Of a stretch of DNA of 64,000 bases, positions 1 through 64,000 are shown in pieces (position 1 is the first letter of the stretch; each line of letters opens with the position of its first letter). The DNA comes from Pirellulaceae bacterium (GTDB lineage: Bacteria > Planctomycetota > Planctomycetia > Pirellulales > Pirellulaceae). Made by a program: the position numbers and the translations under genes. The notes under the pieces were generated by a model. That model saw only the letters and a program-made list of their open reading frames with translations, had not been told where the DNA came from and made no database searches. The stretch lies in assembly GCA_026004775.1 (NCBI GenBank), contig BPJU01000024.1, positions 1 to 64,000 of the forward strand, written 5' to 3'.

Positions 1-117
1 CGCACCGAATTTTCTCGATTGCCAGGTGTGCGGTGGGCATCGACAATAATCAGCCCCTTCCTACTTCGCCTGGCGTCCCTCGCAGCCTGATGTTAGCAGA
101 AAGTAACCTGAGCGTTT

Positions 118-2502
118 CTATGGTTTGGCCATTGCCCAGAAAGGATGTTGGCGGTCGCAGCGATTGCGCACATCCTCCAGCAACACCGCAGAGGAGGGAC
201 GGATCTCGGATTTTACTTCCCGGCCATTGACAACCACGGTGACGTTCTGTTTGAAGTCGACAATCTGGGGAGAAAGATAAACGGTCGCCGATTCGGCACC
301 GGTGCGGACCACCACTCGGTTATTCGGCAAAGCTCGCGCCTCGATCGGGGCCGGCCGTGCCTTGGGGTCGGGCCACCGCGTCGGGAGCACCACGAACCGC
401 TCCGGCAACGGTCCCAGCTCGACCCACCAGAAAAACGCATCCCAAGGCCGCATGGTAACGGCCGTAAATTCCCGAGGCCAGAAATCGCGCTTGCGGCCGG
501 GCAACGTCATCCACGTGAAGATCTCCTGGATCTCGTCGGCGAAGTGCTCCGCCCCGCGCCCTCGGTATTCGACTACCGTCACGTCAAACCCTCCGGTACT
601 GCGGGTCAAATAGCGGTCCAGGTCCGTGGCATTGTCAAAAATGCGCGTGCCGTTGGCTGTGGCATCCAATTCGCCGAACACGAAATACATGGGAATGCGG
701 GAAGCATTTTCCCAATAACGCGTGACATATTTGCGAGCCGTGGCATTGATCGCAACCAGTCCCGCCCACAGATCGGGATGAGCCAGAGCGATATCCCACG
801 CCGCATCACCTCCGATGCCGTGACCACTCAAAAACACGCGATCCGTATCCACGGCAAATCGCCGGCAGGCGTCGCGTAGCGACAAAAGCACCGCCGCATG
901 CTCGTCCAGCGAGCTTTCATAGGACGTCTGCTCGGGACGCATCCAATAGGGAGCAATCACAATGAAACCGTGCCGAGCGGCTTGTCCCATCCGGACTCCC
1001 AGCGGCGGATAGAACGGCCCGCTCCACCAGTCGATTTGCCGCTGCGGCTCCCACCCCAGCCCGTGCAACGTCACCACACACGGATAGCGCCGATACGGAT
1101 CGTACTCGGGCGGTAACTGGACCAGGTAGCGGACCGGCGACTGAGGGCGCAGGCCCGGACGCTCCAACAAATACAGACCGGGAATCCCATCGACCGGTTC
1201 GGGCAACGAACCCGCGTCGGGTTTGAGCATCTCGACAAGCGACGCCAAATATTCCGGGGAGCTTCCTTCCCGTTGAGCCAGCTCTTGCAAAATCGCGGAA
1301 CGCTCGTGCGGTTCGCTCTGCAAATACCGCACCACCAATTGGTGTACCGCCGGCAGGTCCGCCGCAATCGCCAAGTTATTAACGGCTCGTCCGCCCCCTA
1401 AATACCAGCCGCTGATCGCCAGAGAAAGCAGCATGTCCGGCGTGGCACTCGGGTCGTCAGCCAGGCGCAGATAATCGGCCAATCGTTCGATTGTGTTCAG
1501 GGAAAGCTCGCGTTGCATGAATTCGACGGTAGGCCGAAGTTTCTCGCGCAGGCCGTCGTCGGTCAGGGCCGCCAGGTGCCGGGCCAACTGTTCGCGCAAA
1601 CTAGACAGTTGCTGTTCGCGCTTTTCGTAACCGGCGATCATGTCTCGCACCCGAAGCAGGCTTTCCGTACCGACACCTTCAGCCGGGAAACTTTCGAGCA
1701 TTTGGCGAGCCAGTTGGTGTTGGCCGGCTTGCTGGCGCAGTTCGATTTCGCGGATGAGCTTTGTGGCACTGAGTTGATTGAGCAGCGTGACCTGGCGTTT
1801 CAGTTCCGTCAAATCGGGAAAATCGCGCAGCACTTCCTCCAGCTCCTCGCGCGCGTCGCGATAGCGTTCGGCCTGCATGTAGAGCCGTACGATTTTCAGC
1901 CGCTGGTCGAGGTTTTTGGGATCGATGTGGTGCATGAGGATGCGGCTGAGCATTTCCCGCGGCAGGTTTGAGGTGCGGTAGCGCATGTCGCAGACGTAGC
2001 CGTCGGCCGCTTGCAGGCCTTGGACTCGATAGTAAAGCGGTGTTACTTCCGTGATGCCTTGCACCAGGTCGATACGGCCTGTTTTGCCGCCGGCCAGAGT
2101 CATCAGCCTACGTCCCCAATCGTCGAACGTAGTGATTCGCAAGATGTCTCCGACCCCAGCGATCCGCCGGCCTTGTTCCATGACGCGCTGTTCCAGGCGG
2201 ATGATTTCGGGGGCCGGCCCCGTGCTGGGAGCCACCGAGGCGATCATCCGTTGCGGCACGAATACGCGCCGCAGGTTGTCGTCGATGACAACGATCTGTT
2301 TGACCGAGACTTCGCCCGGGTTGGCAGCGGCTACCAGCGGGTTTTCGGCTACGCCGGCCACCTCGGCTACACTTCCCTCGAAGCGCATGCCGTTGCGCAT
2401 CGTCACCACCTCGGCCGGCACACCGCGGGCCAGTAAGCATGCCACAACCAACGGCGACACAAGGAGCACCGGGCGGCTCGTACGCGAGAAAGCGGGATTC
2501 AT
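118..2502 (-). CDS. secreted alpha/beta-hydrolase-fold protein with degenerate nucleophile
   Basis: The protein is about 794 residues. The chosen start is the internal Met that opens a clear signal peptide (MNPAFSRTSRPVLLV, then a hydrophobic run ending near ARGVPAE); an upstream extension of 47 codons looks non-coding. The middle (about residues 180-330) is helical and charged, with TPR-like character. The C-terminal part has an esterase-like alpha/beta-hydrolase fold: a VVTLHGLGW oxyanion segment, then DRVFLSGHGIGGDAAW at the nucleophile elbow. Related esterases carry Ser in GHSMGG; here that position, about residue 562, is Gly (codon GGC on the minus strand). A candidate His lies in GRGAEHF. 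The fold is well supported, but classical serine-hydrolase activity is doubtful. A binding or scaffold role in the envelope is inference. Confidence 0.8.
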   Translation of the reverse strand: MNPAFSRTSRPVLLVSPLVVACLLARGVPAEVVTMRNGMRFEGSVAEVAGVAENPLVAAANPGEVSVKQIVVIDDNLRRVFVPQRMIASVAPSTGPAPEIIRLEQRVMEQGRRIAGVGDILRITTFDDWGRRLMTLAGGKTGRIDLVQGITEVTPLYYRVQGLQAADGYVCDMRYRTSNLPREMLSRILMHHIDPKNLDQRLKIVRLYMQAERYRDAREELEEVLRDFPDLTELKRQVTLLNQLSATKLIREIELRQQAGQHQLARQMLESFPAEGVGTESLLRVRDMIAGYEKREQQLSSLREQLARHLAALTDDGLREKLRPTVEFMQRELSLNTIERLADYLRLADDPSATPDMLLSLAISGWYLGGGRAVNNLAIAADLPAVHQLVVRYLQSEPHERSAILQELAQREGSSPEYLASLVEMLKPDAGSLPEPVDGIPGLYLLERPGLRPQSPVRYLVQLPPEYDPYRRYPCVVTLHGLGWEPQRQIDWWSGPFYPPLGVRMGQAARHGFIVIAPYWMRPEQTSYESSLDEHAAVLLSLRDACRRFAVDTDRVFLSGHGIGGDAAWDIALAHPDLWAGLVAINATARKYVTRYWENASRIPMYFVFGELDATANGTRIFDNATDLDRYLTRSTGGFDVTVVEYRGRGAEHFADEIQEIFTWMTLPGRKRDFWPREFTAVTMRPWDAFFWWVELGPLPERFVVLPTRWPDPKARPAPIEARALPNNRVVVRTGAESATVYLSPQIVDFKQNVTVVVNGREVKSEIRPSSAVLLEDVRNRCDRQHPFWAMAKP

Positions 2503-3034
2503 GCCAGGACTCGTACGCACGTCTTTCTCCAGAAATGCGGCTACGAACAGGGCATCCGTACGCCCGACGCGGGCTTCAAAACATACGGAAGACTCTACTA
2601 CGATTCTGATGGCCGCCAGCCGCCAGGTCAAATCAAAGCGCAACCAAGAATTCGGCCGGGTCCTTTTCCAGGATGGAAGTCAACGTGCCGTAACCTTGCC
2701 GCCCGAAGAAAACCTCGCCCCGTCTGGGGAGTAGCAGTGAGCTGGAGGCGGACAATATTCGTGTCCCAGGCGGATTGGCACGTGGTCCGAATTCCTTGCG
2801 CCCAAAGTGCAATGCCTGCAACATGGCGTCTCGGCACGGCCGATTCACGACGCCGGTACATTTTTCCCAATCGGCACACATCGCGTGGCCGTTCGGTAGA
2901 GCTTTCGCAGCCCGAAGGGCCACTCGTGCAGATCAAAAAATCGACGTTTCTTTCGATATAGGCCGCAAAGCCGGAGTGTCGATTTGACGTTTGAGAGGTC
3001 ACCGGACCGTTCCGACGTCCTGGTTCCTTTTGCC
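2503..3034. other. intergenic region between divergent genes
   Basis: About 530 bases separate the minus-strand hydrolase-like gene from the plus-strand BBP7 gene. Several short overlapping frames exist, none with recognisable protein features. Promoters for both genes should lie here, but no confident -35/-10 pair was picked out. Confidence 0.5.
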
Positions 3035-4354
3035 ATGGTTCCACGTATGCCCCGCACCGCCGTCATCCTGCTGGCGATCCACATGTGGTTCAACCCGGGT
3101 CTGCCGGTGCGGGGGGAAGAGCCCACATCCGCGCGGCGCACCTGGTCTCCCTCAGCCAGCGAATCGAAACCGAAGTCGGAATTCTTCCCCCGCAACGTGG
3201 CATATACTACGGTAACGGACCTACAGAGCCAGCCAGAACTTGAGCTGGCACAGCCGGAAGTCGCGCCGCCGATGGCTTTCGATCAGCCGCTGCTACCGCA
3301 GTGGTGGGCGGAGCTTGAATACCGGTACGCCTGGATCAAGGGGCCGCGCGTCCCGGCTCTCGTAACGACAAGCCCCCCGGGAACTGCGCAGGAACAAGCC
3401 GGCGTTTTACCGGACGCCACCGTACTGTTTGGGGACTCGCGGATCGACACCCAGGGACGTCCCGGAGCCGGCGTCACTCTGGGCCATTGGCTCGACCCGG
3501 ACCAGAACGACGCGTTCGTCTTGTCATGGTTCTCGCTGGGCGACGGCCCCGGAACACGATTCAGCGCCACGTCGACGGGCGATCCAATACTGGCTCGCCC
3601 TTTCTTCAACATCGACAGCGGCCAGGAGGACGCCGAGCTGGTGGCGTACCCGGACCTGCTTGCCGGGCGAGTCGACGTGACGAACGCCAGTGAGCTGCAT
3701 TCGGCCAGCGCGGTAGCGCTCCTGAATTGGCTACGCGGTCCGGGCGGCCGCATCGATTGGTTCTTCGGATACCGTTACCTTCGGTTCCGCGACTCCCTAC
3801 GGATCACCGAAGATCTCGTTTCAACCGCCTCGGGCGGTGTCGTGCAGCAAGGTACGCGCATCGTGGTCAACGACCATTTCCTGGCAGAAAACGATTTCCA
3901 CGGAGGTCAGTTCGGTGTAGCCGCTCAGTTTGCCGCCCAGCGACTCCAAACCACATGGACGGCTGGCCTGGCCGTGGGCAATTTGCATCGAGAATTGTCG
4001 ATCGACGGCCAGACGGCCGTTACGACTCCCGGAGATCCAACGACCCTTCGTAGTGGCGGACTTTTGGCCCTTCCTACAAACATCGGTAGCTCTTCCAGCA
4101 ACGTGGTTTCGCTAATTCCCGAATTGCGAATCGACGGCCGGATACCGCTTACGCGATCCTGCGATGTTATCGTCGGCTACTCCGTTTTCTATTTAACGGA
4201 AGCCATCCGAGCAGGAAACAACATCGATCGTGTGGTCAATCCCACTCAGTTGGGCCCTGGAGGGCTTACCGGTGAGCCGCGTCCGATGAGGCTGAACGAC
4301 GATTCCTCCTTCTGGGTTCATTCGCTGGCGGTGGGGGTGCGGCTGGTTCGCTGA
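3035..4354 (+). CDS. BBP7-type outer-membrane beta-barrel protein
   Basis: The protein is about 439 residues from the ATG at 3035; another ATG at 3047 is also possible. A short signal peptide (MPRTAVILLAIHMWFNPGL) is followed by a Pro/Ser-rich linker and then a domain beginning WWAELEYRYAWIKG. Alternating strands contain GAGVTLGHWLDP, WFFGYRYLRF and a final strand HSLAVGVRLVR that ends at the C terminus, as expected of a barrel closing strand. This matches the planctomycete BBP7 (DUF1551) outer-membrane family; the molecular function of that family is unknown. It lies 134 bases upstream of the giant LEPR-xLL gene on the same strand, so co-transcription is possible but unproven. An older alternative start (TTG at 2984) would put 17 polar residues before the signal and is less likely. 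Confidence 0.8.
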   Translation: MVPRMPRTAVILLAIHMWFNPGLPVRGEEPTSARRTWSPSASESKPKSEFFPRNVAYTTVTDLQSQPELELAQPEVAPPMAFDQPLLPQWWAELEYRYAWIKGPRVPALVTTSPPGTAQEQAGVLPDATVLFGDSRIDTQGRPGAGVTLGHWLDPDQNDAFVLSWFSLGDGPGTRFSATSTGDPILARPFFNIDSGQEDAELVAYPDLLAGRVDVTNASELHSASAVALLNWLRGPGGRIDWFFGYRYLRFRDSLRITEDLVSTASGGVVQQGTRIVVNDHFLAENDFHGGQFGVAAQFAAQRLQTTWTAGLAVGNLHRELSIDGQTAVTTPGDPTTLRSGGLLALPTNIGSSSSNVVSLIPELRIDGRIPLTRSCDVIVGYSVFYLTEAIRAGNNIDRVVNPTQLGPGGLTGEPRPMRLNDDSSFWVHSLAVGVRLVR

Positions 4355-4488
4355 CTCGAGCCTGCCGATCCGCCGAACGTGTATTCCCCAAATGGTTGCA
4401 CGTCCGCATAGGCCGATTATAGTGCGGTTTCTGGTCGGGTCGAAATTTCGGCCCAACGTAAAGGCTACCTCCGTCGAAAGGCGTATTG

Positions 4489-7400
4489 ATGTTTTCTTTC
4501 AATGCGTCGTTCGGCGCGAGTGCCTCCGGGCGGCGCAGATACCAACGAACTGCGGGGGTAGAAGTCCTTGAGCCGCGTTGGCTGTTGGCTTCCGAGTCCG
4601 AGTCTATTCACTTCTCAGTCGACGCGCCGGATCCAGATAAAGCTGAGCAGCGTTTCGCCCCACCAGCCCCATGGCACGTCAATACTCATCCGGTAGAACG
4701 TCCGGAGATCTTGCCCTTGGAGGACGCACCACTGGCTGGGGAACACCAAACGCCTGGTGTGTGGGAGGAGCTGGATTGGCTAGAACGCTCGGAGTTGAAC
4801 GCCACAATCGCGACTCTCGCCGGAGCAGCGCTTCTGGCTGGAGAAAACTTCGTAAAGCCTTGCCCGGAAGGTAGCGACCACACGGGTCATCTGCCGGCAG
4901 CACCGAGCGAGTCGATTCGGAATGATCGATTCAAGGCAGCGCGCTTTCGCGGCGATGAGCTGCCGATGCAGGTGGAAATCCAACCGTTGTGGGCGGAGGG
5001 CCAACCCAATGCGTTTCTTGAACAGACGCAGCAGCCTTACTTGGCCCCAACCGGCCATGTAGACCCACATGACGGACTCATCCGATTCGTACGCGGCCCA
5101 CCCTCCGTCCCCGGAAACTTCGCAAACATTTCCGTTCCCGAAGGTGAGTTGACCATACCAAATAACTTCCGGACAGAAAATCGATCGCTTGGCGGTGCCG
5201 AAGGTGAAGGGGGACTAACCAGCATAAGCGGTACCCTGTCGAGCGACACAATGCTTTCCGGAACTGTCCATGTTACCGGCGATCTTCAGGTGGCCGCCGG
5301 TGTGACGCTGACGCTCTTGCCCGGAACTGTTGTCAAAGTAGCCAGTGCAGCATTCATCGATGTACGCGGCACTCTGTCGGCTCAGGGCACTGCCGACTTG
5401 CCTATTATTTTCACGTCGTTCCGTGACGACAGCGTAGGCATCGATGTTTCGGGACCCGGAACCGACTCGGGGCAGCCCGGCGACTGGGAAGCGCTTTACT
5501 TTACCACCGGCAACCCCCAGGCTCTGCTGGAACACGTCGAGATTCGCTTTGCCGGGGATACAAACGGACCGACTGTTGGGGGCGGTGCGACGCCCGCAAT
5601 CGAAATTAGCTCGACGTCCGTTGTCGCGTTCCGAGACGTTTTGGTACGCGACGTGCTTTCCACGGGCATCGACCTCCTGAGTGGTGCGCCGGTATTGGAT
5701 CGCGTCCGAGTCGAACGGGCAGGTGGCGTTGCGTTTGTCGCTTCGCTTGTCGCCGACCCGACGCTGAGCAATCTCACGGCCACAGCCACGGGGGGCGACC
5801 ATTTTCTGCTGCGTAGCGGGACGATCACGGCTGCCACCCGCCGCTGGTTCTTCGGCGGCCTACCTGTGCACCTGGCAGGGGATCTGACCGTCGCGCAAGG
5901 CTCACACTTAACGATCGATCCGGGTCTTGTCATCAAGGTTCCGAGCGCCGCCTTTATTGACATTAAGGGAAAAATTACCGCCATTGGATCGGACGACGAA
6001 CCAATTATTTTTACGTCGGTTGAAGACGATTCGGCAGGTGGCGATTCCAACAGCAACGGCGCTGCCACCACACCGCGAGCCGGAGACTGGGAGGCACTTT
6101 ATCTTACGAGTGGTGATCCGGGGGTGACGCTGGACCACGTGGAGATTCGCTTTGCGGGAGACACGAACGGGCAGGCTTTCGGTGGCGGCGAGACTCCCGC
6201 CCTCCAAATAGCCAAAGATTCGGTCACGATCAGCAACCTGCTGGTGCGGGATGTCAAGCATATTGGCGTGAGGTTGCAAGCGGGCACACCTCGATTGGAA
6301 AACGTCAGTGTCCATCGAGCGGGAAATGTAGCCTTTGACGCGACACTTGCGGTGGATCCCACGTTAATCGGCCTGTCGGCGGCGGCAACCGGCGGAGATT
6401 ATTACCAACTGGCCGGCGGCACGATTCCCTCGTCCAACCGTGTGTGGGATTTTGGCGGTCTTCCAGTCCACTTGGCCGCGGATCTGACGGTCGAGCAAGA
6501 GCGCAAACTGGTATTGGTTCCGGGTACGATCGTCAAGGTGCGTCCAGCCAATTTCATCTGGATCAAAGGAACGCTGGAAGCCCGGGGCACTGCCTCGCAA
6601 CCGATCATTTTCACTTCCGAGCTAGACGACACGGCCGGCGGTGACTCGAATCGCGACGGGACCGCCTCAGCACCTTTCCCCGGCGCCTGGGAGGCTCTGT
6701 ACATCGACGGCCCCGACACGATCCTCGAAAACGTGGACATCCGCTACGCCGGTGACACCAACGGCCCGGCTTTTGGTGGAGGAGAAACAGCGTCGCTTCA
6801 GATAAGGGCGGGCAACTCCAATGTGGTGATCCGCAACACGCGAGTGCTCTACGGCCTGTGGACCGGTATCTACATCAGCGCGGGCGATCCGCGGCTGGAG
6901 CAAGTGCATGTCGAGGGCAACGGCCGGGAAGCCGTGTTCTTGGAACTGGCCGCCAATCCGACGTTCGTCGGCCTTACGGCGTCCGCTAATCGCTTCAACA
7001 ACATCACTTTGGCCGCTGGCACGATTCCTCAAGCTACGCGAACGCTGGATTCGGGCGGCCCGCTACCTTTCCATGTGACCGGCGATCTTCGCGTGGCCCA
7101 AGGTAACACGCTCACCTTGGTACCCGGCACGGTCCTCAAATTCCCGCCGGCAGCGTTTTTCCATATTCAGGGCACGCTCATTGGTCAAGGCACGCTCACT
7201 CGTCCTATCGTGCTTACCTCGGACAGAGACGACACGGCCGGGGGCGATTCGAACGGCGACGGCGCCGCCTCAGCACCTTTCCCCGGCGCCTGGGAGGCTC
7301 TGTACATCGACGGCCCCGACACGATCCTCGAAAACGTCGACATCCGCTACGCCGGTGACACCAACGGCCCGGCTTCTGGTGGAGGAGAAACAGCGTCGCT

Positions 7401-10400
7401 TCAGATAAGGACAGGCAACTCCAATGTGGTGATCCGCAACACGCGAGTGCTCTACGGCCTGTGGACCGGTATCTACATCAGCGCGGGCAATCCGCGGCTG
7501 GAGCAAGTGCATGTCGAGGGCAACGGCCGGGAAGCCGTGTTCTTGGAACTGGCCGCCAATCCGACGTTCGTCGGCCTTACGGCGTCCGCTAATCGCTTCA
7601 ACAACATCACTTTGGCCGCTGGCACGATTCCTCAAGCTACGCGAACGCTGGATTCGGGCGGCCCGCTACCTTTCCATGTGACCGGCGATCTTCGCGTGGC
7701 CCAAGGTAACACGCTCACCTTGGTACCCGGCACGGTCCTCAAATTCCCGCCGGCAGCGTTTTTCCATATTCAGGGCACGCTCATTGGTCAAGGCACGCTC
7801 ACTCGTCCTATCGTGCTTACCTCGGACAGAGACGACACGGCCGGGGGCGATTCGAACGGCGACGGCGCCGCCTCAGCACCTTTCCCCGGCGCCTGGGAGG
7901 CTCTGTACATCGACGGCCCCGACACGATCCTCGAAAACGTGGACATTCGCTACGCCGGTGACACCAACGGCCCGGCTTTTGGTGGAGGAGAAACAGCGTC
8001 GCTTCAGATAAGGACAGGCAACTCCAATGTGGTGATCCGCAACACGCGAGTGCTCTACGGCCTGTGGACCGGTATCTACATCAGCGCGGGCAATCCGCGG
8101 CTGGAGCAAGTGCATGTCGAGGGCAACGGCCGGGAAGCCGTGTTCTTGGAACTGGCCGCCAATCCGACGTTCGTCGGCCTTACGGCGTCGGCTAATCGCT
8201 TCAACAACATCACTTTGGCCGCTGGCACGATTCCTCAAGCTACGCGAACGCTGGATTCGGGCGGCCCGCTACCTTTCCATGTGACCGGCGATCTTCGCGT
8301 GGCCCAAGGTAACACGCTCACCTTGCTACCCGGCACGGTCCTCAAATTCCCGCCGGCAGCGTTTTTCCATATTCAGGGCACGCTCATTGGTCAAGGCACG
8401 CTCACTCGTCCTATCGTGCTTACCTCGGACAGAGACGACACGGCCGGGGGTGATTCGAACGGCGACGGCGCCGCCTCAGCACCTTTCCCCGGCGCCTGGG
8501 AAGCTCTTTATATCCAAGGAGCGGGCAGTGAATTGGAATACGTTCAGGTGCGCTATGCCGGCGATACAAACGGACCATCTTTTGGTGGCGGACAAACCGC
8601 CTCCGTGCACGTGCTGGGGGACGCAATCTTCAGCCAATTCCAACTTCGGTCAGGCCTGTCGGATGGCATTCGCGTCTCCGGTGCCAATCTGACGTTGAAC
8701 GACGGTGTTCTATCCGACAATTTGGGAATAGGGCTTCTTGTCGAATCGGGTACTGCCACGGTGGCGCGGACGGGGTTCTTTGCGGGGAACGTCGGCGTCA
8801 GAGTAAATAGCGGCGCTTCTTCGAACGTTAGCGACTCGGCCTTTGAAAACTTTGCGACTGCCGCAGCCCAGCACCTGGGAACGAATAGTGCTTTTGCTCG
8901 ATTCCTGAACAACTGGTGGGGAGATGCCGGCGGACCGCATGATCCCAGTGCCGCCGACGGGCAAGTGAACATCAATCCTGCCGGGCAACGGGTTTCGGAT
9001 TTCCTGGAGTACCAGCCGTTCCGCACTGCGCGGCCGGCACTGCCGATCGGGCCGTTCGTGGTTTCTGTGGAACCCCGATTGAGCAGTACGCCCGTCAATT
9101 TTCTGGACGTGACGTTTTCCGAGCCGGTAACGGCGTTTGATCCGAGCGACGTGAGCATCAGCGGGCCGCGAGCGCCTCCGGTGGCCACCATTGAACATGT
9201 GCGGGGGGCCACGTACCGCATGACGCTCACCGCACCGCTTGACCTTGCCGGTCTTTACACGATTTCGATGGGTCCGGACATCGTCGCCACTTCATCGAAC
9301 CTCCGCCTGGATCGCGACCGGGACGGCCTCGACGGCGAAACACCGGATGATCGTTTTGAATTTCCGATCACACTGGATTTCACGGGCCCACGAGTGGTCG
9401 CTCAGACGCCCTCGGGCACCGTGCAGACGGTTGTCGAGTCAGTCGAAGTGCAATTCTCGAAAACCATCGACGCGGCAACCTTCACTGCTGAGGATGTCAC
9501 ACTGAACGGTCCGTCCGGATCGATTCGCGTCCTGGCCGTCGACCGTCTGGCGGCGGACCGGTTTGCCGTCCGGTTTGCCAAACAAATTGCCAATGGAACC
9601 TACACATTGCGAGTTGGCCCGGAGATTGCCGACCTGGCCGGCAACTTGCTGGATCAGAACAACAACGGCATCAATGGCGAAACGGAGGACAGCTATCAGG
9701 GCACGTTTACGATTGCTCTTCAGCCACTGAGGATCATCGACCAACAACCGTCGGGGCTTGTCCGAGGCAGCGTCACTTCGATCGATGTATCGTTTTCAGC
9801 ACCCATCAACGCCGGGACGTTTGGCGTGGATGACGTTCTGATCACAGGACCGGCTCAGGTCGTGGTTGTGGCTGTCGCTCCGCTTTCGGCGTCGTCTGCC
9901 CGGATAACGGTGCAACGCATTACGCGAGAAGGAACGTACACTCTGCGTATCGGACCAGCAGTGCTGGATCTTGCCGGACGGCTTATGGATCAAGATGGCG
10001 ATAATATCCCCGGAGAAATTGATGATCAGTATGTTGGCTCGTTTACCGTAGGCGGCGTGGGGCCGACGGTCGTCGGTCAGAGCCCCACCGGCACTGTCAA
10101 AGCTCCTGTGTCGGCCATCGAGATCGCGTTTAGCGAGGAGATACGTGTCGAGTCGGTGACACCGCTGGCGTTCCAATTGTCCGGCCCCTTGGGCGCCATC
10201 GGCATTACTCGAATAACCGCTCTTAGCCCCGTGCGGTTCCGTGCCGAATTCCCGCCGCAAACGGCCACCGGTAACTATACGATCCGTGTCGGGCCACAGA
10301 TTACCGACACCACCGGGGTCCCGATGGACCAGGACGGCGATGGCATCAACGGCGAACTGCTGGACGATGTTTACACCGGAACGTTTTCTATCGACAACAC

Positions 10401-10668
10401 ACCCTTGCTGGTTTTGTCCGCTACACCTCAAGGGGACATCACTGCGCCGTTTGGCAGCATCGAGGTGGAATTCAGCGAGCCGGTCCTGGCTTCTTCGTTT
10501 ACGCCCTCGGACATCACGATAATCGGCCCGCAAGGTCCGGTCACCAGTATCAGCATCACTCGCCTGGCCGAGGCGCGTTTTCGGATTTCGTTCCCGCAGC
10601 AAGCGGCCACGGGGACGTACCGAGGGAGGTGGACCCCATCCTGTGGACCACGGGAAGCGGGTTCATAG
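4489..10668 (+). CDS. 5' part of an IS-interrupted giant LEPR-xLL surface protein
   Basis: This is the first 2,059 codons of a giant modular gene. The start is the ATG at 4489, preceded by a TTG in frame. Residues 26-34 are VLEPRWLLA, the LEPR-xLL motif found near the N terminus of many very large planctomycete secreted proteins. After a low-complexity linker come six right-handed-helix-like modules of about 200 residues (5.27-8.99 kb) sharing TGDLxVAQGxxLTLxPGT and HVEIRFAGDTNG-like segments. Five Ig-like repeats of about 113 residues then carry GTYTLRVGPEI and Asp-rich loops such as DQDGDGINGE. The fifth repeat is cut after GTY at 10620; the last 16 codons (RGRWTPSCGPREAGS and the stop) come from the insertion sequence. 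The remainder of that repeat resumes at 11989 in the same frame. Likely secreted or surface-displayed; any adhesive role is inference. Confidence 0.85.
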   Translation: MFSFNASFGASASGRRRYQRTAGVEVLEPRWLLASESESIHFSVDAPDPDKAEQRFAPPAPWHVNTHPVERPEILPLEDAPLAGEHQTPGVWEELDWLERSELNATIATLAGAALLAGENFVKPCPEGSDHTGHLPAAPSESIRNDRFKAARFRGDELPMQVEIQPLWAEGQPNAFLEQTQQPYLAPTGHVDPHDGLIRFVRGPPSVPGNFANISVPEGELTIPNNFRTENRSLGGAEGEGGLTSISGTLSSDTMLSGTVHVTGDLQVAAGVTLTLLPGTVVKVASAAFIDVRGTLSAQGTADLPIIFTSFRDDSVGIDVSGPGTDSGQPGDWEALYFTTGNPQALLEHVEIRFAGDTNGPTVGGGATPAIEISSTSVVAFRDVLVRDVLSTGIDLLSGAPVLDRVRVERAGGVAFVASLVADPTLSNLTATATGGDHFLLRSGTITAATRRWFFGGLPVHLAGDLTVAQGSHLTIDPGLVIKVPSAAFIDIKGKITAIGSDDEPIIFTSVEDDSAGGDSNSNGAATTPRAGDWEALYLTSGDPGVTLDHVEIRFAGDTNGQAFGGGETPALQIAKDSVTISNLLVRDVKHIGVRLQAGTPRLENVSVHRAGNVAFDATLAVDPTLIGLSAAATGGDYYQLAGGTIPSSNRVWDFGGLPVHLAADLTVEQERKLVLVPGTIVKVRPANFIWIKGTLEARGTASQPIIFTSELDDTAGGDSNRDGTASAPFPGAWEALYIDGPDTILENVDIRYAGDTNGPAFGGGETASLQIRAGNSNVVIRNTRVLYGLWTGIYISAGDPRLEQVHVEGNGREAVFLELAANPTFVGLTASANRFNNITLAAGTIPQATRTLDSGGPLPFHVTGDLRVAQGNTLTLVPGTVLKFPPAAFFHIQGTLIGQGTLTRPIVLTSDRDDTAGGDSNGDGAASAPFPGAWEALYIDGPDTILENVDIRYAGDTNGPASGGGETASLQIRTGNSNVVIRNTRVLYGLWTGIYISAGNPRLEQVHVEGNGREAVFLELAANPTFVGLTASANRFNNITLAAGTIPQATRTLDSGGPLPFHVTGDLRVAQGNTLTLVPGTVLKFPPAAFFHIQGTLIGQGTLTRPIVLTSDRDDTAGGDSNGDGAASAPFPGAWEALYIDGPDTILENVDIRYAGDTNGPAFGGGETASLQIRTGNSNVVIRNTRVLYGLWTGIYISAGNPRLEQVHVEGNGREAVFLELAANPTFVGLTASANRFNNITLAAGTIPQATRTLDSGGPLPFHVTGDLRVAQGNTLTLLPGTVLKFPPAAFFHIQGTLIGQGTLTRPIVLTSDRDDTAGGDSNGDGAASAPFPGAWEALYIQGAGSELEYVQVRYAGDTNGPSFGGGQTASVHVLGDAIFSQFQLRSGLSDGIRVSGANLTLNDGVLSDNLGIGLLVESGTATVARTGFFAGNVGVRVNSGASSNVSDSAFENFATAAAQHLGTNSAFARFLNNWWGDAGGPHDPSAADGQVNINPAGQRVSDFLEYQPFRTARPALPIGPFVVSVEPRLSSTPVNFLDVTFSEPVTAFDPSDVSISGPRAPPVATIEHVRGATYRMTLTAPLDLAGLYTISMGPDIVATSSNLRLDRDRDGLDGETPDDRFEFPITLDFTGPRVVAQTPSGTVQTVVESVEVQFSKTIDAATFTAEDVTLNGPSGSIRVLAVDRLAADRFAVRFAKQIANGTYTLRVGPEIADLAGNLLDQNNNGINGETEDSYQGTFTIALQPLRIIDQQPSGLVRGSVTSIDVSFSAPINAGTFGVDDVLITGPAQVVVVAVAPLSASSARITVQRITREGTYTLRIGPAVLDLAGRLMDQDGDNIPGEIDDQYVGSFTVGGVGPTVVGQSPTGTVKAPVSAIEIAFSEEIRVESVTPLAFQLSGPLGAIGITRITALSPVRFRAEFPPQTATGNYTIRVGPQITDTTGVPMDQDGDGINGELLDDVYTGTFSIDNTPLLVLSATPQGDITAPFGSIEVEFSEPVLASSFTPSDITIIGPQGPVTSISITRLAEARFRISFPQQAATGTYRGRWTPSCGPREAGS
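5266..8990 (+). repeat. six tandem ~200-residue beta-helix-like modules
   Basis: Module starts, judged by the TGDL or AADL segment followed by an LxPGT turn, fall at about 5266, 5865, 6465, 7069, 7672 and 8275, a spacing of 599-604 bases. Each module repeats PIIFTS..DDTAGGDSN, WEALY and IRYAGDTNG(P/Q)..GGG motifs. The pattern of short parallel strands with turns resembles right-handed beta-helix proteins. The first three modules are diverged from one another; the later ones are nearly identical in their first parts. Confidence 0.85.
6667..8475 (+). repeat. three near-identical 603-bp tandem repeats
   Basis: Copies run 6667-7269, 7270-7872 and 7873-8475, each starting at the bases encoding SAPFPGAWEALY. 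A fourth partial copy begins at 8476 and diverges within about 30 bases. Differences between copies are scattered single bases (for example gcttttggt versus gcttctggt, ttggtaccc versus ttgctaccc). The period is exactly 201 codons, so copy number can change without a frameshift. This indicates recent duplication or gene conversion within the gene. Confidence 0.92.
9046..10620 (+). repeat. five Ig-like (Big-type) repeats, the fifth broken by the IS
   Basis: Repeats begin near 9046, 9379, 9718, 10057 and 10396, about 113 residues each. Each opens with VV.Q.PSGTV-like residues, contains FS..I.A.TF..DDV, and closes with GTYTLRVGP and an Asp/Asn-rich loop (DQNNNGINGE, DQDGDNIPGE) that looks able to bind calcium. 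The fifth stops after GTY at 10620, and its missing tail (YRVTIGPEV, NHDGDGIFGE) is found right after the insertion sequence at 11989-12105. Confidence 0.85.
10618..10620. repeat. left copy of 3-bp IS target-site duplication (TAC)
   Basis: TAC here is the Tyr codon of GTY in the fifth Ig-like repeat. The same TAC occurs at 11989-11991, where the interrupted reading frame resumes with YRVTIGPEV. Three-base duplications are normal for the IS3 family. Confidence 0.65.
10630..10650. repeat. IS left terminal inverted repeat
   Basis: TGGACCCCATCCTGTGGACCA pairs imperfectly with the complement of 11967-11987. Conserved blocks are TGG, CCCCA and the distal TGGACCA. Confidence 0.65.
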
Positions 10669-10794
10669 CTAAAGCTAGCGGCCCGCGAGACCCATTCCAG
10701 AGGTCTCGCGCGGCCGCTGGAGCGCCATACCGCTTACCATCACCATACGGTATCCCCCACGTTAGCCGCCGCGCCGCGCGAATTTTTTCGCGCG

Positions 10795-11607
10795 TTACTT
10801 TCCCGTGCAGACCTCGGCTGGCGCCACCCCATACACCGCGGCCGGCGTGCAGTAGCCAAGTGCCGTATGCGGTCGCTCGTAGTTGTAGAACCGAAAGTAC
10901 GCATCCAGCCCCACATGCAACTCCGCTACGCTGCCATACTCCTTCAGGTAAATATCCTCGTACTTCACCGTCCGCCACAACCGCTCCACGAACGCATTGT
11001 CCGTCGCACGGCCTCGCCCGTCCATGCTGATCGCCACGCCCGCTTTTTCCAACCTCCCAGTATACGCGGCCGCCGTATACTGCCGACCCTGATCGCTGTT
11101 GAAAATCTCCGGCACCCCTTGCTCCAACGCCTCCTCGAGCGCCTCTAAGCAAAATAATCCGTCCAGCGTGTTCGACAGCCGCCACGAGAGCACATACCGG
11201 CTGTACCAATCGAGCACCACCGTCAAGTACATGAACCCACCGCATATCGGCACATAGGTAATGTCGCTCGACCACACCTGGTTGGGACGCTCCACCCGCA
11301 AATCCCGCAGCAAATAAGGATAAACCCGATGCTCCACACGCCGATGTGTAGTGCGCGGCTTGGGGTACACGGCCTCCAAACCCATCAGCCGCATCAGCCG
11401 CCGGATCCGCTTCCGATTCACCCCCAACACCTCCGCTAGCCGCCGGCTCCCATAAAACGGCCTGGCTGTGTACTCCTCGTCGATCTTGCGCATCAATTCC
11501 AGATTCTCCTCCGATTCGCCCGCTGGCTCGTAGTAATAGCTCGAACGAGCCAACCCCAAAAGCTCGCACTGACGCCGAACACTTAACTCCCCATGCTCCG
11601 CTTCCAC
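10795..11607 (-). CDS. IS3-family transposase OrfB (DDE integrase core)
   Basis: The 270-residue protein has a GTG start at 11607. The N-terminal part (ELSVRRQCELLGLARSSYYY, then FYGSRRLAEVLGVNRKRIRRLM) is the HTH_21-type region of IS3 OrfB. The rve integrase core follows: VWSSDITYVP contains the first catalytic Asp, FNSDQGRQY the second, and FVERLWRTVKYEDIYL the Glu region. The end, YNYERPHTALGYCTPAAVY, is typical of the family. The frame also reads openly upstream as LPSSIRELRGC into the orfA end, so the protein is probably made mainly as an OrfAB fusion. The length is normal and no inactivating change was seen, so the element may still be active. Confidence 0.93.
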   Translation of the reverse strand: MEAEHGELSVRRQCELLGLARSSYYYEPAGESEENLELMRKIDEEYTARPFYGSRRLAEVLGVNRKRIRRLMRLMGLEAVYPKPRTTHRRVEHRVYPYLLRDLRVERPNQVWSSDITYVPICGGFMYLTVVLDWYSRYVLSWRLSNTLDGLFCLEALEEALEQGVPEIFNSDQGRQYTAAAYTGRLEKAGVAISMDGRGRATDNAFVERLWRTVKYEDIYLKEYGSVAELHVGLDAYFRFYNYERPHTALGYCTPAAVYGVAPAEVCTGK

Positions 11608-11623
11608 ACATCCGCGAAGCTCC

Positions 11624-11929
11624 CTAATCGAACTGGGCAGCTTTTTTTTTCAACCACTCCAACTCCATCCGCAGACGACCAATCTCCTGGTATAACTCCG
11701 CCACCAGCCGCTCCTGTTCACCACGGTCACCCTGACGGCCACCCCCAAACACCTCCGCCGCTTGCGTCAACAACTGCCGTTTCCACTTCGCTACCTGTAC
11801 CGGATGTACCTGGAACCGCGACGCCAGCTCGCTCAACGTCCCCTCGCCCCGTACCGCTGCCAACGCTACCCTCGCTTTCTCCGCCGCCGTATAAACTCTT
11901 CGCTTCCGACCCATGCTCCTCTCCTCCAA
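11624..11929 (-). CDS. IS3-family transposase OrfA (helix-turn-helix)
   Basis: The 101-residue protein starts MEERSMGRKRRVYTAAEKAR; the second Met (MGRKRR) is an alternative start. The HTH_Tnp_1 region is visible in KARVALAAVRGEGTLSELA and FQVHPVQVAKWKRQLL, which would recognise the element's terminal repeats. The C-terminal part (AELYQEIGRLRMELEWLKKK) is a leucine-zipper-like coiled coil used for oligomerisation in this family. Translation ends AAQFD shortly after a run of nine A residues. It lies immediately upstream of orfB in another frame, as expected of IS3 elements. Confidence 0.92.
   Translation of the reverse strand: MEERSMGRKRRVYTAAEKARVALAAVRGEGTLSELASRFQVHPVQVAKWKRQLLTQAAEVFGGGRQGDRGEQERLVAELYQEIGRLRMELEWLKKKAAQFD
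11642..11650 (-). promoter_or_regulatory. A9 slippage site joining orfA to orfB
   Basis: On the minus strand a run of nine A encodes KKK at the end of OrfA. orfB lies in the +1 (equivalently -2) frame relative to orfA. Loss of one A in the transcript would give WLKKKLPSSIRELRG and then OrfB, a join typical of related elements. A simple -1 ribosomal slip would instead meet a stop after about 18 codons, so transcript slippage is the more likely route here. Confidence 0.55.
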
Positions 11930-11966
11930 ATCCCCCTACTAACCTCGGCCACTTTAACTTACCAAC

Positions 11967-11987
11967 TGGTCCAGTTTTTGGGGGCCA
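11967..11987. repeat. IS right terminal inverted repeat
   Basis: The complement reads TGGCCCCCAAAAACTGGACCA and matches 15 of 21 positions of the left repeat. Confidence 0.65.
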
Positions 11988-11988
11988 T

Positions 11989-11991
11989 TAC
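11989..11991. repeat. right copy of 3-bp IS target-site duplication (TAC)
   Basis: This TAC duplicates 10618-10620. It is the Tyr codon at which the giant reading frame resumes as YRVTIGPEVTDLVGNAL. Confidence 0.65.
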
Positions 11992-14900
11992 AGAGTGACA
12001 ATTGGTCCGGAGGTTACAGATCTTGTCGGCAACGCGCTCAACCACGACGGCGACGGGATATTTGGTGAAGTAGAGGACGCGTTTGTGTTCCAGATCCGAT
12101 TGGGCCTTCCGGACTTGACGATCGAGAATCCGGTAGTTCCGGCGATCATTGCCAATGGCCAGACGCTGGCCGTTCAATGGACGATTCGCAACGCGGGCAC
12201 CGCCACCGCTCGCGCCCCGTGGACGGACCGCGCGACACTTTCAGCCGATGAATTCTTCGGCAATCAGGATGACATCGAGATTGCTCGGATCATCTCCAGT
12301 GCCGACCTGGAAGCGGGGGCAACACGTGTGTTGCAAGGCTCGGTAGCCGTTCCGTTTGGAAGTTTCGGACAATTCCGCGTCTTTTTCCGTACGGATAGTG
12401 CCAACCAAGTGGCCGAAGGCGTAACAGGGGGAGAAACAAACAATTTAATTTCGGTTCCGATCCAGGTGGAATTTCGCCCGCCGCCGGCCGATCTGGTAGT
12501 GGATGCAATTCAGGTCGAGCCGCTTGTTCACACGGGACAGGCAATTGATGTCACTTGGCGGGTGTTGAATGCCGGAACCGCCGCCACCGGCACTTCCCGC
12601 TGGTTTGATGAACTTGTGCTGTCGGCTAACACCACGTTGGGTGACACAGACGATATTATCCTCAGACAGTTTGAACGCAATGGCACGCTGGCCTCCGGCG
12701 CCACCTACACTCGGTCGGAACGCGTCACCATTCCCGAGGCACTTGCCGCTGGAGGCTATCGTCTCTTCATCACGACCGACCGCTTTAACCACGTGGTCGA
12801 ATCGGGAGCCGAAGGCAACAATACAGCCTCTGCCGATATTACGATCGAGCTGTCACCCACGCCGGACCTGGTGGTTCGTTCGGTGACTAGTCCGGCAACG
12901 GCAGTTGCAGGGCAGACGCTGGCCGTCACTTGGACCATCGAGAATGCGGGCGCAGCGTCTGCTTCACCACTGTGGGTGGATAGGATTTATCTGTCTGGGG
13001 ATGGCCAACTTCAAGGAGCCACCCTCATTGGGGAATTCAACAGGCCTCGTGAGTTGGCCGCTGGGGGCGATTCGTACTCGCGTAGCGAATCGGTCACCGT
13101 GCCGGCCCTATCCGGCAACTTCGTGCTGCTTGTGCAAACCGATGCAGCCAACAGCGTTTTCGAACGGGATGCGGAAGGCAACAACATCCTGGCCCGCAGT
13201 GGTTCTGTGATTGTCGTACATCCTGATTTGATTGTGGAAGAAGTGACCCTGCCGCAGGGCTTATCGCCTGAGTCTGGCAGCGAAGTACGTGTCCAATGGC
13301 GCGTGCGCAATACCGGTCAGGCCTCGGCGGCAGCACCATGGGTCGACCGAATCTACCTGTCGCCCGACGATCAATTCTCAATCGACGACGTGCTGCTGGG
13401 AGAACAGGCACGGGCGAGCTCGCTGGACGCCGGAGCTTCGTACGACGCATCCATCCAGCTCCGATTGCCCGAAGCGGCGATAGGCCACTTTCGCATTTTA
13501 GTAGTGAGCGACGCTGCCAACTCTGTGCAAGAAGTGGCTGGTGAAGGCAACAACGCGGGTGCATCGCCCCTGATGGATATCCAAGCGGCTCCGTTTGCCG
13601 ACTTGACCGTCACCAGCATCACCGTGCCTTCGCAGGTAATCGGTGATCCGGTGGACCTGAGCGTCTCCTGGACCGTCGCCAACCAGGGTACAGGTTCAGG
13701 ACGAGTCGACACGTGGGTCGACCGAGTGGTGTTGTCGCGTGACACGGTGCTGGGAAACACTGACGATCTGGTCATCGGAACATTCGTGCATACGGGGCTG
13801 GTACCGGCCGGATTGTCGTATTCGCGAACCGAGATCATTGCGCTACCGCCGGCAACCGAGGGACGGTTCCAGTTGTTCGTCGTCACGGACGCCGACGACG
13901 CTGTGTTCGAGCATACGGATCAGGCACCGAATTCCCGCCAGGCGGATCATGTGGTGGACGTATTGCGCCAGCCTTACGCCGACCTGGTCGTCACGTCCGT
14001 AGTAGCAGACGCATTCGGCACGAACGGCCTGCCGCTACGCATCAGTTGGACGGTTCAGAACCTCGGTATTGCGGCCACACAGTCCACTTCCTGGCGTGAC
14101 CGGATTTCGATTGCGCCGAACGAGGAGGGGACCGGACGCAGGACGTTGGCCGAAGTGACGCGGATCGGCGGCCTGGCCGTCAATGGGGCATATACGCAAA
14201 CGACACAGGTTGTGCTGCCGGTGGATGTTTCCGGGACCCAGTATTTGTTTGTAGAGACGGACGTGTCGGGCCAGGTGTTCGAATTCCTCTTCCGTAGCAA
14301 CAATCTTGGCCGTTCGAACGCCGTGCAGGTAAACTTCGTTCCCGCACCGCGCGGCGACCTGGAGGTACTGGCCGTCGCCGGGCCGACACAGGCCGCCGAC
14401 TCCTCCTCGGTAGATGTCACCTGGCTGGTGCGCAATAACGGGCCGGACACTCTCCAGCAGTCGTGGGTCGACCGGGTATTCCTGGCTCCCGGCGGCGTCT
14501 TCGACAGCAATGCCGTACCGTTGGGCACATTTCCGCGATCGATCGGCCTGGAAGCAGGCAAAACCTATCAGCGCACCGAATCGATTGTACTGCCCAAGAC
14601 AGCAGGAGTTTTTCGTTTCTTCGTAGTGACCGATGCAGACAACCGCGTAGCCGAAGACGTTGAATCGAATAACCGGCGCGGCTCGGATCTGGTTACGGTT
14701 TTGTTGCGACCGCGGCCCGATCTTCAAGTAACTTCGGCACAAGCTCCTTCCCGTGTTACCGCAGGGACGGCACTGGACGTCGAATTTGTGGTGACCAATC
14801 TCGGAACGGCCGCAACTCCTACCGGCGGATCACGCTGGAAAGACGCTGTCTATCTTTCCGTTGACAACCAACTCGGCAATGACATTTTGCTGGGCCAGTT

Positions 14901-17900
14901 GGATAACCTTTCAGCACTAGAACCAACACAAAGCTATTCTTCGCGCGGTAACTTCCGGCTTCCACAAGGGCTGTCCGGCAATTTCTTCTTATTGGTTGTA
15001 GCAGACGACGGAAATCGTGTGGACGAATTCCCGCAGGAAGGAAACAACCTGCTGGCTTTGGCCATCGCCATCGACGCCGTGCCGGTTCCTCCGCCCGATT
15101 TGATGGTGACGTCGGTAGGAGTTCCACGCCAGGTTTTCGACGGCCAGTCGATCACCGTACGTTACCGGGTGGAGAACCGCGGTGCCGGTATTACTGTCCC
15201 CGGAAGTTGGGCCGATAGCGTATGGCTGACGCGTGGCAAGGACCGCCCCAATGCACTGCGCGGTGATATATTGCTGGCTACTTTCAGCCATTCCGGCGCT
15301 CTGGATATCAATCAGTTTGTAGAAAAAGCAGCCGACGTAACCATTCCCAAATTTATTACAGGCCAGTTTTTCCTTACTGTATGGACAGACGTGTATGATC
15401 GCGTTTTCGAAAACCAGTTTGCCACGAATATCGATCCGGATGCACCGAACGACTTGGATGGTAATAATTTCCTGGCGGTACCGCTGGATGTACTATTAAC
15501 ACCGGCGGCCGATCTGGTGGTGACGCATGTAACTGCTCCGGCTAATGCTCTTGGCGGCCAGCAGGTGACCGTTCGTTGGACGGTGGCCAATCAAGGCGCA
15601 GCGTCTACGGACCGCGAACGCTGGGCTGACGCTGTTTATATCGCCGACAGTGCCGATCCCCGTGACCCGTCGCGACGACTGGTGTTTGCTGTACCTCACG
15701 CCGGCGTGCTGCACCGAGGCGAATCGTATGAGGAAACAGCTACCTTTACCTTGCCACCGTCGGCTTCCGGCAAATTTTTTGTAGTAGAAACGAATGTGGA
15801 CCCACACCTCGCTCTGACCGATGAAGAATTATTCCTGAAAGAGATCCGTGAGATTCTGATTCGTGCCGAACAGAAACTGGGCAAACCTCTGGCGGAAGTT
15901 TCGCTGGCCGATATTCGCCAACTCAGCCGGAACGACTTGATCACTATCCTCACCGGCCCCAGCCGCAGTTTCGAGCCTGTGTTTGAAGGTCCGTTTACGG
16001 CAAACAACGCCGCATCGGTACCGAGTGATATTCGAAACATCTTCCCGGACCTGGAGGTGGCGGACATCCATGTGCCGGCGGCAGCCTTTTCGGGGGACTC
16101 GATTCAAATCCAGTGGACGGTCCGCAACAACGGGCAAGGGGCGGTTTGGTCCGGTACCCGTTACTGGACCGACTATGTGTTCCTGTCGCCCGATCCGGTG
16201 TACCGGGCCGAGCGGGCACAACTGGTGGCGGCGCGCACCCACCAGCAAACGGGCATTTTCGGTGCGGGTGACAGTTACACCTCGGCCGCCACGATCCAGT
16301 TGCCGCCAGGCACGTCGGGCAATCGTTATGTACACGTCTTTACCGACATTGCCATCGACCGCAATGGCCGTGCTGTTTTGAGTGGCCTTGCACCCGGCAA
16401 GTATCCGACATGGCCGAGAGCCTTCGCGGACCGCGTGTGGGAAGGGCCCGGTGACAAGTCGAACAACGGGCGTTCCTCTTCAGCCATCGCGGTAACGTAT
16501 CGAGAACCGAACCTGCGCGTCGTCTCGTTCCAGGCAGACCCGTCCGCTTTCTCGGGCGGGCTGGTCTCCCTCCGGTTCCAGGTCCGTAATGAGGGCACGT
16601 TCCGGACTCGTGTCGCTCGCTGGTCGGACCGCGTTTACCTATCGACCGATCCGACGCTGGACAACTTCGACTTGTTGCTGGCCACCATCCCGCGCAGCGG
16701 CGCGTTGGAAGTGGGAGAAAGCTACGTGGTGCAACAGCAGGTGCAATTACCGGAGAACATCGATGGGCCGTTTTTCCTGCTGGTTTATACCGATTCACCG
16801 TTCGACAGCACCACTCCCATGGGACCGCTGCTTCCGTATCCGAGCACGGCCGGTGGGCCTCGTCTCAGCACGGGCGGCAACGGGACGGGAGCCGTGCTGG
16901 AATTCCAGGATGAAGTAGACAACCTGGCGTCCGTGCCTATCACCGTCCTTTTCCGCCCGAACCCGGATTTGCAAGTTACGTCGGTCACCACCGACGCGCG
17001 CGTGCTGGTGGGGCAGCAATTTACCGTAAGTTATCAAGTGACGAACAGCGGAGCAGGAGACATTCCAGCGCGGCAGGCGAATTGGCGAGATTTCATCTAT
17101 CTGTCACGCGATGGGATTCTGGATCCGGCCAGCGACCACTTCTTGGGTGAGGTGCGGCGCACGGATGTTCTGCTTTCGGGCCAATCGTACCAGGTTACCC
17201 GATCCTTCCCGGTGCCGCGTGGTTTGCGCGGCACGTATTTCGTCATTGTCCTGGCCGACGCGCCGGCGGGAAATGCGGTGTTAGGAAGCGTAGTAGAAAG
17301 CAACGAACGGAACAATGCTGCGCCCAGTAGCCAGCCGGTGCTCATCGATCTGCCGCCGCCCAGCGACCTTCAGGTTGACGCGATCGACATCCCGTTAACA
17401 GCTTTGGCCGGCGATTCGGTCACCATCCGCTGGCGGGTAACGAACCGCGGCACACAACCTGCCGTCGGATTATGGGCTGATGCGGCGTTTCTGTCACTCG
17501 ATGGCGTCTGGGATCTAGGCGACCGGCTGATTGGGTCGGTCGAAGGCGATTTCCGCCGGCTGGAACCGGGCCAAAGCTATGAAGCATCGCTGACCGCATC
17601 CCTTCCCATGGCCCTGCCGGACGCTTATCGAGTGATCATTCGTGCCGACGTGTTTGATGACATTTTCGAAAGCGACAATCGCAACAATACGCAGCCGTCC
17701 TCGGAAACGTTGCTCGTAACGGTCCGGACACTTGACCTGGATACTCCTCTGGACGATACGCTTTCGACGGGCCAGTCACGGCTCTATCGCGTGGCTGTAC
17801 CCAGCGGGGCGACGCTGGAGGTGACGCTCCGTGGTGCCGACGAGGAGGCGGCTCGTGAGCTGTTTGTCCGGCACGAAGCGCTACCGGACTCGATCCGGTT

Positions 17901-20900
17901 CGATGCCGCCTATTCGGGCCGGCTGCGCGGAAACCAGACAGCGCTCGTCCCGCGCACCAACAGCGGGTTTTACTACATTCTGGTGCGAAGTCAGGCCGAA
18001 CCGGCTCCCGATACGCCGATCCGTTTGTTGGCTCGCACGCTGCCCTTTGCCATCCATGACATTACTCCCGACACCGGCGGCGACAACCGCTATGTGACGC
18101 TCGACGTCCGTGGTGCCCAGTTCGCCGACCAGGCAGTTGTGAAACTGATACGGCCGGCGTTCGCCGAGTTCCTGCCGGTCAGCCAGCGCGTGGTGGATGC
18201 CACCCGGATACTGGCGACCTTCGATTTGCTCAACGCACCGCATGGCCTGTACGACGTGCAGGTGACCAATCCGGATGGCCGGACGGCTCGCGTGCCGTAT
18301 CGTTTCCAAGTCGAAAGCGCCTTGCCGCTGGATGTTACCGTGGGTATGGGTGGCCCGGCCCAAATCGAAATTACTCGCAGCGGTGTCCTGCCAGGCATCT
18401 ACGGCGTTTCGCTCAAGAGCCTTACCAATGTCGATGTTCCGTACGTCCACTGGCAATTCGGAGTACCGCGTATCGCCAACACCGCTGCGGGCATCATACC
18501 GGGAGAACGCTTGGCGTTTTCGCCGGCGGTAGCCAGCGCACCGAATGTAGCCGGCGTAGACTGGAGTAGCTTGCCACTGGTAGTGAACCGCAGTGGACTA
18601 CTCCAGGCCGAGGTCTTCGTGGCCGACCTGCATAACCGCGGATTCACCGCCTCTTCATTCGTCGTCCAAGTATATCCGGAGCTGAAGAGTCTGCTTCAGG
18701 AGAATCCGAAATTCTTGCTGGAGCTCTCCGAGCTGGAGTTGCAATCTCTGGAGTTTGATTTCTTTGTCGAAGCTTCAGCTACCCCGATGACGACCGGCGA
18801 GTACATGGCGTTTCAGCGCGACCTGGCTGCTCGATTGCGAAGCGCCATCTTGGCTGATCCATCGGCGCCTCAGGCTCTGGTGGCGGCGGCCGTCGATGCG
18901 TCGGCCTGGACGGAGCTTTGGCTGGCGGGACTTGCCGCTGCCGGACTACTCCGCAGCGAAGATGTGCCCCCGCAGGTGCGCGAGCGCCCCGAAATACACA
19001 GTATCCTGGCCGCGATCAGTGCGGCCCTGCTGGCCGGCGAACAAGGCTCGAGCTTCGTGGATGGCGGCGACTTCAGCCGCTTCTTTGAACTGCTCCGCAA
19101 ATGGTATGGACACCAACCCGATGCGTTCGGTTCGTCCGGATTGCCTCCGGCGGACGATTTTGATTTGAAGCTCGCCCACCCGACGCACTTTGAGGTGTTC
19201 CGCATTCGCGTGACAGCGGGCGATTTGCTGGAACGCTTTGCGGTGGTGCAACAGGTGCCAGAAGTCGATTTTTCGCAATTCTTCTCGCCCCTTGGGGACT
19301 CCAGCCCCTTTATCCGCATCCGAGGCCCGGATACGGCGGCCTCCGGTGGTTTCGTACCACTCGGCGAAGTGCTTCCTTACACCATTTCGTTCGATGTTCC
19401 TGTGGAGCGAGCCACGGTGGTGCGTGAACTGCGCATCGTACAGCAACTGGACAGCGACCTGGATGTCCGCTCGTTTGTGCTGGGCGACGTGCAACTGGGC
19501 GAGCTGTTGCTGGACCTGCCCGACGATCGTGCCGCCTTTGCCGGAGAATTCGACTTTACTGAAACCTTGGGATTTGTGATCCAAGTAACGGCTGGCGTGG
19601 ATGTCAACGCTCGCGTAGCCACATGGCTCATCCGGGCCATCGATCCGGAAACCGGACTGACCGTCGCTTCGACCCAGCGCGGATTGTTACTTCCGGGCGG
19701 TTCCGGCCAGGTAGGCTACCAGATCCGCCCGCTGGCCACAGCGCCGGACTCAGCGGCCATCGAGGCGGTGGTACGGGCGTTTTACGACAACGGTACTCCA
19801 TTGGAGAGCAACCGTATCCGCAACACATTGGACGCGATAGCTCCAACGACCGTCCTGGAAGTCCGCCAGGCCCTCGGAGGCGTGTATGACCTGTCGTGGA
19901 CCGCCACGGACAACGCCGGTGGATCGGGTATTCTGAAGTACCGGATTTATGCCTCGTTGAATGGTGGTCCATTCACGCTGCTTTCGACCACGGAAAACAC
20001 TCAGTTGCAGGTAGTGTTGGGCCAGGACGCGGCGGCCGAATTCTTCGTACAAGCGATCGACCGGGCTGGCAATCCGGAAGTCCCGCCGGAATCCGTGTTG
20101 CTGCCGCCGGTCGGCTCGGCGGTGAACCTCGGCGGTGCTCCGGTGGACCCGGACTTGCAACCGGCGTTGCTGCCACGGCCTCCGCCGCCGTTACCGCAAC
20201 CGTCGACGAATCCGCTCTTCACGCGAGCCAAGCTCCGGATTCCCGCTCAACTCGGCTCGTCTCGCCGCACGGCATTTGCCCGGATCTTCGAACCCTTTAC
20301 TGCCAGCGCCTTTGTTCGCAACATTGCTCAATCCGGCGCGGGCATCGGCCCATTGGGAATCGCTTTCCATCCGGCCGGCGGTTCGGTTTACATCAGTGGC
20401 GGACCAGGACGCAATCAACTTTGGCGGTTCACCGGCGCGGTTGGCAACGCCGGTGCTCCTCTGGCCGTCTTGGATGTTCCCCTGTACGACATGCTCTTCG
20501 ACCGCGAAGGCCGCTTGTGGGCTACCACCGGGGGTGGGCCGCTCGTTTTGCTCGATCCGTCTACCGGCAATGTTCTGGAACGGTTTGGCGACGGCATCAA
20601 TCTGGGCATGGCGCTTGGCCCGAATGGCACCGATTTGTACGTCTCGACGGCCCGGGGCATCGAGATCTTCGACACAAACACACTTCGATTCCGCTCGTTC
20701 TCCTCGACGCGCGTCGATGGGCTGGCATTCGATCCGAACGGCATTCTGTGGGGCACACTATGGCCTCGGGGCGGCCAGGTTGTTCGCTTCGATGCGAAGG
20801 GGCGAGCCGAAACGATGTTGGAGCTGGCGCACGAGGCAGAAGCGCTGGCGTTCGGTTTGCCAGGCACGGAGCTGGCCAATCTGATGTTCGTCAGCCACGC

Positions 20901-23900
20901 GGACGGAGGTGCTCTAACACTAGTCGACCTGGTCTCTCTGGAAACGTTGGAAATCGGCATCGGCGGCAGCCGCGGCGACTTTCTCCACATAGATCCCCAG
21001 GGCCGGCTGTTCCTCACCCAGTCCTCGCAGGTCGATATTCTCGAAGCGATTGTCCCGCCGAGAGTCGTGGCGGTTTCTCCACCGCCGGCAGCCGGAGTTA
21101 CTCCGATTGTCAATCGAGCGCGCGTCACGTTCAGCACCGATATGAAACACTTGGCCAGCGACGGGGCAGCCTCCGTAACCCATACCGCGAACTACCAACT
21201 GACCAACATGGTCACCGGCCAGGCGATTCCGATCGGTACAGCCGTTTACGACCCGACGGGCCGGACGGTCGAACTGGTGTTCGAGTCGCTCGCCCCAGAT
21301 ACGTATGAGCTGCGCATCGCACCATCGATCCAAAGCCAGACGGGTGTCGCTTTGGAGGGCGAAGTTCGTAGTGAATTTCGAGTGGTCGAAGATCTGTCTT
21401 TTGCGGTCGCGCCGGTTTTCTCCGGCACACGGCTGGATCGAGCGCTGGGAGCACTGGTCTTCGATGCCAGCATCACCAATACCCTGCCCGTGGATTTGGC
21501 CAACGTGCAGGTGATTCTGGAAGGACTCGGTGCGCCGGCACTTTCGCTCCTTGGTGCCGACGGGCTCACTCAAGAAGGACACCCGTATCTGAATTTCGCG
21601 TCCGAACAGGGTGGGCCGATTCGACCTGGTCAAACCATCACGCGTACCGTGCGGGTGATTAATCCTGAAGAACTGCCGGTCGATCTTGCACCGCGCACTG
21701 TGGGGCAACTCCCGGCCAACCTGCGGCCGGTGATCACGTCGGTTCCCGGCACAAGCGCTACTTTGGGACAAGCCTACCGGTACAACGTCTCGGCGAACGA
21801 TCCGGACGGCACGTCGGTCCGCTTCCTGTTGATTCGTGGTCCGGCCGGAGCAACGCTGGACGCAGAAAGCGGCCAACTCGAGTGGATACCGTCACCTACA
21901 GATGGGAAGACCGTCCATTTTGAAGTCCGCACTTACGATGAGCGCAGCGGGTTTGCCAGCCAGAGCTGGGACGTCGTTGTCAATGCCGGTAATTCACCGC
22001 CCGTTCTCCTGCCGATCGCCGACCAGATCGTAAGCGAAGGACAGTTGCTTGAGCTTCCTGTGGCGGCGTTCGATCCGGACGGCGATCCGATCGTGTTCGG
22101 CACAGCGCATTTGCCCCCAGGGGCCGTGTTCGATGCTGAAGACAATACGATTCGGTGGGTACCCGACGGTTTCTCGGCAGGAAGGTATTCGGGCATCGAG
22201 GTGTTTGCCACAGATGGCCAATCGCTCGTACGAACCACATTCGAGATTCTCGTCCAAAACACCAACCAGCCGCCCATACTGGAGCCGATCGGCAATATCA
22301 CGATTCGGGAAGGCGACGCGCTGTTGCTTGCACTTGTTGCAACCGACCCGGACGGTGATCCGATCCGATTCAGCGCTCCGGGCATGCCGATCGGAGCGCA
22401 ATTGGATGCGGCTCGCGGCATTTTCCGCTGGACACCTCGCTTCGACCAAAACGGCACCTACACGTTTGACTTCATCGCCGGTGACGGGCAATTCAGGGCA
22501 CGGCAACCTGTGACGATCGAAGTGTTGAACGTCAACGGTCCGGTGAAGGTCCGGCCGCTTGGTAAGTTTGTGATACAGGAAGGTCAAACGCTGAACATCC
22601 GCATCGGCGTGGAAGATCCCGACCATCCCTACCGGATCCTTCCCGACGCTGTTGGTCCGGACGTCGACGTTGCGTTTTTCGGGCGGGCTCCCCCGGTCAC
22701 GATTACGCACACGGCCCTGCCGGATGGAGCCGCATTCAACGATGAGAACGATCTATTCTCCTGGACGCCGCGCTTCGATCAGGCTGGTTTCTATACCGTG
22801 ACGTTTACTGCTGAGGATGACGGTGACGGCACAGGAACCGCCACCCGCGACTCGAAAACGCTGGAAATCGAAGTCGTCAATGCCAACGGGCCGCCGCAGA
22901 TCCAAGAAATCCCTAATCGAACCGTCGCTGTTCAATCCGTGCTGGCGCTCGACATTTCGGCAACCGATCCGGACGGCGACCCGATCACGCTGGCAGCACG
23001 TCTGGATTCGGGAGATGTGTTTACACCTTTACCGTCATTTATCACTTTCACTGACCATGGCGACGGCACGGCGAGGCTGGATGCCAGGCCGCAGCCGGGC
23101 GACCGAGGCACATACCTCGTCACGATCGAAGCTCGCGATAATGGCAACGGCGACCCGTTCCAGATAGCCCTGGCTGAGCGGACGTTTGTGCTGACGGTCC
23201 AGTCGGACAACGAGCCACCCATTATCGAGCGATTGTTCAATCGAGTCGCTGTAGTAAACGAGCCGGTGGTATTTGACGTAAGAGTACGCGACTTGGATGA
23301 AGATCCGCTTCAGTTCACAGCCGACGGCCTCCCGGGCAGTGCTACCTTTTCAGCCACAACCGTGTACGGGGTAGCTCGCTTCCAATGGACGCCAACGGCT
23401 TCCGACCTGGGCCCCCACACGATTACGCTTCGCGTTACCGACAGCGGCAACGGGGACGACAGCCGCAAGCTCAGTTCGGAGCAGACATTCACAATCACGG
23501 TCCGCCAGACGAATCAAGCACCGCTGTTGCTGCCCGTCGGCGCTCGCTCGGTGGCTGAACTCTCCGAACTCTTGATCGTCCCGACCGCCATCGATCCGGA
23601 CGGCGACGAGCTTGCCTTCGGCGCGGTGGACTTGCCGTCAGGTGCCGAGTTCGATCCGGCGACGGGAACGATCCGCTGGATTCCCGATGCGTTCCAGGCG
23701 GGAGATTATCGCGTGCGGCTGACGGTCACCGACGGGCATCGCTCCAGTTCGGAGGACATTCCGATCACCGTTACCAACACCAATCTTGCTCCTCGGTTCC
23801 TGCCGGTCGGTCGCATTTTTGGTCAAGAGGGATCGTCGATTGCGTTTCAGGTGCACGCCTTCGATGTAGACGAAGATCCGCTGACGTTTGTCGTAGAAGG

Positions 23901-26900
23901 CTCGCTGCCGCTCAATGCAACGTTTGACTCGAAAACGCGTACATTCCTCTGGACACCTGGATTCGACCAGGCAGGCGACTACCAGATTACTTTCCAGGTG
24001 CGGGATCAAGGAGGGCTGAGTGATACGTTGAACGTGCCTGTTCGCATCGCCGGCGTAAACCTTCCACCGGTACTCCAACCGGTTCGCAACCGAGTGGCTG
24101 TCGTAGGCCAGCCGTTGGAACTGGATATTACGGCGAATGACCCGGATGGAGATACGGTAACGTTTAGCGCTACGGGGTTGCCCGCCGGTGCCGCGATTGA
24201 TCCTCAGACCGGCCGGCTGACATGGACACCCACGGGAATCCAGGCAGGCAAACATCCGGTACGCATCCGAGCGTCGGACGGGGATTTGTCCGCCACCTTG
24301 GATATGACGCTGGTAGCGGCATTCGAGCCGTCACCGCCCAGCGTCGTGGTCGATCTAGCACCCAGCTTTCCCGTAGTGGTGGGCCAGCGAGTAGTGGTGC
24401 AAGTGGCAGCTACGGCCGTCGCAGACATTGTGTCGCTTAGCTTGACCATCGACGGCCGGCCGGTAGAGCTCAATGCATCGCACCAGTCGGTTTACGTGAC
24501 GGACCGCGTCGGCCGCATTCCCGTGGTGGCCACCGCGGTCGACGCCAGCGGCGTGGCAGGTACAGCCACTGCGTTCATCCGAGTTCGCAACCCGGCGGAT
24601 GTGGAGCCTCCGACTATCGCTGTCGATGTGCCCCCGGCTGGATTCGTCTTAACGGCACCGCTGGACCTGATCGGTAGCGTAATCGACGCTGGATTGGATG
24701 AGTACCGTCTGGAGCTGATTCCCCTGGGTGGTGGCGTTCCGGTGTTGATCGGCCAAGGGACTTCTCCTGTTCAATCAGCATCGCTCGGCCGCATCGATCC
24801 TGAGTCGTTACTCAACGGTGCCTATCATCTGGTTGTGACAGCGACGGATCTGGGCGGGCGCACGTCGAGTTTGTCGCGGTTGATCGAAATCAACACGCCG
24901 GTCAAGACGGGGGCTTTCGAGCGTGCGGTAACCGACCTGGTGGCGGTGCTGGATGGCGTACCGGTACCGTTTACAAGGCGGTATTCCAGCTTACGGGCAG
25001 GCCAAACCGGCGAGCTGGGCTTTGGCTGGTCGTTGCTGGGATTCGACCCGCGTATCACGACGAACGTCGCACCGCAACAGACCGGGCTGCCCTCCGGCTT
25101 TAGGCTCGAGACGCGCGTCTACGTCACGCTGCCGGATGGAGCACGTGCCAGCTATCGCTTCACACCTGAGGAGATAGAATTTGCCGGCCGCACATTCTAT
25201 GTGCCTTCATGGACGGCCGAAGGCAGCACAAGTTACACGTTACGCAGCGCCCTGGCCGTATTGGAACTGGCGGGCGGCCAATTTTTCGAAGTCGGAAGCG
25301 GCCTGCCCTACGACCCGGCTCTGGGAGAATTCCGCGGCTTTGCCTATTCGCTGATTGCCCCCGACGGCACGCGATATGATTACGGCACCGTGCCCGGGAC
25401 AACAAACCAAGCTGGTCAGCCTCCAATACGGTTACAGCGCATCGTCGGGCCGCTCGGGCAACAACTGGTGGTGACCGGCGACCAGGTCGTAGCGATTTCC
25501 AGCGGCGAACGGGTGTCGATGCGCCGTGACGCTCAGGGCCGCATCGACGCGTTGATCGCTTCCGATGGAAGGAGAGTTCTTTACACCTACGACGCGGCGG
25601 GCAACCTGGTCCAGGCAAATAACCTGGCTGTGGCGACACGCACCTTCTATGGCTACGACACCAGCCATCGACTCACCGCGTGGATCGATAACAGCGATGC
25701 GGTAACCTACGATGCCGAGGGCCGACTGGTTGCCATCGAGCCAATTCGCGCGTTCCTGGGTGGCTTGAACGATGTTTTGGGAGCGACCACCACAACCGAT
25801 TCGCTCCCGGCAGGACAACGACACCTGTACGCCTTCCTGGTCGGCGACAGCGAGATAAAAACGGCGTTCCAGGATCGAGTCGCCGTCGGCATCGAGGTAC
25901 GAGCCAACGGCACGTTCCAGCCTGGCCAGATTGTGTTGCGCGGGGTGCCGGCCAGCTTCGCCGCTGTCGAAGTGAACCGGAGCCTGGCGATCTTTGAATT
26001 GCGTCAAGGTGGACCTCTCGTTTTCGAAGTGACCGGAGCCAACGGCACAACCGCCGGACCGTACGAACTGGAGATCTTCCTTGCGGGCGATATCAACGGC
26101 GACCGGCGAATCGACGGAGTCGACGAAGCGCTCTTCGAGTCGGCATTCGGATCGCGGGCAGGGCAGGGCGGTTATCTTCCCGCGGCCGATGCCGACCGCG
26201 ACGGCGACGTCGATTCACAAGACGGCGCTTACTTGACCGCTGGGTTCGGGTTCTCGGCGAACCAACGGCCTGTCGTACAGGACGCGAACGCAACCACGCT
26301 GGCAGGAGTTGGTATCGCTGTCGATTTGGCCAACCTGGCTTCCGATCCGGAAGGCGCGCCGTTGAGCTTCGCATTGTTCGGCGCGGTCAACGGAACGGTA
26401 ACGCTTTCCCACGACGGCCACACCGCTGTCTTCCGGCCCGCGCCGGGATTCGCGGGGACGGCCAGTTTCGATTTCCGAGCCGATGATGGTCAACTGGCCT
26501 CGGCTTCGGCACGCGTTACTATCACCGTCACCGACTTTTCCGTGCGCTCGCTCTTCCTGACAGAGCGCGACTTCGTATTGGCACCAGGGGCAAGTGCTCA
26601 ACTATCGCTGCAAGCCGAGTTAGCTGACGGGACGCTCGTCCGTGTACCGGCTGAGCTTGTGACGTTTGCCACGAGCGATCCGGAGATCATCGCTGTGCTG
26701 GCCGATGGCCGGTTGCTTGCCCGGCAGAACGGCACAGCCATCATCCGCGCCAGTCTTGACGGACGGGTGGCCGCCACGCCTGTGACTGTGGGGAGTTTCG
26801 TGCCGAAAAAGATCGACCTTTTCCCGCAGTCGTACACGCTGGAAGTCGGTCAGACTCGCAAGTTCACCTTGCGCGACTCGCCTACTCCGCCAACCGTTCG

Positions 26901-29900
26901 CGATATATCCCGTGCATCGGACGGAACGACATACCTTGTCAACGATCCGGCGGTGGCCCAGATCGACAACGATGGATCACTTACGGCCCTCAGGGCCGGC
27001 CGAACGTTTGTGACGGTGATCCACGGCGGGCAGAGTTTCGTGGTACCGATCCTGGTTACCGATCCGGCCACCACCGGCGGAAGTGCCGTCATCGGCCGAC
27101 AGGGCGGCATTGTAGCCAACAGTGACGGTTTCGCGATCGGAGTCCCGCCCGGAGCATTACCCGACGGAACGACGCTGACGGTCGCGACCAAACGACAAAC
27201 CGACCTACCGATCGCACTTCCCGAAGGATGGCAATTCGTCAACGCTTTCGCGTTCGGGACCGGCGGTCAGGCAGCCAACTTCCCCCTGGCGGTGCAAGTG
27301 CCCAATTCGGCGAACGTGCCGGCCGGAACGGACCTTTATCTCTTCGAATATGTTGAGCTGGTTGACGGTCCGAACCAGCGCTCGCCCGGTTGGTTTTTGG
27401 TCGATCACATGGTTGCCGGTGACGACGGGTTTATCCGCACAGCGTCGGCGGGGTTCAGCGGTTTGGGAGTCAATATTCCGAACGGCATCCTGGTGCGGCC
27501 GCAAGTGACGGGCCTGATGGTCGCGGCCATGCCCAACGTGTTAACTCTTTCCTTCGCCGCAGGCATGATGGCGAGCAGCCTGCGTCACTCGACTGAGGTC
27601 ATTGACCAGTCGGGCAACCGATATCGCCACGTACCCGGCTTTTTCGGTGACTTCTTTATTCCCGTCGTTCCCAACATCGACTACCGGATACGGTTCTTGA
27701 CGCATTCGGACGATGGTTTCGTTACGTCGTCTCAAGATACCCGTGTGCGGCTGGTTCCCGGAGCCATTGAAGACTTCGGGCTTCAGGTGGTTCCGCGCCC
27801 GCCTGTAATTGGAGGCATACCGCGCCCGCGCATCGACCGCGTCGTGGTCACCTTCGATACTCAGGGTGGCTCACAGCCTCAGCTCGTGATCACGGGTGGG
27901 GATTTCCTTTTCGAAAACCCGGACGACGAAGTACCTCGGGTTGATGGCCACAAATTGGGCAGCCACGTGGAAGACCTGATTGTGCTGTTTCAGGTCGGCG
28001 GCCCGGATGGGTTTGACCAGCAGGGCAATCAGATACCCGCAGGCGGCCGCGACGTTCGGCTCACCGGGCTTGAGGCCAGTGGACAGCTCCGGTTCCAGCT
28101 TAGCCAGGACGGCACGGAGCTTCGGGTACCCATCCCGCAAGACGCGTTGATCGAAACGAGCACCATCCGGGTGATACGGGCGATGCATCGGCGGTCCGGC
28201 AGCGAATTCACGGTGGTGGAGTTCCCCAGCCCTGAGATCTCGCTCATTGGCAAAGAGCTGGCCAATCGTCCCGATCGCTATGCGTTCACCGCTTTGCCGT
28301 CACCGGGAATCATTTCGGTAATCGACATGAAGTCGACAGCTCTGGTAAAAGTGGGCGAACAGCTTGCTGAAGACGGGAGCGGCGACAAGATACCGGTGTT
28401 CCAGGAGTTGGCGTCGCCGCGAGAAGTGGCTCGAATTCAATTAGCATCTCATGACGATTTCCCCGCCCCGAGGATGGTGGCTTTGTCGCCGCTTCAAGGC
28501 CGTGCCTATGTGACGCTGCCGAACGTTGGTGGCGTAGCTGTCCTCGACGCCATTGCGCTTCAGGAAATCGACACCGTTCCGGATCTGGAGAACCAGCCTC
28601 AGACGCACGGCATCAATTTCATCCGACTGCCGAAAGGCGCCCGGCCATTCTGGGCGGTCACCGACAATCGGGGTAGGCGGTTGTTCGTATCGGATGAGCT
28701 GAGCGGCAACGTATATGTGGTGGACATCGATCCTTCATCCGAGACATTCCACCAGTATGTACGGACGATCCCGGTAGCTCCCGCCCCGTTGGGACTGCGT
28801 CAACTGGCGGTCAATTCGATCGACACGCGGCTGTATGTTGCTGCTCCCGGCCAATCGCTGCTTGCCAATTTCAGTTCGGCCAAAGGGCATCTACTGGTGG
28901 TAGATATTTCGGATCCGGAGGAAGAGACCTTGATTCAGGCGGTCCCCGTGGGGCCGGAACCGTGGGCAGTGGAGACGGCCAGTGATGATCCGAATTTGAT
29001 CTTTGTCAGTGATCGCAAAGACGATGCGCAAGGTATCACGATTCTCCGGCGGCGGAACGTGCAAGTGTTCGATCTGGATGCAGGCGCCGTTGTCGACGTA
29101 TACGACAGGCAGGTATTGGATGTGAGGAGTTTCGGCCTGGGGTTCAACGTCGATCGCTCGAACCAGGCTTTCGGAGTCAGCAACGTTACCGGCATTGCTT
29201 ACTTGCCGGCCAACACGTACGCACAACCTCTGGTCGATACGCAAGGCCGGCCCGTAGTGGATGTCCAGGGCAATCGGGTTCTCACCAACACGCATCCGGC
29301 CTATCTCTTTGTCAGTGCCTTCAATCGTTTCATTCAGGACGACCCGAAACACGATCCGAACCAACCTATTACGCTGGTGACGCATCCGAGCGTCCGGGTA
29401 CGGTTGTTGGTCCGTGCCAATGGTCCGGGGGATCCGGTGTTGCCTGGCGAGTCGTTCGATCCGCAGCAGGTTATACCCGTATTTCGACCACGGCCGTTCC
29501 CGACCACGGCTGGCAGCAACATCGGTATTATTCGCCTGGAAAACGGGTCGGGCGGGCAACTTCTGCCGCGTCTGGTTGCCGCGACGCGGACCACCCCCAA
29601 CGCCTTTGCCGACAATGTGGCGTTTTCTACCGCAAACGCAGGCGTAATCGTATCGCCTTATCAAGCGCAGCGCGGCGTCTGGTTATTCAGCGCGGCCCAG
29701 ATTGTCGATTTCATCGAGAAAGGAACGCAAGGGCAACCTGCCGAATCGCTACAGAACTTTTTTAATCAGGCCGTGCAGATTGACGTGCCGCGCGGTGCGC
29801 CGCCCGATAGCGCTCTATCGGTCATTCCCATCGACGACCTGTTCCCAGCAGTAAACATTCCGGGATCCGATTTTCGATTCTTCGGCCCGGATAGCGCCCT

Positions 29901-32900
29901 TGATGACGGCCGCCAGCAACTGACAGTCGATACGAAGACCCAGCGGCTGGTGCCTGTCACGGGCTTGACCTTCGGGGTACCGAACCGGGACATCTTTGGC
30001 AATGACACGGCTCAGGGGACAGCCAACCCGTTTGCCCCTGTGCCGTTGGGATCGTTGGGGCGAGGCTTGGCGGCCCAGAACGCGCTGCGGAATTTCATTC
30101 CACCACAGGACAACGCCTTCAACCAGCGAGTGAACCTGTGTGAAACGGGCGCCGTCGATTGCTCGCGGCAAGAACCGGTCACGGCAAGCGCCAAGGCCGA
30201 GTTGCACTCCGGCGCTGTCCACGAAACCCACCCGATCGCGTTTTACACTTCGTTGGGTGTCCAGCGCGGTTTAACACTGCACTACGATTCGCTGCGGGCC
30301 GACCCGCGGCCGATAATTCATTTCTCGTTCAAAGATGTACCACCCGGGCCAGGCCAAGTGATCCTGGCTCGCTTGAAGGCGGAACTGGGGGGAGTCGTAT
30401 TTCGGGCAAGCGGTGTCGAAGATTCGGAACAAATACGGCAACTGGGGCTTACCGGTGGCGAGAACTTTTTCCTGGTGCCCCCGGGGGGAGGTGATTTCGG
30501 CGCGGCGTTGCAGATTGACATGCGGGCTGCCGAGTCTGGAGTCTATCAATACACGCTGGAAGCCGGAATTTTCCAGCATGCCGGAGTGTTTATCGGCGAA
30601 TTCGGGAATTTCCAGGGATTGCTGCCCGTCGTCAACCTGTCACGAGGGCCTTTCGGTGCCGGCTGGAGCTTGGAGGGCTACATGCGGCTGTACGGTGCCG
30701 GAGCTGGAGCCATGCTGCTGGTCGATGGTAACGGCAATGAATCGATCCGCCGTTTGCCGCTCTCACTCGGCGAACCGCTCGGTAACGAACAGGGCGATCT
30801 TTCGACCTTGCGGCAAGACCCGGATGGCGGTTTTACCATGGGTTCGCCGGACGGAACTTTGTACAAGTTCAATGGCGATGGCCTGCTGACAAAGGTTATC
30901 GACATTCACGGAAACGCCACCACGTACGAACACGCCGGTGACAAGCTGGTACGGATCGTAGACCCTCTGGGCAGGTTCTTCCGCTTCGAGTACTCCGGCG
31001 AAGTCGTTACGGCCATTGTCGACTACGCCGGCCGGCGCACGGAACTGGTGATTGACGGCAATGGCGATTTGCGGCAGATCAAGGATCCGGACGGTAGTGT
31101 TCGGTCGTTCGAATACGAAGAGCATCGTTTGACGCGCGAAGTCCACAAGCGAGGCAATCCGTTCCCGGTCACAGAGACGGAAGCAAGTGATTTTGCTGAA
31201 ACGATTCGCTATACGTTTGCCGGCCGCTATCAATCTTCGACGCGCATCGACGGAGCGGCTATCGAAATGGACGCCGCCCAGATGATCGGCCTGTATCCTG
31301 CGGACCAGACCATCGATCCTTTCCATATTACGGCGACGGCAGTCGACCTGGGCGAGCCACGCGCCCGGTATAAAGATGCCGGCGGAACCGAGTGGTTTTC
31401 GAAAGTCGATGTGTTTGGGCTTTACCAGGAATCGAGCAACAGCGCCGATGCCGCAACGGCTACCGTCCGGCAGCCGAAACTGGAACGCGATCCGGCCACC
31501 AACCGCGTCGTAAAGGAAATCATTTTTGATAAGGATGGAACTGAAGCGAAGACGGTTTACGAGTATGACAGGTCGGGAAATGTGACCAAAGTCATTGAGG
31601 AAAACGGCGATTACGTCGAGCTTCAGTATGAGACGTTGGCCAACCCGAACGACTCGCGTTTCGTATGGCACAGGAAAAAACTTTCCCGGAATGTCTTTGC
31701 TGACGGTACGGTGGCTCGTGTCACTCGATTCGAACTCGATAGCCGCGGCAGAAGCGAGGGGCAGGTAATTCGTGAAACGGCTACTCATGGTGAGGTAATT
31801 TGGAAGTACGAATATGACGAATTCGGCCGGATGGTCCGCCAGACGGACCCGGAAGGACGTGTAACCGTTTTTGTCTACTACCAAGGCAACGACAACAACG
31901 GAAACCTCAAGGAAATTGTCTATCCGACCGACGGCAACACTCCCGCGGCTTCCCGGACGTTTGCGTATGACCAGTACGGCAATCAGCAGCAGACCACGGA
32001 TGAGAACGGTAACACAACGATAACCGAATTCGACGCGATGAATCGGCCGCTGCGGGTGATCGATGCCACACCGCAGCGCAATACCACAGAAAATACCTAT
32101 GATGCGGCTGGCAACTTGCGTGAAATAAAGGATGCCCGTGGTAACAAGACTCTCTTCACCTATACGATCCTTAACCAGCTCAAAACACAAACCAACGCTG
32201 TTGGCGACACAATGCTCTTCACCTACGATCGCAACGGAAATCTGTTTGAAACTTTCGACGGTCGCGGAAGACTTGTGTCGCGGAACACATACGATGAACG
32301 GGACCAACTGCGCAGGATAGAGCGAGCCGACGGCGGAATACTGTTATATGATTATGATAAGCGTGGTAATCTCATACGCATCGTTGACCAGCGGGGAAAT
32401 GCTACGGTTTCCCAATTTAATGATTTCGACCTGGAACTATTCAATCGCGATGCCCTTGGCGGCGAGACGCGCTATACCTACGATAAACTGCGCCGCGTGA
32501 AAACCGTCGCGGACCCAAATGGAAATGTCACGGAATATGACTATGACGACCTCGACAATCGCATTCGCATTGTGAAGGGAGCCAATGATCCGTCTGTGGC
32601 CGTTGTGCAGGAGTTTACCTACGACAAGGCAGGAAATCTTCTCGAAGAAAGGCTGAAGACACCCGCCGGCGACCGTATCATTCGCCGCCAGTACGACGCG
32701 CGCAATCGGCTAATCAAGCTCACCGTGGGAGCCGGGACGAGTATCGAGGCGGTGTCGCGCTACACCTACGACGGGGTGGGAAATCTTATCGAGGAAATTG
32801 ATCCGGAAGGACGCGTTACGCGGTGGGAGTTCGATGAACGCAACAACCTGAAGAAAATGATTGTGGGCGCTCATCTCGATCCGTCACAGCAGGCGGTGCG

Positions 32901-35900
32901 CACCTATGAATATGACGCGGTGGGGAACCTGGTGGTGCAGGTGGATGAAATCGGCCGGCGTCTTGAATCGACATTTGATGCCGTCAACCGCGTCACCCGT
33001 GTCACGCTCAAGGATGCCGCGGGGAACACGCTGGCCACGGATACCATCGACGCCTATGATGCCGCAGGCCGCGTCCAGATCAAAACCGATCGCGAGGGCC
33101 GGCGTACCGTGCTGGGATACGACGATGTGGGCCGCCTCGTCACCGAAACCGTCGAAGCGGACCGTACTATCGTTTCACGTACCGACTACGATCTGGCAGG
33201 AAATATCCGCGCGATTACCAATGCGCTGGGCCACGTCACCACTTTCGACTACGACCCGCTCAATCGGGTCACCCGGACCGTCATTGGCAGCAATACGCCG
33301 GATCCGGTGACGAAGGAATTCGCCTATGACAAGAACGGCAACATCGTTCGCGAATCGCTGAAACTGGATGGCGGCGACCGCGTTATCCAATACACATACG
33401 ATGCGCTCGACCGGGTGACCGAAATCACTCACGGTTTCGGAACACCTACGCCGGCTTCGCAGCAGTTCAAGTACGACCGTGCAGGGAATCGGATCGAAGA
33501 AATCGATCGGAATGGCCGCCGCACCGTCTACGAATTCGATATTCTCGGGCGCATCGTCAAGGTCACCCAGGCGGCCGGTACGCCGGATGCAGCCGTAACA
33601 CGGTTCGAATACAACAGGAACTCCGAAGTCACCGCCAGAGTCTTCGAGAACCGTGCGGGCGGAAGCCTACAAGTACAGCGTACTGAATTCGAATATGACG
33701 GCCGTGGCCATCTCATCAGGCGCACGGCGGGGGCTGGAACCAGCGACGCCGTCGTCACGACGTTCAAATACGATGCGGCGGGACGGCTGATCGAGGAAAC
33801 TCTGGAAAACCAAACACCCCAAGGCGTGATCCTGCAGACAACGGTTACGGAATACGACGCACTGGACCGCGTTGTGCGGGTGCGCCATGCGGCCGGTACC
33901 GCCGATGAAGTCGTGCGGCGCTTTGTTTACGACGAACACCAGCACCTGGTGCAGGAGATCCTCGAGAACGACGACGGCGATCAAGTGACAGAACACCTGT
34001 ACGACGGCCTTGGACGGCGCATCCAGACGACGATAGCCAAAGGATCGACCGCCGAACGCATCATCCGGTTCGAGTACAACAACGCCAACTTGTTGACCGC
34101 CCAAGTCGTCGTGAACGCCACCAGCAGCGGGTCGCGCGAAATCCGCACGGAATTCGGTTACGACGGCCAGTTGCGTCAAAACTTGATCCGATACGCGGCA
34201 GGAACCGCCGAGGAGTCGGTTGAGGAATTCCACTACAACGCTGCCGGGGAACTGGTGCGGAAAACTGAACCGGGCGGGCGCACTACCCAATACCAGTACA
34301 ACTCACTCGGACAGCGTGTCCGTATCACGATCGCCGCAGGTTCGCCCGACGAAGTGGTTCACACGCTGGTATGGGATAAAATGGGGAACCTGCTTTCCGA
34401 AACCACTCCTTCGCAGACGATCCGCCATACCTACGACGCACTGAACCGGCGTATCTCGACCACACGTGCCGCCGGCACGTTTGCGGAAGCCACCGAACGA
34501 TGGCAGTACGACTCGTTCGGCAACGTCATTGCCTATGTCGATCCGAACGGCAATACCGAGCAATACACGTATGATGTGCACAACCGTCCGGTGCAGATCC
34601 AAAAGACGGTCGCGGGCCGGACGATTATCGACCTGGCGCGGTACGACAGCGCTGGCAATGTCGTAGAAACCATCGAAGATGCCGGTGGAAAGGCGCGCAG
34701 AACGCGCATGGTATACGATGCGATGAACCGTCAGGTCGAACGCATCGACATGGCCGGCGGAACACCGCGGCTTGTCCGGTGGACCTATAACCGAGCAGGT
34801 ACCGTCCGATCGGTCACAAACTCGGACGGCAATGCAACGTCGTTCCGATATGATGCCCAGAATCGCCAGATTGAAGCGGTCGATGCTGCGGGGTTTTCGG
34901 TGAAGACCAGCTATGACAGTGTTGGGAATATCATAGCGCAAACCGAGCCGCATCGGGGCCCCACAGCTCCGACCACCTTCTACGAATACGACGCGCTCAA
35001 CCGCCGCGTCAAAGTAACCGACAGTGCCGGTAACTCCCGCACAATTCGGTACTATCCGTTCGGAGCCGTGCAAGAGACGAGCGGCCCTGAAGGCACGACG
35101 CTCTACACATATGATGCCCTCTATCGTATTACCGAAGTGCAGTCGCCGCAGGGTACCATCAAGTATACGTACAACCGTGCGGGGCACTTGACGAGTGTCG
35201 AAGATCCGTCGGGCAATGTGACCCGCTTCACGCCGGATCCGCTCGGACGGCCGGTAACGATCACCGACGCCCTGGGAAATGCCCAGACGTTCCAGCGAGA
35301 CCCGGCGGGCAATCTCATCCGGCAGGTCGATCGCTCGGGGCGCATCATCGAACGTGACTTTGACAGCCTCAATCGCACCGTGCAGGAGCGGTGGTTCGAT
35401 GCCAGCGGGGCACTGGAAAACGTCGTCCATTACACCTATGACGGACTGAATCAGTTGGAGTCGATGATCGACAACTTCTCGTCTTTGCTGTACACATACG
35501 ATGAAGCCGGCCGGATCGCGAGTATCACCACATCGGGTTCCGGCGCGCCGACCACTCATCTGACTTACACCTACACCAGCATAGACAAGGTGGACCTCGC
35601 ACAGCGCAGCGTCGACGGACAGCCGATGGGATCGGTCGACTATGATTATGACCTTTCCGGGCGCGTGGTAGCGATTACCGAGCAGGGCCCTGGCGTGGCG
35701 CCCAAGCGAGTCACGATCGAATATGACGATCTTGGCCGCATCGCCACCATCGCGCGCTTTCGCGATTCGGCGGGAAGTGTCGAGGTTGTGCGCACGGATT
35801 ACCAATATGACGCATTGGGAAACATCCTACGTATCACACACCAGACGGCCACCGGTACGCCGGCATTCTACGATTTCCAGAGATATGCCGATGGCCGCGT

Positions 35901-38900
35901 CCAGTCGCTCACCAGCGCTGACGGAACGAGCAATTACACATATGACAGCGCCGGCCAATTGGTCGCCGCGACCTACACTGATGCGGATCTGCCCGACGAG
36001 CACTACACCTATGATGCCAATGGTAACCGGATCCAGTCGCAACTGCATGGAACGAGCTACCAGGTGACGGCCGACAACCGTCTGGCGAGTGATGGAGACT
36101 TCGCCTACGAATATGACGCGGAAGGAAATCTGATTCAGAAGCGGAACCTGGCAACAGGCCAGACGCGACTCTTTACGTGGGATGCCCGCCAGCGTCTTAC
36201 ATCCGTCACCGATCAGAATAGCTCCGGGGTGCCGATCCGCCGAACGACGTATCAATACGATGCGTTGAATCGCCGTATTGCGAAGGCCGTTGACGAGGAT
36301 CCCAATGATGGGATCGATCCGCCGGTGCAGTATTTCTTGTATGACGGCGGTGACAATGTAGTGTTCGAGTTTACGGATGCGGACGGAGGAGCGAGCGGAT
36401 TCGTGCCGCAGTTGGCTGCCCGTTACTTCCAAGGGCCAGGAATCGACGAAGTTTTTGCTCGGGAGGATCCCACAGGCAACGTCTTCTGGAACTTGACCGA
36501 CGCCCTCAACTCCGTGCGGGACATCGTCGACCAGCAGGGACGAGTCGTGAATCACGTCAAGTACGACGCATTCGGGAATCTGATCTCGCAGAGTAACGAA
36601 CAATTCGCCACGCGATATGCGTTTACCGGACGGGAGCTCGATTCGGAAACAGGACTCTACTACTATCGCAACCGCTATTACGATGCAAACATAGGCCGGT
36701 TCATCAGTCAGGATCCGCTGGGATTCGGTGGCCGGGATACGAATCTGTACCGCTACGTCGGGAATGATCCGGTCAACACGATCGACCCCACCGGTCTGAT
36801 CGGCGAACAACCGAAGGGCAGTGACGACAGCCGCCAGACGTATCTATCGTTCCTGTCGCTGTACAACCTCAAGCCGTCCTCCTTCGACCTGATGAATAAG
36901 AAACTGGCGGAGTTCCAATACGAATACGAAAATGCCGGCGGATGGACGCGCTATCTGCGCCAGTCTTCCGGATGGGGCGTGTTTGCACCGATTGTCGCCG
37001 GCGGCAGGTTCGCCTTTGATACAGCCAGTCAGGTGATGGGCCTCGGTATCACGACGATCTACGAGATCAGCCTGTTGGCTGTCGATATCGTAGGCGGCGT
37101 GGTGAATTCGGGCACCTTCACCTGGAATCTCCTTACGGGGCAGAACGTGCAGGTCGAACTGTTTCGGCAGCCTGCCAGTGGCATCGTGAAGGGTGTTGTA
37201 CAACTGCACAGCCAAATCGAAGAAATCTTTACGATCGGCGGCAAGGTCGGAAATCTCGAAAAATATTTCCTCGCGCCCACCGCGACGTTAGGCCTGGTCG
37301 CAGCCGGCCTGATCGGCGGAGTTGTGAGTATTCCGGTCAATCTGGTCGGGGGTGTAATCAAGGGCGATCCGCAGCAGACAGGGCAGGGCCTGTTCGACCT
37401 GGCGACACTGCTTCCGCCGGCCAAGTTAGCAGGATTGGGCAAGGCCGCCGAACTGAGCAGTCTCACCACACCCTTGCGGGCCTTGAAAAACCCATCCACG
37501 TGGAAACGGCTCGGTGAACAGGCGGCGCTGGTGGTACGGGAACCGGGTGAATTCGTGATGACCGTCGGACGCGCTGCGTCCGATGCGATCAATTTGAAGC
37601 TGATGCGGGCGGCGACCGCGCATCCGACACTCTTCCGCATGCTGTATTATCCCGAATTCAATTCGCAGATGCTCACACAACTACTCAAGAAGGAGAGCAT
37701 TGAACTGACCAATGCGCAGTTGCGGCAATTACAGGACATTACCGACCACATGCTGGCAGCCACACAGCGTCCCCAGCCCGGCTCCGGCTTTCTCTTGTTG
37801 GGCAAGACGGCCGAGGAGGTGAAATCGCAGATTACGGACGTCGCCAAACGGCTCCGCAATTTCCAGTCGGCCAACGGGGGTAAAGTGTCTCGCGTGGCGG
37901 AGCTGCTTGTCGAGAAAATCAATAGCTTTGCACACCATCCGGGTATGACGCTTGAGTTAACGGAGCAGGCGGCTGCTTTGCGCGAGATTATCCAGCTCCA
38001 CAAGTTCAGCATGCCCGGCCCGTGGGAATTTGTCGTCGAGCGGTTGCTGCGCGTGCGAACCTTCGACGATTTTAAGTCGGTGTTGACATCCGGCTTTAAC
38101 GATCCGGAGGTGGTGCAAACGTTCTCGCAGTTCGTCCGCGATGTAAGCGCGCCTGGTTCGGCAATCGCCTCCAGGTTGGGAATCGATCCGAGTGAACTCC
38201 TGGGGCTTAACCTGCGGGGCACGGGCGGAGCCTCGTTTGCTCAGATCGCGCGTCGCGGGCGCGAAATCGCAAAAATTTTCGGCGGCGACCTGACTCCTTT
38301 GCGTCAAGCCATGGCCGGAGGCAGTGCGGCGTTTCGGTTGATGGCCGATGTCTTCAAGTCGCCCCTGCAAGCTCTATCCGATATTGACCTCAACATTTTT
38401 GCCGCCAACGCCCGTGCATTTGAGGTACTTCATCAGAAGGCTGTGGTGAAGTTCCCCAACGGCTCCAGCAAGGAGCTCGTCGGCGGCAAACTCATCAACG
38501 AGTTTATCACATGGCTGGAAGCCAATCCGAACACCCCTGGTCGAGCAAAGATCTGGGAGATTCTTACCAAAAAGGGGCTCGATAAACCCATCGAAATCTA
38601 TTACCAGGACCTCGAGGAATTTCGAAGCTTGACCAGCTTTGCCATCATCAGCCGCAGTCCCGTGCTGAAAGGGGGTCTGTCGATCGTCGTAGATGGAGAT
38701 GATATCGTCACCATCCTGAATCGGTCCCCGCTGTTCGACGTCACGATACGCGGCGCCTCGATTCTGGATCGGGTTCCCCTCGCGGCCTTGCTGCTTGGTG
38801 GCGGAGAATGGGTGTTTATTGTGGACGAGGAACTGATGTCGCACCAGCAGCAAGCCGGGCCGGACGTCGTGGTAGTGGTACCCGAGCAGGTGCGGTCGCT

Positions 38901-41775
38901 GGACGAGCAACTGATGCGGCTCACCGCTGCAGCCTTGCGAATGTGGGAAGAAGCCACCGGACGCAAGCTTCCTGTCATCGTGCACGCAGCGGTCAAGAAT
39001 CTCGAAGCAGGCCAACTCGGACAAGCCTACATCACCCGGTTCCAGGACGACGGAAGTCCCGCCGAGGGTGTGCTGATCCTGGACGACGACGGCGCCGGGT
39101 ATGGCTGGTTTATCGATGAGACGCCGCGGGAGGCAACGGAATTCGACACGCGTTTGTCCGAAACGGCTTTTGCAGCCAGACAAGGTCCGGCCGTGAACCG
39201 CTACGACCTATTCAGTGTGGTTCTCCATGAAGTCGGCCATTTGCTGGGATTCACAGGAGACTTTTCCGGATTCGCCGCACTGCGTACACCGCTTACACCC
39301 CAGTTAATGCTCGTACAGACTGACTCGGGCCAATACTTCCTGGGACCGTCGGGCAACGAGTTGGATTCGCGCCTGCACGCGCTGGATACGATGAGCGAAG
39401 CGCTGAAGCGCTCCATGCGCCGTCTACCCTCACCGATCGATGCGGACATTTTGCGAAGCGCCTGGCAGCGAGCCGGGGCCACAACGGCCGATCAACCAGG
39501 CCGCGTGCTGAGGCTGCACGAAGCGGGTCACTTGCAGAAGCATACGGGGTTTATCTTGCTGGCTCACGAGATCGAACAAGATCTCCAGCACGGGCCACCC
39601 ACCGGACTGCAAAACGGCGGCTTCGAAATATTCGATCCAAATGATCCCGGATTTCTGTGGAATCGTTTAGGGGATGTTCGAGTAGAAAACGGCGCGGCAG
39701 TGCTGCGGCCTGCGCCGAACAGGCTGTTTACCAGTTTATTGCAGACATTCGTGATGCCGGCCGGCGCGTCTCGGCTTCAGTTCTCGCTTGCCAGCTTGTC
39801 CTTGTCAGCCCCCACTTCCGAAATACCGCCGGCGTTCGAAGTGGCCCTGTTCGACTCGATTACCGGCCAATCGCTCTTGCCGCCGATTACTGGACTAACC
39901 GGCAGTGACGCACTGCTCAATGTTCAAGCCGATGGCCGAGTTTACTTCGCGCCCGGTGTAACGGTTGCCGGAGCAGTGCAATCGGGCGGCGTGTTGTCGC
40001 TGAGTCTGCCGCAGCAAGTATCGATCGATGTCAGTGGCGTGCCGGCAGGTACTGCTGTGACCGTGTCGTTCGACCTGGTAGGCAGTTCCGAGCCGGGCAA
40101 CAGCGCGGCGGTGGACGATGTTCGGATTCAATCGCCGCCGGCACTTGAGCTTCGCCTGGAAAAAGATAGCGATTCCGGCCTGAAGGGCGACCTGATAACC
40201 AATCGGCAATTCGTAGTACTGGAGGGCACGACGGATGCGGGCCAACTGGTGGAATTGGATATAGACGGCGATGGCACAACGGACCGCACGGCGACGGCCG
40301 CCGCCGACGGGCGATTCCGCTTCGACAATATTGCGCTGGTGGAAGGGATCAACACCTTCCAGGCTCGCGCGACCAACGCCACGGGCACAACGGCGGCTGT
40401 GCTGAGCGTGCGCCGTGACACCGTGGGACCTCTCTTTACGGATCTGCCTCAGGATATTCTGGTTGAAGCTGCCAGTTCCGGCGGGGTTGCGGTGAGCTTT
40501 GTCACGCCGACGGCCACAGATGATACCGACCCGAGTCCGCACGTGGTATGCAACCCGGTAAGCGGATCCGTGTTCCCCGTAGGTACGACGCCGGTAGCGT
40601 GCGTGGCTACCGACGCGGCAGGCAACACCACCACCGCCACATTCCGGGTCATTGTGCGCTTTACGGGCGGCGTGTTGGACGTGACGCCTCCGGTCATACG
40701 TGACGTTCCGGAGGACTTGGTGGTAGAAGCGCAAACGGCCGACGGGACAATAGTCGAATTCCCGTTGCCTTCCGTGTCCGATGATCTGGATCCACAACCG
40801 GTTTTGGTCGCCAGCCATTCCAGTGGCAGCCTGTTCCCGATCGGGGTTACGGAAGTCACCTTCACCGCAACCGACTCGGCCGGCAACAGCAGCCAAAGCT
40901 CGTTCCGCATCAGCGTCCAGGCCACCAACATGATTTCCGGTTATGTGTACGCCGATGTCAACAACAACGGTGTACGCGATCCAACGGAACGGGGGTTGCC
41001 GAACGTACCGGTGCATCTGTCTGGAGCCATGACGCGCACCGTACTGACCGATGCTACAGGCAAATACGTCTTCAGCAATCTTATTCCGGGCACGTACACA
41101 GTGCAGCAAACGCACCCGTCAGCATTCAACGACGGCAAAGACACTCCCGGCGCACCGCTTCTGGGTGAAGCCCAGAATGATCGTATTGTCGACATATCGT
41201 TAACCGGCGGCTTGCGGGCGGTTGAGTATAATTTTGGCGAGCGGGGATTGCGGGCAGATCTGGTGACCAAACAACTGTTCCTCGCATCCACGCCTCCCAT
41301 GGAACAAATGATTATGCAGCTCAGCGTCAACGGGGATGAGTGGCTGAGCTTCCGCTCGGACCGCACGTCGACGGTGACAGTGCGCGGTTCAGGCGAAGGT
41401 GCGTCGCTGGAGCTTTACACGGACCGGTTCGAGCCGGTGGCGCTGGCGGGCCGGTCTGGGCAGCTTATGGGGCAAGTGTTGGAAGGACGTAACTACGTCT
41501 TGTACATCGGTGCGGCGAAGCCCGAAGATGTAGAATTGACGTTCGCGGCGATCGAGCCGGTCAAGCCGGCAACGAACCCGGTGCTGGCGGCCGACGTCAA
41601 CGGTGACGGACGAGTCAATGTGTTGGACCTGGCGGCCCTGATTAAATTCCTCCGGCGCCCCTACGCTCCGCCGGCCGACGGCACACCTATCTATCTGGAT
41701 CCAAATCGAGACGGCAGGATCACGACGTTGGATGTCTTCTACGTGATCTTCCACCTCCAGGGCCGGCGCATTTGA
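11989..41775 (+). CDS. 3' part of the IS-interrupted giant protein (CARDB / He_PIG / RHS / dockerin)
   Basis: These 9,928 native codons continue the gene that starts at 4489, in the same frame. The open frame extends back to 11593 inside the IS, but those 132 codons are antisense to the transposase and are not native. There is no obvious start near 11989, so expression after insertion is uncertain. Order: end of the fifth Ig-like repeat; 14 CARDB-like repeats; PPC/TIG-like and propeller-like parts; nine He_PIG/cadherin-like repeats; a short RHS-like segment; a dockerin; Big_2-, ZU5- and propeller-like parts; a long RHS/YD array with RHS core; a helical and hydrophobic extension with HEVGH; two HYR modules; an SdrD_B-like module; a terminal dockerin. 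With the 5' part the restored protein would be about 11,971 residues. Secretion and calcium binding are likely; the biological role is unknown. Confidence 0.85.
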   Translation, partial: YRVTIGPEVTDLVGNALNHDGDGIFGEVEDAFVFQIRLGLPDLTIENPVVPAIIANGQTLAVQWTIRNAGTATARAPWTDRATLSADEFFGNQDDIEIARIISSADLEAGATRVLQGSVAVPFGSFGQFRVFFRTDSANQVAEGVTGGETNNLISVPIQVEFRPPPADLVVDAIQVEPLVHTGQAIDVTWRVLNAGTAATGTSRWFDELVLSANTTLGDTDDIILRQFERNGTLASGATYTRSERVTIPEALAAGGYRLFITTDRFNHVVESGAEGNNTASADITIELSPTPDLVVRSVTSPATAVAGQTLAVTWTIENAGAASASPLWVDRIYLSGDGQLQGATLIGEFNRPRELAAGGDSYSRSESVTVPALSGNFVLLVQTDAANSVFERDAEGNNILARSGSVIVVHPDLIVEEVTLPQGLSPESGSEVRVQWRVRNTGQASAAAPWVDRIYLSPDDQFSIDDVLLGEQARASSLDAGASYDASIQLRLPEAAIGHFRILVVSDAANSVQEVAGEGNNAGASPLMDIQAAPFADLTVTSITVPSQVIGDPVDLSVSWTVANQGTGSGRVDTWVDRVVLSRDTVLGNTDDLVIGTFVHTGLVPAGLSYSRTEIIALPPATEGRFQLFVVTDADDAVFEHTDQAPNSRQADHVVDVLRQPYADLVVTSVVADAFGTNGLPLRISWTVQNLGIAATQSTSWRDRISIAPNEEGTGRRTLAEVTRIGGLAVNGAYTQTTQVVLPVDVSGTQYLFVETDVSGQVFEFLFRSNNLGRSNAVQVNFVPAPRGDLEVLAVAGPTQAADSSSVDVTWLVRNNGPDTLQQSWVDRVFLAPGGVFDSNAVPLGTFPRSIGLEAGKTYQRTESIVLPKTAGVFRFFVVTDADNRVAEDVESNNRRGSDLVTVLLRPRPDLQVTSAQAPSRVTAGTALDVEFVVTNLGTAATPTGGSRWKDAVYLSVDNQLGNDILLGQLDNLSALEPTQSYSSRGNFRLPQGLSGNFFLLVVADDGNRVDEFPQEGNNLLALAIAIDAVPVPPPDLMVTSVGVPRQVFDGQSITVRYRVENRGAGITVPGSWADSVWLTRGKDRPNALRGDILLATFSHSGALDINQFVEKAADVTIPKFITGQFFLTVWTDVYDRVFENQFATNIDPDAPNDLDGNNFLAVPLDVLLTPAADLVVTHVTAPANALGGQQVTVRWTVANQGAASTDRERWADAVYIADSADPRDPSRRLVFAVPHAGVLHRGESYEETATFTLPPSASGKFFVVETNVDPHLALTDEELFLKEIREILIRAEQKLGKPLAEVSLADIRQLSRNDLITILTGPSRSFEPVFEGPFTANNAASVPSDIRNIFPDLEVADIHVPAAAFSGDSIQIQWTVRNNGQGAVWSGTRYWTDYVFLSPDPVYRAERAQLVAARTHQQTGIFGAGDSYTSAATIQLPPGTSGNRYVHVFTDIAIDRNGRAVLSGLAPGKYPTWPRAFADRVWEGPGDKSNNGRSSSAIAVTYREPNLRVVSFQADPSAFSGGLVSLRFQVRNEGTFRTRVARWSDRVYLSTDPTLDNFDLLLATIPRSGALEVGESYVVQQQVQLPENIDGPFFLLVYTDSPFDSTTPMGPLLPYPSTAGGPRLSTGGNGTGAVLEFQDEVDNLASVPITVLFRPNPDLQVTSVTTDARVLVGQQFTVSYQVTNSGAGDIPARQANWRDFIYLSRDGILDPASDHFLGEVRRTDVLLSGQSYQVTRSFPVPRGLRGTYFVIVLADAPAGNAVLGSVVESNERNNAAPSSQPVLIDLPPPSDLQVDAIDIPLTALAGDSVTIRWRVTNRGTQPAVGLWADAAFLSLDGVWDLGDRLIGSVEGDFRRLEPGQSYEASLTASLPMALPDAYRVIIRADVFDDIFESDNRNNTQPSSETLLVTVRTLDLDTPLDDTLSTGQSRLYRVAVPSGATLEVTLRGADEEAARELFVRHEALPDSIRFDAAYSGRLRGNQTALVPRTNSGFYYILVRSQAEPAPDTPIRLLARTLPFAIHDITPDTGGDNRYVTLDVRGAQFADQAVVKLIRPAFAEFLPVSQRVVDATRILATFDLLNAPHGLYDVQVTNPDGRTARVPYRFQVESALPLDVTVGMGGPAQIEITRSGVLPGIYGVSLKSLTNVDVPYVHWQFGVPRIANTAAGIIPGERLAFSPAVASAPNVAGVDWSSLPLVVNRSGLLQAEVFVADLHNRGFTASSFVVQVYPELKSLLQENPKFLLELSELELQSLEFDFFVEASATPMTTGEYMAFQRDLAARLRSAILADPSAPQALVAAAVDASAWTELWLAGLAAAGLLRSEDVPPQVRERPEIHSILAAISAALLAGEQGSSFVDGGDFSRFFELLRKWYGHQPDAFGSSGLPPADDFDLKLAHPTHFEVFRIRVTAGDLLERFAVVQQVPEVDFSQFFSPLGDSSPFIRIRGPDTAASGGFVPLGEVLPYTISFDVPVERATVVRELRIVQQLDSDLDVRSFVLGDVQLGELLLDLPDDRAAFAGEFDFTETLGFVIQVTAGVDVNARVATWLIRAIDPETGLTVASTQRGLLLPGGSGQVGYQIRPLATAPDSAAIEAVVRAFYDNGTPLESNRIRNTLDAIAPTTVLEVRQALGGVYDLSWTATDNAGGSGILKYRIYASLNGGPFTLLSTTENTQLQVVLGQDAAAEFFVQAIDRAGNPEVPPESVLLPPVGSAVNLGGAPVDPDLQPALLPRPPPPLPQPSTNPLFTRAKLRIPAQLGSSRRTAFARIFEPFTASAFVRNIAQSGAGIGPLGIAFHPAGGSVYISGGPGRNQLWRFTGAVGNAGAPLAVLDVPLYDMLFDREGRLWATTGGGPLVLLDPSTGNVLERFGDGINLGMALGPNGTDLYVSTARGIEIFDTNTLRFRSFSSTRVDGLAFDPNGILWGTLWPRGGQVVRFDAKGRAETMLELAHEAEALAFGLPGTELANLMFVSHADGGALTLVDLVSLETLEIGIGGSRGDFLHIDPQGRLFLTQSSQVDILEAIVPPRVVAVSPPPAAGVTPIVNRARVTFSTDMKHLASDGAASVTHTANYQLTNMVTGQAIPIGTAVYDPTGRTVELVFESLAPDTYELRIAPSIQSQTGVALEGEVRSEFRVVEDLSFAVAPVFSGTRLDRALGALVFDASITNTLPVDLANVQVILEGLGAPALSLLGADGLTQEGHPYLNFASEQGGPIRPGQTITRTVRVINPEELPVDLAPRTVGQLPANLRPVITSVPGTSATLGQAYRYNVSANDPDGTSVRFLLIRGPAGATLDAESGQLEWIPSPTDGKTVHFEVRTYDERSGFASQSWDVVVNAGNSPPVLLPIADQIVSEGQLLELPVAAFDPDGDPIVFGTAHLPPGAVFDAEDNTIRWVPDGFSAGRYSGIEVFATDGQSLVRTTFEILVQNTNQPPILEPIGNITIREGDALLLALVATDPDGDPIRFSAPGMPIGAQLDAARGIFRWTPRFDQNGTYTFDFIAGDGQFRARQPVTIEVLNVNGPVKVRPLGKFVIQEGQTLNIRIGVEDPDHPYRILPDAVGPDVDVAFFGRAPPVTITHTALPDGAAFNDENDLFSWTPRFDQAGFYTVTFTAEDDGDGTGTATRDSKTLEIEVVNANGPPQIQEIPNRTVAVQSVLALDISATDPDGDPITLAARLDSGDVFTPLPSFITFTDHGDGTARLDARPQPGDRGTYLVTIEARDNGNGDPFQIALAERTFVLTVQSDNEPPIIERLFNRVAVVNEPVVFDVRVRDLDEDPLQFTADGLPGSATFSATTVYGVARFQWTPTASDLGPHTITLRVTDSGNGDDSRKLSSEQTFTITVRQTNQAPLLLPVGARSVAELSELLIVPTAIDPDGDELAFGAVDLPSGAEFDPATGTIRWIPDAFQAGDYRVRLTVTDGHRSSSEDIPITVTNTNLAPRFLPVGRIFGQEGSSIAFQVHAFDVDEDPLTFVVEGSLPLNATFDSKTRTFLWTPGFDQAGDYQITFQVRDQGGLSDTLNVPVRIAGVNLPPVLQPVRNRVAVVGQPLELDITANDPDGDTVTFSATGLPAGAAIDPQTGRLTWTPTGIQAGKHPVRIRASDGDLSATLDMTLVAAFEPSPPSVVVDLAPSFPVVVGQRVVVQVAATAVADIVSLSLTIDGRPVELNASHQSVYVTDRVGRIPVVATAVDASGVAGTATAFIRVRNPADVEPPTIAVDVPPAGFVLTAPLDLIGSVIDAGLDEYRLELIPLGGGVPVLIGQGTSPVQSASLGRIDPESLLNGAYHLVVTATDLGGRTSSLSRLIEINTPVKTGAFERAVTDLVAVLDGVPVPFTRRYSSLRAGQTGELGFGWSLLGFDPRITTNVAPQQTGLPSGFRLETRVYVTLPDGARASYRFTPEEIEFAGRTFYVPSWTAEGSTSYTLRSALAVLELAGGQFFEVGSGLPYDPALGEFRGFAYSLIAPDGTRYDYGTVPGTTNQAGQPPIRLQRIVGPLGQQLVVTGDQVVAISSGERVSMRRDAQGRIDALIASDGRRVLYTYDAAGNLVQANNLAVATRTFYGYDTSHRLTAWIDNSDAVTYDAEGRLVAIEPIRAFLGGLNDVLGATTTTDSLPAGQRHLYAFLVGDSEIKTAFQDRVAVGIEVRANGTFQPGQIVLRGVPASFAAVEVNRSLAIFELRQGGPLVFEVTGANGTTAGPYELEIFLAGDINGDRRIDGVDEALFESAFGSRAGQGGYLPAADADRDGDVDSQDGAYLTAGFGFSANQRPVVQDANATTLAGVGIAVDLANLASDPEGAPLSFALFGAVNGTVTLSHDGHTAVFRPAPGFAGTASFDFRADDGQLASASARVTITVTDFSVRSLFLTERDFVLAPGASAQLSLQAELADGTLVRVPAELVTFATSDPEIIAVLADGRLLARQNGTAIIRASLDGRVAATPVTVGSFVPKKIDLFPQSYTLEVGQTRKFTLRDSPTPPTVRDISRASDGTTYLVNDPAVAQIDNDGSLTALRAGRTFVTVIHGGQSFVVPILVTDPATTGGSAVIGRQGGIVANSDGFAIGVPPGALPDGTTLTVATKRQTDLPIALPEGWQFVNAFAFGTGGQAANFPLAVQVPNSANVPAGTDLYLFEYVELVDGPNQRSPGWFLVDHMVAGDDGFIRTASAGFSGLGVNIPNGILVRPQVTGLMVAAMPNVLTLSFAAGMMASSLRHSTEVIDQSGNRYRHVPGFFGDFFIPVVPNIDYRIRFLTHSDDGFVTSSQDTRVRLVPGAIEDFGLQVVPRPPVIGGIPRPRIDRVVVTFDTQGGSQPQLVITGGDFLFENPDDEVPRVDGHKLGSHVEDLIVLFQVGGPDGFDQQGNQIPAGGRDVRLTGLEASGQLRFQLSQDGTELRVPIPQDALIETSTIRVIRAMHRRSGSEFTVVEFPSPEISLIGKELANRPDRYAFTALPSPGIISVIDMKSTALVKVGEQLAEDGSGDKIPVFQELASPREVARIQLASHDDFPAPRMVALSPLQGRAYVTLPNVGGVAVLDAIALQEIDTVPDLENQPQTHGINFIRLPKGARPFWAVTDNRGRRLFVSDELSGNVYVVDIDPSSETFHQYVRTIPVAPAPLGLRQLAVNSIDTRLYVAAPGQSLLANFSSAKGHLLVVDISDPEEETLIQAVPVGPEPWAVETASDDPNLIFVSDRKDDAQGITILRRRNVQVFDLDAGAVVDVYDRQVLDVRSFGLGFNVDRSNQAFGVSNVTGIAYLPANTYAQPLVDTQGRPVVDVQGNRVLTNTHPAYLFVSAFNRFIQDDPKHDPNQPITLVTHPSVRVRLLVRANGPGDPVLPGESFDPQQVIPVFRPRPFPTTAGSNIGIIRLENGSGGQLLPRLVAATRTTPNAFADNVAFSTANAGVIVSPYQAQRGVWLFSAAQIVDFIEKGTQGQPAESLQNFFNQAVQIDVPRGAPPDSALSVIPIDDLFPAVNIPGSDFRFFGPDSALDDGRQQLTVDTKTQRLVPVTGLTFGVPNRDIFGNDTAQGTANPFAPVPLGSLGRGLAAQNALRNFIPPQDNAFNQRVNLCETGAVDCSRQEPVTASAKAELHSGAVHETHPIAFYTSLGVQRGLTLHYDSLRADPRPIIHFSFKDVPPGPGQVILARLKAELGGVVFRASGVEDSEQIRQLGLTGGENFFLVPPGGGDFGAALQIDMRAAESGVYQYTLEAGIFQHAGVFIGEFGNFQGLLPVVNLSRGPFGAGWSLEGYMRLYGAGAGAMLLVDGNGNESIRRLPLSLGEPLGNEQGDLSTLRQDPDGGFTMGSPDGTLYKFNGDGLLTKVIDIHGNATTYEHAGDKLVRIVDPLGRFFRFEYSGEVVTAIVDYAGRRTELVIDGNGDLRQIKDPDGSVRSFEYEEHRLTREVHKRGNPFPVTETEASDFAETIRYTFAGRYQSSTRIDGAAIEMDAAQMIGLYPADQTIDPFHITATAVDLGEPRARYKDAGGTEWFSKVDVFGLYQESSNSADAATATVRQPKLERDPATNRVVKEIIFDKDGTEAKTVYEYDRSGNVTKVIEENGDYVELQYETLANPNDSRFVWHRKKLSRNVFADGTVARVTRFELDSRGRSEGQVIRETATHGEVIWKYEYDEFGRMVRQTDPEGRVTVFVYYQGNDNNGNLKEIVYPTDGNTPAASRTFAYDQYGNQQQTTDENGNTTITEFDAMNRPLRVIDATPQRNTTENTYDAAGNLREIKDARGNKTLFTYTILNQLKTQTNAVGDTMLFTYDRNGNLFETFDGRGRLVSRNTYDERDQLRRIERADGGILLYDYDKRGNLIRIVDQRGNATVSQFNDFDLELFNRDALGGETRYTYDKLRRVKTVADPNGNVTEYDYDDLDNRIRIVKGANDPSVAVVQEFTYDKAGNLLEERLKTPAGDRIIRRQYDARNRLIKLTVGAGTSIEAVSRYTYDGVGNLIEEIDPEGRVTRWEFDERNNLKKMIVGAHLDPSQQAVRTYEYDAVGNLVVQVDEIGRRLESTFDAVNRVTRVTLKDAAGNTLATDTIDAYDAAGRVQIKTDREGRRTVLGYDDVGRLVTETVEADRTIVSRTDYDLAGNIRAITNALGHVTTFDYDPLNRVTRTVIGSNTPDPVTKEFAYDKNGNIVRESLKLDGGDRVIQYTYDALDRVTEITHGFGTPTPASQQFKYDRAGNRIEEIDRNGRRTVYEFDILGRIVKVTQAAGTPDAAVTRFEYNRNSEVTARVFENRAGGSLQVQRTEFEYDGRGHLIRRTAGAGTSDAVVTTFKYDAAGRLIEETLENQTPQGVILQTTVTEYDALDRVVRVRHAAGTADEVVRRFVYDEHQHLVQEILENDDGDQVTEHLYDGLGRRIQTTIAKGSTAERIIRFEYNNANLLTAQVVVNATSSGSREIRTEFGYDGQLRQNLIRYAAGTAEESVEEFHYNAAGELVRKTEPGGRTTQYQYNSLGQRVRITIAAGSPDEVVHTLVWDKMGNLLSETTPSQTIRHTYDALNRRISTTRAAGTFAEATERWQYDSFGNVIAYVDPNGNTEQYTYDVHNRPVQIQKTVAGRTIIDLARYDSAGNVVETIEDAGGKARRTRMVYDAMNRQVERIDMAGGTPRLVRWTYNRAGTVRSVTNSDGNATSFRYDAQNRQIEAVDAAGFSVKTSYDSVGNIIAQTEPHRGPTAPTTFYEYDALNRRVKVTDSAGNSRTIRYYPFGAVQETSGPEGTTLYTYDALYRITEVQSPQGTIKYTYNRAGHLTSVEDPSGNVTRFTPDPLGRPVTITDALGNAQTFQRDPAGNLIRQVDRSGRIIERDFDSLNRTVQERWFDASGALENVVHYTYDGLNQLESMIDNFSSLLYTYDEAGRIASITTSGSGAPTTHLTYTYTSIDKVDLAQRSVDGQPMGSVDYDYDLSGRVVAITEQGPGVAPKRVTIEYDDLGRIATIARFRDSAGSVEVVRTDYQYDALGNILRITHQTATGTPAFYDFQRYADGRVQSLTSADGTSNYTYDSAGQLVAATYTDADLPDEHYTYDANGNRIQSQLHGTSYQVTADNRLASDGDFAYEYDAEGNLIQKRNLATGQTRLFTWDARQRLTSVTDQNSSGVPIRRTTYQYDALNRRIAKAVDEDPNDGIDPPVQYFLYDGGDNVVFEFTDADGGASGFVPQLAARYFQGPGIDEVFAREDPTGNVFWNLTDALNSVRDIVDQQGRVVNHVKYDAFGNLISQSNEQFATRYAFTGRELDSETGLYYYRNRYYDANIGRFISQDPLGFGGRDTNLYRYVGNDPVNTIDPTGLIGEQPKGSDDSRQTYLSFLSLYNLKPSSFDLMNKKLAEFQYEYENAGGWTRYLRQSSGWGVFAPIVAGGRFAFDTASQVMGLGITTIYEISLLAVDIVGGVVNSGTFTWNLLTGQNVQVELFRQPASGIVKGVVQLHSQIEEIFTIGGKVGNLEKYFLAPTATLGLVAAGLIGGVVSIPVNLVGGVIKGDPQQTGQGLFDLATLLPPAKLAGLGKAAELSSLTTPLRALKNPSTWKRLGEQAALVVREPGEFVMTVGRAASDAINLKLMRAATAHPTLFRMLYYPEFNSQMLTQLLKKESIELTNAQLRQLQDITDHMLAATQRPQPGSGFLLLGKTAEEVKSQITDVAKRLRNFQSANGGKVSRVAELLVEKINSFAHHPGMTLELTEQAAALREIIQLHKFSMPGPWEFVVERLLRVRTFDDFKSVLTSGFNDPEVVQTFSQFVRDVSAPGSAIASRLGIDPSELLGLNLRGTGGASFAQIARRGREIAKIFGGDLTPLRQAMAGGSAAFRLMADVFKSPLQALSDIDLNIFAANARAFEVLHQKAVVKFPNGSSKELVGGKLINEFITWLEANPNTPGRAKIWEILTKKGLDKPIEIYYQDLEEFRSLTSFAIISRSPVLKGGLSIVVDGDDIVTILNRSPLFDVTIRGASILDRVPLAALLLGGGEWVFIVDEELMSHQQQAGPDVVVVVPEQVRSLDEQLMRLTAAALRMWEEATGRKLPVIVHAAVKNLEAGQLGQAYITRFQDDGSPAEGVLILDDDGAGYGWFIDETPREATEFDTRLSETAFAARQGPAVNRYDLFSVVLHEVGHLLGFTGDFSGFAALRTPLTPQLMLVQTDSGQYFLGPSGNELDSRLHALDTMSEALKRSMRRLPSPIDADILRSAWQRAGATTADQPGRVLRLHEAGHLQKHTGFILLAHEIEQDLQHGPPTGLQNGGFEIFDPNDPGFLWNRLGDVRVENGAAVLRPAPNRLFTSLLQTFVMPAGASRLQFSLASLSLSAPTSEIPPAFEVALFDSITGQSLLPPITGLTGSDALLNVQADGRVYFAPGVTVAGAVQSGGVLSLSLPQQVSIDVSGVPAGTAVTVSFDLVGSSEPGNSAAVDDVRIQSPPALELRLEKDSDSGLKGDLITNRQFVVLEGTTDAGQLVELDIDGDGTTDRTATAAADGRFRFDNIALVEGINTFQARATNATGTTAAVLSVRRDTVGPLFTDLPQDILVEAASSGGVAVSFVTPTATDDTDPSPHVVCNPVSGSVFPVGTTPVACVATDAAGNTTTATFRVIVRFTGGVLDVTPPVIRDVPEDLVVEAQTADGTIVEFPLPSVSDDLDPQPVLVASHSSGSLFPIGVTEVTFTATDSAGNSSQSSFRISVQATNMISGYVYADVNNNGVRDPTERGLPNVPVHLSGAMTRTVLTDATGKYVFSNLIPGTYTVQQTHPSAFNDGKDTPGAPLLGEAQNDRIVDISLTGGLRAVEYNFGERGLRADLVTKQLFLASTPPMEQMIMQLSVNGDEWLSFRSDRTSTVTVRGSGEGASLELYTDRFEPVALAGRSGQLMGQVLEGRNYVLYIGAAKPEDVELTFAAIEPVKPATNPVLAADVNGDGRVNVLDLAALIKFLRRPYAPPADGTPIYLDPNRDGRITTLDVFYVIFHLQGRRI
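12106..17730 (+). repeat. fourteen tandem CARDB-like repeats
   Basis: Repeat heads follow the pattern PDLxVxxVxxP (for example LPDLTIENPVVP, TPDLVVRSVTSP, HPDLIVEEVTLP, RPDLQVTSAQAP, PSDLQVDAIDIP); fourteen were counted. Each module is about 130 residues with V.W.V.N.G....W.D.VYLS, then a G..Y.....(V/L)PP segment and F.L.V.TD..N.V.E..E.NN. This is the CARDB family, an Ig-like fold found in bacterial surface proteins. The eleventh repeat is preceded by a helical insert (about 15,800-15,960). Confidence 0.85.
17731..21720 (+). other. mixed domain region: PPC-like, IPT/TIG-like, propeller-like, Big_5-like
   Basis: A PPC-like segment opens the region (DDTLSTGQSRLYRVAVPSG, about 17,745-18,030). 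An IPT/TIG-like module follows (HDITPDTGGDNRYVTLDV to VTNPDGR, about 18,055-18,320). A long stretch with no clear family includes helices (about 18,670-19,130) and an FN3-like piece (LSWTATDNAGGSGILKYRIY, about 19,890). A propeller-like part starts at about 20,340 (LGIAFHPAGGSVYISGG) and runs to about 21,050. A Big_5-like module (RVVAVSPPPAAG) then precedes an N-rich transition. Assignments are by eye and moderately secure. Confidence 0.5.
21721..24315 (+). repeat. nine He_PIG / cadherin-like repeats
   Basis: Repeat heads are N.PPVL.PI-like (NSPPVLLPI, NQPPILEPI, NGPPQIQEI, NEPPIIERL, NQAPLLLPV, NLAPRFLPV, NLPPVLQPV, with two more diverged). Each carries A.DPDGDP(I/V).F......LP.GA.F....G...W.P....G.Y.....A.D, the cadherin-like putative Ig pattern. 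Conserved DPDGDP loops suggest calcium binding. Confidence 0.85.
24895..25770 (+). other. short RHS-like segment before the internal dockerin
   Basis: The segment resembles the entry of an RHS shell: FTRRYSSLRAGQTGELGFGW, then RYDYGTVPG and two or three YD-type repeats (YTYDAAGNLVQAN, YGYDTSHRLTAWID, VTYDAEGRLVAIE). It ends after only a few repeats and has no RHS core. It looks like a truncated duplicate of the large RHS module further downstream. Confidence 0.6.
26083..26256 (+). other. internal type I dockerin-like domain
   Basis: Two EF-hand-like calcium loops occur about 33 residues apart: GDINGDRRIDGVDEALF and DADRDGDVDSQDGAYL. This is the type I dockerin pattern. Dockerins are usually C-terminal; here the domain is in the middle of the protein. 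Confidence 0.8.
26257..30100 (+). other. cadherin-like, Big_2-like, ZU5-like and propeller-like region
   Basis: A tandem-cadherin-like module (NQRPVVQDANATTLAG, FRPAPGFAGTASFDF) is followed by two Big_2-like modules (FVLAPGASAQLSLQAELADG and YTLEVGQTRKFTL). A ZU5-like stretch follows (GGIVANSDGFAIGVPPGALP, about 27,100), then a part with lower similarity to anything recognised. YVTN/propeller-like repeats (RLFVSDELSGNVYVVDID, RLYVAAPGQSLLANF, NLIFVSDRKD) occupy about 28,290-29,300. The final 800 bases lead into the RHS shell and have no clear family. Confidence 0.5.
30110..36800 (+). repeat. large RHS/YD-repeat shell with RHS core
   Basis: The entry (RGLTLHYDSLRADPRP, FGAGWSLEGYMRLYG) is followed by more than 50 YD-type repeats counted by eye, such as YDAAGNLREI, YDALNRRVKV and YDSVGNIIAQ. 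The RHS-associated core lies at about 36,601-36,800: YAFTGRELDSETGLYYYRNR, YYDANIGRFISQDPLGFGG, NLYRYVGNDPVNTIDPTGL. In polymorphic toxins this shell encloses a C-terminal toxin released by cleavage at the DPxGL site. All the usual landmarks are present. Confidence 0.95.
36801..39600 (+). other. post-RHS-core extension with hydrophobic segments and HExxH motif
   Basis: After DPTGL comes a helical region with hydrophobic stretches (VFAPIVAGGRFAFDTASQVM, ITTIYEISLLAVDIVGGVVN, LGLVAAGLIGGVVSIPVNLV) like those that follow RHS cores. A charged helical part with no recognised family runs to about 38,650. Near its end LFSVVLHEVGHLLGF has the zinc-protease motif HEVGH (39,226-39,240) in a matrixin-like setting, preceded by DRLP-type beta residues (LPVIVHAAVKNLEAGQLGQA). 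The third His of the long metzincin motif is not where expected, so activity is uncertain. Confidence 0.6.
40420..41250 (+). other. two HYR modules and an SdrD_B-like module
   Basis: Two HYR (hyalin) modules start PLFTDLPQDILVEAAS (about 40,432) and PPVIRDVPEDLVVEAQ (about 40,687). Each ends with FPVG.T.V..(V/F)(V/T)ATD.AGN. An SdrD_B-like module follows, ISGYVYADVNNNGVRDPTER to GTYTVQQTHP, with its usual DxNxNGxxD calcium loop. Confidence 0.85.
41575..41775 (+). other. C-terminal type I dockerin-like domain
   Basis: Two calcium-loop repeats close the protein: ADVNGDGRVNVLDLAALIKF and DPNRDGRITTLDVFYVIFHL, followed by QGRRI and the stop. This is the usual C-terminal dockerin seen in many planctomycete LEPR-xLL proteins. 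Confidence 0.88.
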
Positions 41776-42142
41776 TCGGGCAAGCCAGATTGGACTTTAC
41801 AACTGGACCATGGCCAATTCACGGATAGCCAGTAATCTGTCCAAGGCGTTGGGAATGTTCGCTGCCTTGCTCGATCTTCCGGGGCGAAGGCGGATCGCAT
41901 GGTCTCTCGTAATACCGCTCGGCAGCCTTTGCCCGCGACGCAACGGCTTGCGCACATCCGGATGGATCTCAGGGGCCATTTCATTGACGCGCACCACTTC
42001 CTCCTTCCTCTGCACCTTGCCACGAACGTCAGGGCAACTACGTAGCCGCGGGCCGGTCGAAGTCGTCTTGCCAACTCTGAAGCAGACCGCCGCGGGCGCT
42101 CAGTGTCCCTACCCGAATAGCCCGTGAAACGAACCGCGTGGA
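41776..42142. other. intergenic region between convergent genes
   Basis: The 367 bases between the giant gene and the M48 gene hold short open frames on both strands, none with recognisable features. A shared terminator would be expected, but no strong hairpin with a T-run was found. Confidence 0.5.
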
Positions 42143-44677
42143 TTATTCGGACGCGCTGAGTTTAATCTCTGGTTCCGCAAGCGGTTCCATTCCCAGTGCC
42201 CTTTCTACCTCTTCGGCTACTGCGATCAACTCGGCTAACAAACCTGCCTGCAAATTATAAATCTGCTCCACCATCATAAGGATTTGCTGCAATGCCGTAG
42301 CCGGTTCTTCTGACAAAGCAGCATTGCAAAAGTACTGAGCCACGGTTATGCCTTGCTGGGCATGTTCCAGCGGGTAGGGAATATTTTCGAAATGAGACAA
42401 AAAGCTCTTGGCGTGCACCGCCACCTGCTGGATCCGATCGGTAAGTGCACTGAGTGTGTGTTCCGACGGTGCCCGGTTTTCCAGAACAGAAAAAGCTATG
42501 CAAATACTGTCTGCTTCTCGCTCCATGTGAACGACTTCGGCATCGTGCTTTTCCAGCCGGCGGTACAGGCTAGCCAATTGCTTGACCCGATTGATCAGTG
42601 CGTCATCGAAGCGGCATCGCTGCTGTATCTGAGGAGTTGCTAATAGCCGCAACGCAGCCGTCAGCCGGCACATGACTTGTGTTTCCCATTTTGAGATTTC
42701 GGGGACACAGCTCTGGCGATCTTCGTAAGCCTTCCTATAATTCTCCTTCAATTCCCGGATCGCTTCATTCAGCTCGTTGTTTTGGCTGCCTGCCTTTCGC
42801 TCGTTTTCGAGCACAAACAGGATGGATGATGACGCCACTTCGGCATGCAATGATTCCCGGTACTTGCCCGCCAGTTGCTCGTATTGCCCGCGTTGCTCTT
42901 GAGCCACGCGGCGCCCCAATCGGATAGCGTCGATGAGCTCCCCAACTGGTCGAGCTGTTTCGATTTCTACCAGGGGCAAAAACCGCCCCTTCAGAATCAC
43001 GCCTTGAAAGAATCGACGGAAGGCCTGGTCAACCCGATCTGATCTTTCCAGTCGCCGAATAAACTCTTCCACCGGATAAAGCATATCCGGTTTGAACGCA
43101 TCTTCTAACAAGTACTTATACCACTCGACGGTTGCATTGCGGCAAACTGCCGAAAAATCAGCAAAAAGCAGTCGTGCAGGAAGTTCCAGGAGAAAAACGC
43201 CTGGTGCTCTTTCTTTCAGAGCCGCTTGGATTCTGTCCCGATCACACGGATGTGTGCTATACCAATGGGTCGTTCCCCGTGCGGCTTCTTCCTCAACGGC
43301 TTGCCAGAGGTTCGGCGGAATATGCGCCTCGCGCTCCAGCACCAGAGCGGGAAAATCGTCGGGCAGACGGCCCTCTTGAAAAAGTCTATTAACGGCTTCC
43401 TCCGCCATTGAGCTGGCGAGCGACAGGCGCCGCAGCCGAGCCACCGTTTGACAAAATGTATCACTTCCCGCCAACCGAGTCTCATGGCGATCGGCATCAT
43501 ACTCCATTTCCCTGAGCAACACCCCCACAACGCTCCAGCCGGCGAGCATCAGCAGGTAGAGGATTTTCCGGCAGCAGAAGACGAAAAATCGGGCCATATA
43601 CAGGAACACGCCGATGCGCAGGTCAACGCTGCTGGATGTGCTTATCAGCCACTCATCCCATGCATCCCGCTCCGTCGCGATCCGATGGAACCAAGCCGCC
43701 ACACTACGCACCAGATACGACAGCCGCATGCCTCCGCCCTGGCTAAAATGCCCGAATTCGTGCGCCAACACCCCGGCGAATTGCTTCATCGTCAACCCAC
43801 CCACCAACGGCATTCCGACCGTCAATACCAGGTCGTTTCCCACAAAGCTGAGCACACCTCGCCGGAACGAAGCTGATGCATTTACCTGGCAGTCCACGTC
43901 GATCCGCCGCGGCAGTGGAGCATGAACGGCGTGGCATACTTTCTTGACAAAGGCAAACAGCAGAGGATCGGTATCGGGCAACAAAGACAGCGGTGTGGGA
44001 AGCTTCGGCCGAGGTGCAAAGAATGGTTTGACCATGAACAATAACAGGATTCCGCCGGCAGCCATCGGGCCTACATACGCCAACAGAGCCAGTAACGCGG
44101 CCTGGCCCCGCAGACCGACACCGAATAACCAATGAGGAGCGTAAACGGCATGCAGATAAATCCCATACCCTGTCAATCCGATAAGCGCCACATAGCAGAG
44201 AGGCAGGACCAGCAAGATTGCCAGGCAACACAACATACTGGCATGATAGGTCGCCGGCCGCCGCACCGGTTGGATAGCTCCCTGGAACCCACCGAGCACC
44301 AGGTCACTCAGTCGCCGCCGCTCCTCTTCACTCAAATCACCATAGCCCGCGGCGCTTCGGATATCCCTGGCTCCGGCCGGAAGAGCCTGGGAAGGGTTTT
44401 GCAATGCGGACGCTCTCCCTTCGGCCGCCCCAGAAGGGCGCTGGATAGGGCTGTCCAAGCGTCGATCCCCACGGGAACCGTTGGGCACCTTCCCGGTAGG
44501 TGGTGCCTGTTGAGCCCTCGCAGGTTCGGTTGGAACAGCAGAAACCCCGCTAGCCTCGCCTTGCTGGGGGATGAGTATGATCTGACCGCACTGCGGGCAC
44601 CTGCCCTTCCGTCCCGCCAATTCGTCTCGCACCGTGAAGGTTGCCTGGCAAGAACCGCAATGAAGACGTATCGGCAT
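42143..44677 (-). CDS. zinc-ribbon M48-family membrane metallopeptidase
   Basis: The 844-residue protein begins with a zinc ribbon: C7-x2-C10 and C27-x2-C30 in MPIRLHCGSCQATF and GRKGRCPQCG. A Pro/Ala-rich linker follows. Hydrophobic segments (about 148-222) are likely membrane spans. The M48 peptidase motif HEFGH is at about residue 305 (FAGVLAHEFGHFSQGG), and the third zinc ligand Glu lies in LREMEYDADRHETRLAG about 85 residues later. The last 250 residues are mostly helical and charged. M48 (HtpX/Ste24-like) enzymes act in membrane protein quality control; the zinc ribbon and long helical tail make this a larger planctomycete variant. It stands alone on the minus strand, so no substrate is suggested by context. 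Confidence 0.87.
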   Translation of the reverse strand: MPIRLHCGSCQATFTVRDELAGRKGRCPQCGQIILIPQQGEASGVSAVPTEPARAQQAPPTGKVPNGSRGDRRLDSPIQRPSGAAEGRASALQNPSQALPAGARDIRSAAGYGDLSEEERRRLSDLVLGGFQGAIQPVRRPATYHASMLCCLAILLVLPLCYVALIGLTGYGIYLHAVYAPHWLFGVGLRGQAALLALLAYVGPMAAGGILLLFMVKPFFAPRPKLPTPLSLLPDTDPLLFAFVKKVCHAVHAPLPRRIDVDCQVNASASFRRGVLSFVGNDLVLTVGMPLVGGLTMKQFAGVLAHEFGHFSQGGGMRLSYLVRSVAAWFHRIATERDAWDEWLISTSSSVDLRIGVFLYMARFFVFCCRKILYLLMLAGWSVVGVLLREMEYDADRHETRLAGSDTFCQTVARLRRLSLASSMAEEAVNRLFQEGRLPDDFPALVLEREAHIPPNLWQAVEEEAARGTTHWYSTHPCDRDRIQAALKERAPGVFLLELPARLLFADFSAVCRNATVEWYKYLLEDAFKPDMLYPVEEFIRRLERSDRVDQAFRRFFQGVILKGRFLPLVEIETARPVGELIDAIRLGRRVAQEQRGQYEQLAGKYRESLHAEVASSSILFVLENERKAGSQNNELNEAIRELKENYRKAYEDRQSCVPEISKWETQVMCRLTAALRLLATPQIQQRCRFDDALINRVKQLASLYRRLEKHDAEVVHMEREADSICIAFSVLENRAPSEHTLSALTDRIQQVAVHAKSFLSHFENIPYPLEHAQQGITVAQYFCNAALSEEPATALQQILMMVEQIYNLQAGLLAELIAVAEEVERALGMEPLAEPEIKLSASE

Positions 44678-46425
44678 ACAAAATCACTCCTCAACAAGAT
44701 CCAGCATAAAAACCGATCCGCGCCGTCCTGCTGCTCCCGGCCAATACACAGCCCGCTGTACCCACCCGCATGGCTGTTGCCACACAAGTGATGCACATGA
44801 CATTCTCTTTCCTATGACGCGCCCAGCAAAGCCGTCGCTTTGGATGCCGAGCCTCCCCGAACACACCGAAAGCCTATCGAAAAACCGATTCGTACGCTGT
44901 CAACAACTGGATCAAGGGTGGTTTTCGGATAAGCAGTAAGCCCCGCAACGGTATTCTATTTACCTTTGTGGCCTCCTTATTTGCACAAGAATCGCGGATG
45001 TAAGCGTAACAACGGTTGCATTGGGCACGAGATATTGTGGTTTGTACGGATGAATTTGGGTCCGGAACCTCACATTGAGTAATGTTTGATAAAAGCGACT
45101 TTTAACACATAAGATATCCCACAACTTGCTATAAAAAACTGTTTGCAATTTCCAAGACAACTACAAGGACATTTTGGTCTAGCTGCAAACATTGGTGGGC
45201 GGTACCGAGAAGGCGACTTAAAAAACGCCCCCTCGGGACGGACTCCCAGCCGCGGCCGGTTATTTTACCATGGCCGAAAGGCATCTGACAGCCCAACTTC
45301 GCATTTCGGGTGCAACAGTGCACCAGGAGTCGAATTTGCCAGGCTCGCACCGTAGCCCGGCAACGACGAGTCGTGTATCGAGGCGGAATACTACAGGGGA
45401 CCGGTACTTCGCAACCCAGGCCCGCGAAAAAGCCCTAAGAGCGACGGCGCGAAAGTCCTCGCCGCCGCAAAATGGACAGCGCCGACCTGAACGAATTGGT
45501 CGGTAGCGAATGCAGTACTGGTTGCTGCAAGAAATGGGGAGCGACGGACAGTCGAGGCTTTGGTCGGCACTTCGAGTCAGCAGGTGCAAGTAGGCGGCGC
45601 AGCGGATGTGTCCACCCTCAGTCGGCCGCTCTCCAACGACTTGTTGCTCCATCGGCGCATCGGAAAGTCTCGGCGGGTCAGGGGGGTTGGCGAGGTATTC
45701 GCGCATGACGCACAAATCTTTTCCGACGGTAATTGCCGTCTTGGCTTTCTACTACCTCGACACGCAACAAAGATGGTGTTCACTGTTACGAGGCATTCTC
45801 GTGGTGAGCATTGGATCTGCCCTCCGGTATCCGGGCAATCCAACGACCTTTGCTTGGGGCTTTCACGCTGGTGGCATCTGACAACCGCAACACCGTTAAG
45901 CACTTTCTGCCAGTCGCACAGCGACGGCATAGCGATAGCCTGCCGCGCAAGCCTTAGGAAACGCGATGACCTCATAGAAGACCGACAGAGCCGCGCTTCG
46001 CGCCTTGGCGCATGGCCAAGATCGTTGTCTTGTTCCCAAAACCGTTCGGACAATCACCCCACTGGGGCCATCACGTCATAGCCTATGGGCAAGGTGCCCG
46101 CCCGGTACGAGAACTCCCGTACTCCCGGATCAACAGGAACAACAGTACCGTAGCATGCCTGACTTGAGACGGTTATGCACGTCGAGTACACTTTACTGGC
46201 CAGGCTGTGGCACCGGACGAGCAACCACGGTTACGTAATTTCGCAGCGACTGGCTCCAGCGGTTTGTGCTGCGACCGGTACTCCTTGGGGCCACTGTCGC
46301 ACTGACATTGCATGGTTTTCCGCAATGGCATATTCCGCGAAGAATCTTGGCAGGCCCACTAGCAGACACACTTTACCGGTATTATTATGGCATCTGTACA
46401 CACCGCAATATTGTGAGGCGCTGCA
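44678..46425. other. 1.7-kb region without a convincing gene
   Basis: The part about 44,940-45,180 is visibly AT-richer than its surroundings, whereas 45,200-46,250 has overlapping open frames on both strands (for example 45,560-46,081 plus and 45,577-46,053 minus). Their translations are Arg/Ser/Cys-rich, lack recognisable motifs and look like shadow frames. A decayed mobile element or regulatory DNA is possible. No tRNA or rRNA was recognised. Confidence 0.5.
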
Positions 46426-47679
46426 ATGGGATCCTATTATTCGGGAGTACTATCATATAGATTCTATTACACAATTGTCGTCACATGTACTGTGATAATT
46501 GTGTTTTCAGGAATTATCAGTTCTAGTACGTACCTGGCGGGAGAAGAGCATCTTTTTCGTGAGGTTTCTGTTACTATCAGAAGTGATTTTCCTGGAGGCA
46601 ATATCAGGCTGTCGGATGTCACGGGTGCTACGGTCCACTTGGAACCCGACCTCCGCAATGACCGCCCGTGGTTTTATTGGTACTTCGAGGCGATTGCCGG
46701 CAAACCAGGGCGCGTGACATTCGTTTTTCCAGAAAAAGTCGCCGGTTTTGAGCAGGGAGCCATCAGCTATCAAGGACCTGCTCTTAGTACCGACAATGGC
46801 CGGACCTGGCGTTGGATGGGAAAGCGCAACATCGATGGTCGCTCATTTTACTACGATTTTAGTCGGGCCGGTGAGCGGGTGCGATTTGCGGTAACGATCC
46901 CTTACGTGCAAGACGACCTGGAGAAATTCTTGGCTCGACATGCGCACCCCCCCCACCTTCGTCAGGCCATTCTGACCTATAGCCGACATGGAAGGGCGGT
47001 AGAGTTGTTACAGATAGGGTCGGCCGAGCAGGATCGGCTGCCGGTTCTGGTGACAGCCAGACATCATGCCGCCGAGACAATGGCCAGTTTCGTGCTGGAG
47101 GGGTTTCTGGAAGAGGCCCTATCCGACTCAGCGGCAGGACGGCAGTTTCGAGAAAAATACGTGCTGTATGCAATTCCTTTTGTGGACAAAGACGGCGTCG
47201 AGGAGGGAGATCAAGGCAAAAACCGCCGGCCCCATGACCACAACCGGGGCTACGGCCACGAAAGTATCTACCCAGAAATCCGCGCGATCAAAGCTCTGGA
47301 TGAAAAACTGGATTTTCGCCTTACCCTGGATTTTCACTGTCCCACTCTGGTGATGGAAGATCATCAAGTGATGTATTTTGTAGGAGCCAGGAATCACCCA
47401 CCCACCAACTGGGATAACGTGGCTGCGTTAGCACACGAAATCAAGAAGCGACTACCTGGTACGGCACCCGCAGGTCCGCTGGTATGGCTGCGTCCGGCAG
47501 ACGAGCCTGTACCGATGAATTCGCACTATTTCGGCTTTAAACCGGGTACGATCATGGCTGCCACATTGGAATTCCCTTTTGCTCCGCCGGGCAAGGCCAC
47601 GGATCCGGACAGCTGTCGGCTCTATGGCCGCCTGATCCTGCAAGCATGGGTGGCTACCGAGTTTTTTGCGGCCAAGTGA
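46426..47679 (+). CDS. M14-family zinc carboxypeptidase, membrane-anchored or secreted
   Basis: The 417-residue protein has an ATG at 46426 preceded by a GAGG ribosome-binding site. A hydrophobic segment (YYTIVVTCTVIIVFSGII, about 14-31) is a signal or anchor. Residues about 45-160 form a beta-rich domain (FPGGNIRLSDV, DRPWFYWYFEA) like the N-domain of cytosolic-type carboxypeptidases. The M14 active site is complete: HxxE at H214 and E217 (RHHAAETMAS), an HDHNRGY loop, third zinc ligand H304 (LDFHCP), and the probable catalytic Glu E382 (AATLEFPF). Members of this M14 subgroup remove C-terminal or side-chain residues; the true substrate here is not known. Only decayed DNA lies downstream. 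Confidence 0.88.
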   Translation: MGSYYSGVLSYRFYYTIVVTCTVIIVFSGIISSSTYLAGEEHLFREVSVTIRSDFPGGNIRLSDVTGATVHLEPDLRNDRPWFYWYFEAIAGKPGRVTFVFPEKVAGFEQGAISYQGPALSTDNGRTWRWMGKRNIDGRSFYYDFSRAGERVRFAVTIPYVQDDLEKFLARHAHPPHLRQAILTYSRHGRAVELLQIGSAEQDRLPVLVTARHHAAETMASFVLEGFLEEALSDSAAGRQFREKYVLYAIPFVDKDGVEEGDQGKNRRPHDHNRGYGHESIYPEIRAIKALDEKLDFRLTLDFHCPTLVMEDHQVMYFVGARNHPPTNWDNVAALAHEIKKRLPGTAPAGPLVWLRPADEPVPMNSHYFGFKPGTIMAATLEFPFAPPGKATDPDSCRLYGRLILQAWVATEFFAAK

Positions 47680-47849
47680 TGCGTTGCTTGCGCCGCAGCC
47701 GGCGCAGCGGCGGCTTGATGAAGCCTTACCTTTTCAAGCGCAGCCGTTCCCGCCGCTTGGGTTTGCCAAACCAAAGCGTTCGGCAAAGCCCGAGGCACCG
47801 ACTGCTTTGGGATTACTGTTTTCGGGGTGACAGTCCGATCCCGATGGGT
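47680..47849. other. short region downstream of the M14 gene
   Basis: No gene was recognised. Arg-rich short frames on both strands look spurious. The left edge of the sigma-factor remnant below is not sharply defined, so part of this stretch may belong to it. Confidence 0.4.
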
Positions 47850-48102
47850 CTGGCGGCCATGCATCGGGTCCAGCCCCCGAAGAGCGCCTCGCTCGAACAA
47901 CCAGCTAAACCTGCGTGATATCCTCGGCCTCTTGGGGACTTCGGCGCGTCGCGCCGCAGGTAGGCATAAACCGGGAGCCGTAGATCCGGCACAGCTCCTG
48001 GAGTGCTACTCGGGCCCGGCTGCCAGCGCCCGCCTCTGCTTGAAGCACCAGGCTCCAGCGCGTGCTGGCGAAATGCTGGCCTGATGGGGCATCTGACATC
48101 AT
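47850..48102 (-). pseudogene. remnant of an ECF-type sigma factor gene
   Basis: The frame starting at the ATG at 48102 reads FASTRWSLVLQAEAG and ALQELCRIYG, the N-terminal signature of a planctomycete ECF sigma family. The next signature pieces lie in other frames: LPVYAYLRRD in a second frame, SPQEAEDITQ back in the first, then an in-frame TAG and LFERGALRGLDPMHGR in a third. Region 2 is therefore broken by at least three frame changes, and nothing after HGR matches the family. Small deletions and truncation best explain this. It runs divergently from the sigma-factor gene at 48230. Confidence 0.75.
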
Positions 48103-48229
48103 CGTGGTTCCCGAGAAGCCAGGCGGGACCGCCACCTCTCTGTACCACCTTCCGGCGGCAACCGCGAACGAAGCCTCCGAAGCAAGCCTTTCCGAGCCGG
48201 GCATGTTACAATGCCGGCAAGGTGCCAGC

Positions 48230-48923
48230 ATGAGCGACGTGACGCGGATTCTGGAGCGGATCGAGCGGGGCGAGGCGCAGGCGGCGGAGGAACTCCTGCC
48301 GCTCGTCTATGAGGAACTGCGCCGGCTGGCGTCGCACGATGATGGCCCGCGAAAAGCCGGGCCAGACACTTTCGGCCACCGCCCTGGTCCACGAAGCGTA
48401 CCTGCGGCTGGTTGAGCGGCCAGCGCGTACTGGAGACGCGCCGAACTCGGCCAGCGCCGATCCAGTGCTATGTGCGGACGAAGCTGCGGCTGCGAACGAT
48501 GATGCGGCGGTCGACGCGAGTACCCGCGAAGCCGCGATCCCGCACGGCCGGAGCTTTGCCAACCGCCGCCACTTCTTTGCCGCGGCGGCCGAAGCCATGC
48601 GGCGGATTCTGGTGGAAAACGCGCGGCGTAAGGCACGGCTGAAACACGGGGGCGGTCAGCAGCGCGTTCACCTGGACGACTCCTCGATAGCGGCTCCCGA
48701 TTCGACACGGCAATATGACATCCTGGCCGTGGATGAGGCGCTCGAGAAACTGGCGCGGGCCGAGCCGCTGGCCGCGGAACTGGTCAAGCTCCGCTATTTC
48801 GCCGGTCTGGGGCATCAGGAGGCGGCCAGCCTGCTGGGGCTGACCCGCCGGGCGGCAGACCGCTTGTGGCTGGTGGCCCGCGCGTGGCTCTTCCAGACAC
48901 TCGCCGAACCGGACAGCCAGTGA
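48230..48923 (+). pseudogene. frameshifted ECF-family sigma-70 factor
   Basis: The ATG at 48230 is preceded by AAGGTG. The first frame reads MSDVTRILERIERGEAQAAE and LLPLVYEELRRLAS, region 2 of the ECF_sigma (sigma-70 factor, TIGR02999-like) family. At about 48,335-48,345 the frame shifts by one base. The rest of the protein continues in the next frame as MAREKPGQTLSATALVHEAY, then RRHFFAAAAEAMRRILVENA, VDEALEKLARAEPLAAELV and the region 4 helix YFAGLGHQEAASLLGLTRRA. All expected parts are present, so the shift looks like a single-base loss in an otherwise complete gene. Such factors in Planctomycetota often precede Ser/Thr kinase genes, and here a WD40 fragment follows. Sequencing error is the main alternative. 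Confidence 0.85.
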
Positions 48924-49001
48924 TTTTTTGCAAACTCCGCGTGCAGGGCGGCCCGTTTTGTCGCAGGGAAGCATAGAGGGGAAAACAGCCAGCCTGGTCC
49001 G

Positions 49002-49271
49002 ATGGGCGAGTTTCACGGTCACACGGCCGAGTTGACGTCGATCGCCTGGCATCCCGGCGGCCGCCGGATCGCCTCGGCCAGCGAAGATGGCAGCATCCGC
49101 ATCTGGGACGTCAGGAGCGGGCAAGAACTCCTGGTCTTTGAACCAGCGACACTGCGCCGCCCGTTTGCCGATGCGGTCTGCTGGAGTCCCGACGGCCGCT
49201 GCCTGGCTGCCTGGCAGGACGACGCCGTGAAGATTTTCGCCGCTCCGCCTGATGAATACCGCAATCGGTGA
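49002..49271 (+). pseudogene. WD40-repeat fragment
   Basis: The open frame encodes GHTAELTSIAWHPGGRRIAS, ASEDGSIRIWDVRSGQELL and a second WD40-like repeat (DAVCWSPDGRCLAAWQDDAV). It then ends in AAPPDEYRNR. Two repeats cannot form a propeller, so this is probably the remnant of a longer WD40 protein. In Planctomycetota such repeats are commonly fused to Ser/Thr kinases next to ECF sigma genes, which fits the sigma gene 78 bases upstream. A small genuine protein is unlikely. Confidence 0.65.
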
Positions 49272-49621
49272 CTGGCGCGCCGACGTGCCGAATCACTTCG
49301 CTGACATCCGGATCAGCCGCTCCGTATTGTAGAAAATCGTAGAAAAACTCCGACGCCACGCTCCGCCTCCTCGTCCGAAATCCGGCGGATCACCTGCCGG
49401 TCCAGCACGACGTACCAACCGGCCGTTCCGGATTGTGTGTGGTCGGAGAATGTGTGAAAGTCGCCATTGTGGTGCTTCGCGCCGGCGCCTGGCGCCCGCG
49501 GAGCTGCCAGCGCGGCAGGGTCGGGATAGCTCTGGAGGTGGTGCAGAACGGGGCGCCGCGTTTTCTATGATTCAGTTCTTCATCCTATGCTGCGAAAGAG
49601 TGAGCGGTTTCCTGTGCCAAG
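49272..49621. other. 350-base region without a convincing gene
   Basis: A short minus-strand reading (VVLDRQVIRRISDEEAERG, about 49,365-49,425) looks protein-like but matches nothing recognised and is broken on both sides. Otherwise nothing is seen. The region is probably decayed coding DNA. Confidence 0.4.
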
Positions 49622-50869
49622 TTACTTATTCTCCGGATCTTTGGCTTGCAGTTCGGCCAGCAGTTCTTGGAAATCGTCGCGCTCCCGTAACGGGGTAAGG
49701 TCGGCATCTTTGTTCAATTTTTCTGCATCCCGAAAACCCCTCTCGACGCTGCGCCGCAATAGATCCATCGCCTGGTCTGCATAGGCGCTTGCGGTTTCTT
49801 CACGCTGTTGCTGTGCGAGTTTCTGATCTCGATGAGCCAGAACCACGCAGCGGGCCAGGAAACAGGCGGCGTCATAGCTGTCCTGGGCGTCTTCCGGTCG
49901 CACGCTGGCCAACTTCCTTGCGGCCTGGGCCGCCTCGGCATATTTGCCCTGGCGCAAAAGGGTTTCGGCCAAGCCCCAGTAATGATTGCTCAAGAACTGC
50001 TGGTAACTTGGGTTGTCAGAATCAACTGTCAGAGCCGCCTGTTGACATGCGATCGCGCGCGTGAAAGCGTCTCGCGCCTCGTCCAGCCTGCCAGCATCCA
50101 AGAGCATGAGGCCGAAATTGTTGAGCGTGCCGCCCAGGTCATGTTGATAAGCAACCACTCCAGGGTATTCTGAAACCAGCTTTTCCTGTGTCTGAATCGC
50201 CGATCGATAGCGCGCTTCCGCTTCAGAACGTTCCCCCGCCGTCGCAAGAAGGTGGCCCAAATAACTCTGGTCAGTCGCAAGCCGCTGGCGGTGTTTAGGG
50301 CTTGGAAACTCGCCGTCCAGTTTCTGCAGGAGAGCGACCGCCTGCCGGTATTCTTCTTGCGCTTCCTTTGATCTGCCCATCTCGATGAAGAGGGATCCGA
50401 GTCGCTCGTGGAACCAGACCAGTGTCTCGCAGTAGCCCGGCTCCATTGGAAAGTTCTCCGCCAGCTCCTTTCCGATTTTAAGGGCCTGACGATAAGCATC
50501 TACCGCCCGACTCCTCTGTGCCGCTGCCTGGGCCAGGTCCGCGTGGTCCGCTGTGGCTAGCAGGGCTTCTGCCAGGCCTTCGTAGTGATTCCGCAGGAAC
50601 GTGCGGTAGTCGATATTGGTGGGACTGCTCTTCAGCGCGGCCTGTTGGTGGCTTATTGCCTGCTCATACAGTTTTAACGCTTCGCCGGGCTCGTCGTTCA
50701 GGCGTAGCAGGATCGCGGCCAGGTTACTCTGAGTGGCCCCCAGCCAGCTCTGATACTCCGGCACGGTAGGGAAGTCGTGGGCCAGCTTCTCTAGTACGGC
50801 CAGGGCTTGCCGGTAAAGCGATTCGGCCTCCTGGAACCGGCTGCTTCTTAGCAGGTTGCCAAGATTGTT
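49622..50869 (-). pseudogene. TPR C-terminal part of the kinase gene, separated by an in-frame stop
   Basis: This open frame continues, in the same reading frame, directly after the TAA at 50870-50872. It opens NNLGNLLRSSRFQEAESLYR, completing the TPR helix that the upstream part left unfinished (YRLDLVIR). Further tetratricopeptide repeats follow (SNLAAILLRLNDEPGEALKL, LGSLFIEMGRSKEAQEEYRQ, LNNFGLMLLDAGRLDEARDA). The end, TPLRERDDFQELLAELQ, is the usual tail of planctomycete kinase-TPR proteins. The first ATG in frame is at 50764, but a separate start there would cut a repeat, so independent expression is unlikely. Without the stop the whole gene would be about 1,216 codons from 53272 to 49622. 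Confidence 0.75.
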
Positions 50870-53272
50870 TTAACGGATCACCAGGTCCAAGCGATATTCA
50901 GGCACCGTCGGGAAGTCACGGCTAAGTTTTTCAGTTAGATCCCATGCCTTCCGGTAAGCCGCCTCGGCTTCCCGGTGTCGGCCGGCGTGGGAGAGTAAAT
51001 ACGCCAGGTTGTTGTACGTCAGAGACAGCGCGCCGCGGTATGCGGGCTCACGCGGATCGTCGCGGACAAGTGCCTCTTGGATGGCGAGGGCTTCCCGGTA
51101 CTCCGCCTCGGACTCCTTAACCCGGTTGTAATCCTGAAACAGCATTCCCAGGACGTTATGGGTCATAGCCAGTTCCTGCCGGTACTGAGGTTCCGCGGGA
51201 AATGCTGCGGCCAGTTTCTTTCGTAGGACCAAGGCCTGTTGATAGGCCGCCTCTGCCTCGTGGAGGCGGCGGCCTTCGTGGAGCAGATTGCCCAGGTTGT
51301 AGGAGCTTCCGGCCAACGCTTGCCGGTATTGAGCAGCGTCAGGAAAGTCGGCAAGGAGTTTTTCGCCAACGGCCACTGCCTGCCGGAAGGCAGCCTCCGC
51401 TTCCTGGGGCCGTCCGGTTTGGCTAAACTCGTTGCCCAGGTTGTTATAGCTCAGGGCCAACTCCAAACGGTACTCGGGAACGCCAGCGAACTCCGCGGCC
51501 AGCTTTTCGAAGATTTGGCGCGCCTGATCGTGGTTGCTGATGGCTTGTTGGTGCTCGCCCAGTTCACTATGTAGAAGCCCAAGATACCGGTGCGCTTTGC
51601 CTCGCTCGGACTCAAGATGTGGGTCGTCTGATCGCTCTTGGACGAACGCCTGGTAAAACGGCAGCGCAGCCAGCAGCAGTTGTTTTCGCAGATCGTGAAA
51701 GTCGGCCTGCTTGAGCAACCGGTTTTCCGTGACCCGAACGAGATAGTTTTCGACGGCCTTTCGGGCGCGCGTGGCGTTGCGGTCAGCCCGGTCGCGCTCG
51801 CGGATGGCCTGCTGCTCGGAGGCCACCGCACGCCGGCGCTCTTCGTTGGCAGCCCGCTCGTTGCGTTCGGCCCGTTTCCACTGAACTGCGCTGAAAGCCG
51901 CAAGACATGCCATCAGAACCGCGGCCGCCACAGCACCGGCAGCCACGCGGCGCAGGATGCGAGCACGGTGCGCTCGGATTTCCGCCTGCCTGGCTCGCTC
52001 TTCGGCGGCCTGGCGAATGCGGGCCACCTCGTCCGCCACGGCAGAGCCATCGGCCGGGCGATCCTCCTGGCGGACCGCCAGACACCGCTTGCACAATGCC
52101 ACCAGGTCAGGTTCCGCTCCGCACTGGTCCAGCCGAGCAAACGCCTGTTGCAGTTCGGCACGCACTGCCTTCGGCCAGACCTCCGTGGCGTCGGTGCCCT
52201 CGTAGGGTGGCCGGCCAGTCAGAATCCGGCAAAGGACCGCGCCCAGCCCGAACACGTCGCTGCGGGCATCCAGCTTGTGGAGCTCGCCGGCCGCTTGCTC
52301 GGGCGACATGTACGACGGCGTGCCCAACACCGAGCCGGTTCGGGTGGTCGAATCGCCCCGCAGCGGAGTCTCGACGGCCGTGGCAGGGGCCGCCGTCACC
52401 GCCGGCGCTGGTTCCGGCTCTTGCGCAGGCTGCCCAACGACGCCGCCTAACACCTTGGCCAGGCCCCAGTCCATTACCTGCACCTCGCCGTGTCCGCCTA
52501 CCATGACGTTGCTCGGCTTCAGATCGCGGTGGATCACCCCGTGCGCGTGGGCGTAACCGACGGCGTGGCAGAGCTGCTCGAAGATGGCGACGAACCTCCC
52601 CAGTTCATGCGGCTCCAACTGCCCCTCGGCCGAGCGGCCCCAGGCCTGCTGGAGCAATTCGGCCAGCGTCCGGCCCTGGACCAGCTTCATGGCCAGAAAC
52701 GGCCGGCCGTCGGGCAACTCGCCCAGCTCGTGCACCGGTGGAATGCCCGGATGCTGTAGCTGGCCCGTGATGCGGGCCTCCGCCAGAAACCGGCTTAATG
52801 CTGCTTCCTGATCGCGATAAGACTCTTGAACCGTCTTGACCGCCACGTCGCGGCCCAGCCGCAGGTCCCAAGCGCGATAAACAATGCCCATGCCGCCCCG
52901 GCCGATCTCCTCCCGCAACTCGTAATCGCCGACGCAGCGAATGCGCGTGCCGGCCCGAGCACACACTCGCGGGTCAGCGTCCATCGGCCCGGGGGATGCC
53001 TCCGCGGTTGGCGGCAGATCAATCGTCGTCTCCAGCGCCGGACCCAACGGCCGGCTTGCTGCCGGGTGAGCGGCCCCTGCGTCACCTTCGGCTATCACGC
53101 CTTCACCGGATGGGCGCGGCTGGGAACCGCCGGAGCCTGCCTTCAGCTCCAAAAGCTTTTCGATGCGCCGCCGCAGCTCCGTGTCCTTGCCGCATGTAAA
53201 ATCCAGATACGCTTCGCGTTCCGCCAGATCGGCCTTCTCCAGCGCCCGTTGGAGAATCTCTTGCTCATTCAT
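50870..53272 (-). CDS. Ser/Thr protein kinase with TPR repeats, truncated by in-frame TAA
   Basis: The protein is 800 residues from the ATG at 53272 ([20 protein letters not shown]), chosen because a purine-rich AGGGAGGGGG precedes it. The kinase domain covers about 116-415: Gly loop G124-x-G-G-M-G129 ([12 protein letters not shown]), Lys146 (VAVK), HRD at 248-250 with LKPSN, DWG instead of DFG at 268-270 (usual in this family), SPEQ at 323-326. One membrane segment lies at about 442-462 ([18 protein letters not shown]), then a charged coiled stretch and at least six TPR repeats. The kinase is thus cytoplasmic with a periplasmic TPR part. The frame ends VIR-TAA in the middle of a TPR helix, and the repeat array continues in the same frame beyond it. 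All catalytic residues are intact, so a shorter active kinase remains possible. Confidence 0.88.
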
Positions 53273-53577
53273 GGCACCGCCCCCCCCTCCCTTTTTACGG
53301 CTCGGACGGTGCCACCGCAAGCAAATAGGGTGGTCCGGCGCGGGCGCGAACGAGCCCCGCCGCCGTGCACGCCCAGGTCACTCCGGCCCACTTCGCCAGA
53401 CACGACGTACACCACATTCGGCCGCTCGTCAGCGCGTGTCCCAGGAGGCTGCTGGCTTCGCAAGCCGAACCCGTGGAACCGCTCCGCCGGCTGCCGCCAG
53501 AGCTATCCCGACGAATCCCGCAGTAGTGGTCGAAATCTGCGAACCTGTCGAAAGTCCTCGGACGAACACGGCAAGTT
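53273..53577. other. 305-base region between the kinase and DUF1501 genes
   Basis: Short overlapping frames only; none is recognisable. Both neighbours are on the minus strand, so the kinase promoter is expected here. Confidence 0.5.
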
Positions 53578-55035
53578 TCAGGTGAGAATCGGGGACAGGA
53601 TGCGAGCCGGGCGGCCAGCCGTGATTGCTTGAGGCTGCCCATTGACCGGAAAGACCAGCCGCTGGTGGTCAATGCCCAACAGGTGCAACACCGTGGCCTG
53701 AAAGTCATTCGGAGTCACCACGTCCACCACCGCTCGATGCCCAAATTCGTCGGTCTCTCCGTACGTAATCCCGCCCCTAATCCCACCTCCAGCTAGCCAC
53801 ACACTAAAACCCTGGCCATTGTGGTCTCGCCCGCACTTGGCGGGATCCCCGTGGTTTTCGACTACCGGCAAGCGGCCGATCTCTCCACCCCAGTGCACCA
53901 ACGTTGTATCCAATAGACCTCGTTGCTTAAGATCCTTCACGAGCGCGGCAACCGGTTGATCGGTGCGCCGACATATGGCCGGTAGACTGTTGCGGATGTC
54001 ATGGTGGTTGTCCCACGGCTGGCCACTGTGGAAGATCTGCACGAACCGGACGCCTCGCTCAACAAGCCGCCGGGCAATCAAACAGCGCGTACCGTATTCA
54101 CGAGTCTCGGGATTGTCCAATCCATACAGGCGGTGTGTCGCCTCGGTTTCCTGCTGGATGTCTAAAGCTTCCCGCGCTCGGACTTGCATAGCGGCTGCCA
54201 GTTCAAAACTGGCGATACGAGCTTCCAGCTCTGCTTCACCCGGGTGCTGCTCCAAGTAGTGATCATAAAGATCGCGCAACAAGGCCAGGTTCCGGCCCTG
54301 CACCTCGCCCCGCAAATGAGCCGGCGGATCGAGGTTGAAAATGCGCGGCTCCTTCGCGCGAACGACGGTGCCTTGAAACATAGCCGGCAGAAAGCCACAC
54401 GACCAGTTGGAAGCTCCGTCCACCGGATGGCCTCCCGGATCCGACAACACCACATACGCCGGCAACTCATCCGTTTCTGCCCCCAAAGCATAGACGACCC
54501 ACGCCCCCAGAGTCGGGCGCCCCAGGACTCCTGGAATCCCGCCGTGGAAGTAGCGAATCGAAACCTCGTGTCCGTTGGCTCCGGTGTGCATCGACCGAAT
54601 CACACAAATGTCGTCCACCACTTGGGACAAATGCGGCAAGAGTTCCGACACTTGCGTCCCGCATTCACCTCGGGGCGCAAACTTCCACGGCGAACCGAAC
54701 AACCGCTTGCTGGCACGATTGATGAAACTATACGTGATCTCTCCCGGATATTCCGTGCCGTCGCGTTTGGAAAGCTCCGGCTTCGGATCCAGCAGGTCCA
54801 CATGGGACGGGCCGCCGTGCTGGAAGAGCGATATGACGGCATTGGCTCGCGGGGCAAACTGCGGCGGCCGAGCCTTCAGGTCGCGATGCACCTGCAGGTT
54901 GACCACGGCGGGCGGCACAGCGCGGGCTTCTTCTCGAGAAAGTAGCCACGCCAAAGCTATCCCACCCACTCCAAATGCTCCTTCGGCCAACAACTGCCGC
55001 CGAGTCAACAGCCTATTTGCCGCACTCCGAATCAC
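53578..55035 (-). CDS. DUF1501 family protein with Tat signal
   Basis: The protein is 485 residues. The start is the GTG at 55035, because AAGGAG lies 7 bases upstream, whereas the earlier GTG at 55080 has no site. The N terminus MIRSAANRLLTRRQLLAEG carries twin arginines, then a hydrophobic run (GVGGIALAWLLS), a Tat export signal. DUF1501 signatures follow: VISLFQHGGPSHVDLLDPKP, HPVDGASNWSCGFLPAMFQG, RFVQIFHSGQPWDNHHDI, WGGEIGRLPVVENHGD, GRDHNGQGFSVWLAGGG. DUF1501 proteins are sulfatase-like alkaline-phosphatase-superfamily relatives that are expanded in Planctomycetota and nearly always accompany a DUF1549/DUF1553 cytochrome gene, found here 108 bases upstream. The biochemical role is unknown. 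Confidence 0.93.
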   Translation of the reverse strand: MIRSAANRLLTRRQLLAEGAFGVGGIALAWLLSREEARAVPPAVVNLQVHRDLKARPPQFAPRANAVISLFQHGGPSHVDLLDPKPELSKRDGTEYPGEITYSFINRASKRLFGSPWKFAPRGECGTQVSELLPHLSQVVDDICVIRSMHTGANGHEVSIRYFHGGIPGVLGRPTLGAWVVYALGAETDELPAYVVLSDPGGHPVDGASNWSCGFLPAMFQGTVVRAKEPRIFNLDPPAHLRGEVQGRNLALLRDLYDHYLEQHPGEAELEARIASFELAAAMQVRAREALDIQQETEATHRLYGLDNPETREYGTRCLIARRLVERGVRFVQIFHSGQPWDNHHDIRNSLPAICRRTDQPVAALVKDLKQRGLLDTTLVHWGGEIGRLPVVENHGDPAKCGRDHNGQGFSVWLAGGGIRGGITYGETDEFGHRAVVDVVTPNDFQATVLHLLGIDHQRLVFPVNGQPQAITAGRPARILSPILT

Positions 55036-55042
55036 CTGTCTT

Positions 55043-55048
55043 CTCCTT
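55043..55048 (-). promoter_or_regulatory. ribosome-binding site deciding the DUF1501 start
   Basis: AAGGAG on the minus strand, 7 bases before the GTG at 55035, favours that start over the GTG at 55080. Confidence 0.7.
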
Positions 55049-55143
55049 TTTCGCCCGCCCCCAAACGAAGCGAACCCCACACCGTGAACTTACACTCGGT
55101 TAAAGGCCGGCCACCCATCTATTATCACACTAATCTAACACGC

Positions 55144-57774
55144 TCAGTCCACATACAAAAACTCCGGCAGTGATAATAATACTTGACACACATTTGTAAG
55201 GATCTGTGTTTCGGCGGATATTTGATCGGGAAGCGGAGCACCTCCGTTGTCATACAATTGTTGCTGTTCTTTCAAAAAATCTGATAGTATTTTTTTCTCG
55301 CGCTGGTCCGGGCGCCTTGCCAATGCCAATTCCCACGCCCGCACTGCCCGACGATATAAGAATTCATTGTCATTTCCATCGGCAGGAATTTCGCGCTCAA
55401 CCCGTAGTGCCAGCCGCCGTGCCTGCTCAAGCACGAACTGATCGTTCAGCAGAGCCAGGGCTTGCATGGGGGAAGTCGAGTACTCGCGTTTCGGGCAGTT
55501 GACTTCCATGCCCGGGGCGTCGAACGTTTGTAGGAACGCCACAGGTCTGGAGCGGCGCACCTGGAGATAGATCGTGCGCCGGCGTTCGTTGGCCGGTACG
55601 ATTACCTTCCCGGTCTCGTCTTCTGCCACCTCCGCCGGTGGGCCATACATTTGCGGCGCCAGCGTTCCGGAAACGAACAACATCCGATCGCGGATCCATT
55701 CGGCCTCAAGCCGCCAGATCGGTTTTCGGGAATAGTAACGATTGTCCGGATCAAGCCGTAAAGCGTCCGGGTGTTGCGAGGCCTGGCGGTACACGGTGCT
55801 CAGCAGAATCAACCGGTGCAGTCGTTTGAGCGACCACTCCGCTTCGGTTCCGAACCAGTGGGCCAGCCAATCGAGCAGGGCAGGGTGGGTCGGCGGGCTT
55901 CCCAACCGCCCAAAGTCGTCGGGTGTTGCCACCAGACCTCGGCCAAAATGATGCATCCACACGCGATTGACGATGACGCGCGCCGTGAGCGGATTGTCCA
56001 GCCGGCAAATCCTCCGGGCCAGCTCCAGGCGGCGTCCACTGGTGGGCAATTGCGGATCATCCAGCGGAATCACCGCATCAGCCGCGTCGGGACACAGCAC
56101 TTGGAGAAACCCGGGAGCGATCTCTTCTTGCGGCTGGCGATAGTCACCACGATGCAGGCGGCGAGTTACCGGCAGGTGTCCCGGCGACTCGACCAGCGCT
56201 CGCACAAACATCTCCGCCGGCTTTTTCGCTCGAATTTCCGCCACTTTTGCGTCGTATTTTTTCAGCTCATCGGCAGCAGCCTGATTGTACTGATAGAGCA
56301 CTCCGGGCGTAATGTTCAAATTGGGGTGGCTCGCCAAGAGCTGTTTCTGCTCGTCGGATCGCTTGTCGGCCGGCGTCGTTACCGCTTCCCGTAACATACC
56401 CCGCAATGGCTCGTCGTATTTTGCCAGCTCCTTTTCCAAGGCTTCGGTCAGGAATTGATCAAGCTTCTGCTGCTTTTCCTGCAAGACCGCCTGAGCTTCG
56501 TCTTCGATCCGCTGGGCTTCTCGCCGGTCGGCTTCGGTATAAAGGGAAACGAGTCGCTCGGAGGGACGGCGCCACGCTTGCGGATCCAAAGCCGGAGCAA
56601 ACACCGCGGCCAATCCGTAATAGTCGGACTGCGGTATTGGATCGTATCGGTGGTCATGACACTGAGCACAGTGCAACGTCACGCCCAATAAGGAACTTCC
56701 TACGATGCGCAGGGTGTCGGCCAGAGCCTGATAGCGGTTTTCGGGCGAATCATCGGAAGCTGTGGCATCCGGAGCCATCCGCAAGAACCCGGTAGCCGAC
56801 AGCAGCTCAATCTGCCTGTCGGTCCATTCTCCGACTTTCGCACCGGCCAGTTCATCACCAGCCAGTTGTTCTGCAACGAACTGATCGAAAGGTTTGTCTT
56901 CGTTCAAGGACCGAATCACGTAGTCGCGGTAGCGATAGGCCCACGGCCTCGGCGCATCCGCAGCACCGCCTTCGGAGTCCGCATAGCCGGCCACGTCCAG
57001 CCAGTGCCGTCCCCACCGCTCGCCATAGTGAGGCGACGCCAGCAGCCGATCGACCAGACGTTCATAAGCGTCCGGCGAGGAATCCCGCAAAAACTCTTCC
57101 ACCTGCTCATAGGTCGGAGGAAGTCCGAGCAGATCCAGATAGACACGGCGGACCAACACCTGTTTATCCGCGTCCGGAGCAAAGCTGAGTCCTTCCGGCA
57201 TGTCGGCCAACAGAAACGCATCGATCGGGGTGCGGATCCGATCGCCGTGCATGGGAGGAAGAGGCACCGGCGGCCGCCGGATCGGGCGAAAGCTCCAAAA
57301 ATCACGGTCTTCCGGAGCAATCCCGATTCCCGGGGGAAGTTCCTCCGGCTCCGGGCGCGCCGTCGGCGCTCCTGCTCGAATCCATTGCTCGAGAATCTGT
57401 TGCTCGCCGGCCGTTACCTTATGATTGCCCGGAGGCATCTCCCCGTCGCGGATCCGGCGCAAGAGCAAGCTCTGATCCGGATCACCAGGCACCAACGCCG
57501 GCCCTGATTCGCCGCCGCGAATGGCCCAGCGTACCAGGCGCAAGTCCAATCCTCCCTTCGGTTCGGCTGTCGCTCCATGACAGTCCCAACAGTAAGCTCG
57601 CAGGATCGGGCGAATTTGGCGCTCAAACGTCAACGGCTCCGCTTCGGCCAGCTCGCCAGCCCACCCAGCTACCGACCCGATCGCCAGCAACCCGGCACTG
57701 AGAGCCAGTCCCACAAGAAAAGGTTCTCTCACACGTAATGGGCGCCAAACGCGTTGCAAGGCGAGTTTCATCAT
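55144..57774 (-). CDS. planctomycete cytochrome c-type protein (PSCyt1-DUF1549-DUF1553)
   Basis: The 876-residue protein has a signal peptide (FLVGLALSAGLLAIGSVAGW). The PSCyt1 domain (about 45-145) has a haem-binding motif CWDCHG (C62, C65, H66) and EMPPGNHKVTAGE, a typical Met-containing segment. DUF1549 (about 175-390) contains RRVYLDLLGLPPTYEQVEEF, HYGERWGRHWLDVAGYADSE and a second CxxCH, CAQCHD (C369, C372, H373). A coiled linker (about 410-520) precedes DUF1553 (about 555-830: ARVIVNRVWMHHFGRGLVAT, SLKRLHRLILLSTVYRQAS, FDAPGMEVNCPKREYSTSPM). This three-part arrangement is essentially restricted to Planctomycetota and related phyla. Periplasmic electron transfer is suggested; the substrate is unknown. 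It lies upstream of the DUF1501 gene on the same strand and is probably co-transcribed with it. Confidence 0.94.
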   Translation of the reverse strand: MMKLALQRVWRPLRVREPFLVGLALSAGLLAIGSVAGWAGELAEAEPLTFERQIRPILRAYCWDCHGATAEPKGGLDLRLVRWAIRGGESGPALVPGDPDQSLLLRRIRDGEMPPGNHKVTAGEQQILEQWIRAGAPTARPEPEELPPGIGIAPEDRDFWSFRPIRRPPVPLPPMHGDRIRTPIDAFLLADMPEGLSFAPDADKQVLVRRVYLDLLGLPPTYEQVEEFLRDSSPDAYERLVDRLLASPHYGERWGRHWLDVAGYADSEGGAADAPRPWAYRYRDYVIRSLNEDKPFDQFVAEQLAGDELAGAKVGEWTDRQIELLSATGFLRMAPDATASDDSPENRYQALADTLRIVGSSLLGVTLHCAQCHDHRYDPIPQSDYYGLAAVFAPALDPQAWRRPSERLVSLYTEADRREAQRIEDEAQAVLQEKQQKLDQFLTEALEKELAKYDEPLRGMLREAVTTPADKRSDEQKQLLASHPNLNITPGVLYQYNQAAADELKKYDAKVAEIRAKKPAEMFVRALVESPGHLPVTRRLHRGDYRQPQEEIAPGFLQVLCPDAADAVIPLDDPQLPTSGRRLELARRICRLDNPLTARVIVNRVWMHHFGRGLVATPDDFGRLGSPPTHPALLDWLAHWFGTEAEWSLKRLHRLILLSTVYRQASQHPDALRLDPDNRYYSRKPIWRLEAEWIRDRMLFVSGTLAPQMYGPPAEVAEDETGKVIVPANERRRTIYLQVRRSRPVAFLQTFDAPGMEVNCPKREYSTSPMQALALLNDQFVLEQARRLALRVEREIPADGNDNEFLYRRAVRAWELALARRPDQREKKILSDFLKEQQQLYDNGGAPLPDQISAETQILTNVCQVLLSLPEFLYVD

Positions 57775-58101
57775 GGCGGGATCTCAAAATCGGGCAGGAT
57801 CATTTGCGTCCGGTTCGGCGGTAAACCTGCCGCGCGGAGCCGGCCCCGGGCAAGTATCGACACGCAGTTTAACATAAACACGCGTTGATGTCACGCACAA
57901 CCCGACGAGCCTGTCACGCAAGAAAGAGCGGAGCGGGATTTTTGGGAATTGGGAGAGTCAGGACTTTTGTTTGACAATTACCCGAGAATGGGTAAAATTC
58001 GCTGCTGATGGTGGTAACTGATCAGGGAGTGGCTGGGAAAAAGCGTGGCAGAAATCCACCACATTCCCGAGTTATAAGCGCCGAAGGACGGTAAGTGGCA
58101 C
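57775..58101. other. divergent intergenic region
   Basis: About 330 bases between the minus-strand cytochrome gene and the plus-strand thioredoxin-like gene. Promoters for both directions should lie here. Near the right end (58,021-58,074) a short in-frame stretch reads IREWLGKSVAEIHHIPEL before a TAA and may be former coding sequence of the next gene. Confidence 0.5.
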
Positions 58102-58398
58102 GTGTTGCTATATCGCGAGAATTGTCCCCGCTGTCAAGAAGCACGAGCTGAGCTGCTTGCCGATAAGAAACGATTGCAGGCAGCGGGTTATCAAATCGCG
58201 TGGCTCTCCGTGCCAGACGGATCGTTCGAGGTATCACCCGGCCATGACTTTGCGCATCAGCCGGCGTCAATTCGGCTCATTCAACTTTCTCGAAGCCGAA
58301 CATGGATCGTGAGCACGCCGGTTCACCTGGTAATTGACAACGGAGTTGTCGCGAATGTATCGGACGGTTGGGAGCGACGGTATTACGAGATGCCTTAG
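58102..58398 (+). CDS. small thioredoxin-like protein, possibly N-terminally truncated
   Basis: The 98-residue frame starts at a GTG (58102). C8-P-R-C11 in LLYRENCPRCQEAR is a thioredoxin-type CxxC at the right place, and STPVHLVIDNGVV looks like the cis-Pro strand of the fold. The open frame reaches back to a TAA at 58075 and includes APKDGKWHV, a normal first strand of the fold, so the GTG start may be too late and no ribosome-binding site marks it. No signal peptide or membrane anchor is seen. The DUF1573 gene follows 32 bases later, and related operons often carry a redox protein there. It could be a real short redox protein or the tail of a longer gene cut by a stop. Confidence 0.6.
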   Translation: MLLYRENCPRCQEARAELLADKKRLQAAGYQIAWLSVPDGSFEVSPGHDFAHQPASIRLIQLSRSRTWIVSTPVHLVIDNGVVANVSDGWERRYYEMP

Positions 58399-58419
58399 TT
58401 GGAGCCATGCGCACCGAAA

Positions 58420-58425
58420 AGGGGG
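58420..58425 (+). promoter_or_regulatory. ribosome-binding site for the DUF1573 gene
   Basis: AGGGGG lies 5 bases before the ATG at 58431 and favours it over the ATG at 58407. Confidence 0.6.
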
Positions 58426-58430
58426 CAAGT

Positions 58431-59180
58431 ATGATACGGCCTGGCTTCCTATCTTCTGCGTTTCGCGTGGCATGGCCGTGGATAGGTGGCATAGCGTGTT
58501 TAGCCGTTTCGGTTTGGATGGTTTATGCCGCTGGCCGTCCTAAAGATACATTGCAGTTCGTCGCCGACAGATTTCGGCATGACTTTGGTGACATTCGGCA
58601 AGCGGAGGTTGTTAAAACGGAATTCGTCCTGACAAATCGAGACCGGGAGCCGATTGAGCTCGTTACGGTGCAAAGCTCCTGCGGCTGTACTGCCGCATTA
58701 CCGAGCGACAAGGTGTTACAGCCAGGACACTCGACGCGCCTTACCGTGCAGATGTCTACCGGTACAGCGCGTGGGGAGCAACTGTCGACGGTGCAGATCG
58801 TCTACCGCGGAGTAAAGTCCGGGCGTCAGGAATACTTGCCGCTACAGGTGTCCGCACATGTTAAACCGGAATTCCACTACGCTCCGAGTGCCATCGTGTT
58901 ACCAGTCGGACGTCCCAATCGGTTTGTAGTAAACTTCTGGCCGGGTGAACAACCAGACTTTCAAATTACCGGTGCCCGTACTACGACACCCGAGTTGTTC
59001 GTGACGTGGGCACCACCGTTGTCTGGAGGCACCGTGTGGGCGCTCCAGGTGCAGTATCAGCCGGAAGCCAGTACGGCCGCCAAGGATCGGGCTGAGGTGA
59101 TCGTCACCACCAATTCGAAACGGCGTCCGCAATGTTCGATACCTGTAACTTTTGTGGGTTCGGAGTCACCTGGGCAGTAG
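58431..59180 (+). CDS. DUF1573 domain protein, membrane-anchored
   Basis: The protein is 249 residues. The start at 58431 is chosen because of the AGGGGG 5 bases upstream. One N-terminal hydrophobic segment (WPWIGGIACLAVSVWMVYAA, about 14-33) is a signal-anchor. A DUF1573 domain follows: HDFGDIRQAEVVKTEFVLTN, then the conserved SSCGCTAALP, PGHSTRLTVQM and a final strand region. DUF1573 is an Ig-like domain of unknown function common in Planctomycetota and Bacteroidota; the SCGCT motif is its hallmark. The region after about residue 140 looks like a second, diverged Ig-like domain. It sits in a tight plus-strand run with a thioredoxin-like frame before it and a Cys-rich protein 29 bases after it. 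Confidence 0.87.
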   Translation: MIRPGFLSSAFRVAWPWIGGIACLAVSVWMVYAAGRPKDTLQFVADRFRHDFGDIRQAEVVKTEFVLTNRDREPIELVTVQSSCGCTAALPSDKVLQPGHSTRLTVQMSTGTARGEQLSTVQIVYRGVKSGRQEYLPLQVSAHVKPEFHYAPSAIVLPVGRPNRFVVNFWPGEQPDFQITGARTTTPELFVTWAPPLSGGTVWALQVQYQPEASTAAKDRAEVIVTTNSKRRPQCSIPVTFVGSESPGQ

Positions 59181-59195
59181 TCGGCGAGCCTTCTT

Positions 59196-59201
59196 GAGGA
59201 G
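59196..59201 (+). promoter_or_regulatory. ribosome-binding site for the Cys-rich protein
   Basis: GAGGAG lies 8 bases before the ATG at 59210, a strong site for this organism. Confidence 0.65.
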
Positions 59202-59209
59202 CTCTTACC

Positions 59210-59680
59210 ATGAAGAACCGCCATCTTGTGCTTTGGGGTTCGATCGCGTCCGGTATGTTAGCATTGCTGGCTGTCAGTTCCGTAATACTAGCTGACCATG
59301 AACGTCGCGACTGTATTACCAAATCACTCGACTGTAACGAGCAGCGGCCGGATCCGGATCCACCGTTGTGTTTTGATCCGTTTGCACCATGCGAGGGGCT
59401 TCACCAAAGCGTCTGTCATTTGTCTATACCAACCTGCACTGATCCCACGGGACAGTATCCGGCGCTCGTTCCGCGTACATGCGTGGACTGCGATCCAGTT
59501 GAGCGGCAAGCCGGCGGCCCCTGTAATTGTCGCCACTGCCAGAATGATCCAGCGCCCCAAATGTGTTATGAAATACGTCCGTGCTACTGGATCGAAGGTA
59601 TGGGCTGCCAGGCCCTTGATGATATTATTTGTGAGAGATACTACACCTTTCAAAAGATAGCCCCAGCTTGCATGAAATGA
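59210..59680 (+). CDS. secreted cysteine-rich protein of unknown function
   Basis: The 156-residue protein has a clear signal peptide (MKNRHLVLWGSIASGML, then ALLAVSSVILA). The mature part of about 127 residues holds 16 cysteines, mostly spaced singly (RDCITKSLDC, PLCFDPFAPC, CVDCDP, GPCNCRHCQ, MCYEIRPCYW). No known family was recognised. An even number of Cys in an exported protein suggests several disulfides, and the nearby thioredoxin-like and DUF1573 genes may serve it; this is inference. CNCRHC also could bind metal. It has a strong ribosome-binding site and is 29 bases from the DUF1573 stop, consistent with an operon. Confidence 0.75.
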   Translation: MKNRHLVLWGSIASGMLALLAVSSVILADHERRDCITKSLDCNEQRPDPDPPLCFDPFAPCEGLHQSVCHLSIPTCTDPTGQYPALVPRTCVDCDPVERQAGGPCNCRHCQNDPAPQMCYEIRPCYWIEGMGCQALDDIICERYYTFQKIAPACMK

Positions 59681-59820
59681 ATGCCACGCCGATCCCAACT
59701 GGATCCACCATAGAGCACGAATGCTGTATCACATTCCGTTGGCGAACATTGCAGATGGCAAGTGAAGAGTGAGCGTTTACGATGTAGAAGCGAATTACCT
59801 TGCTGAGCGGAGTAGAAAAC

Positions 59821-61002
59821 ATGATGGGTCTTTGGACCTGGTTTTTCCTACTGGCCGCCGCGCAGGACGTAACGGCGAGTAACGAGATCGAGCGTGTTTT
59901 GGAAATAGAGCGCAAGGCGGTGGCAGCTCGACAAGCTATCGAACGTGGACAGTACCGGATGAAGCAGAAAACGCTCAATGGCTTGGGTAAAGTAAGCAAG
60001 GAAAGCGAGTACTGGATCGTCTTCGATACGAACAGGCTTCGTGTCGACAGGCGTTTACAAATACAAGGATCCGGCATTCCGATTGAGAAAAAGTTTGTAG
60101 TCGACAATCGTCGGTACATTCTGTTTGAAAGATCTTTGCAGAGCGATTTTCGCACTGCGGTAAATATTACAAACAAACTTTCCCCGGTCGTCGAGCGTCA
60201 CATACTGGAACCGCGCATTATCGGGATGATGCAGTTGCCGCTGGTGGGAGGCAAAATTCCCTTGAATGTATGCGTTGCGGCAGATTCCACGGAACGTTGG
60301 CTGCGCACATCAGCACGCATGTATCGCGAGAAGATCGACGGTCATGACGCCATAGTGACCGAACACGTCCTGGGCGGAACAGAACTTCCGGAAGGCGGCG
60401 TTCGTACCATATGGATCGTTCCGGATTTGGGCTACAGTGTCGTCAAGATGGAATTCCGCGGAAACGTCCGGAACCAGCTGTTATTGGACCGGCTCCAAGT
60501 TCGCGTCAAGGCTTTCGAGGGCGACAGGGGAACCGTGTGGTTTCCGGAATGGGCGCGTACGGAAAGACATCTCTCAGGCGGTTTATCTCATGCTTTCGAA
60601 GTAGAGATTTGGGATGCTCAGTTCAACAAACCCGTTGATCCGAATCTTTTTACACTGGGCGGTATGGATATACCTCCCGAGACCAGCGTACATGACAACA
60701 TTACCGGACGTGCTTACAAATGGGACGGGAAACAGCTCATAGAGCGCTATGTGGGGGATCGGTGGTGGAGGGAGGACCAGGAGAAATTGAAAGCCTTAGG
60801 GGATAAGGTATCTTCGGTGTGGTCATCCGACGAAGTTGCGAAATTGTTCACGGAGCCGGCAAAGCCGAAAATACCCTCACGCTGGGTGGAGTGGTGTACC
60901 GCGGCGGTTTTGGGCTTAATGGGGATTGTTTGCCTGGGCATCGGCACGCGAAGATGGATCAAGCAGCGGGCCACAAAATGCAGCCCGGTTACCAAAACAT
61001 AA
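59821..61002 (+). CDS. exported protein with C-terminal membrane anchor, unknown function
   Basis: The 393-residue protein starts at the first of two Met codons (MMGLWTWFFLLAAAQDVTAS), preceded by GGAG; the hydrophobic start is a signal peptide. The body is beta-rich with long strands (YWIVFDTNRLRVDRRLQI, KKFVVDNRRYILFERSL, TIWIVPDLGYSVVKMEF, FEVEIWDAQFNKPVDPNLF), a layout like LolA/LolB or outer-membrane lipoprotein-sorting folds. A single C-terminal hydrophobic segment (CTAAVLGLMGIVCLGIG) followed by RRWIKQR is a stop-transfer anchor. No enzyme motif was found. Planctomycete proteins of this shape occur beside DUF1573 genes; a function cannot be assigned. Confidence 0.72.
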   Translation: MMGLWTWFFLLAAAQDVTASNEIERVLEIERKAVAARQAIERGQYRMKQKTLNGLGKVSKESEYWIVFDTNRLRVDRRLQIQGSGIPIEKKFVVDNRRYILFERSLQSDFRTAVNITNKLSPVVERHILEPRIIGMMQLPLVGGKIPLNVCVAADSTERWLRTSARMYREKIDGHDAIVTEHVLGGTELPEGGVRTIWIVPDLGYSVVKMEFRGNVRNQLLLDRLQVRVKAFEGDRGTVWFPEWARTERHLSGGLSHAFEVEIWDAQFNKPVDPNLFTLGGMDIPPETSVHDNITGRAYKWDGKQLIERYVGDRWWREDQEKLKALGDKVSSVWSSDEVAKLFTEPAKPKIPSRWVEWCTAAVLGLMGIVCLGIGTRRWIKQRATKCSPVTKT

Positions 61003-61144
61003 GTCGCTCATGAGTTCTTGTTGCAAAACGCCGGTTTTCGAGTCTGCCGCGGTGTCATGACGGCGGGACGCGGGTCCGCCTGAGGATGGAACATCCGTGC
61101 CTATCACGCAGGCAGGAATCTTCACCATAAGCTGTAAATGGATA

Positions 61145-62233
61145 TCATGCGTAAACGACGAGGCTCTTGATGCTATGGGCAGGTCGATGGGTGAAAAGCC
61201 GCGGGGCCTGCTCCAGCTCCACGCGTTCGGTGAACACGTCGTGAATCTCGCGAGGAAACGTCTTGCCCCACTCTTCCAACACCAGCAAAGCACTACATAC
61301 GTCGTTGAGCGAAGCATTGACCGAACCGAAATGCAGGTGGTTGCGGATAACGGCCAGTCTTACCAGATGAGGAAAATTACACAGAATCGGTTCCGGCGAC
61401 CGACTACTGCCCAGCCATGCGGCGACCCCACAGGACGCCAGAGCCTCCGCACAGCGCAGCAACACCCGGCAGTCCCCCGTGCATTCCAGCAGCATGTCAA
61501 AGCCGTGCTCCTCGACCCGCCTGTCGTCCCACTCCGGCCACTCGGTTTCGCACAAGTACCGTCCTCCGAGACGTTCCACTAGTCGGGCTCGCGGCGAACC
61601 GGGCGCGTCCCGGCCGTAGACCGTGGTCGGCCAGTGATGGAAAATGCAACCGATGAGCGCGACGAAGGCCAGCGGTCCCAAACCGGTCACCAGCACGCGC
61701 GGCAGCTCGGCTCGCCATGCGTTGTCCGGCAACCGGCTCAACTGCAACGTGACGGCCTGGCGCAGTGCCTTCATCACCACCGACAACGGTTCGGCGAGCA
61801 CAGCCAACTCGGCATCCAGATACGGACGCACTGCCACCAGATGCTCGGGACGATCAATCCAGTAGGGCGACGAAAAGCCGTGGGCTCCCAGAATACCCCG
61901 TTCGACGAACTGGTTCATGGCCAAAAAGTCAGGTGAGCGCCGGAAAGTACCGTTGGGACGGCGCACCATAGGCACCACTTTCTGGCCACGTTTCAGATCG
62001 GTAACACCCGGTCCCACCGCCACCACTTCGCCGACACACTCGTGTCCCAACACCAGAAACGGTTCGCCCACGGGCACCGCCGGCTGGCGACTCTTGAGAA
62101 TCTCGCGATCCGTACCGCAAATCCCCAACCGCAAGGTCCGCACCAACACTTCGCCCTCTTCCGGCGCCCGAGGGGCAGGAAGGTCGACCAGATGCGCCTC
62201 GGCACTTCCCGGAAGGGCCGCTACGGCTTTCAT
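61145..62233 (-). CDS. glucose-dehydrogenase-like zinc MDR oxidoreductase
   Basis: The 362-residue protein is a medium-chain dehydrogenase. Catalytic zinc ligands are C39 (LGICGTDRE), H64 and E65 (VLGHECVGEVVAVG). The stretch LAEPLSVVMKALRQA and the cofactor-domain loop VTGLGPLAFVALIG match glucose 1-dehydrogenases (GDH type, NAD(P)+-dependent oxidation of hexoses at C1). The lobe that normally holds four structural-zinc cysteines reads VRRPNGTFRRSPDFLAMNQF (about 91-110) and has none, although the following ERGILGAHGF is conserved. Structural zinc has thus been lost, as in some members. It lies downstream of gmd on the same strand, 136 bases apart. Substrate specificity is inferred from the family only. 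Confidence 0.82.
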   Translation of the reverse strand: MKAVAALPGSAEAHLVDLPAPRAPEEGEVLVRTLRLGICGTDREILKSRQPAVPVGEPFLVLGHECVGEVVAVGPGVTDLKRGQKVVPMVRRPNGTFRRSPDFLAMNQFVERGILGAHGFSSPYWIDRPEHLVAVRPYLDAELAVLAEPLSVVMKALRQAVTLQLSRLPDNAWRAELPRVLVTGLGPLAFVALIGCIFHHWPTTVYGRDAPGSPRARLVERLGGRYLCETEWPEWDDRRVEEHGFDMLLECTGDCRVLLRCAEALASCGVAAWLGSSRSPEPILCNFPHLVRLAVIRNHLHFGSVNASLNDVCSALLVLEEWGKTFPREIHDVFTERVELEQAPRLFTHRPAHSIKSLVVYA

Positions 62234-62369
62234 CGAGAAACTCCCCTATCATCGCATCGGCGGCAACCAATCCCTAACGGGATCGATCTGCAAACTGCAT
62301 TGAATTATGACGTGGCGTCCATCCGCGGCAAGTGATCCGGAAGCGGCCGGCCCAGCGCACAGGAGGCGA

Positions 62370-63440
62370 CTATCCACCGGCCGCCCGCGCCGCTTGAAGA
62401 TCGTGTTCCACCATCATCTGCACTAATTCAGGAAAAGTCACTTTGGGCCGCCATCCCAGTTTTTCACGAGCCTTGCTGGCGTCGCCCAACAAAAGATCGA
62501 CTTCCGCCGGACGGAAATAGCGAGGATCGATCCGCACCAGCACTCGGCCCTTCGGGTCCACACCTACTTCCTCGACTCCTTTGCCGTGCCACGTGATCGG
62601 CAAGTCCACCATGGCAAAAGCCAGTTCGCAAAACTCCCGCACCGAATGACACTCGCCGGTTGCTATCACATAATCGTCCGGCTCGGGGGCTTGCATCATC
62701 AACCACATCGCTTCCACATAGTCACCTGCATAGCCCCAGTCGCGTTTGGCATCCAGGTTTCCCAGGTACAGGCAATCCTGTTTGCCGGTAACGATGGCTG
62801 CCACAGCCCGCGTGATCTTGCGCGTCACAAATGTTTCACCTCGGCGAGGTGACTCATGATTGAAAAGAATACCATTGACAGCGAACATTCCATAGGCTTC
62901 GCGATAATTGCGTGTAATATAAAAAGCATAAGCCTTGGCAGCAGCATACGGACTGCGTGGATAAAACGGAGTCGTTTCTCGTTGCGGCACCTCCTGCACC
63001 TTGCCGAATAATTCCGAAGACGAAGCCTGATAGAATTTGGCTTCCACGCCCAACTCGCGCATCCCTTCCAACAACCGCACACACCCCAATCCGGTGACCT
63101 CAGCCGAATATTCCGGGATTTCAAAAGAAACTTTCACATGGGATTGAGCTCCCAAATTGTAAATCTCATCGGGGCGCACGACTTTCAAAATCCGATTGAT
63201 CGACGACGAGTCGTTCAGGTCGCCATAGCAAAGGTGCAGTCGCACATCCGGCTCATGTGGATCCTGGTATATGTGATCGATCCGCCCGGTGTTGAACGAC
63301 GACGAGCGGCGGATCATGCCCCATACTTCATAACCCTTGCTCAGTAACAATTCGGCCAGGTACGAACCGTCCTGGCCGGTAATGCCCGTGATCAACGCTT
63401 TCTTTCCGTTCTTGGGCGGGAATTGTCGGGTTCCGGTCAT
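62370..63440 (-). CDS. gmd: GDP-mannose 4,6-dehydratase
   Basis: The protein is 356 residues from the ATG at 63440 ([19 protein letters not shown]); an 18-codon upstream extension is probably not used. It is an extended short-chain dehydrogenase: the NADP-binding [34 protein letters not shown], the catalytic [11 protein letters not shown] and Y-x-x-x-K ([12 protein letters not shown]) are all present. [37 protein letters not shown] and [15 protein letters not shown] are diagnostic of GMD rather than other sugar epimerases. It makes GDP-4-keto-6-deoxy-mannose, the precursor of GDP-fucose, GDP-rhamnose and related deoxyhexoses for surface polysaccharide. No fucose synthase or glycosyltransferase lies next to it in the window. 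Confidence 0.95.
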
Positions 63441-63516
63441 TTCGGGTCGCTCACTGCGGTTGCCGCTCCACACCACATGCCAGATGAAAGCCACTACACG
63501 ACGGGCGGACGAGCCC

Positions 63517-64000
63517 TCATTGTGGGGTGTTTTTCGAAATCGAGCAAGCTCGATCCGCTGCGCCAGCCGTATCCGACGGGCCGGCCCCCGAGCCGGACTT
63601 CGAGTCGGCCGCGTCGATCAAACTGCGCACGAAGCCCAGCACTTCCGGCAACACCTGGTCAATCTGGCCAGCGGAACACCGTTCCAGGCGGCGAACGATG
63701 GCCGACCCGACGATCAATCCGTCGGCCACCGGCGCCAGCATCCGCACGTGTTCCGGCGAGCTGATGCCGAAGCCGATGGCAATGGGCAAATCGGTCTGCG
63801 AGCGCAACCACGCCACGTTCTGGACCAGCTCCACCGGTAACTGCTGTCGTTCTCCCGTGATCCCGGTTACGGACACATAGTAAAGAAATCCCCGCGAGGC
63901 TTTGGCGATCTGGACCGCCCGCGGGCGTGGGGTGGTAGGGGTTACAAGCTGCACCAAGGGAAACCGGTACTTTTCGGCCTCCTCGGCAACCGCCGGCAGT
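63517..64000 (-). CDS. trpA: tryptophan synthase alpha chain, C-terminal part (gene continues past the window)
   Basis: About 160 residues are visible; the start lies beyond the right edge of the window. The sequence from [20 protein letters not shown] through [18 protein letters not shown] and [16 protein letters not shown] to [15 protein letters not shown] is characteristic of TrpA: the phosphate-binding loop and beta-strands 6-8 of the TIM barrel. The tail of about 20 residues ([20 protein letters not shown] and beyond) is longer than usual. TrpA splits indole-3-glycerol phosphate to indole and passes it to TrpB. The next gene on the same strand is gmd, 76 bases downstream, which is unrelated to tryptophan synthesis. 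Confidence 0.93.

Follow-up and report, generated by a model that had tools for sequence, protein, structure and literature searches.

Genes longer than 5 kb have been classed as giant in the Planctomycetes, and the largest quoted, from Fuerstia marisgermanica and Gimesia maris, reach approximately 36 kb (Kohn et al. 2016 and another source, both as cited in PMC5352709). In the Planctomycetota huge proteins are described as frequent, with dockerins proportionally commoner among them (PMC11573180; also PMC5352709), and a protein of approximately 8,000 residues with a LEPR-XLL domain is mentioned in PMC10868602. A 39,678-residue protein is described from Omnitrophota (PMC10066038). For mobile elements of the IS3 family, the -1 arrangement of orfA and orfB is given as general in the well-characterised subgroups, and IS1447 is described with orfB in the +1 frame of orfA over a run of nine A (A9), where +1 transcriptional slippage has been demonstrated (PMC6211511).

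The window, that is, the whole stretch of 64,000 nucleotides that was analysed (G000:C24:1-64000), comes from a 6.14-Mb genome of the Pirellulaceae assembled in 30 contigs. It holds a gene of 35,916 nt, by arithmetic after subtracting the 1,371 bp that an insertion sequence (IS) has added, and so exceeds the 5-kb limit. Compared by their described features only, this gene and the giant genes of planctomycetes are alike in their surface-protein repeats and in a size of approximately 36 kb, equal to the largest quoted (PMC5352709); it differs from them in being interrupted by an IS and in joining an Rhs core and a zincin motif in one protein. We consider it very probable that the gene encoded an 11,971-residue surface or secreted protein and was disrupted by the recent insertion of a 1,368-bp IS3-family element, with duplication of GAG. 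As a recent IS insertion in a giant gene of known kind, the locus is well explained.

The interrupted frame and its counterparts in relatives

Two open reading frames (ORFs) in the same frame are found at 4486 (TTG) or 4489 (ATG) to 10668 and at 11593-41775, as an earlier note on this DNA had stated; the gene start was taken as ATG 4489, which TTG 4486 directly precedes (Table 1). Five Ig repeats can be counted by eye in the 5' part, and the fifth, interrupted by the IS, stops after GTY and picks up again as (R)VTIGPEV, which bears out the earlier reading of a repeat completed across the element with no residue lost. The 3' ORF has 10,060 codons and its start codon at 11593 lies inside the IS, so that the ORF opens with 134 codons of IS sequence, the last of which overlaps the duplication. 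Without the IS, the native protein comprises 2,044 residues, one Arg and a further 9,926, and the total of 11,971 first proposed is therefore correct. The 9,926 native codons contain no stop in the gene frame, against 322 and 265 in the other two frames of the + strand.

Table 1. Positions of the giant gene, the IS and associated features in the window
Feature	Position	Strand	Details
BBP7 porin-like gene, upstream neighbour	2984..4354	+	Same strand as giant gene
5' part of giant gene	4489..10623	+	2,045 native codons; ATG, LEPRWLLA, beta-helix repeats, Big_5-type Ig repeats
Target duplication GAG, left copy	10622..10624		From flank comparison
5' ORF tail	10624..10668	+	14 codons (duplication/IS border, then IS) and TAG stop; 5' product 2,059 aa
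IS3-family insertion sequence	10625..11992	-	1,368 bp; ends fixed by same-genome copies
Transposase orfB	10795..11649	-	rve/DDE integrase core; 284-codon open frame, +1 frame of orfA
IS-derived lead of 3' ORF	11593..11994	+	134 codons, nearly all IS
Transposase orfA	11624..11929	-	HTH_Tnp_1
A9 run (T on + strand)	11642..11650	-	Putative site of transcriptional slippage between orfA and orfB
Target duplication GAG, right copy	11993..11995		From flank comparison
3' part of giant gene	11995..41775	+	9,926 native codons and stop; CARDB to dockerin
Rhs repeat-associated core	36562..36798	+	TIGR03696, 92.2 bits (cut-off 32.5)
Segment without G011 match at E<=1e-3	36799..38757	+	Between Rhs core and zincin region, both common to G011
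Zincin motif HEVGHLLGF	39226..39252	+	15.6 bits against Matrixin PF00413, under its cut-off of 24
Dockerin type I domain near C-terminus	41590..41751	+	46.4 bits (cut-off 22.9)

Besides the genome itself, 39 relatives were searched, none of the same genus. The 5' part was matched by 13 of the 39, many over one or two domains only. Two relatives from this set (G003 and G011) were traced as far as the junction, together with Roseiconus nitratireducens (L038), which came from a separate search that returned 51 pattern stretches with one confirmed; in their best segments the relatives are approximately 35-49% identical to the window protein. When these genomes were checked for the two halves as separate genes, the insertion point was uninterrupted in all three, each having a single frame at the junction, which indicates one gene there and not two. 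The comparison supports the proposal, made in the earlier note, of one giant ancestral gene split by an IS3-family element.

G011 belongs to the same family but another genus and is represented by one 7.18-Mb contig, on which a single frame of 12,272 codons (C1:723932-760747) corresponds to the window gene. Residue 2,044, the last of the 5' part, aligns with residue 2052 of this protein, and residue 2 of the 3' part aligns with 2055, which leaves the expected gap of one residue; the weaker of the two aligned segments gives this junction, and the strongest begins only at residue 158 of the 3' part (on 2088), in another CARDB register. The corresponding junction residues in G003, whose frame of 5,753 codons is cut by the contig end, are 4124 and 4127, and here the strongest segments supply both. 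The last residue of the 5' part corresponds to 2468 in Roseiconus, where the frame can be followed by eye through the remainder of the Ig repeat into CARDB; the aligner begins the 3' part one Ig repeat too early (2359), and this junction therefore rests on the 5' alignment and on inspection by eye. Repeats blur the alignment register at the junction in both G011 and Roseiconus. By coordinate arithmetic, the 7,595 codons counted for Roseiconus inside the locus and the 10,498 counted genome-wide belong to one frame, and since RHS matches are listed for this relative in other frames, gene content varies. A conserved partnership with the BBP7 porin upstream was also considered and is unsupported, none of the six BBP7 matches in G011 lying beside its giant gene.

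The IS3-family element and its copies

Target duplications in the IS3 family range from 3 to 5 bp. Seven matches to the IS occur in its own genome, of which three are near-identical full copies, on C24 (the window), C25 and C23; the copies on C12, C13, C19 and C21 are diverged or partial and were left out when the ends were fixed. In window orientation all three near-identical copies have GGAG at the left end and TACA at the right, and each is flanked by a matched 3-bp duplication of its own: GAG on C24, ACC on C25 and GGT on C23. The earlier note had taken TAC as the target duplication. This is excluded by the flanks of the three copies, TAC lying four bases off, and the IS is instead the 1,368 bp from 10625 to 11992 with GAG duplicated, although the sum of 1,371 bases for IS plus duplication stands as the net addition. 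The ends are imperfectly inverted, 15 of 25 terminal positions being alike, and with 3 bp duplicated in 3/3 near-identical copies the element has both the duplication and the inverted repeats of the family. The C25 copy is identical to that in the window (0/1,368 differences), and the C23 copy has 30 differences from it and carries stops in orfB. Five stops within the IS are in frame with the giant gene, the first at 10668 and four more after it.

Both transposase frames are open in the window copy and overlap, the orfA frame occupying nt 58-366 and the orfB frame nt 344-1195 of the IS. The orfB product scores 277.1 bits against NCBIfam transpos_IS3 (cut-off 160), which confirms the family, and 80.2 bits against Pfam rve (cut-off 32.6); orfA alone scores 38.2 bits, under the cut-off. 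The IS is matched in 28 of 40 genomes (own included), and the orfA and orfB frames were compared in six of them: own, G015, G017, G019, G023 and G037. All six have orfB in the +1 frame, with none having the programmed -1 frameshift layout usual for IS3, and five carry a run of 9 or 10 A at the overlap, G037 being without it. In the more distant loci L050 and L051 no match to orfA was found. An IS3-family group with +1 orfB, mostly over A9 or A10, takes in the window, C25 and C23 copies and loci L044, L045, L046, L047 and L049. By described features it resembles the IS1447 subgroup, the window IS having orfB in the +1 frame over nine A; a difference is that the subgroup is described as enriched in Firmicutes (PMC6211511).

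The surroundings of the other copies vary. At locus L039 (C25:12424-17644) the C25 copy lies between a 296-codon LEPR-like 5' fragment and a YD-repeat 3' frame; these fragments match a single 2,137-codon frame at C23:2780-9190 at 97% and 92%, with approximately 1,140 codons missing between them, so that this IS sits beside a deletion and its outcome differs from that of the window insertion. The C23 copy is 1.3 kb upstream of the 2,137-codon LEPR/RHS frame, the partial C13 copy lies between two YD-repeat frames, and the C12 copy, which is not at a LEPR/RHS gene, adjoins what by eye is a methyltransferase-like frame.

Domain architecture of the restored protein

The N-terminus reads LEPRWLLA, with LE(D/P)R-xLL in G011, G003 and Roseiconus, and we take it to resemble the LEPR-XLL motif of giant proteins. 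An NCBIfam scan of the first 120 aa, in which a LEPR domain was sought, returned no family. Four own-genome hits of a LEPR-like DNA pattern were discarded, because the pattern, being too strict, missed the window motif and its control gave an equal number of hits on one strand.

Over curated cut-offs, the 5' part contains Beta_helix and Big_5, the middle of the protein CARDB, He_PIG, Big_9 and RHS repeats, and the region near its end HYR, SdrD_B and dockerin type I. This set (beta-helix, Big_5, CARDB, RHS, zincin motif, dockerin) marks a giant planctomycete-type surface protein, and the intact product was most likely a giant extracellular protein, adhesin-like or of RHS type. The motif HEVGHLLGF, taken with the sub-threshold matrixin match, suggests a zincin.

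In an ordinary RHS protein the chain ends after the variable tip. The likeness of the window gene to RHS/YD-repeat proteins lies in its RHS repeats and Rhs-associated core, both over cut-off, and in the segment after the core, which is not the same in this gene and in G011. Lying between flanks that G011 shares, the segment resembles a variable tip; no Pfam toxin family was found in 36799-38757. The difference is that the variable segment is not C-terminal, the chain running approximately 1,000 residues further through the zincin region to the dockerin end. At the same threshold (E<=1e-3) the intact G011 protein gives no match to the final stretch (40132-41772) either.

At 11,971 residues the protein is below the 12,272 codons of G011 and far below the 39,678 residues described in Omnitrophota (PMC10066038), so that its earlier billing as among the largest predicted bacterial proteins holds within Planctomycetes, where the largest quoted genes are approximately 36 kb (PMC5352709), but not overall. 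Elsewhere in the genome the Rhs core has at least 23 further match rows, often several per contig (for example on C1 and C13), some of which may be pieces of one copy, and the zincin region has a weak match (C3:243927-244118, 31.3 bits) in another giant frame, 8,071 codons long.

Consequences of the insertion and alternative readings

The identical sister IS, the exact duplication and the 9,926 stop-free codons point to a young insertion, in keeping with the fresh loss that the earlier note had offered as one of two possibilities. The 5' part would give a truncated protein of 2,059 residues that keeps the N-terminal motif, the beta-helix and the Ig repeats. The 3' part, with RHS, zincin motif and dockerin, has neither a native start nor an N-terminal sorting motif, and the full protein would for this reason be lost in the strain. 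No promoter-like site was found on the + strand in 10200-12400, where only the sigma-70 consensus was sought, and no Shine-Dalgarno-like sequence precedes ATG 11593 by eye; together with the stop at 10668 these results make loss of the full protein the likely outcome. The insertion would then be ordinary IS mutagenesis, with reversion rare or nil. A literature search on IS-disrupted giant adhesin genes found no match.

The two halves might alternatively work as two functional genes, the 3' part being started within or just after the IS. The 3' frame is indeed open from ATG 11593 for 10,060 codons, with no stop before 41773, but an open frame is to be expected where the insertion is recent, and the missing promoter-like, Shine-Dalgarno and sorting signals, with the single frame across the insertion point in 3/3 relatives, weigh against this reading, which we judge very unlikely.

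The reversible switch that the earlier note had also suggested, with the giant protein made only in those cells of a population from which the IS has been precisely excised, is very unlikely. The open transposase frames and exact duplication of the window IS would suit it. One AEP-TOTE primase-like ORF occurs in the genome (C11:194895-195536, L073), within a 777-codon frame in which, by eye, a TPR-like stretch precedes the AEP-TOTE part; the AEP-TOTE domain is presumably part of the IS-excision enhancer (IEE). In the search that found this one ORF the control was positive in one of 14 genomes, and among the literature matches listed nothing relevant linked AEP-TOTE to IEE. Exact excision of IS3-family elements is known with IEE and an active transposase, for IS600 in lacZ (PMC9397093) and likewise with IEE for IS629 (PMC9330008), and like those systems the locus has an IS whose exact removal would repair the gene around it; it differs in that the window gene is known here from one IS-carrying allele alone. 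No excised allele was seen in the single assembly, and precise excision is described as rare in bacterial cells (PMC9397093). Nor does the shared frame across the IS add anything to the case: it would arise by chance one time in three, exact removal of an element restores the gene whatever the frame, and the IS brings five in-frame stops. Frame preservation as a sign of function was therefore dismissed, and nothing found shows a switch.

More doubtful still is a compound version, in which enhancer-assisted precise excision switches a giant RHS/adhesin-like protein and the element favours LEPR/RHS targets. Among the five of seven matches whose surroundings were examined, the IS lies in or near LEPR/RHS or YD-repeat genes on C24, C25, C23 and C13 but not on C12. 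That the assembly joined the left flank of one IS copy to the right flank of another is hardly credible, for although the 30 contigs include two identical copies and the C23 copy is near a contig start, the three copies are flanked by matched 3-bp duplications that differ from copy to copy, and in three relatives protein homology carries on across the two halves.

Were the IS excised at a useful rate, or the 3' half still used, the locus would be a rare natural switch of a giant protein. Disruption by a recent insertion remains the preferred reading; the comparisons directly establish the one ancestral gene, the IS ends, the target duplication, the sister copies and the stops within the IS. 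Automatic annotation of this genome would list two giant proteins where the relatives have one. As an example the locus is a clean one: a 36-kb bacterial gene shortly after its disruption, with intact relatives for comparison.
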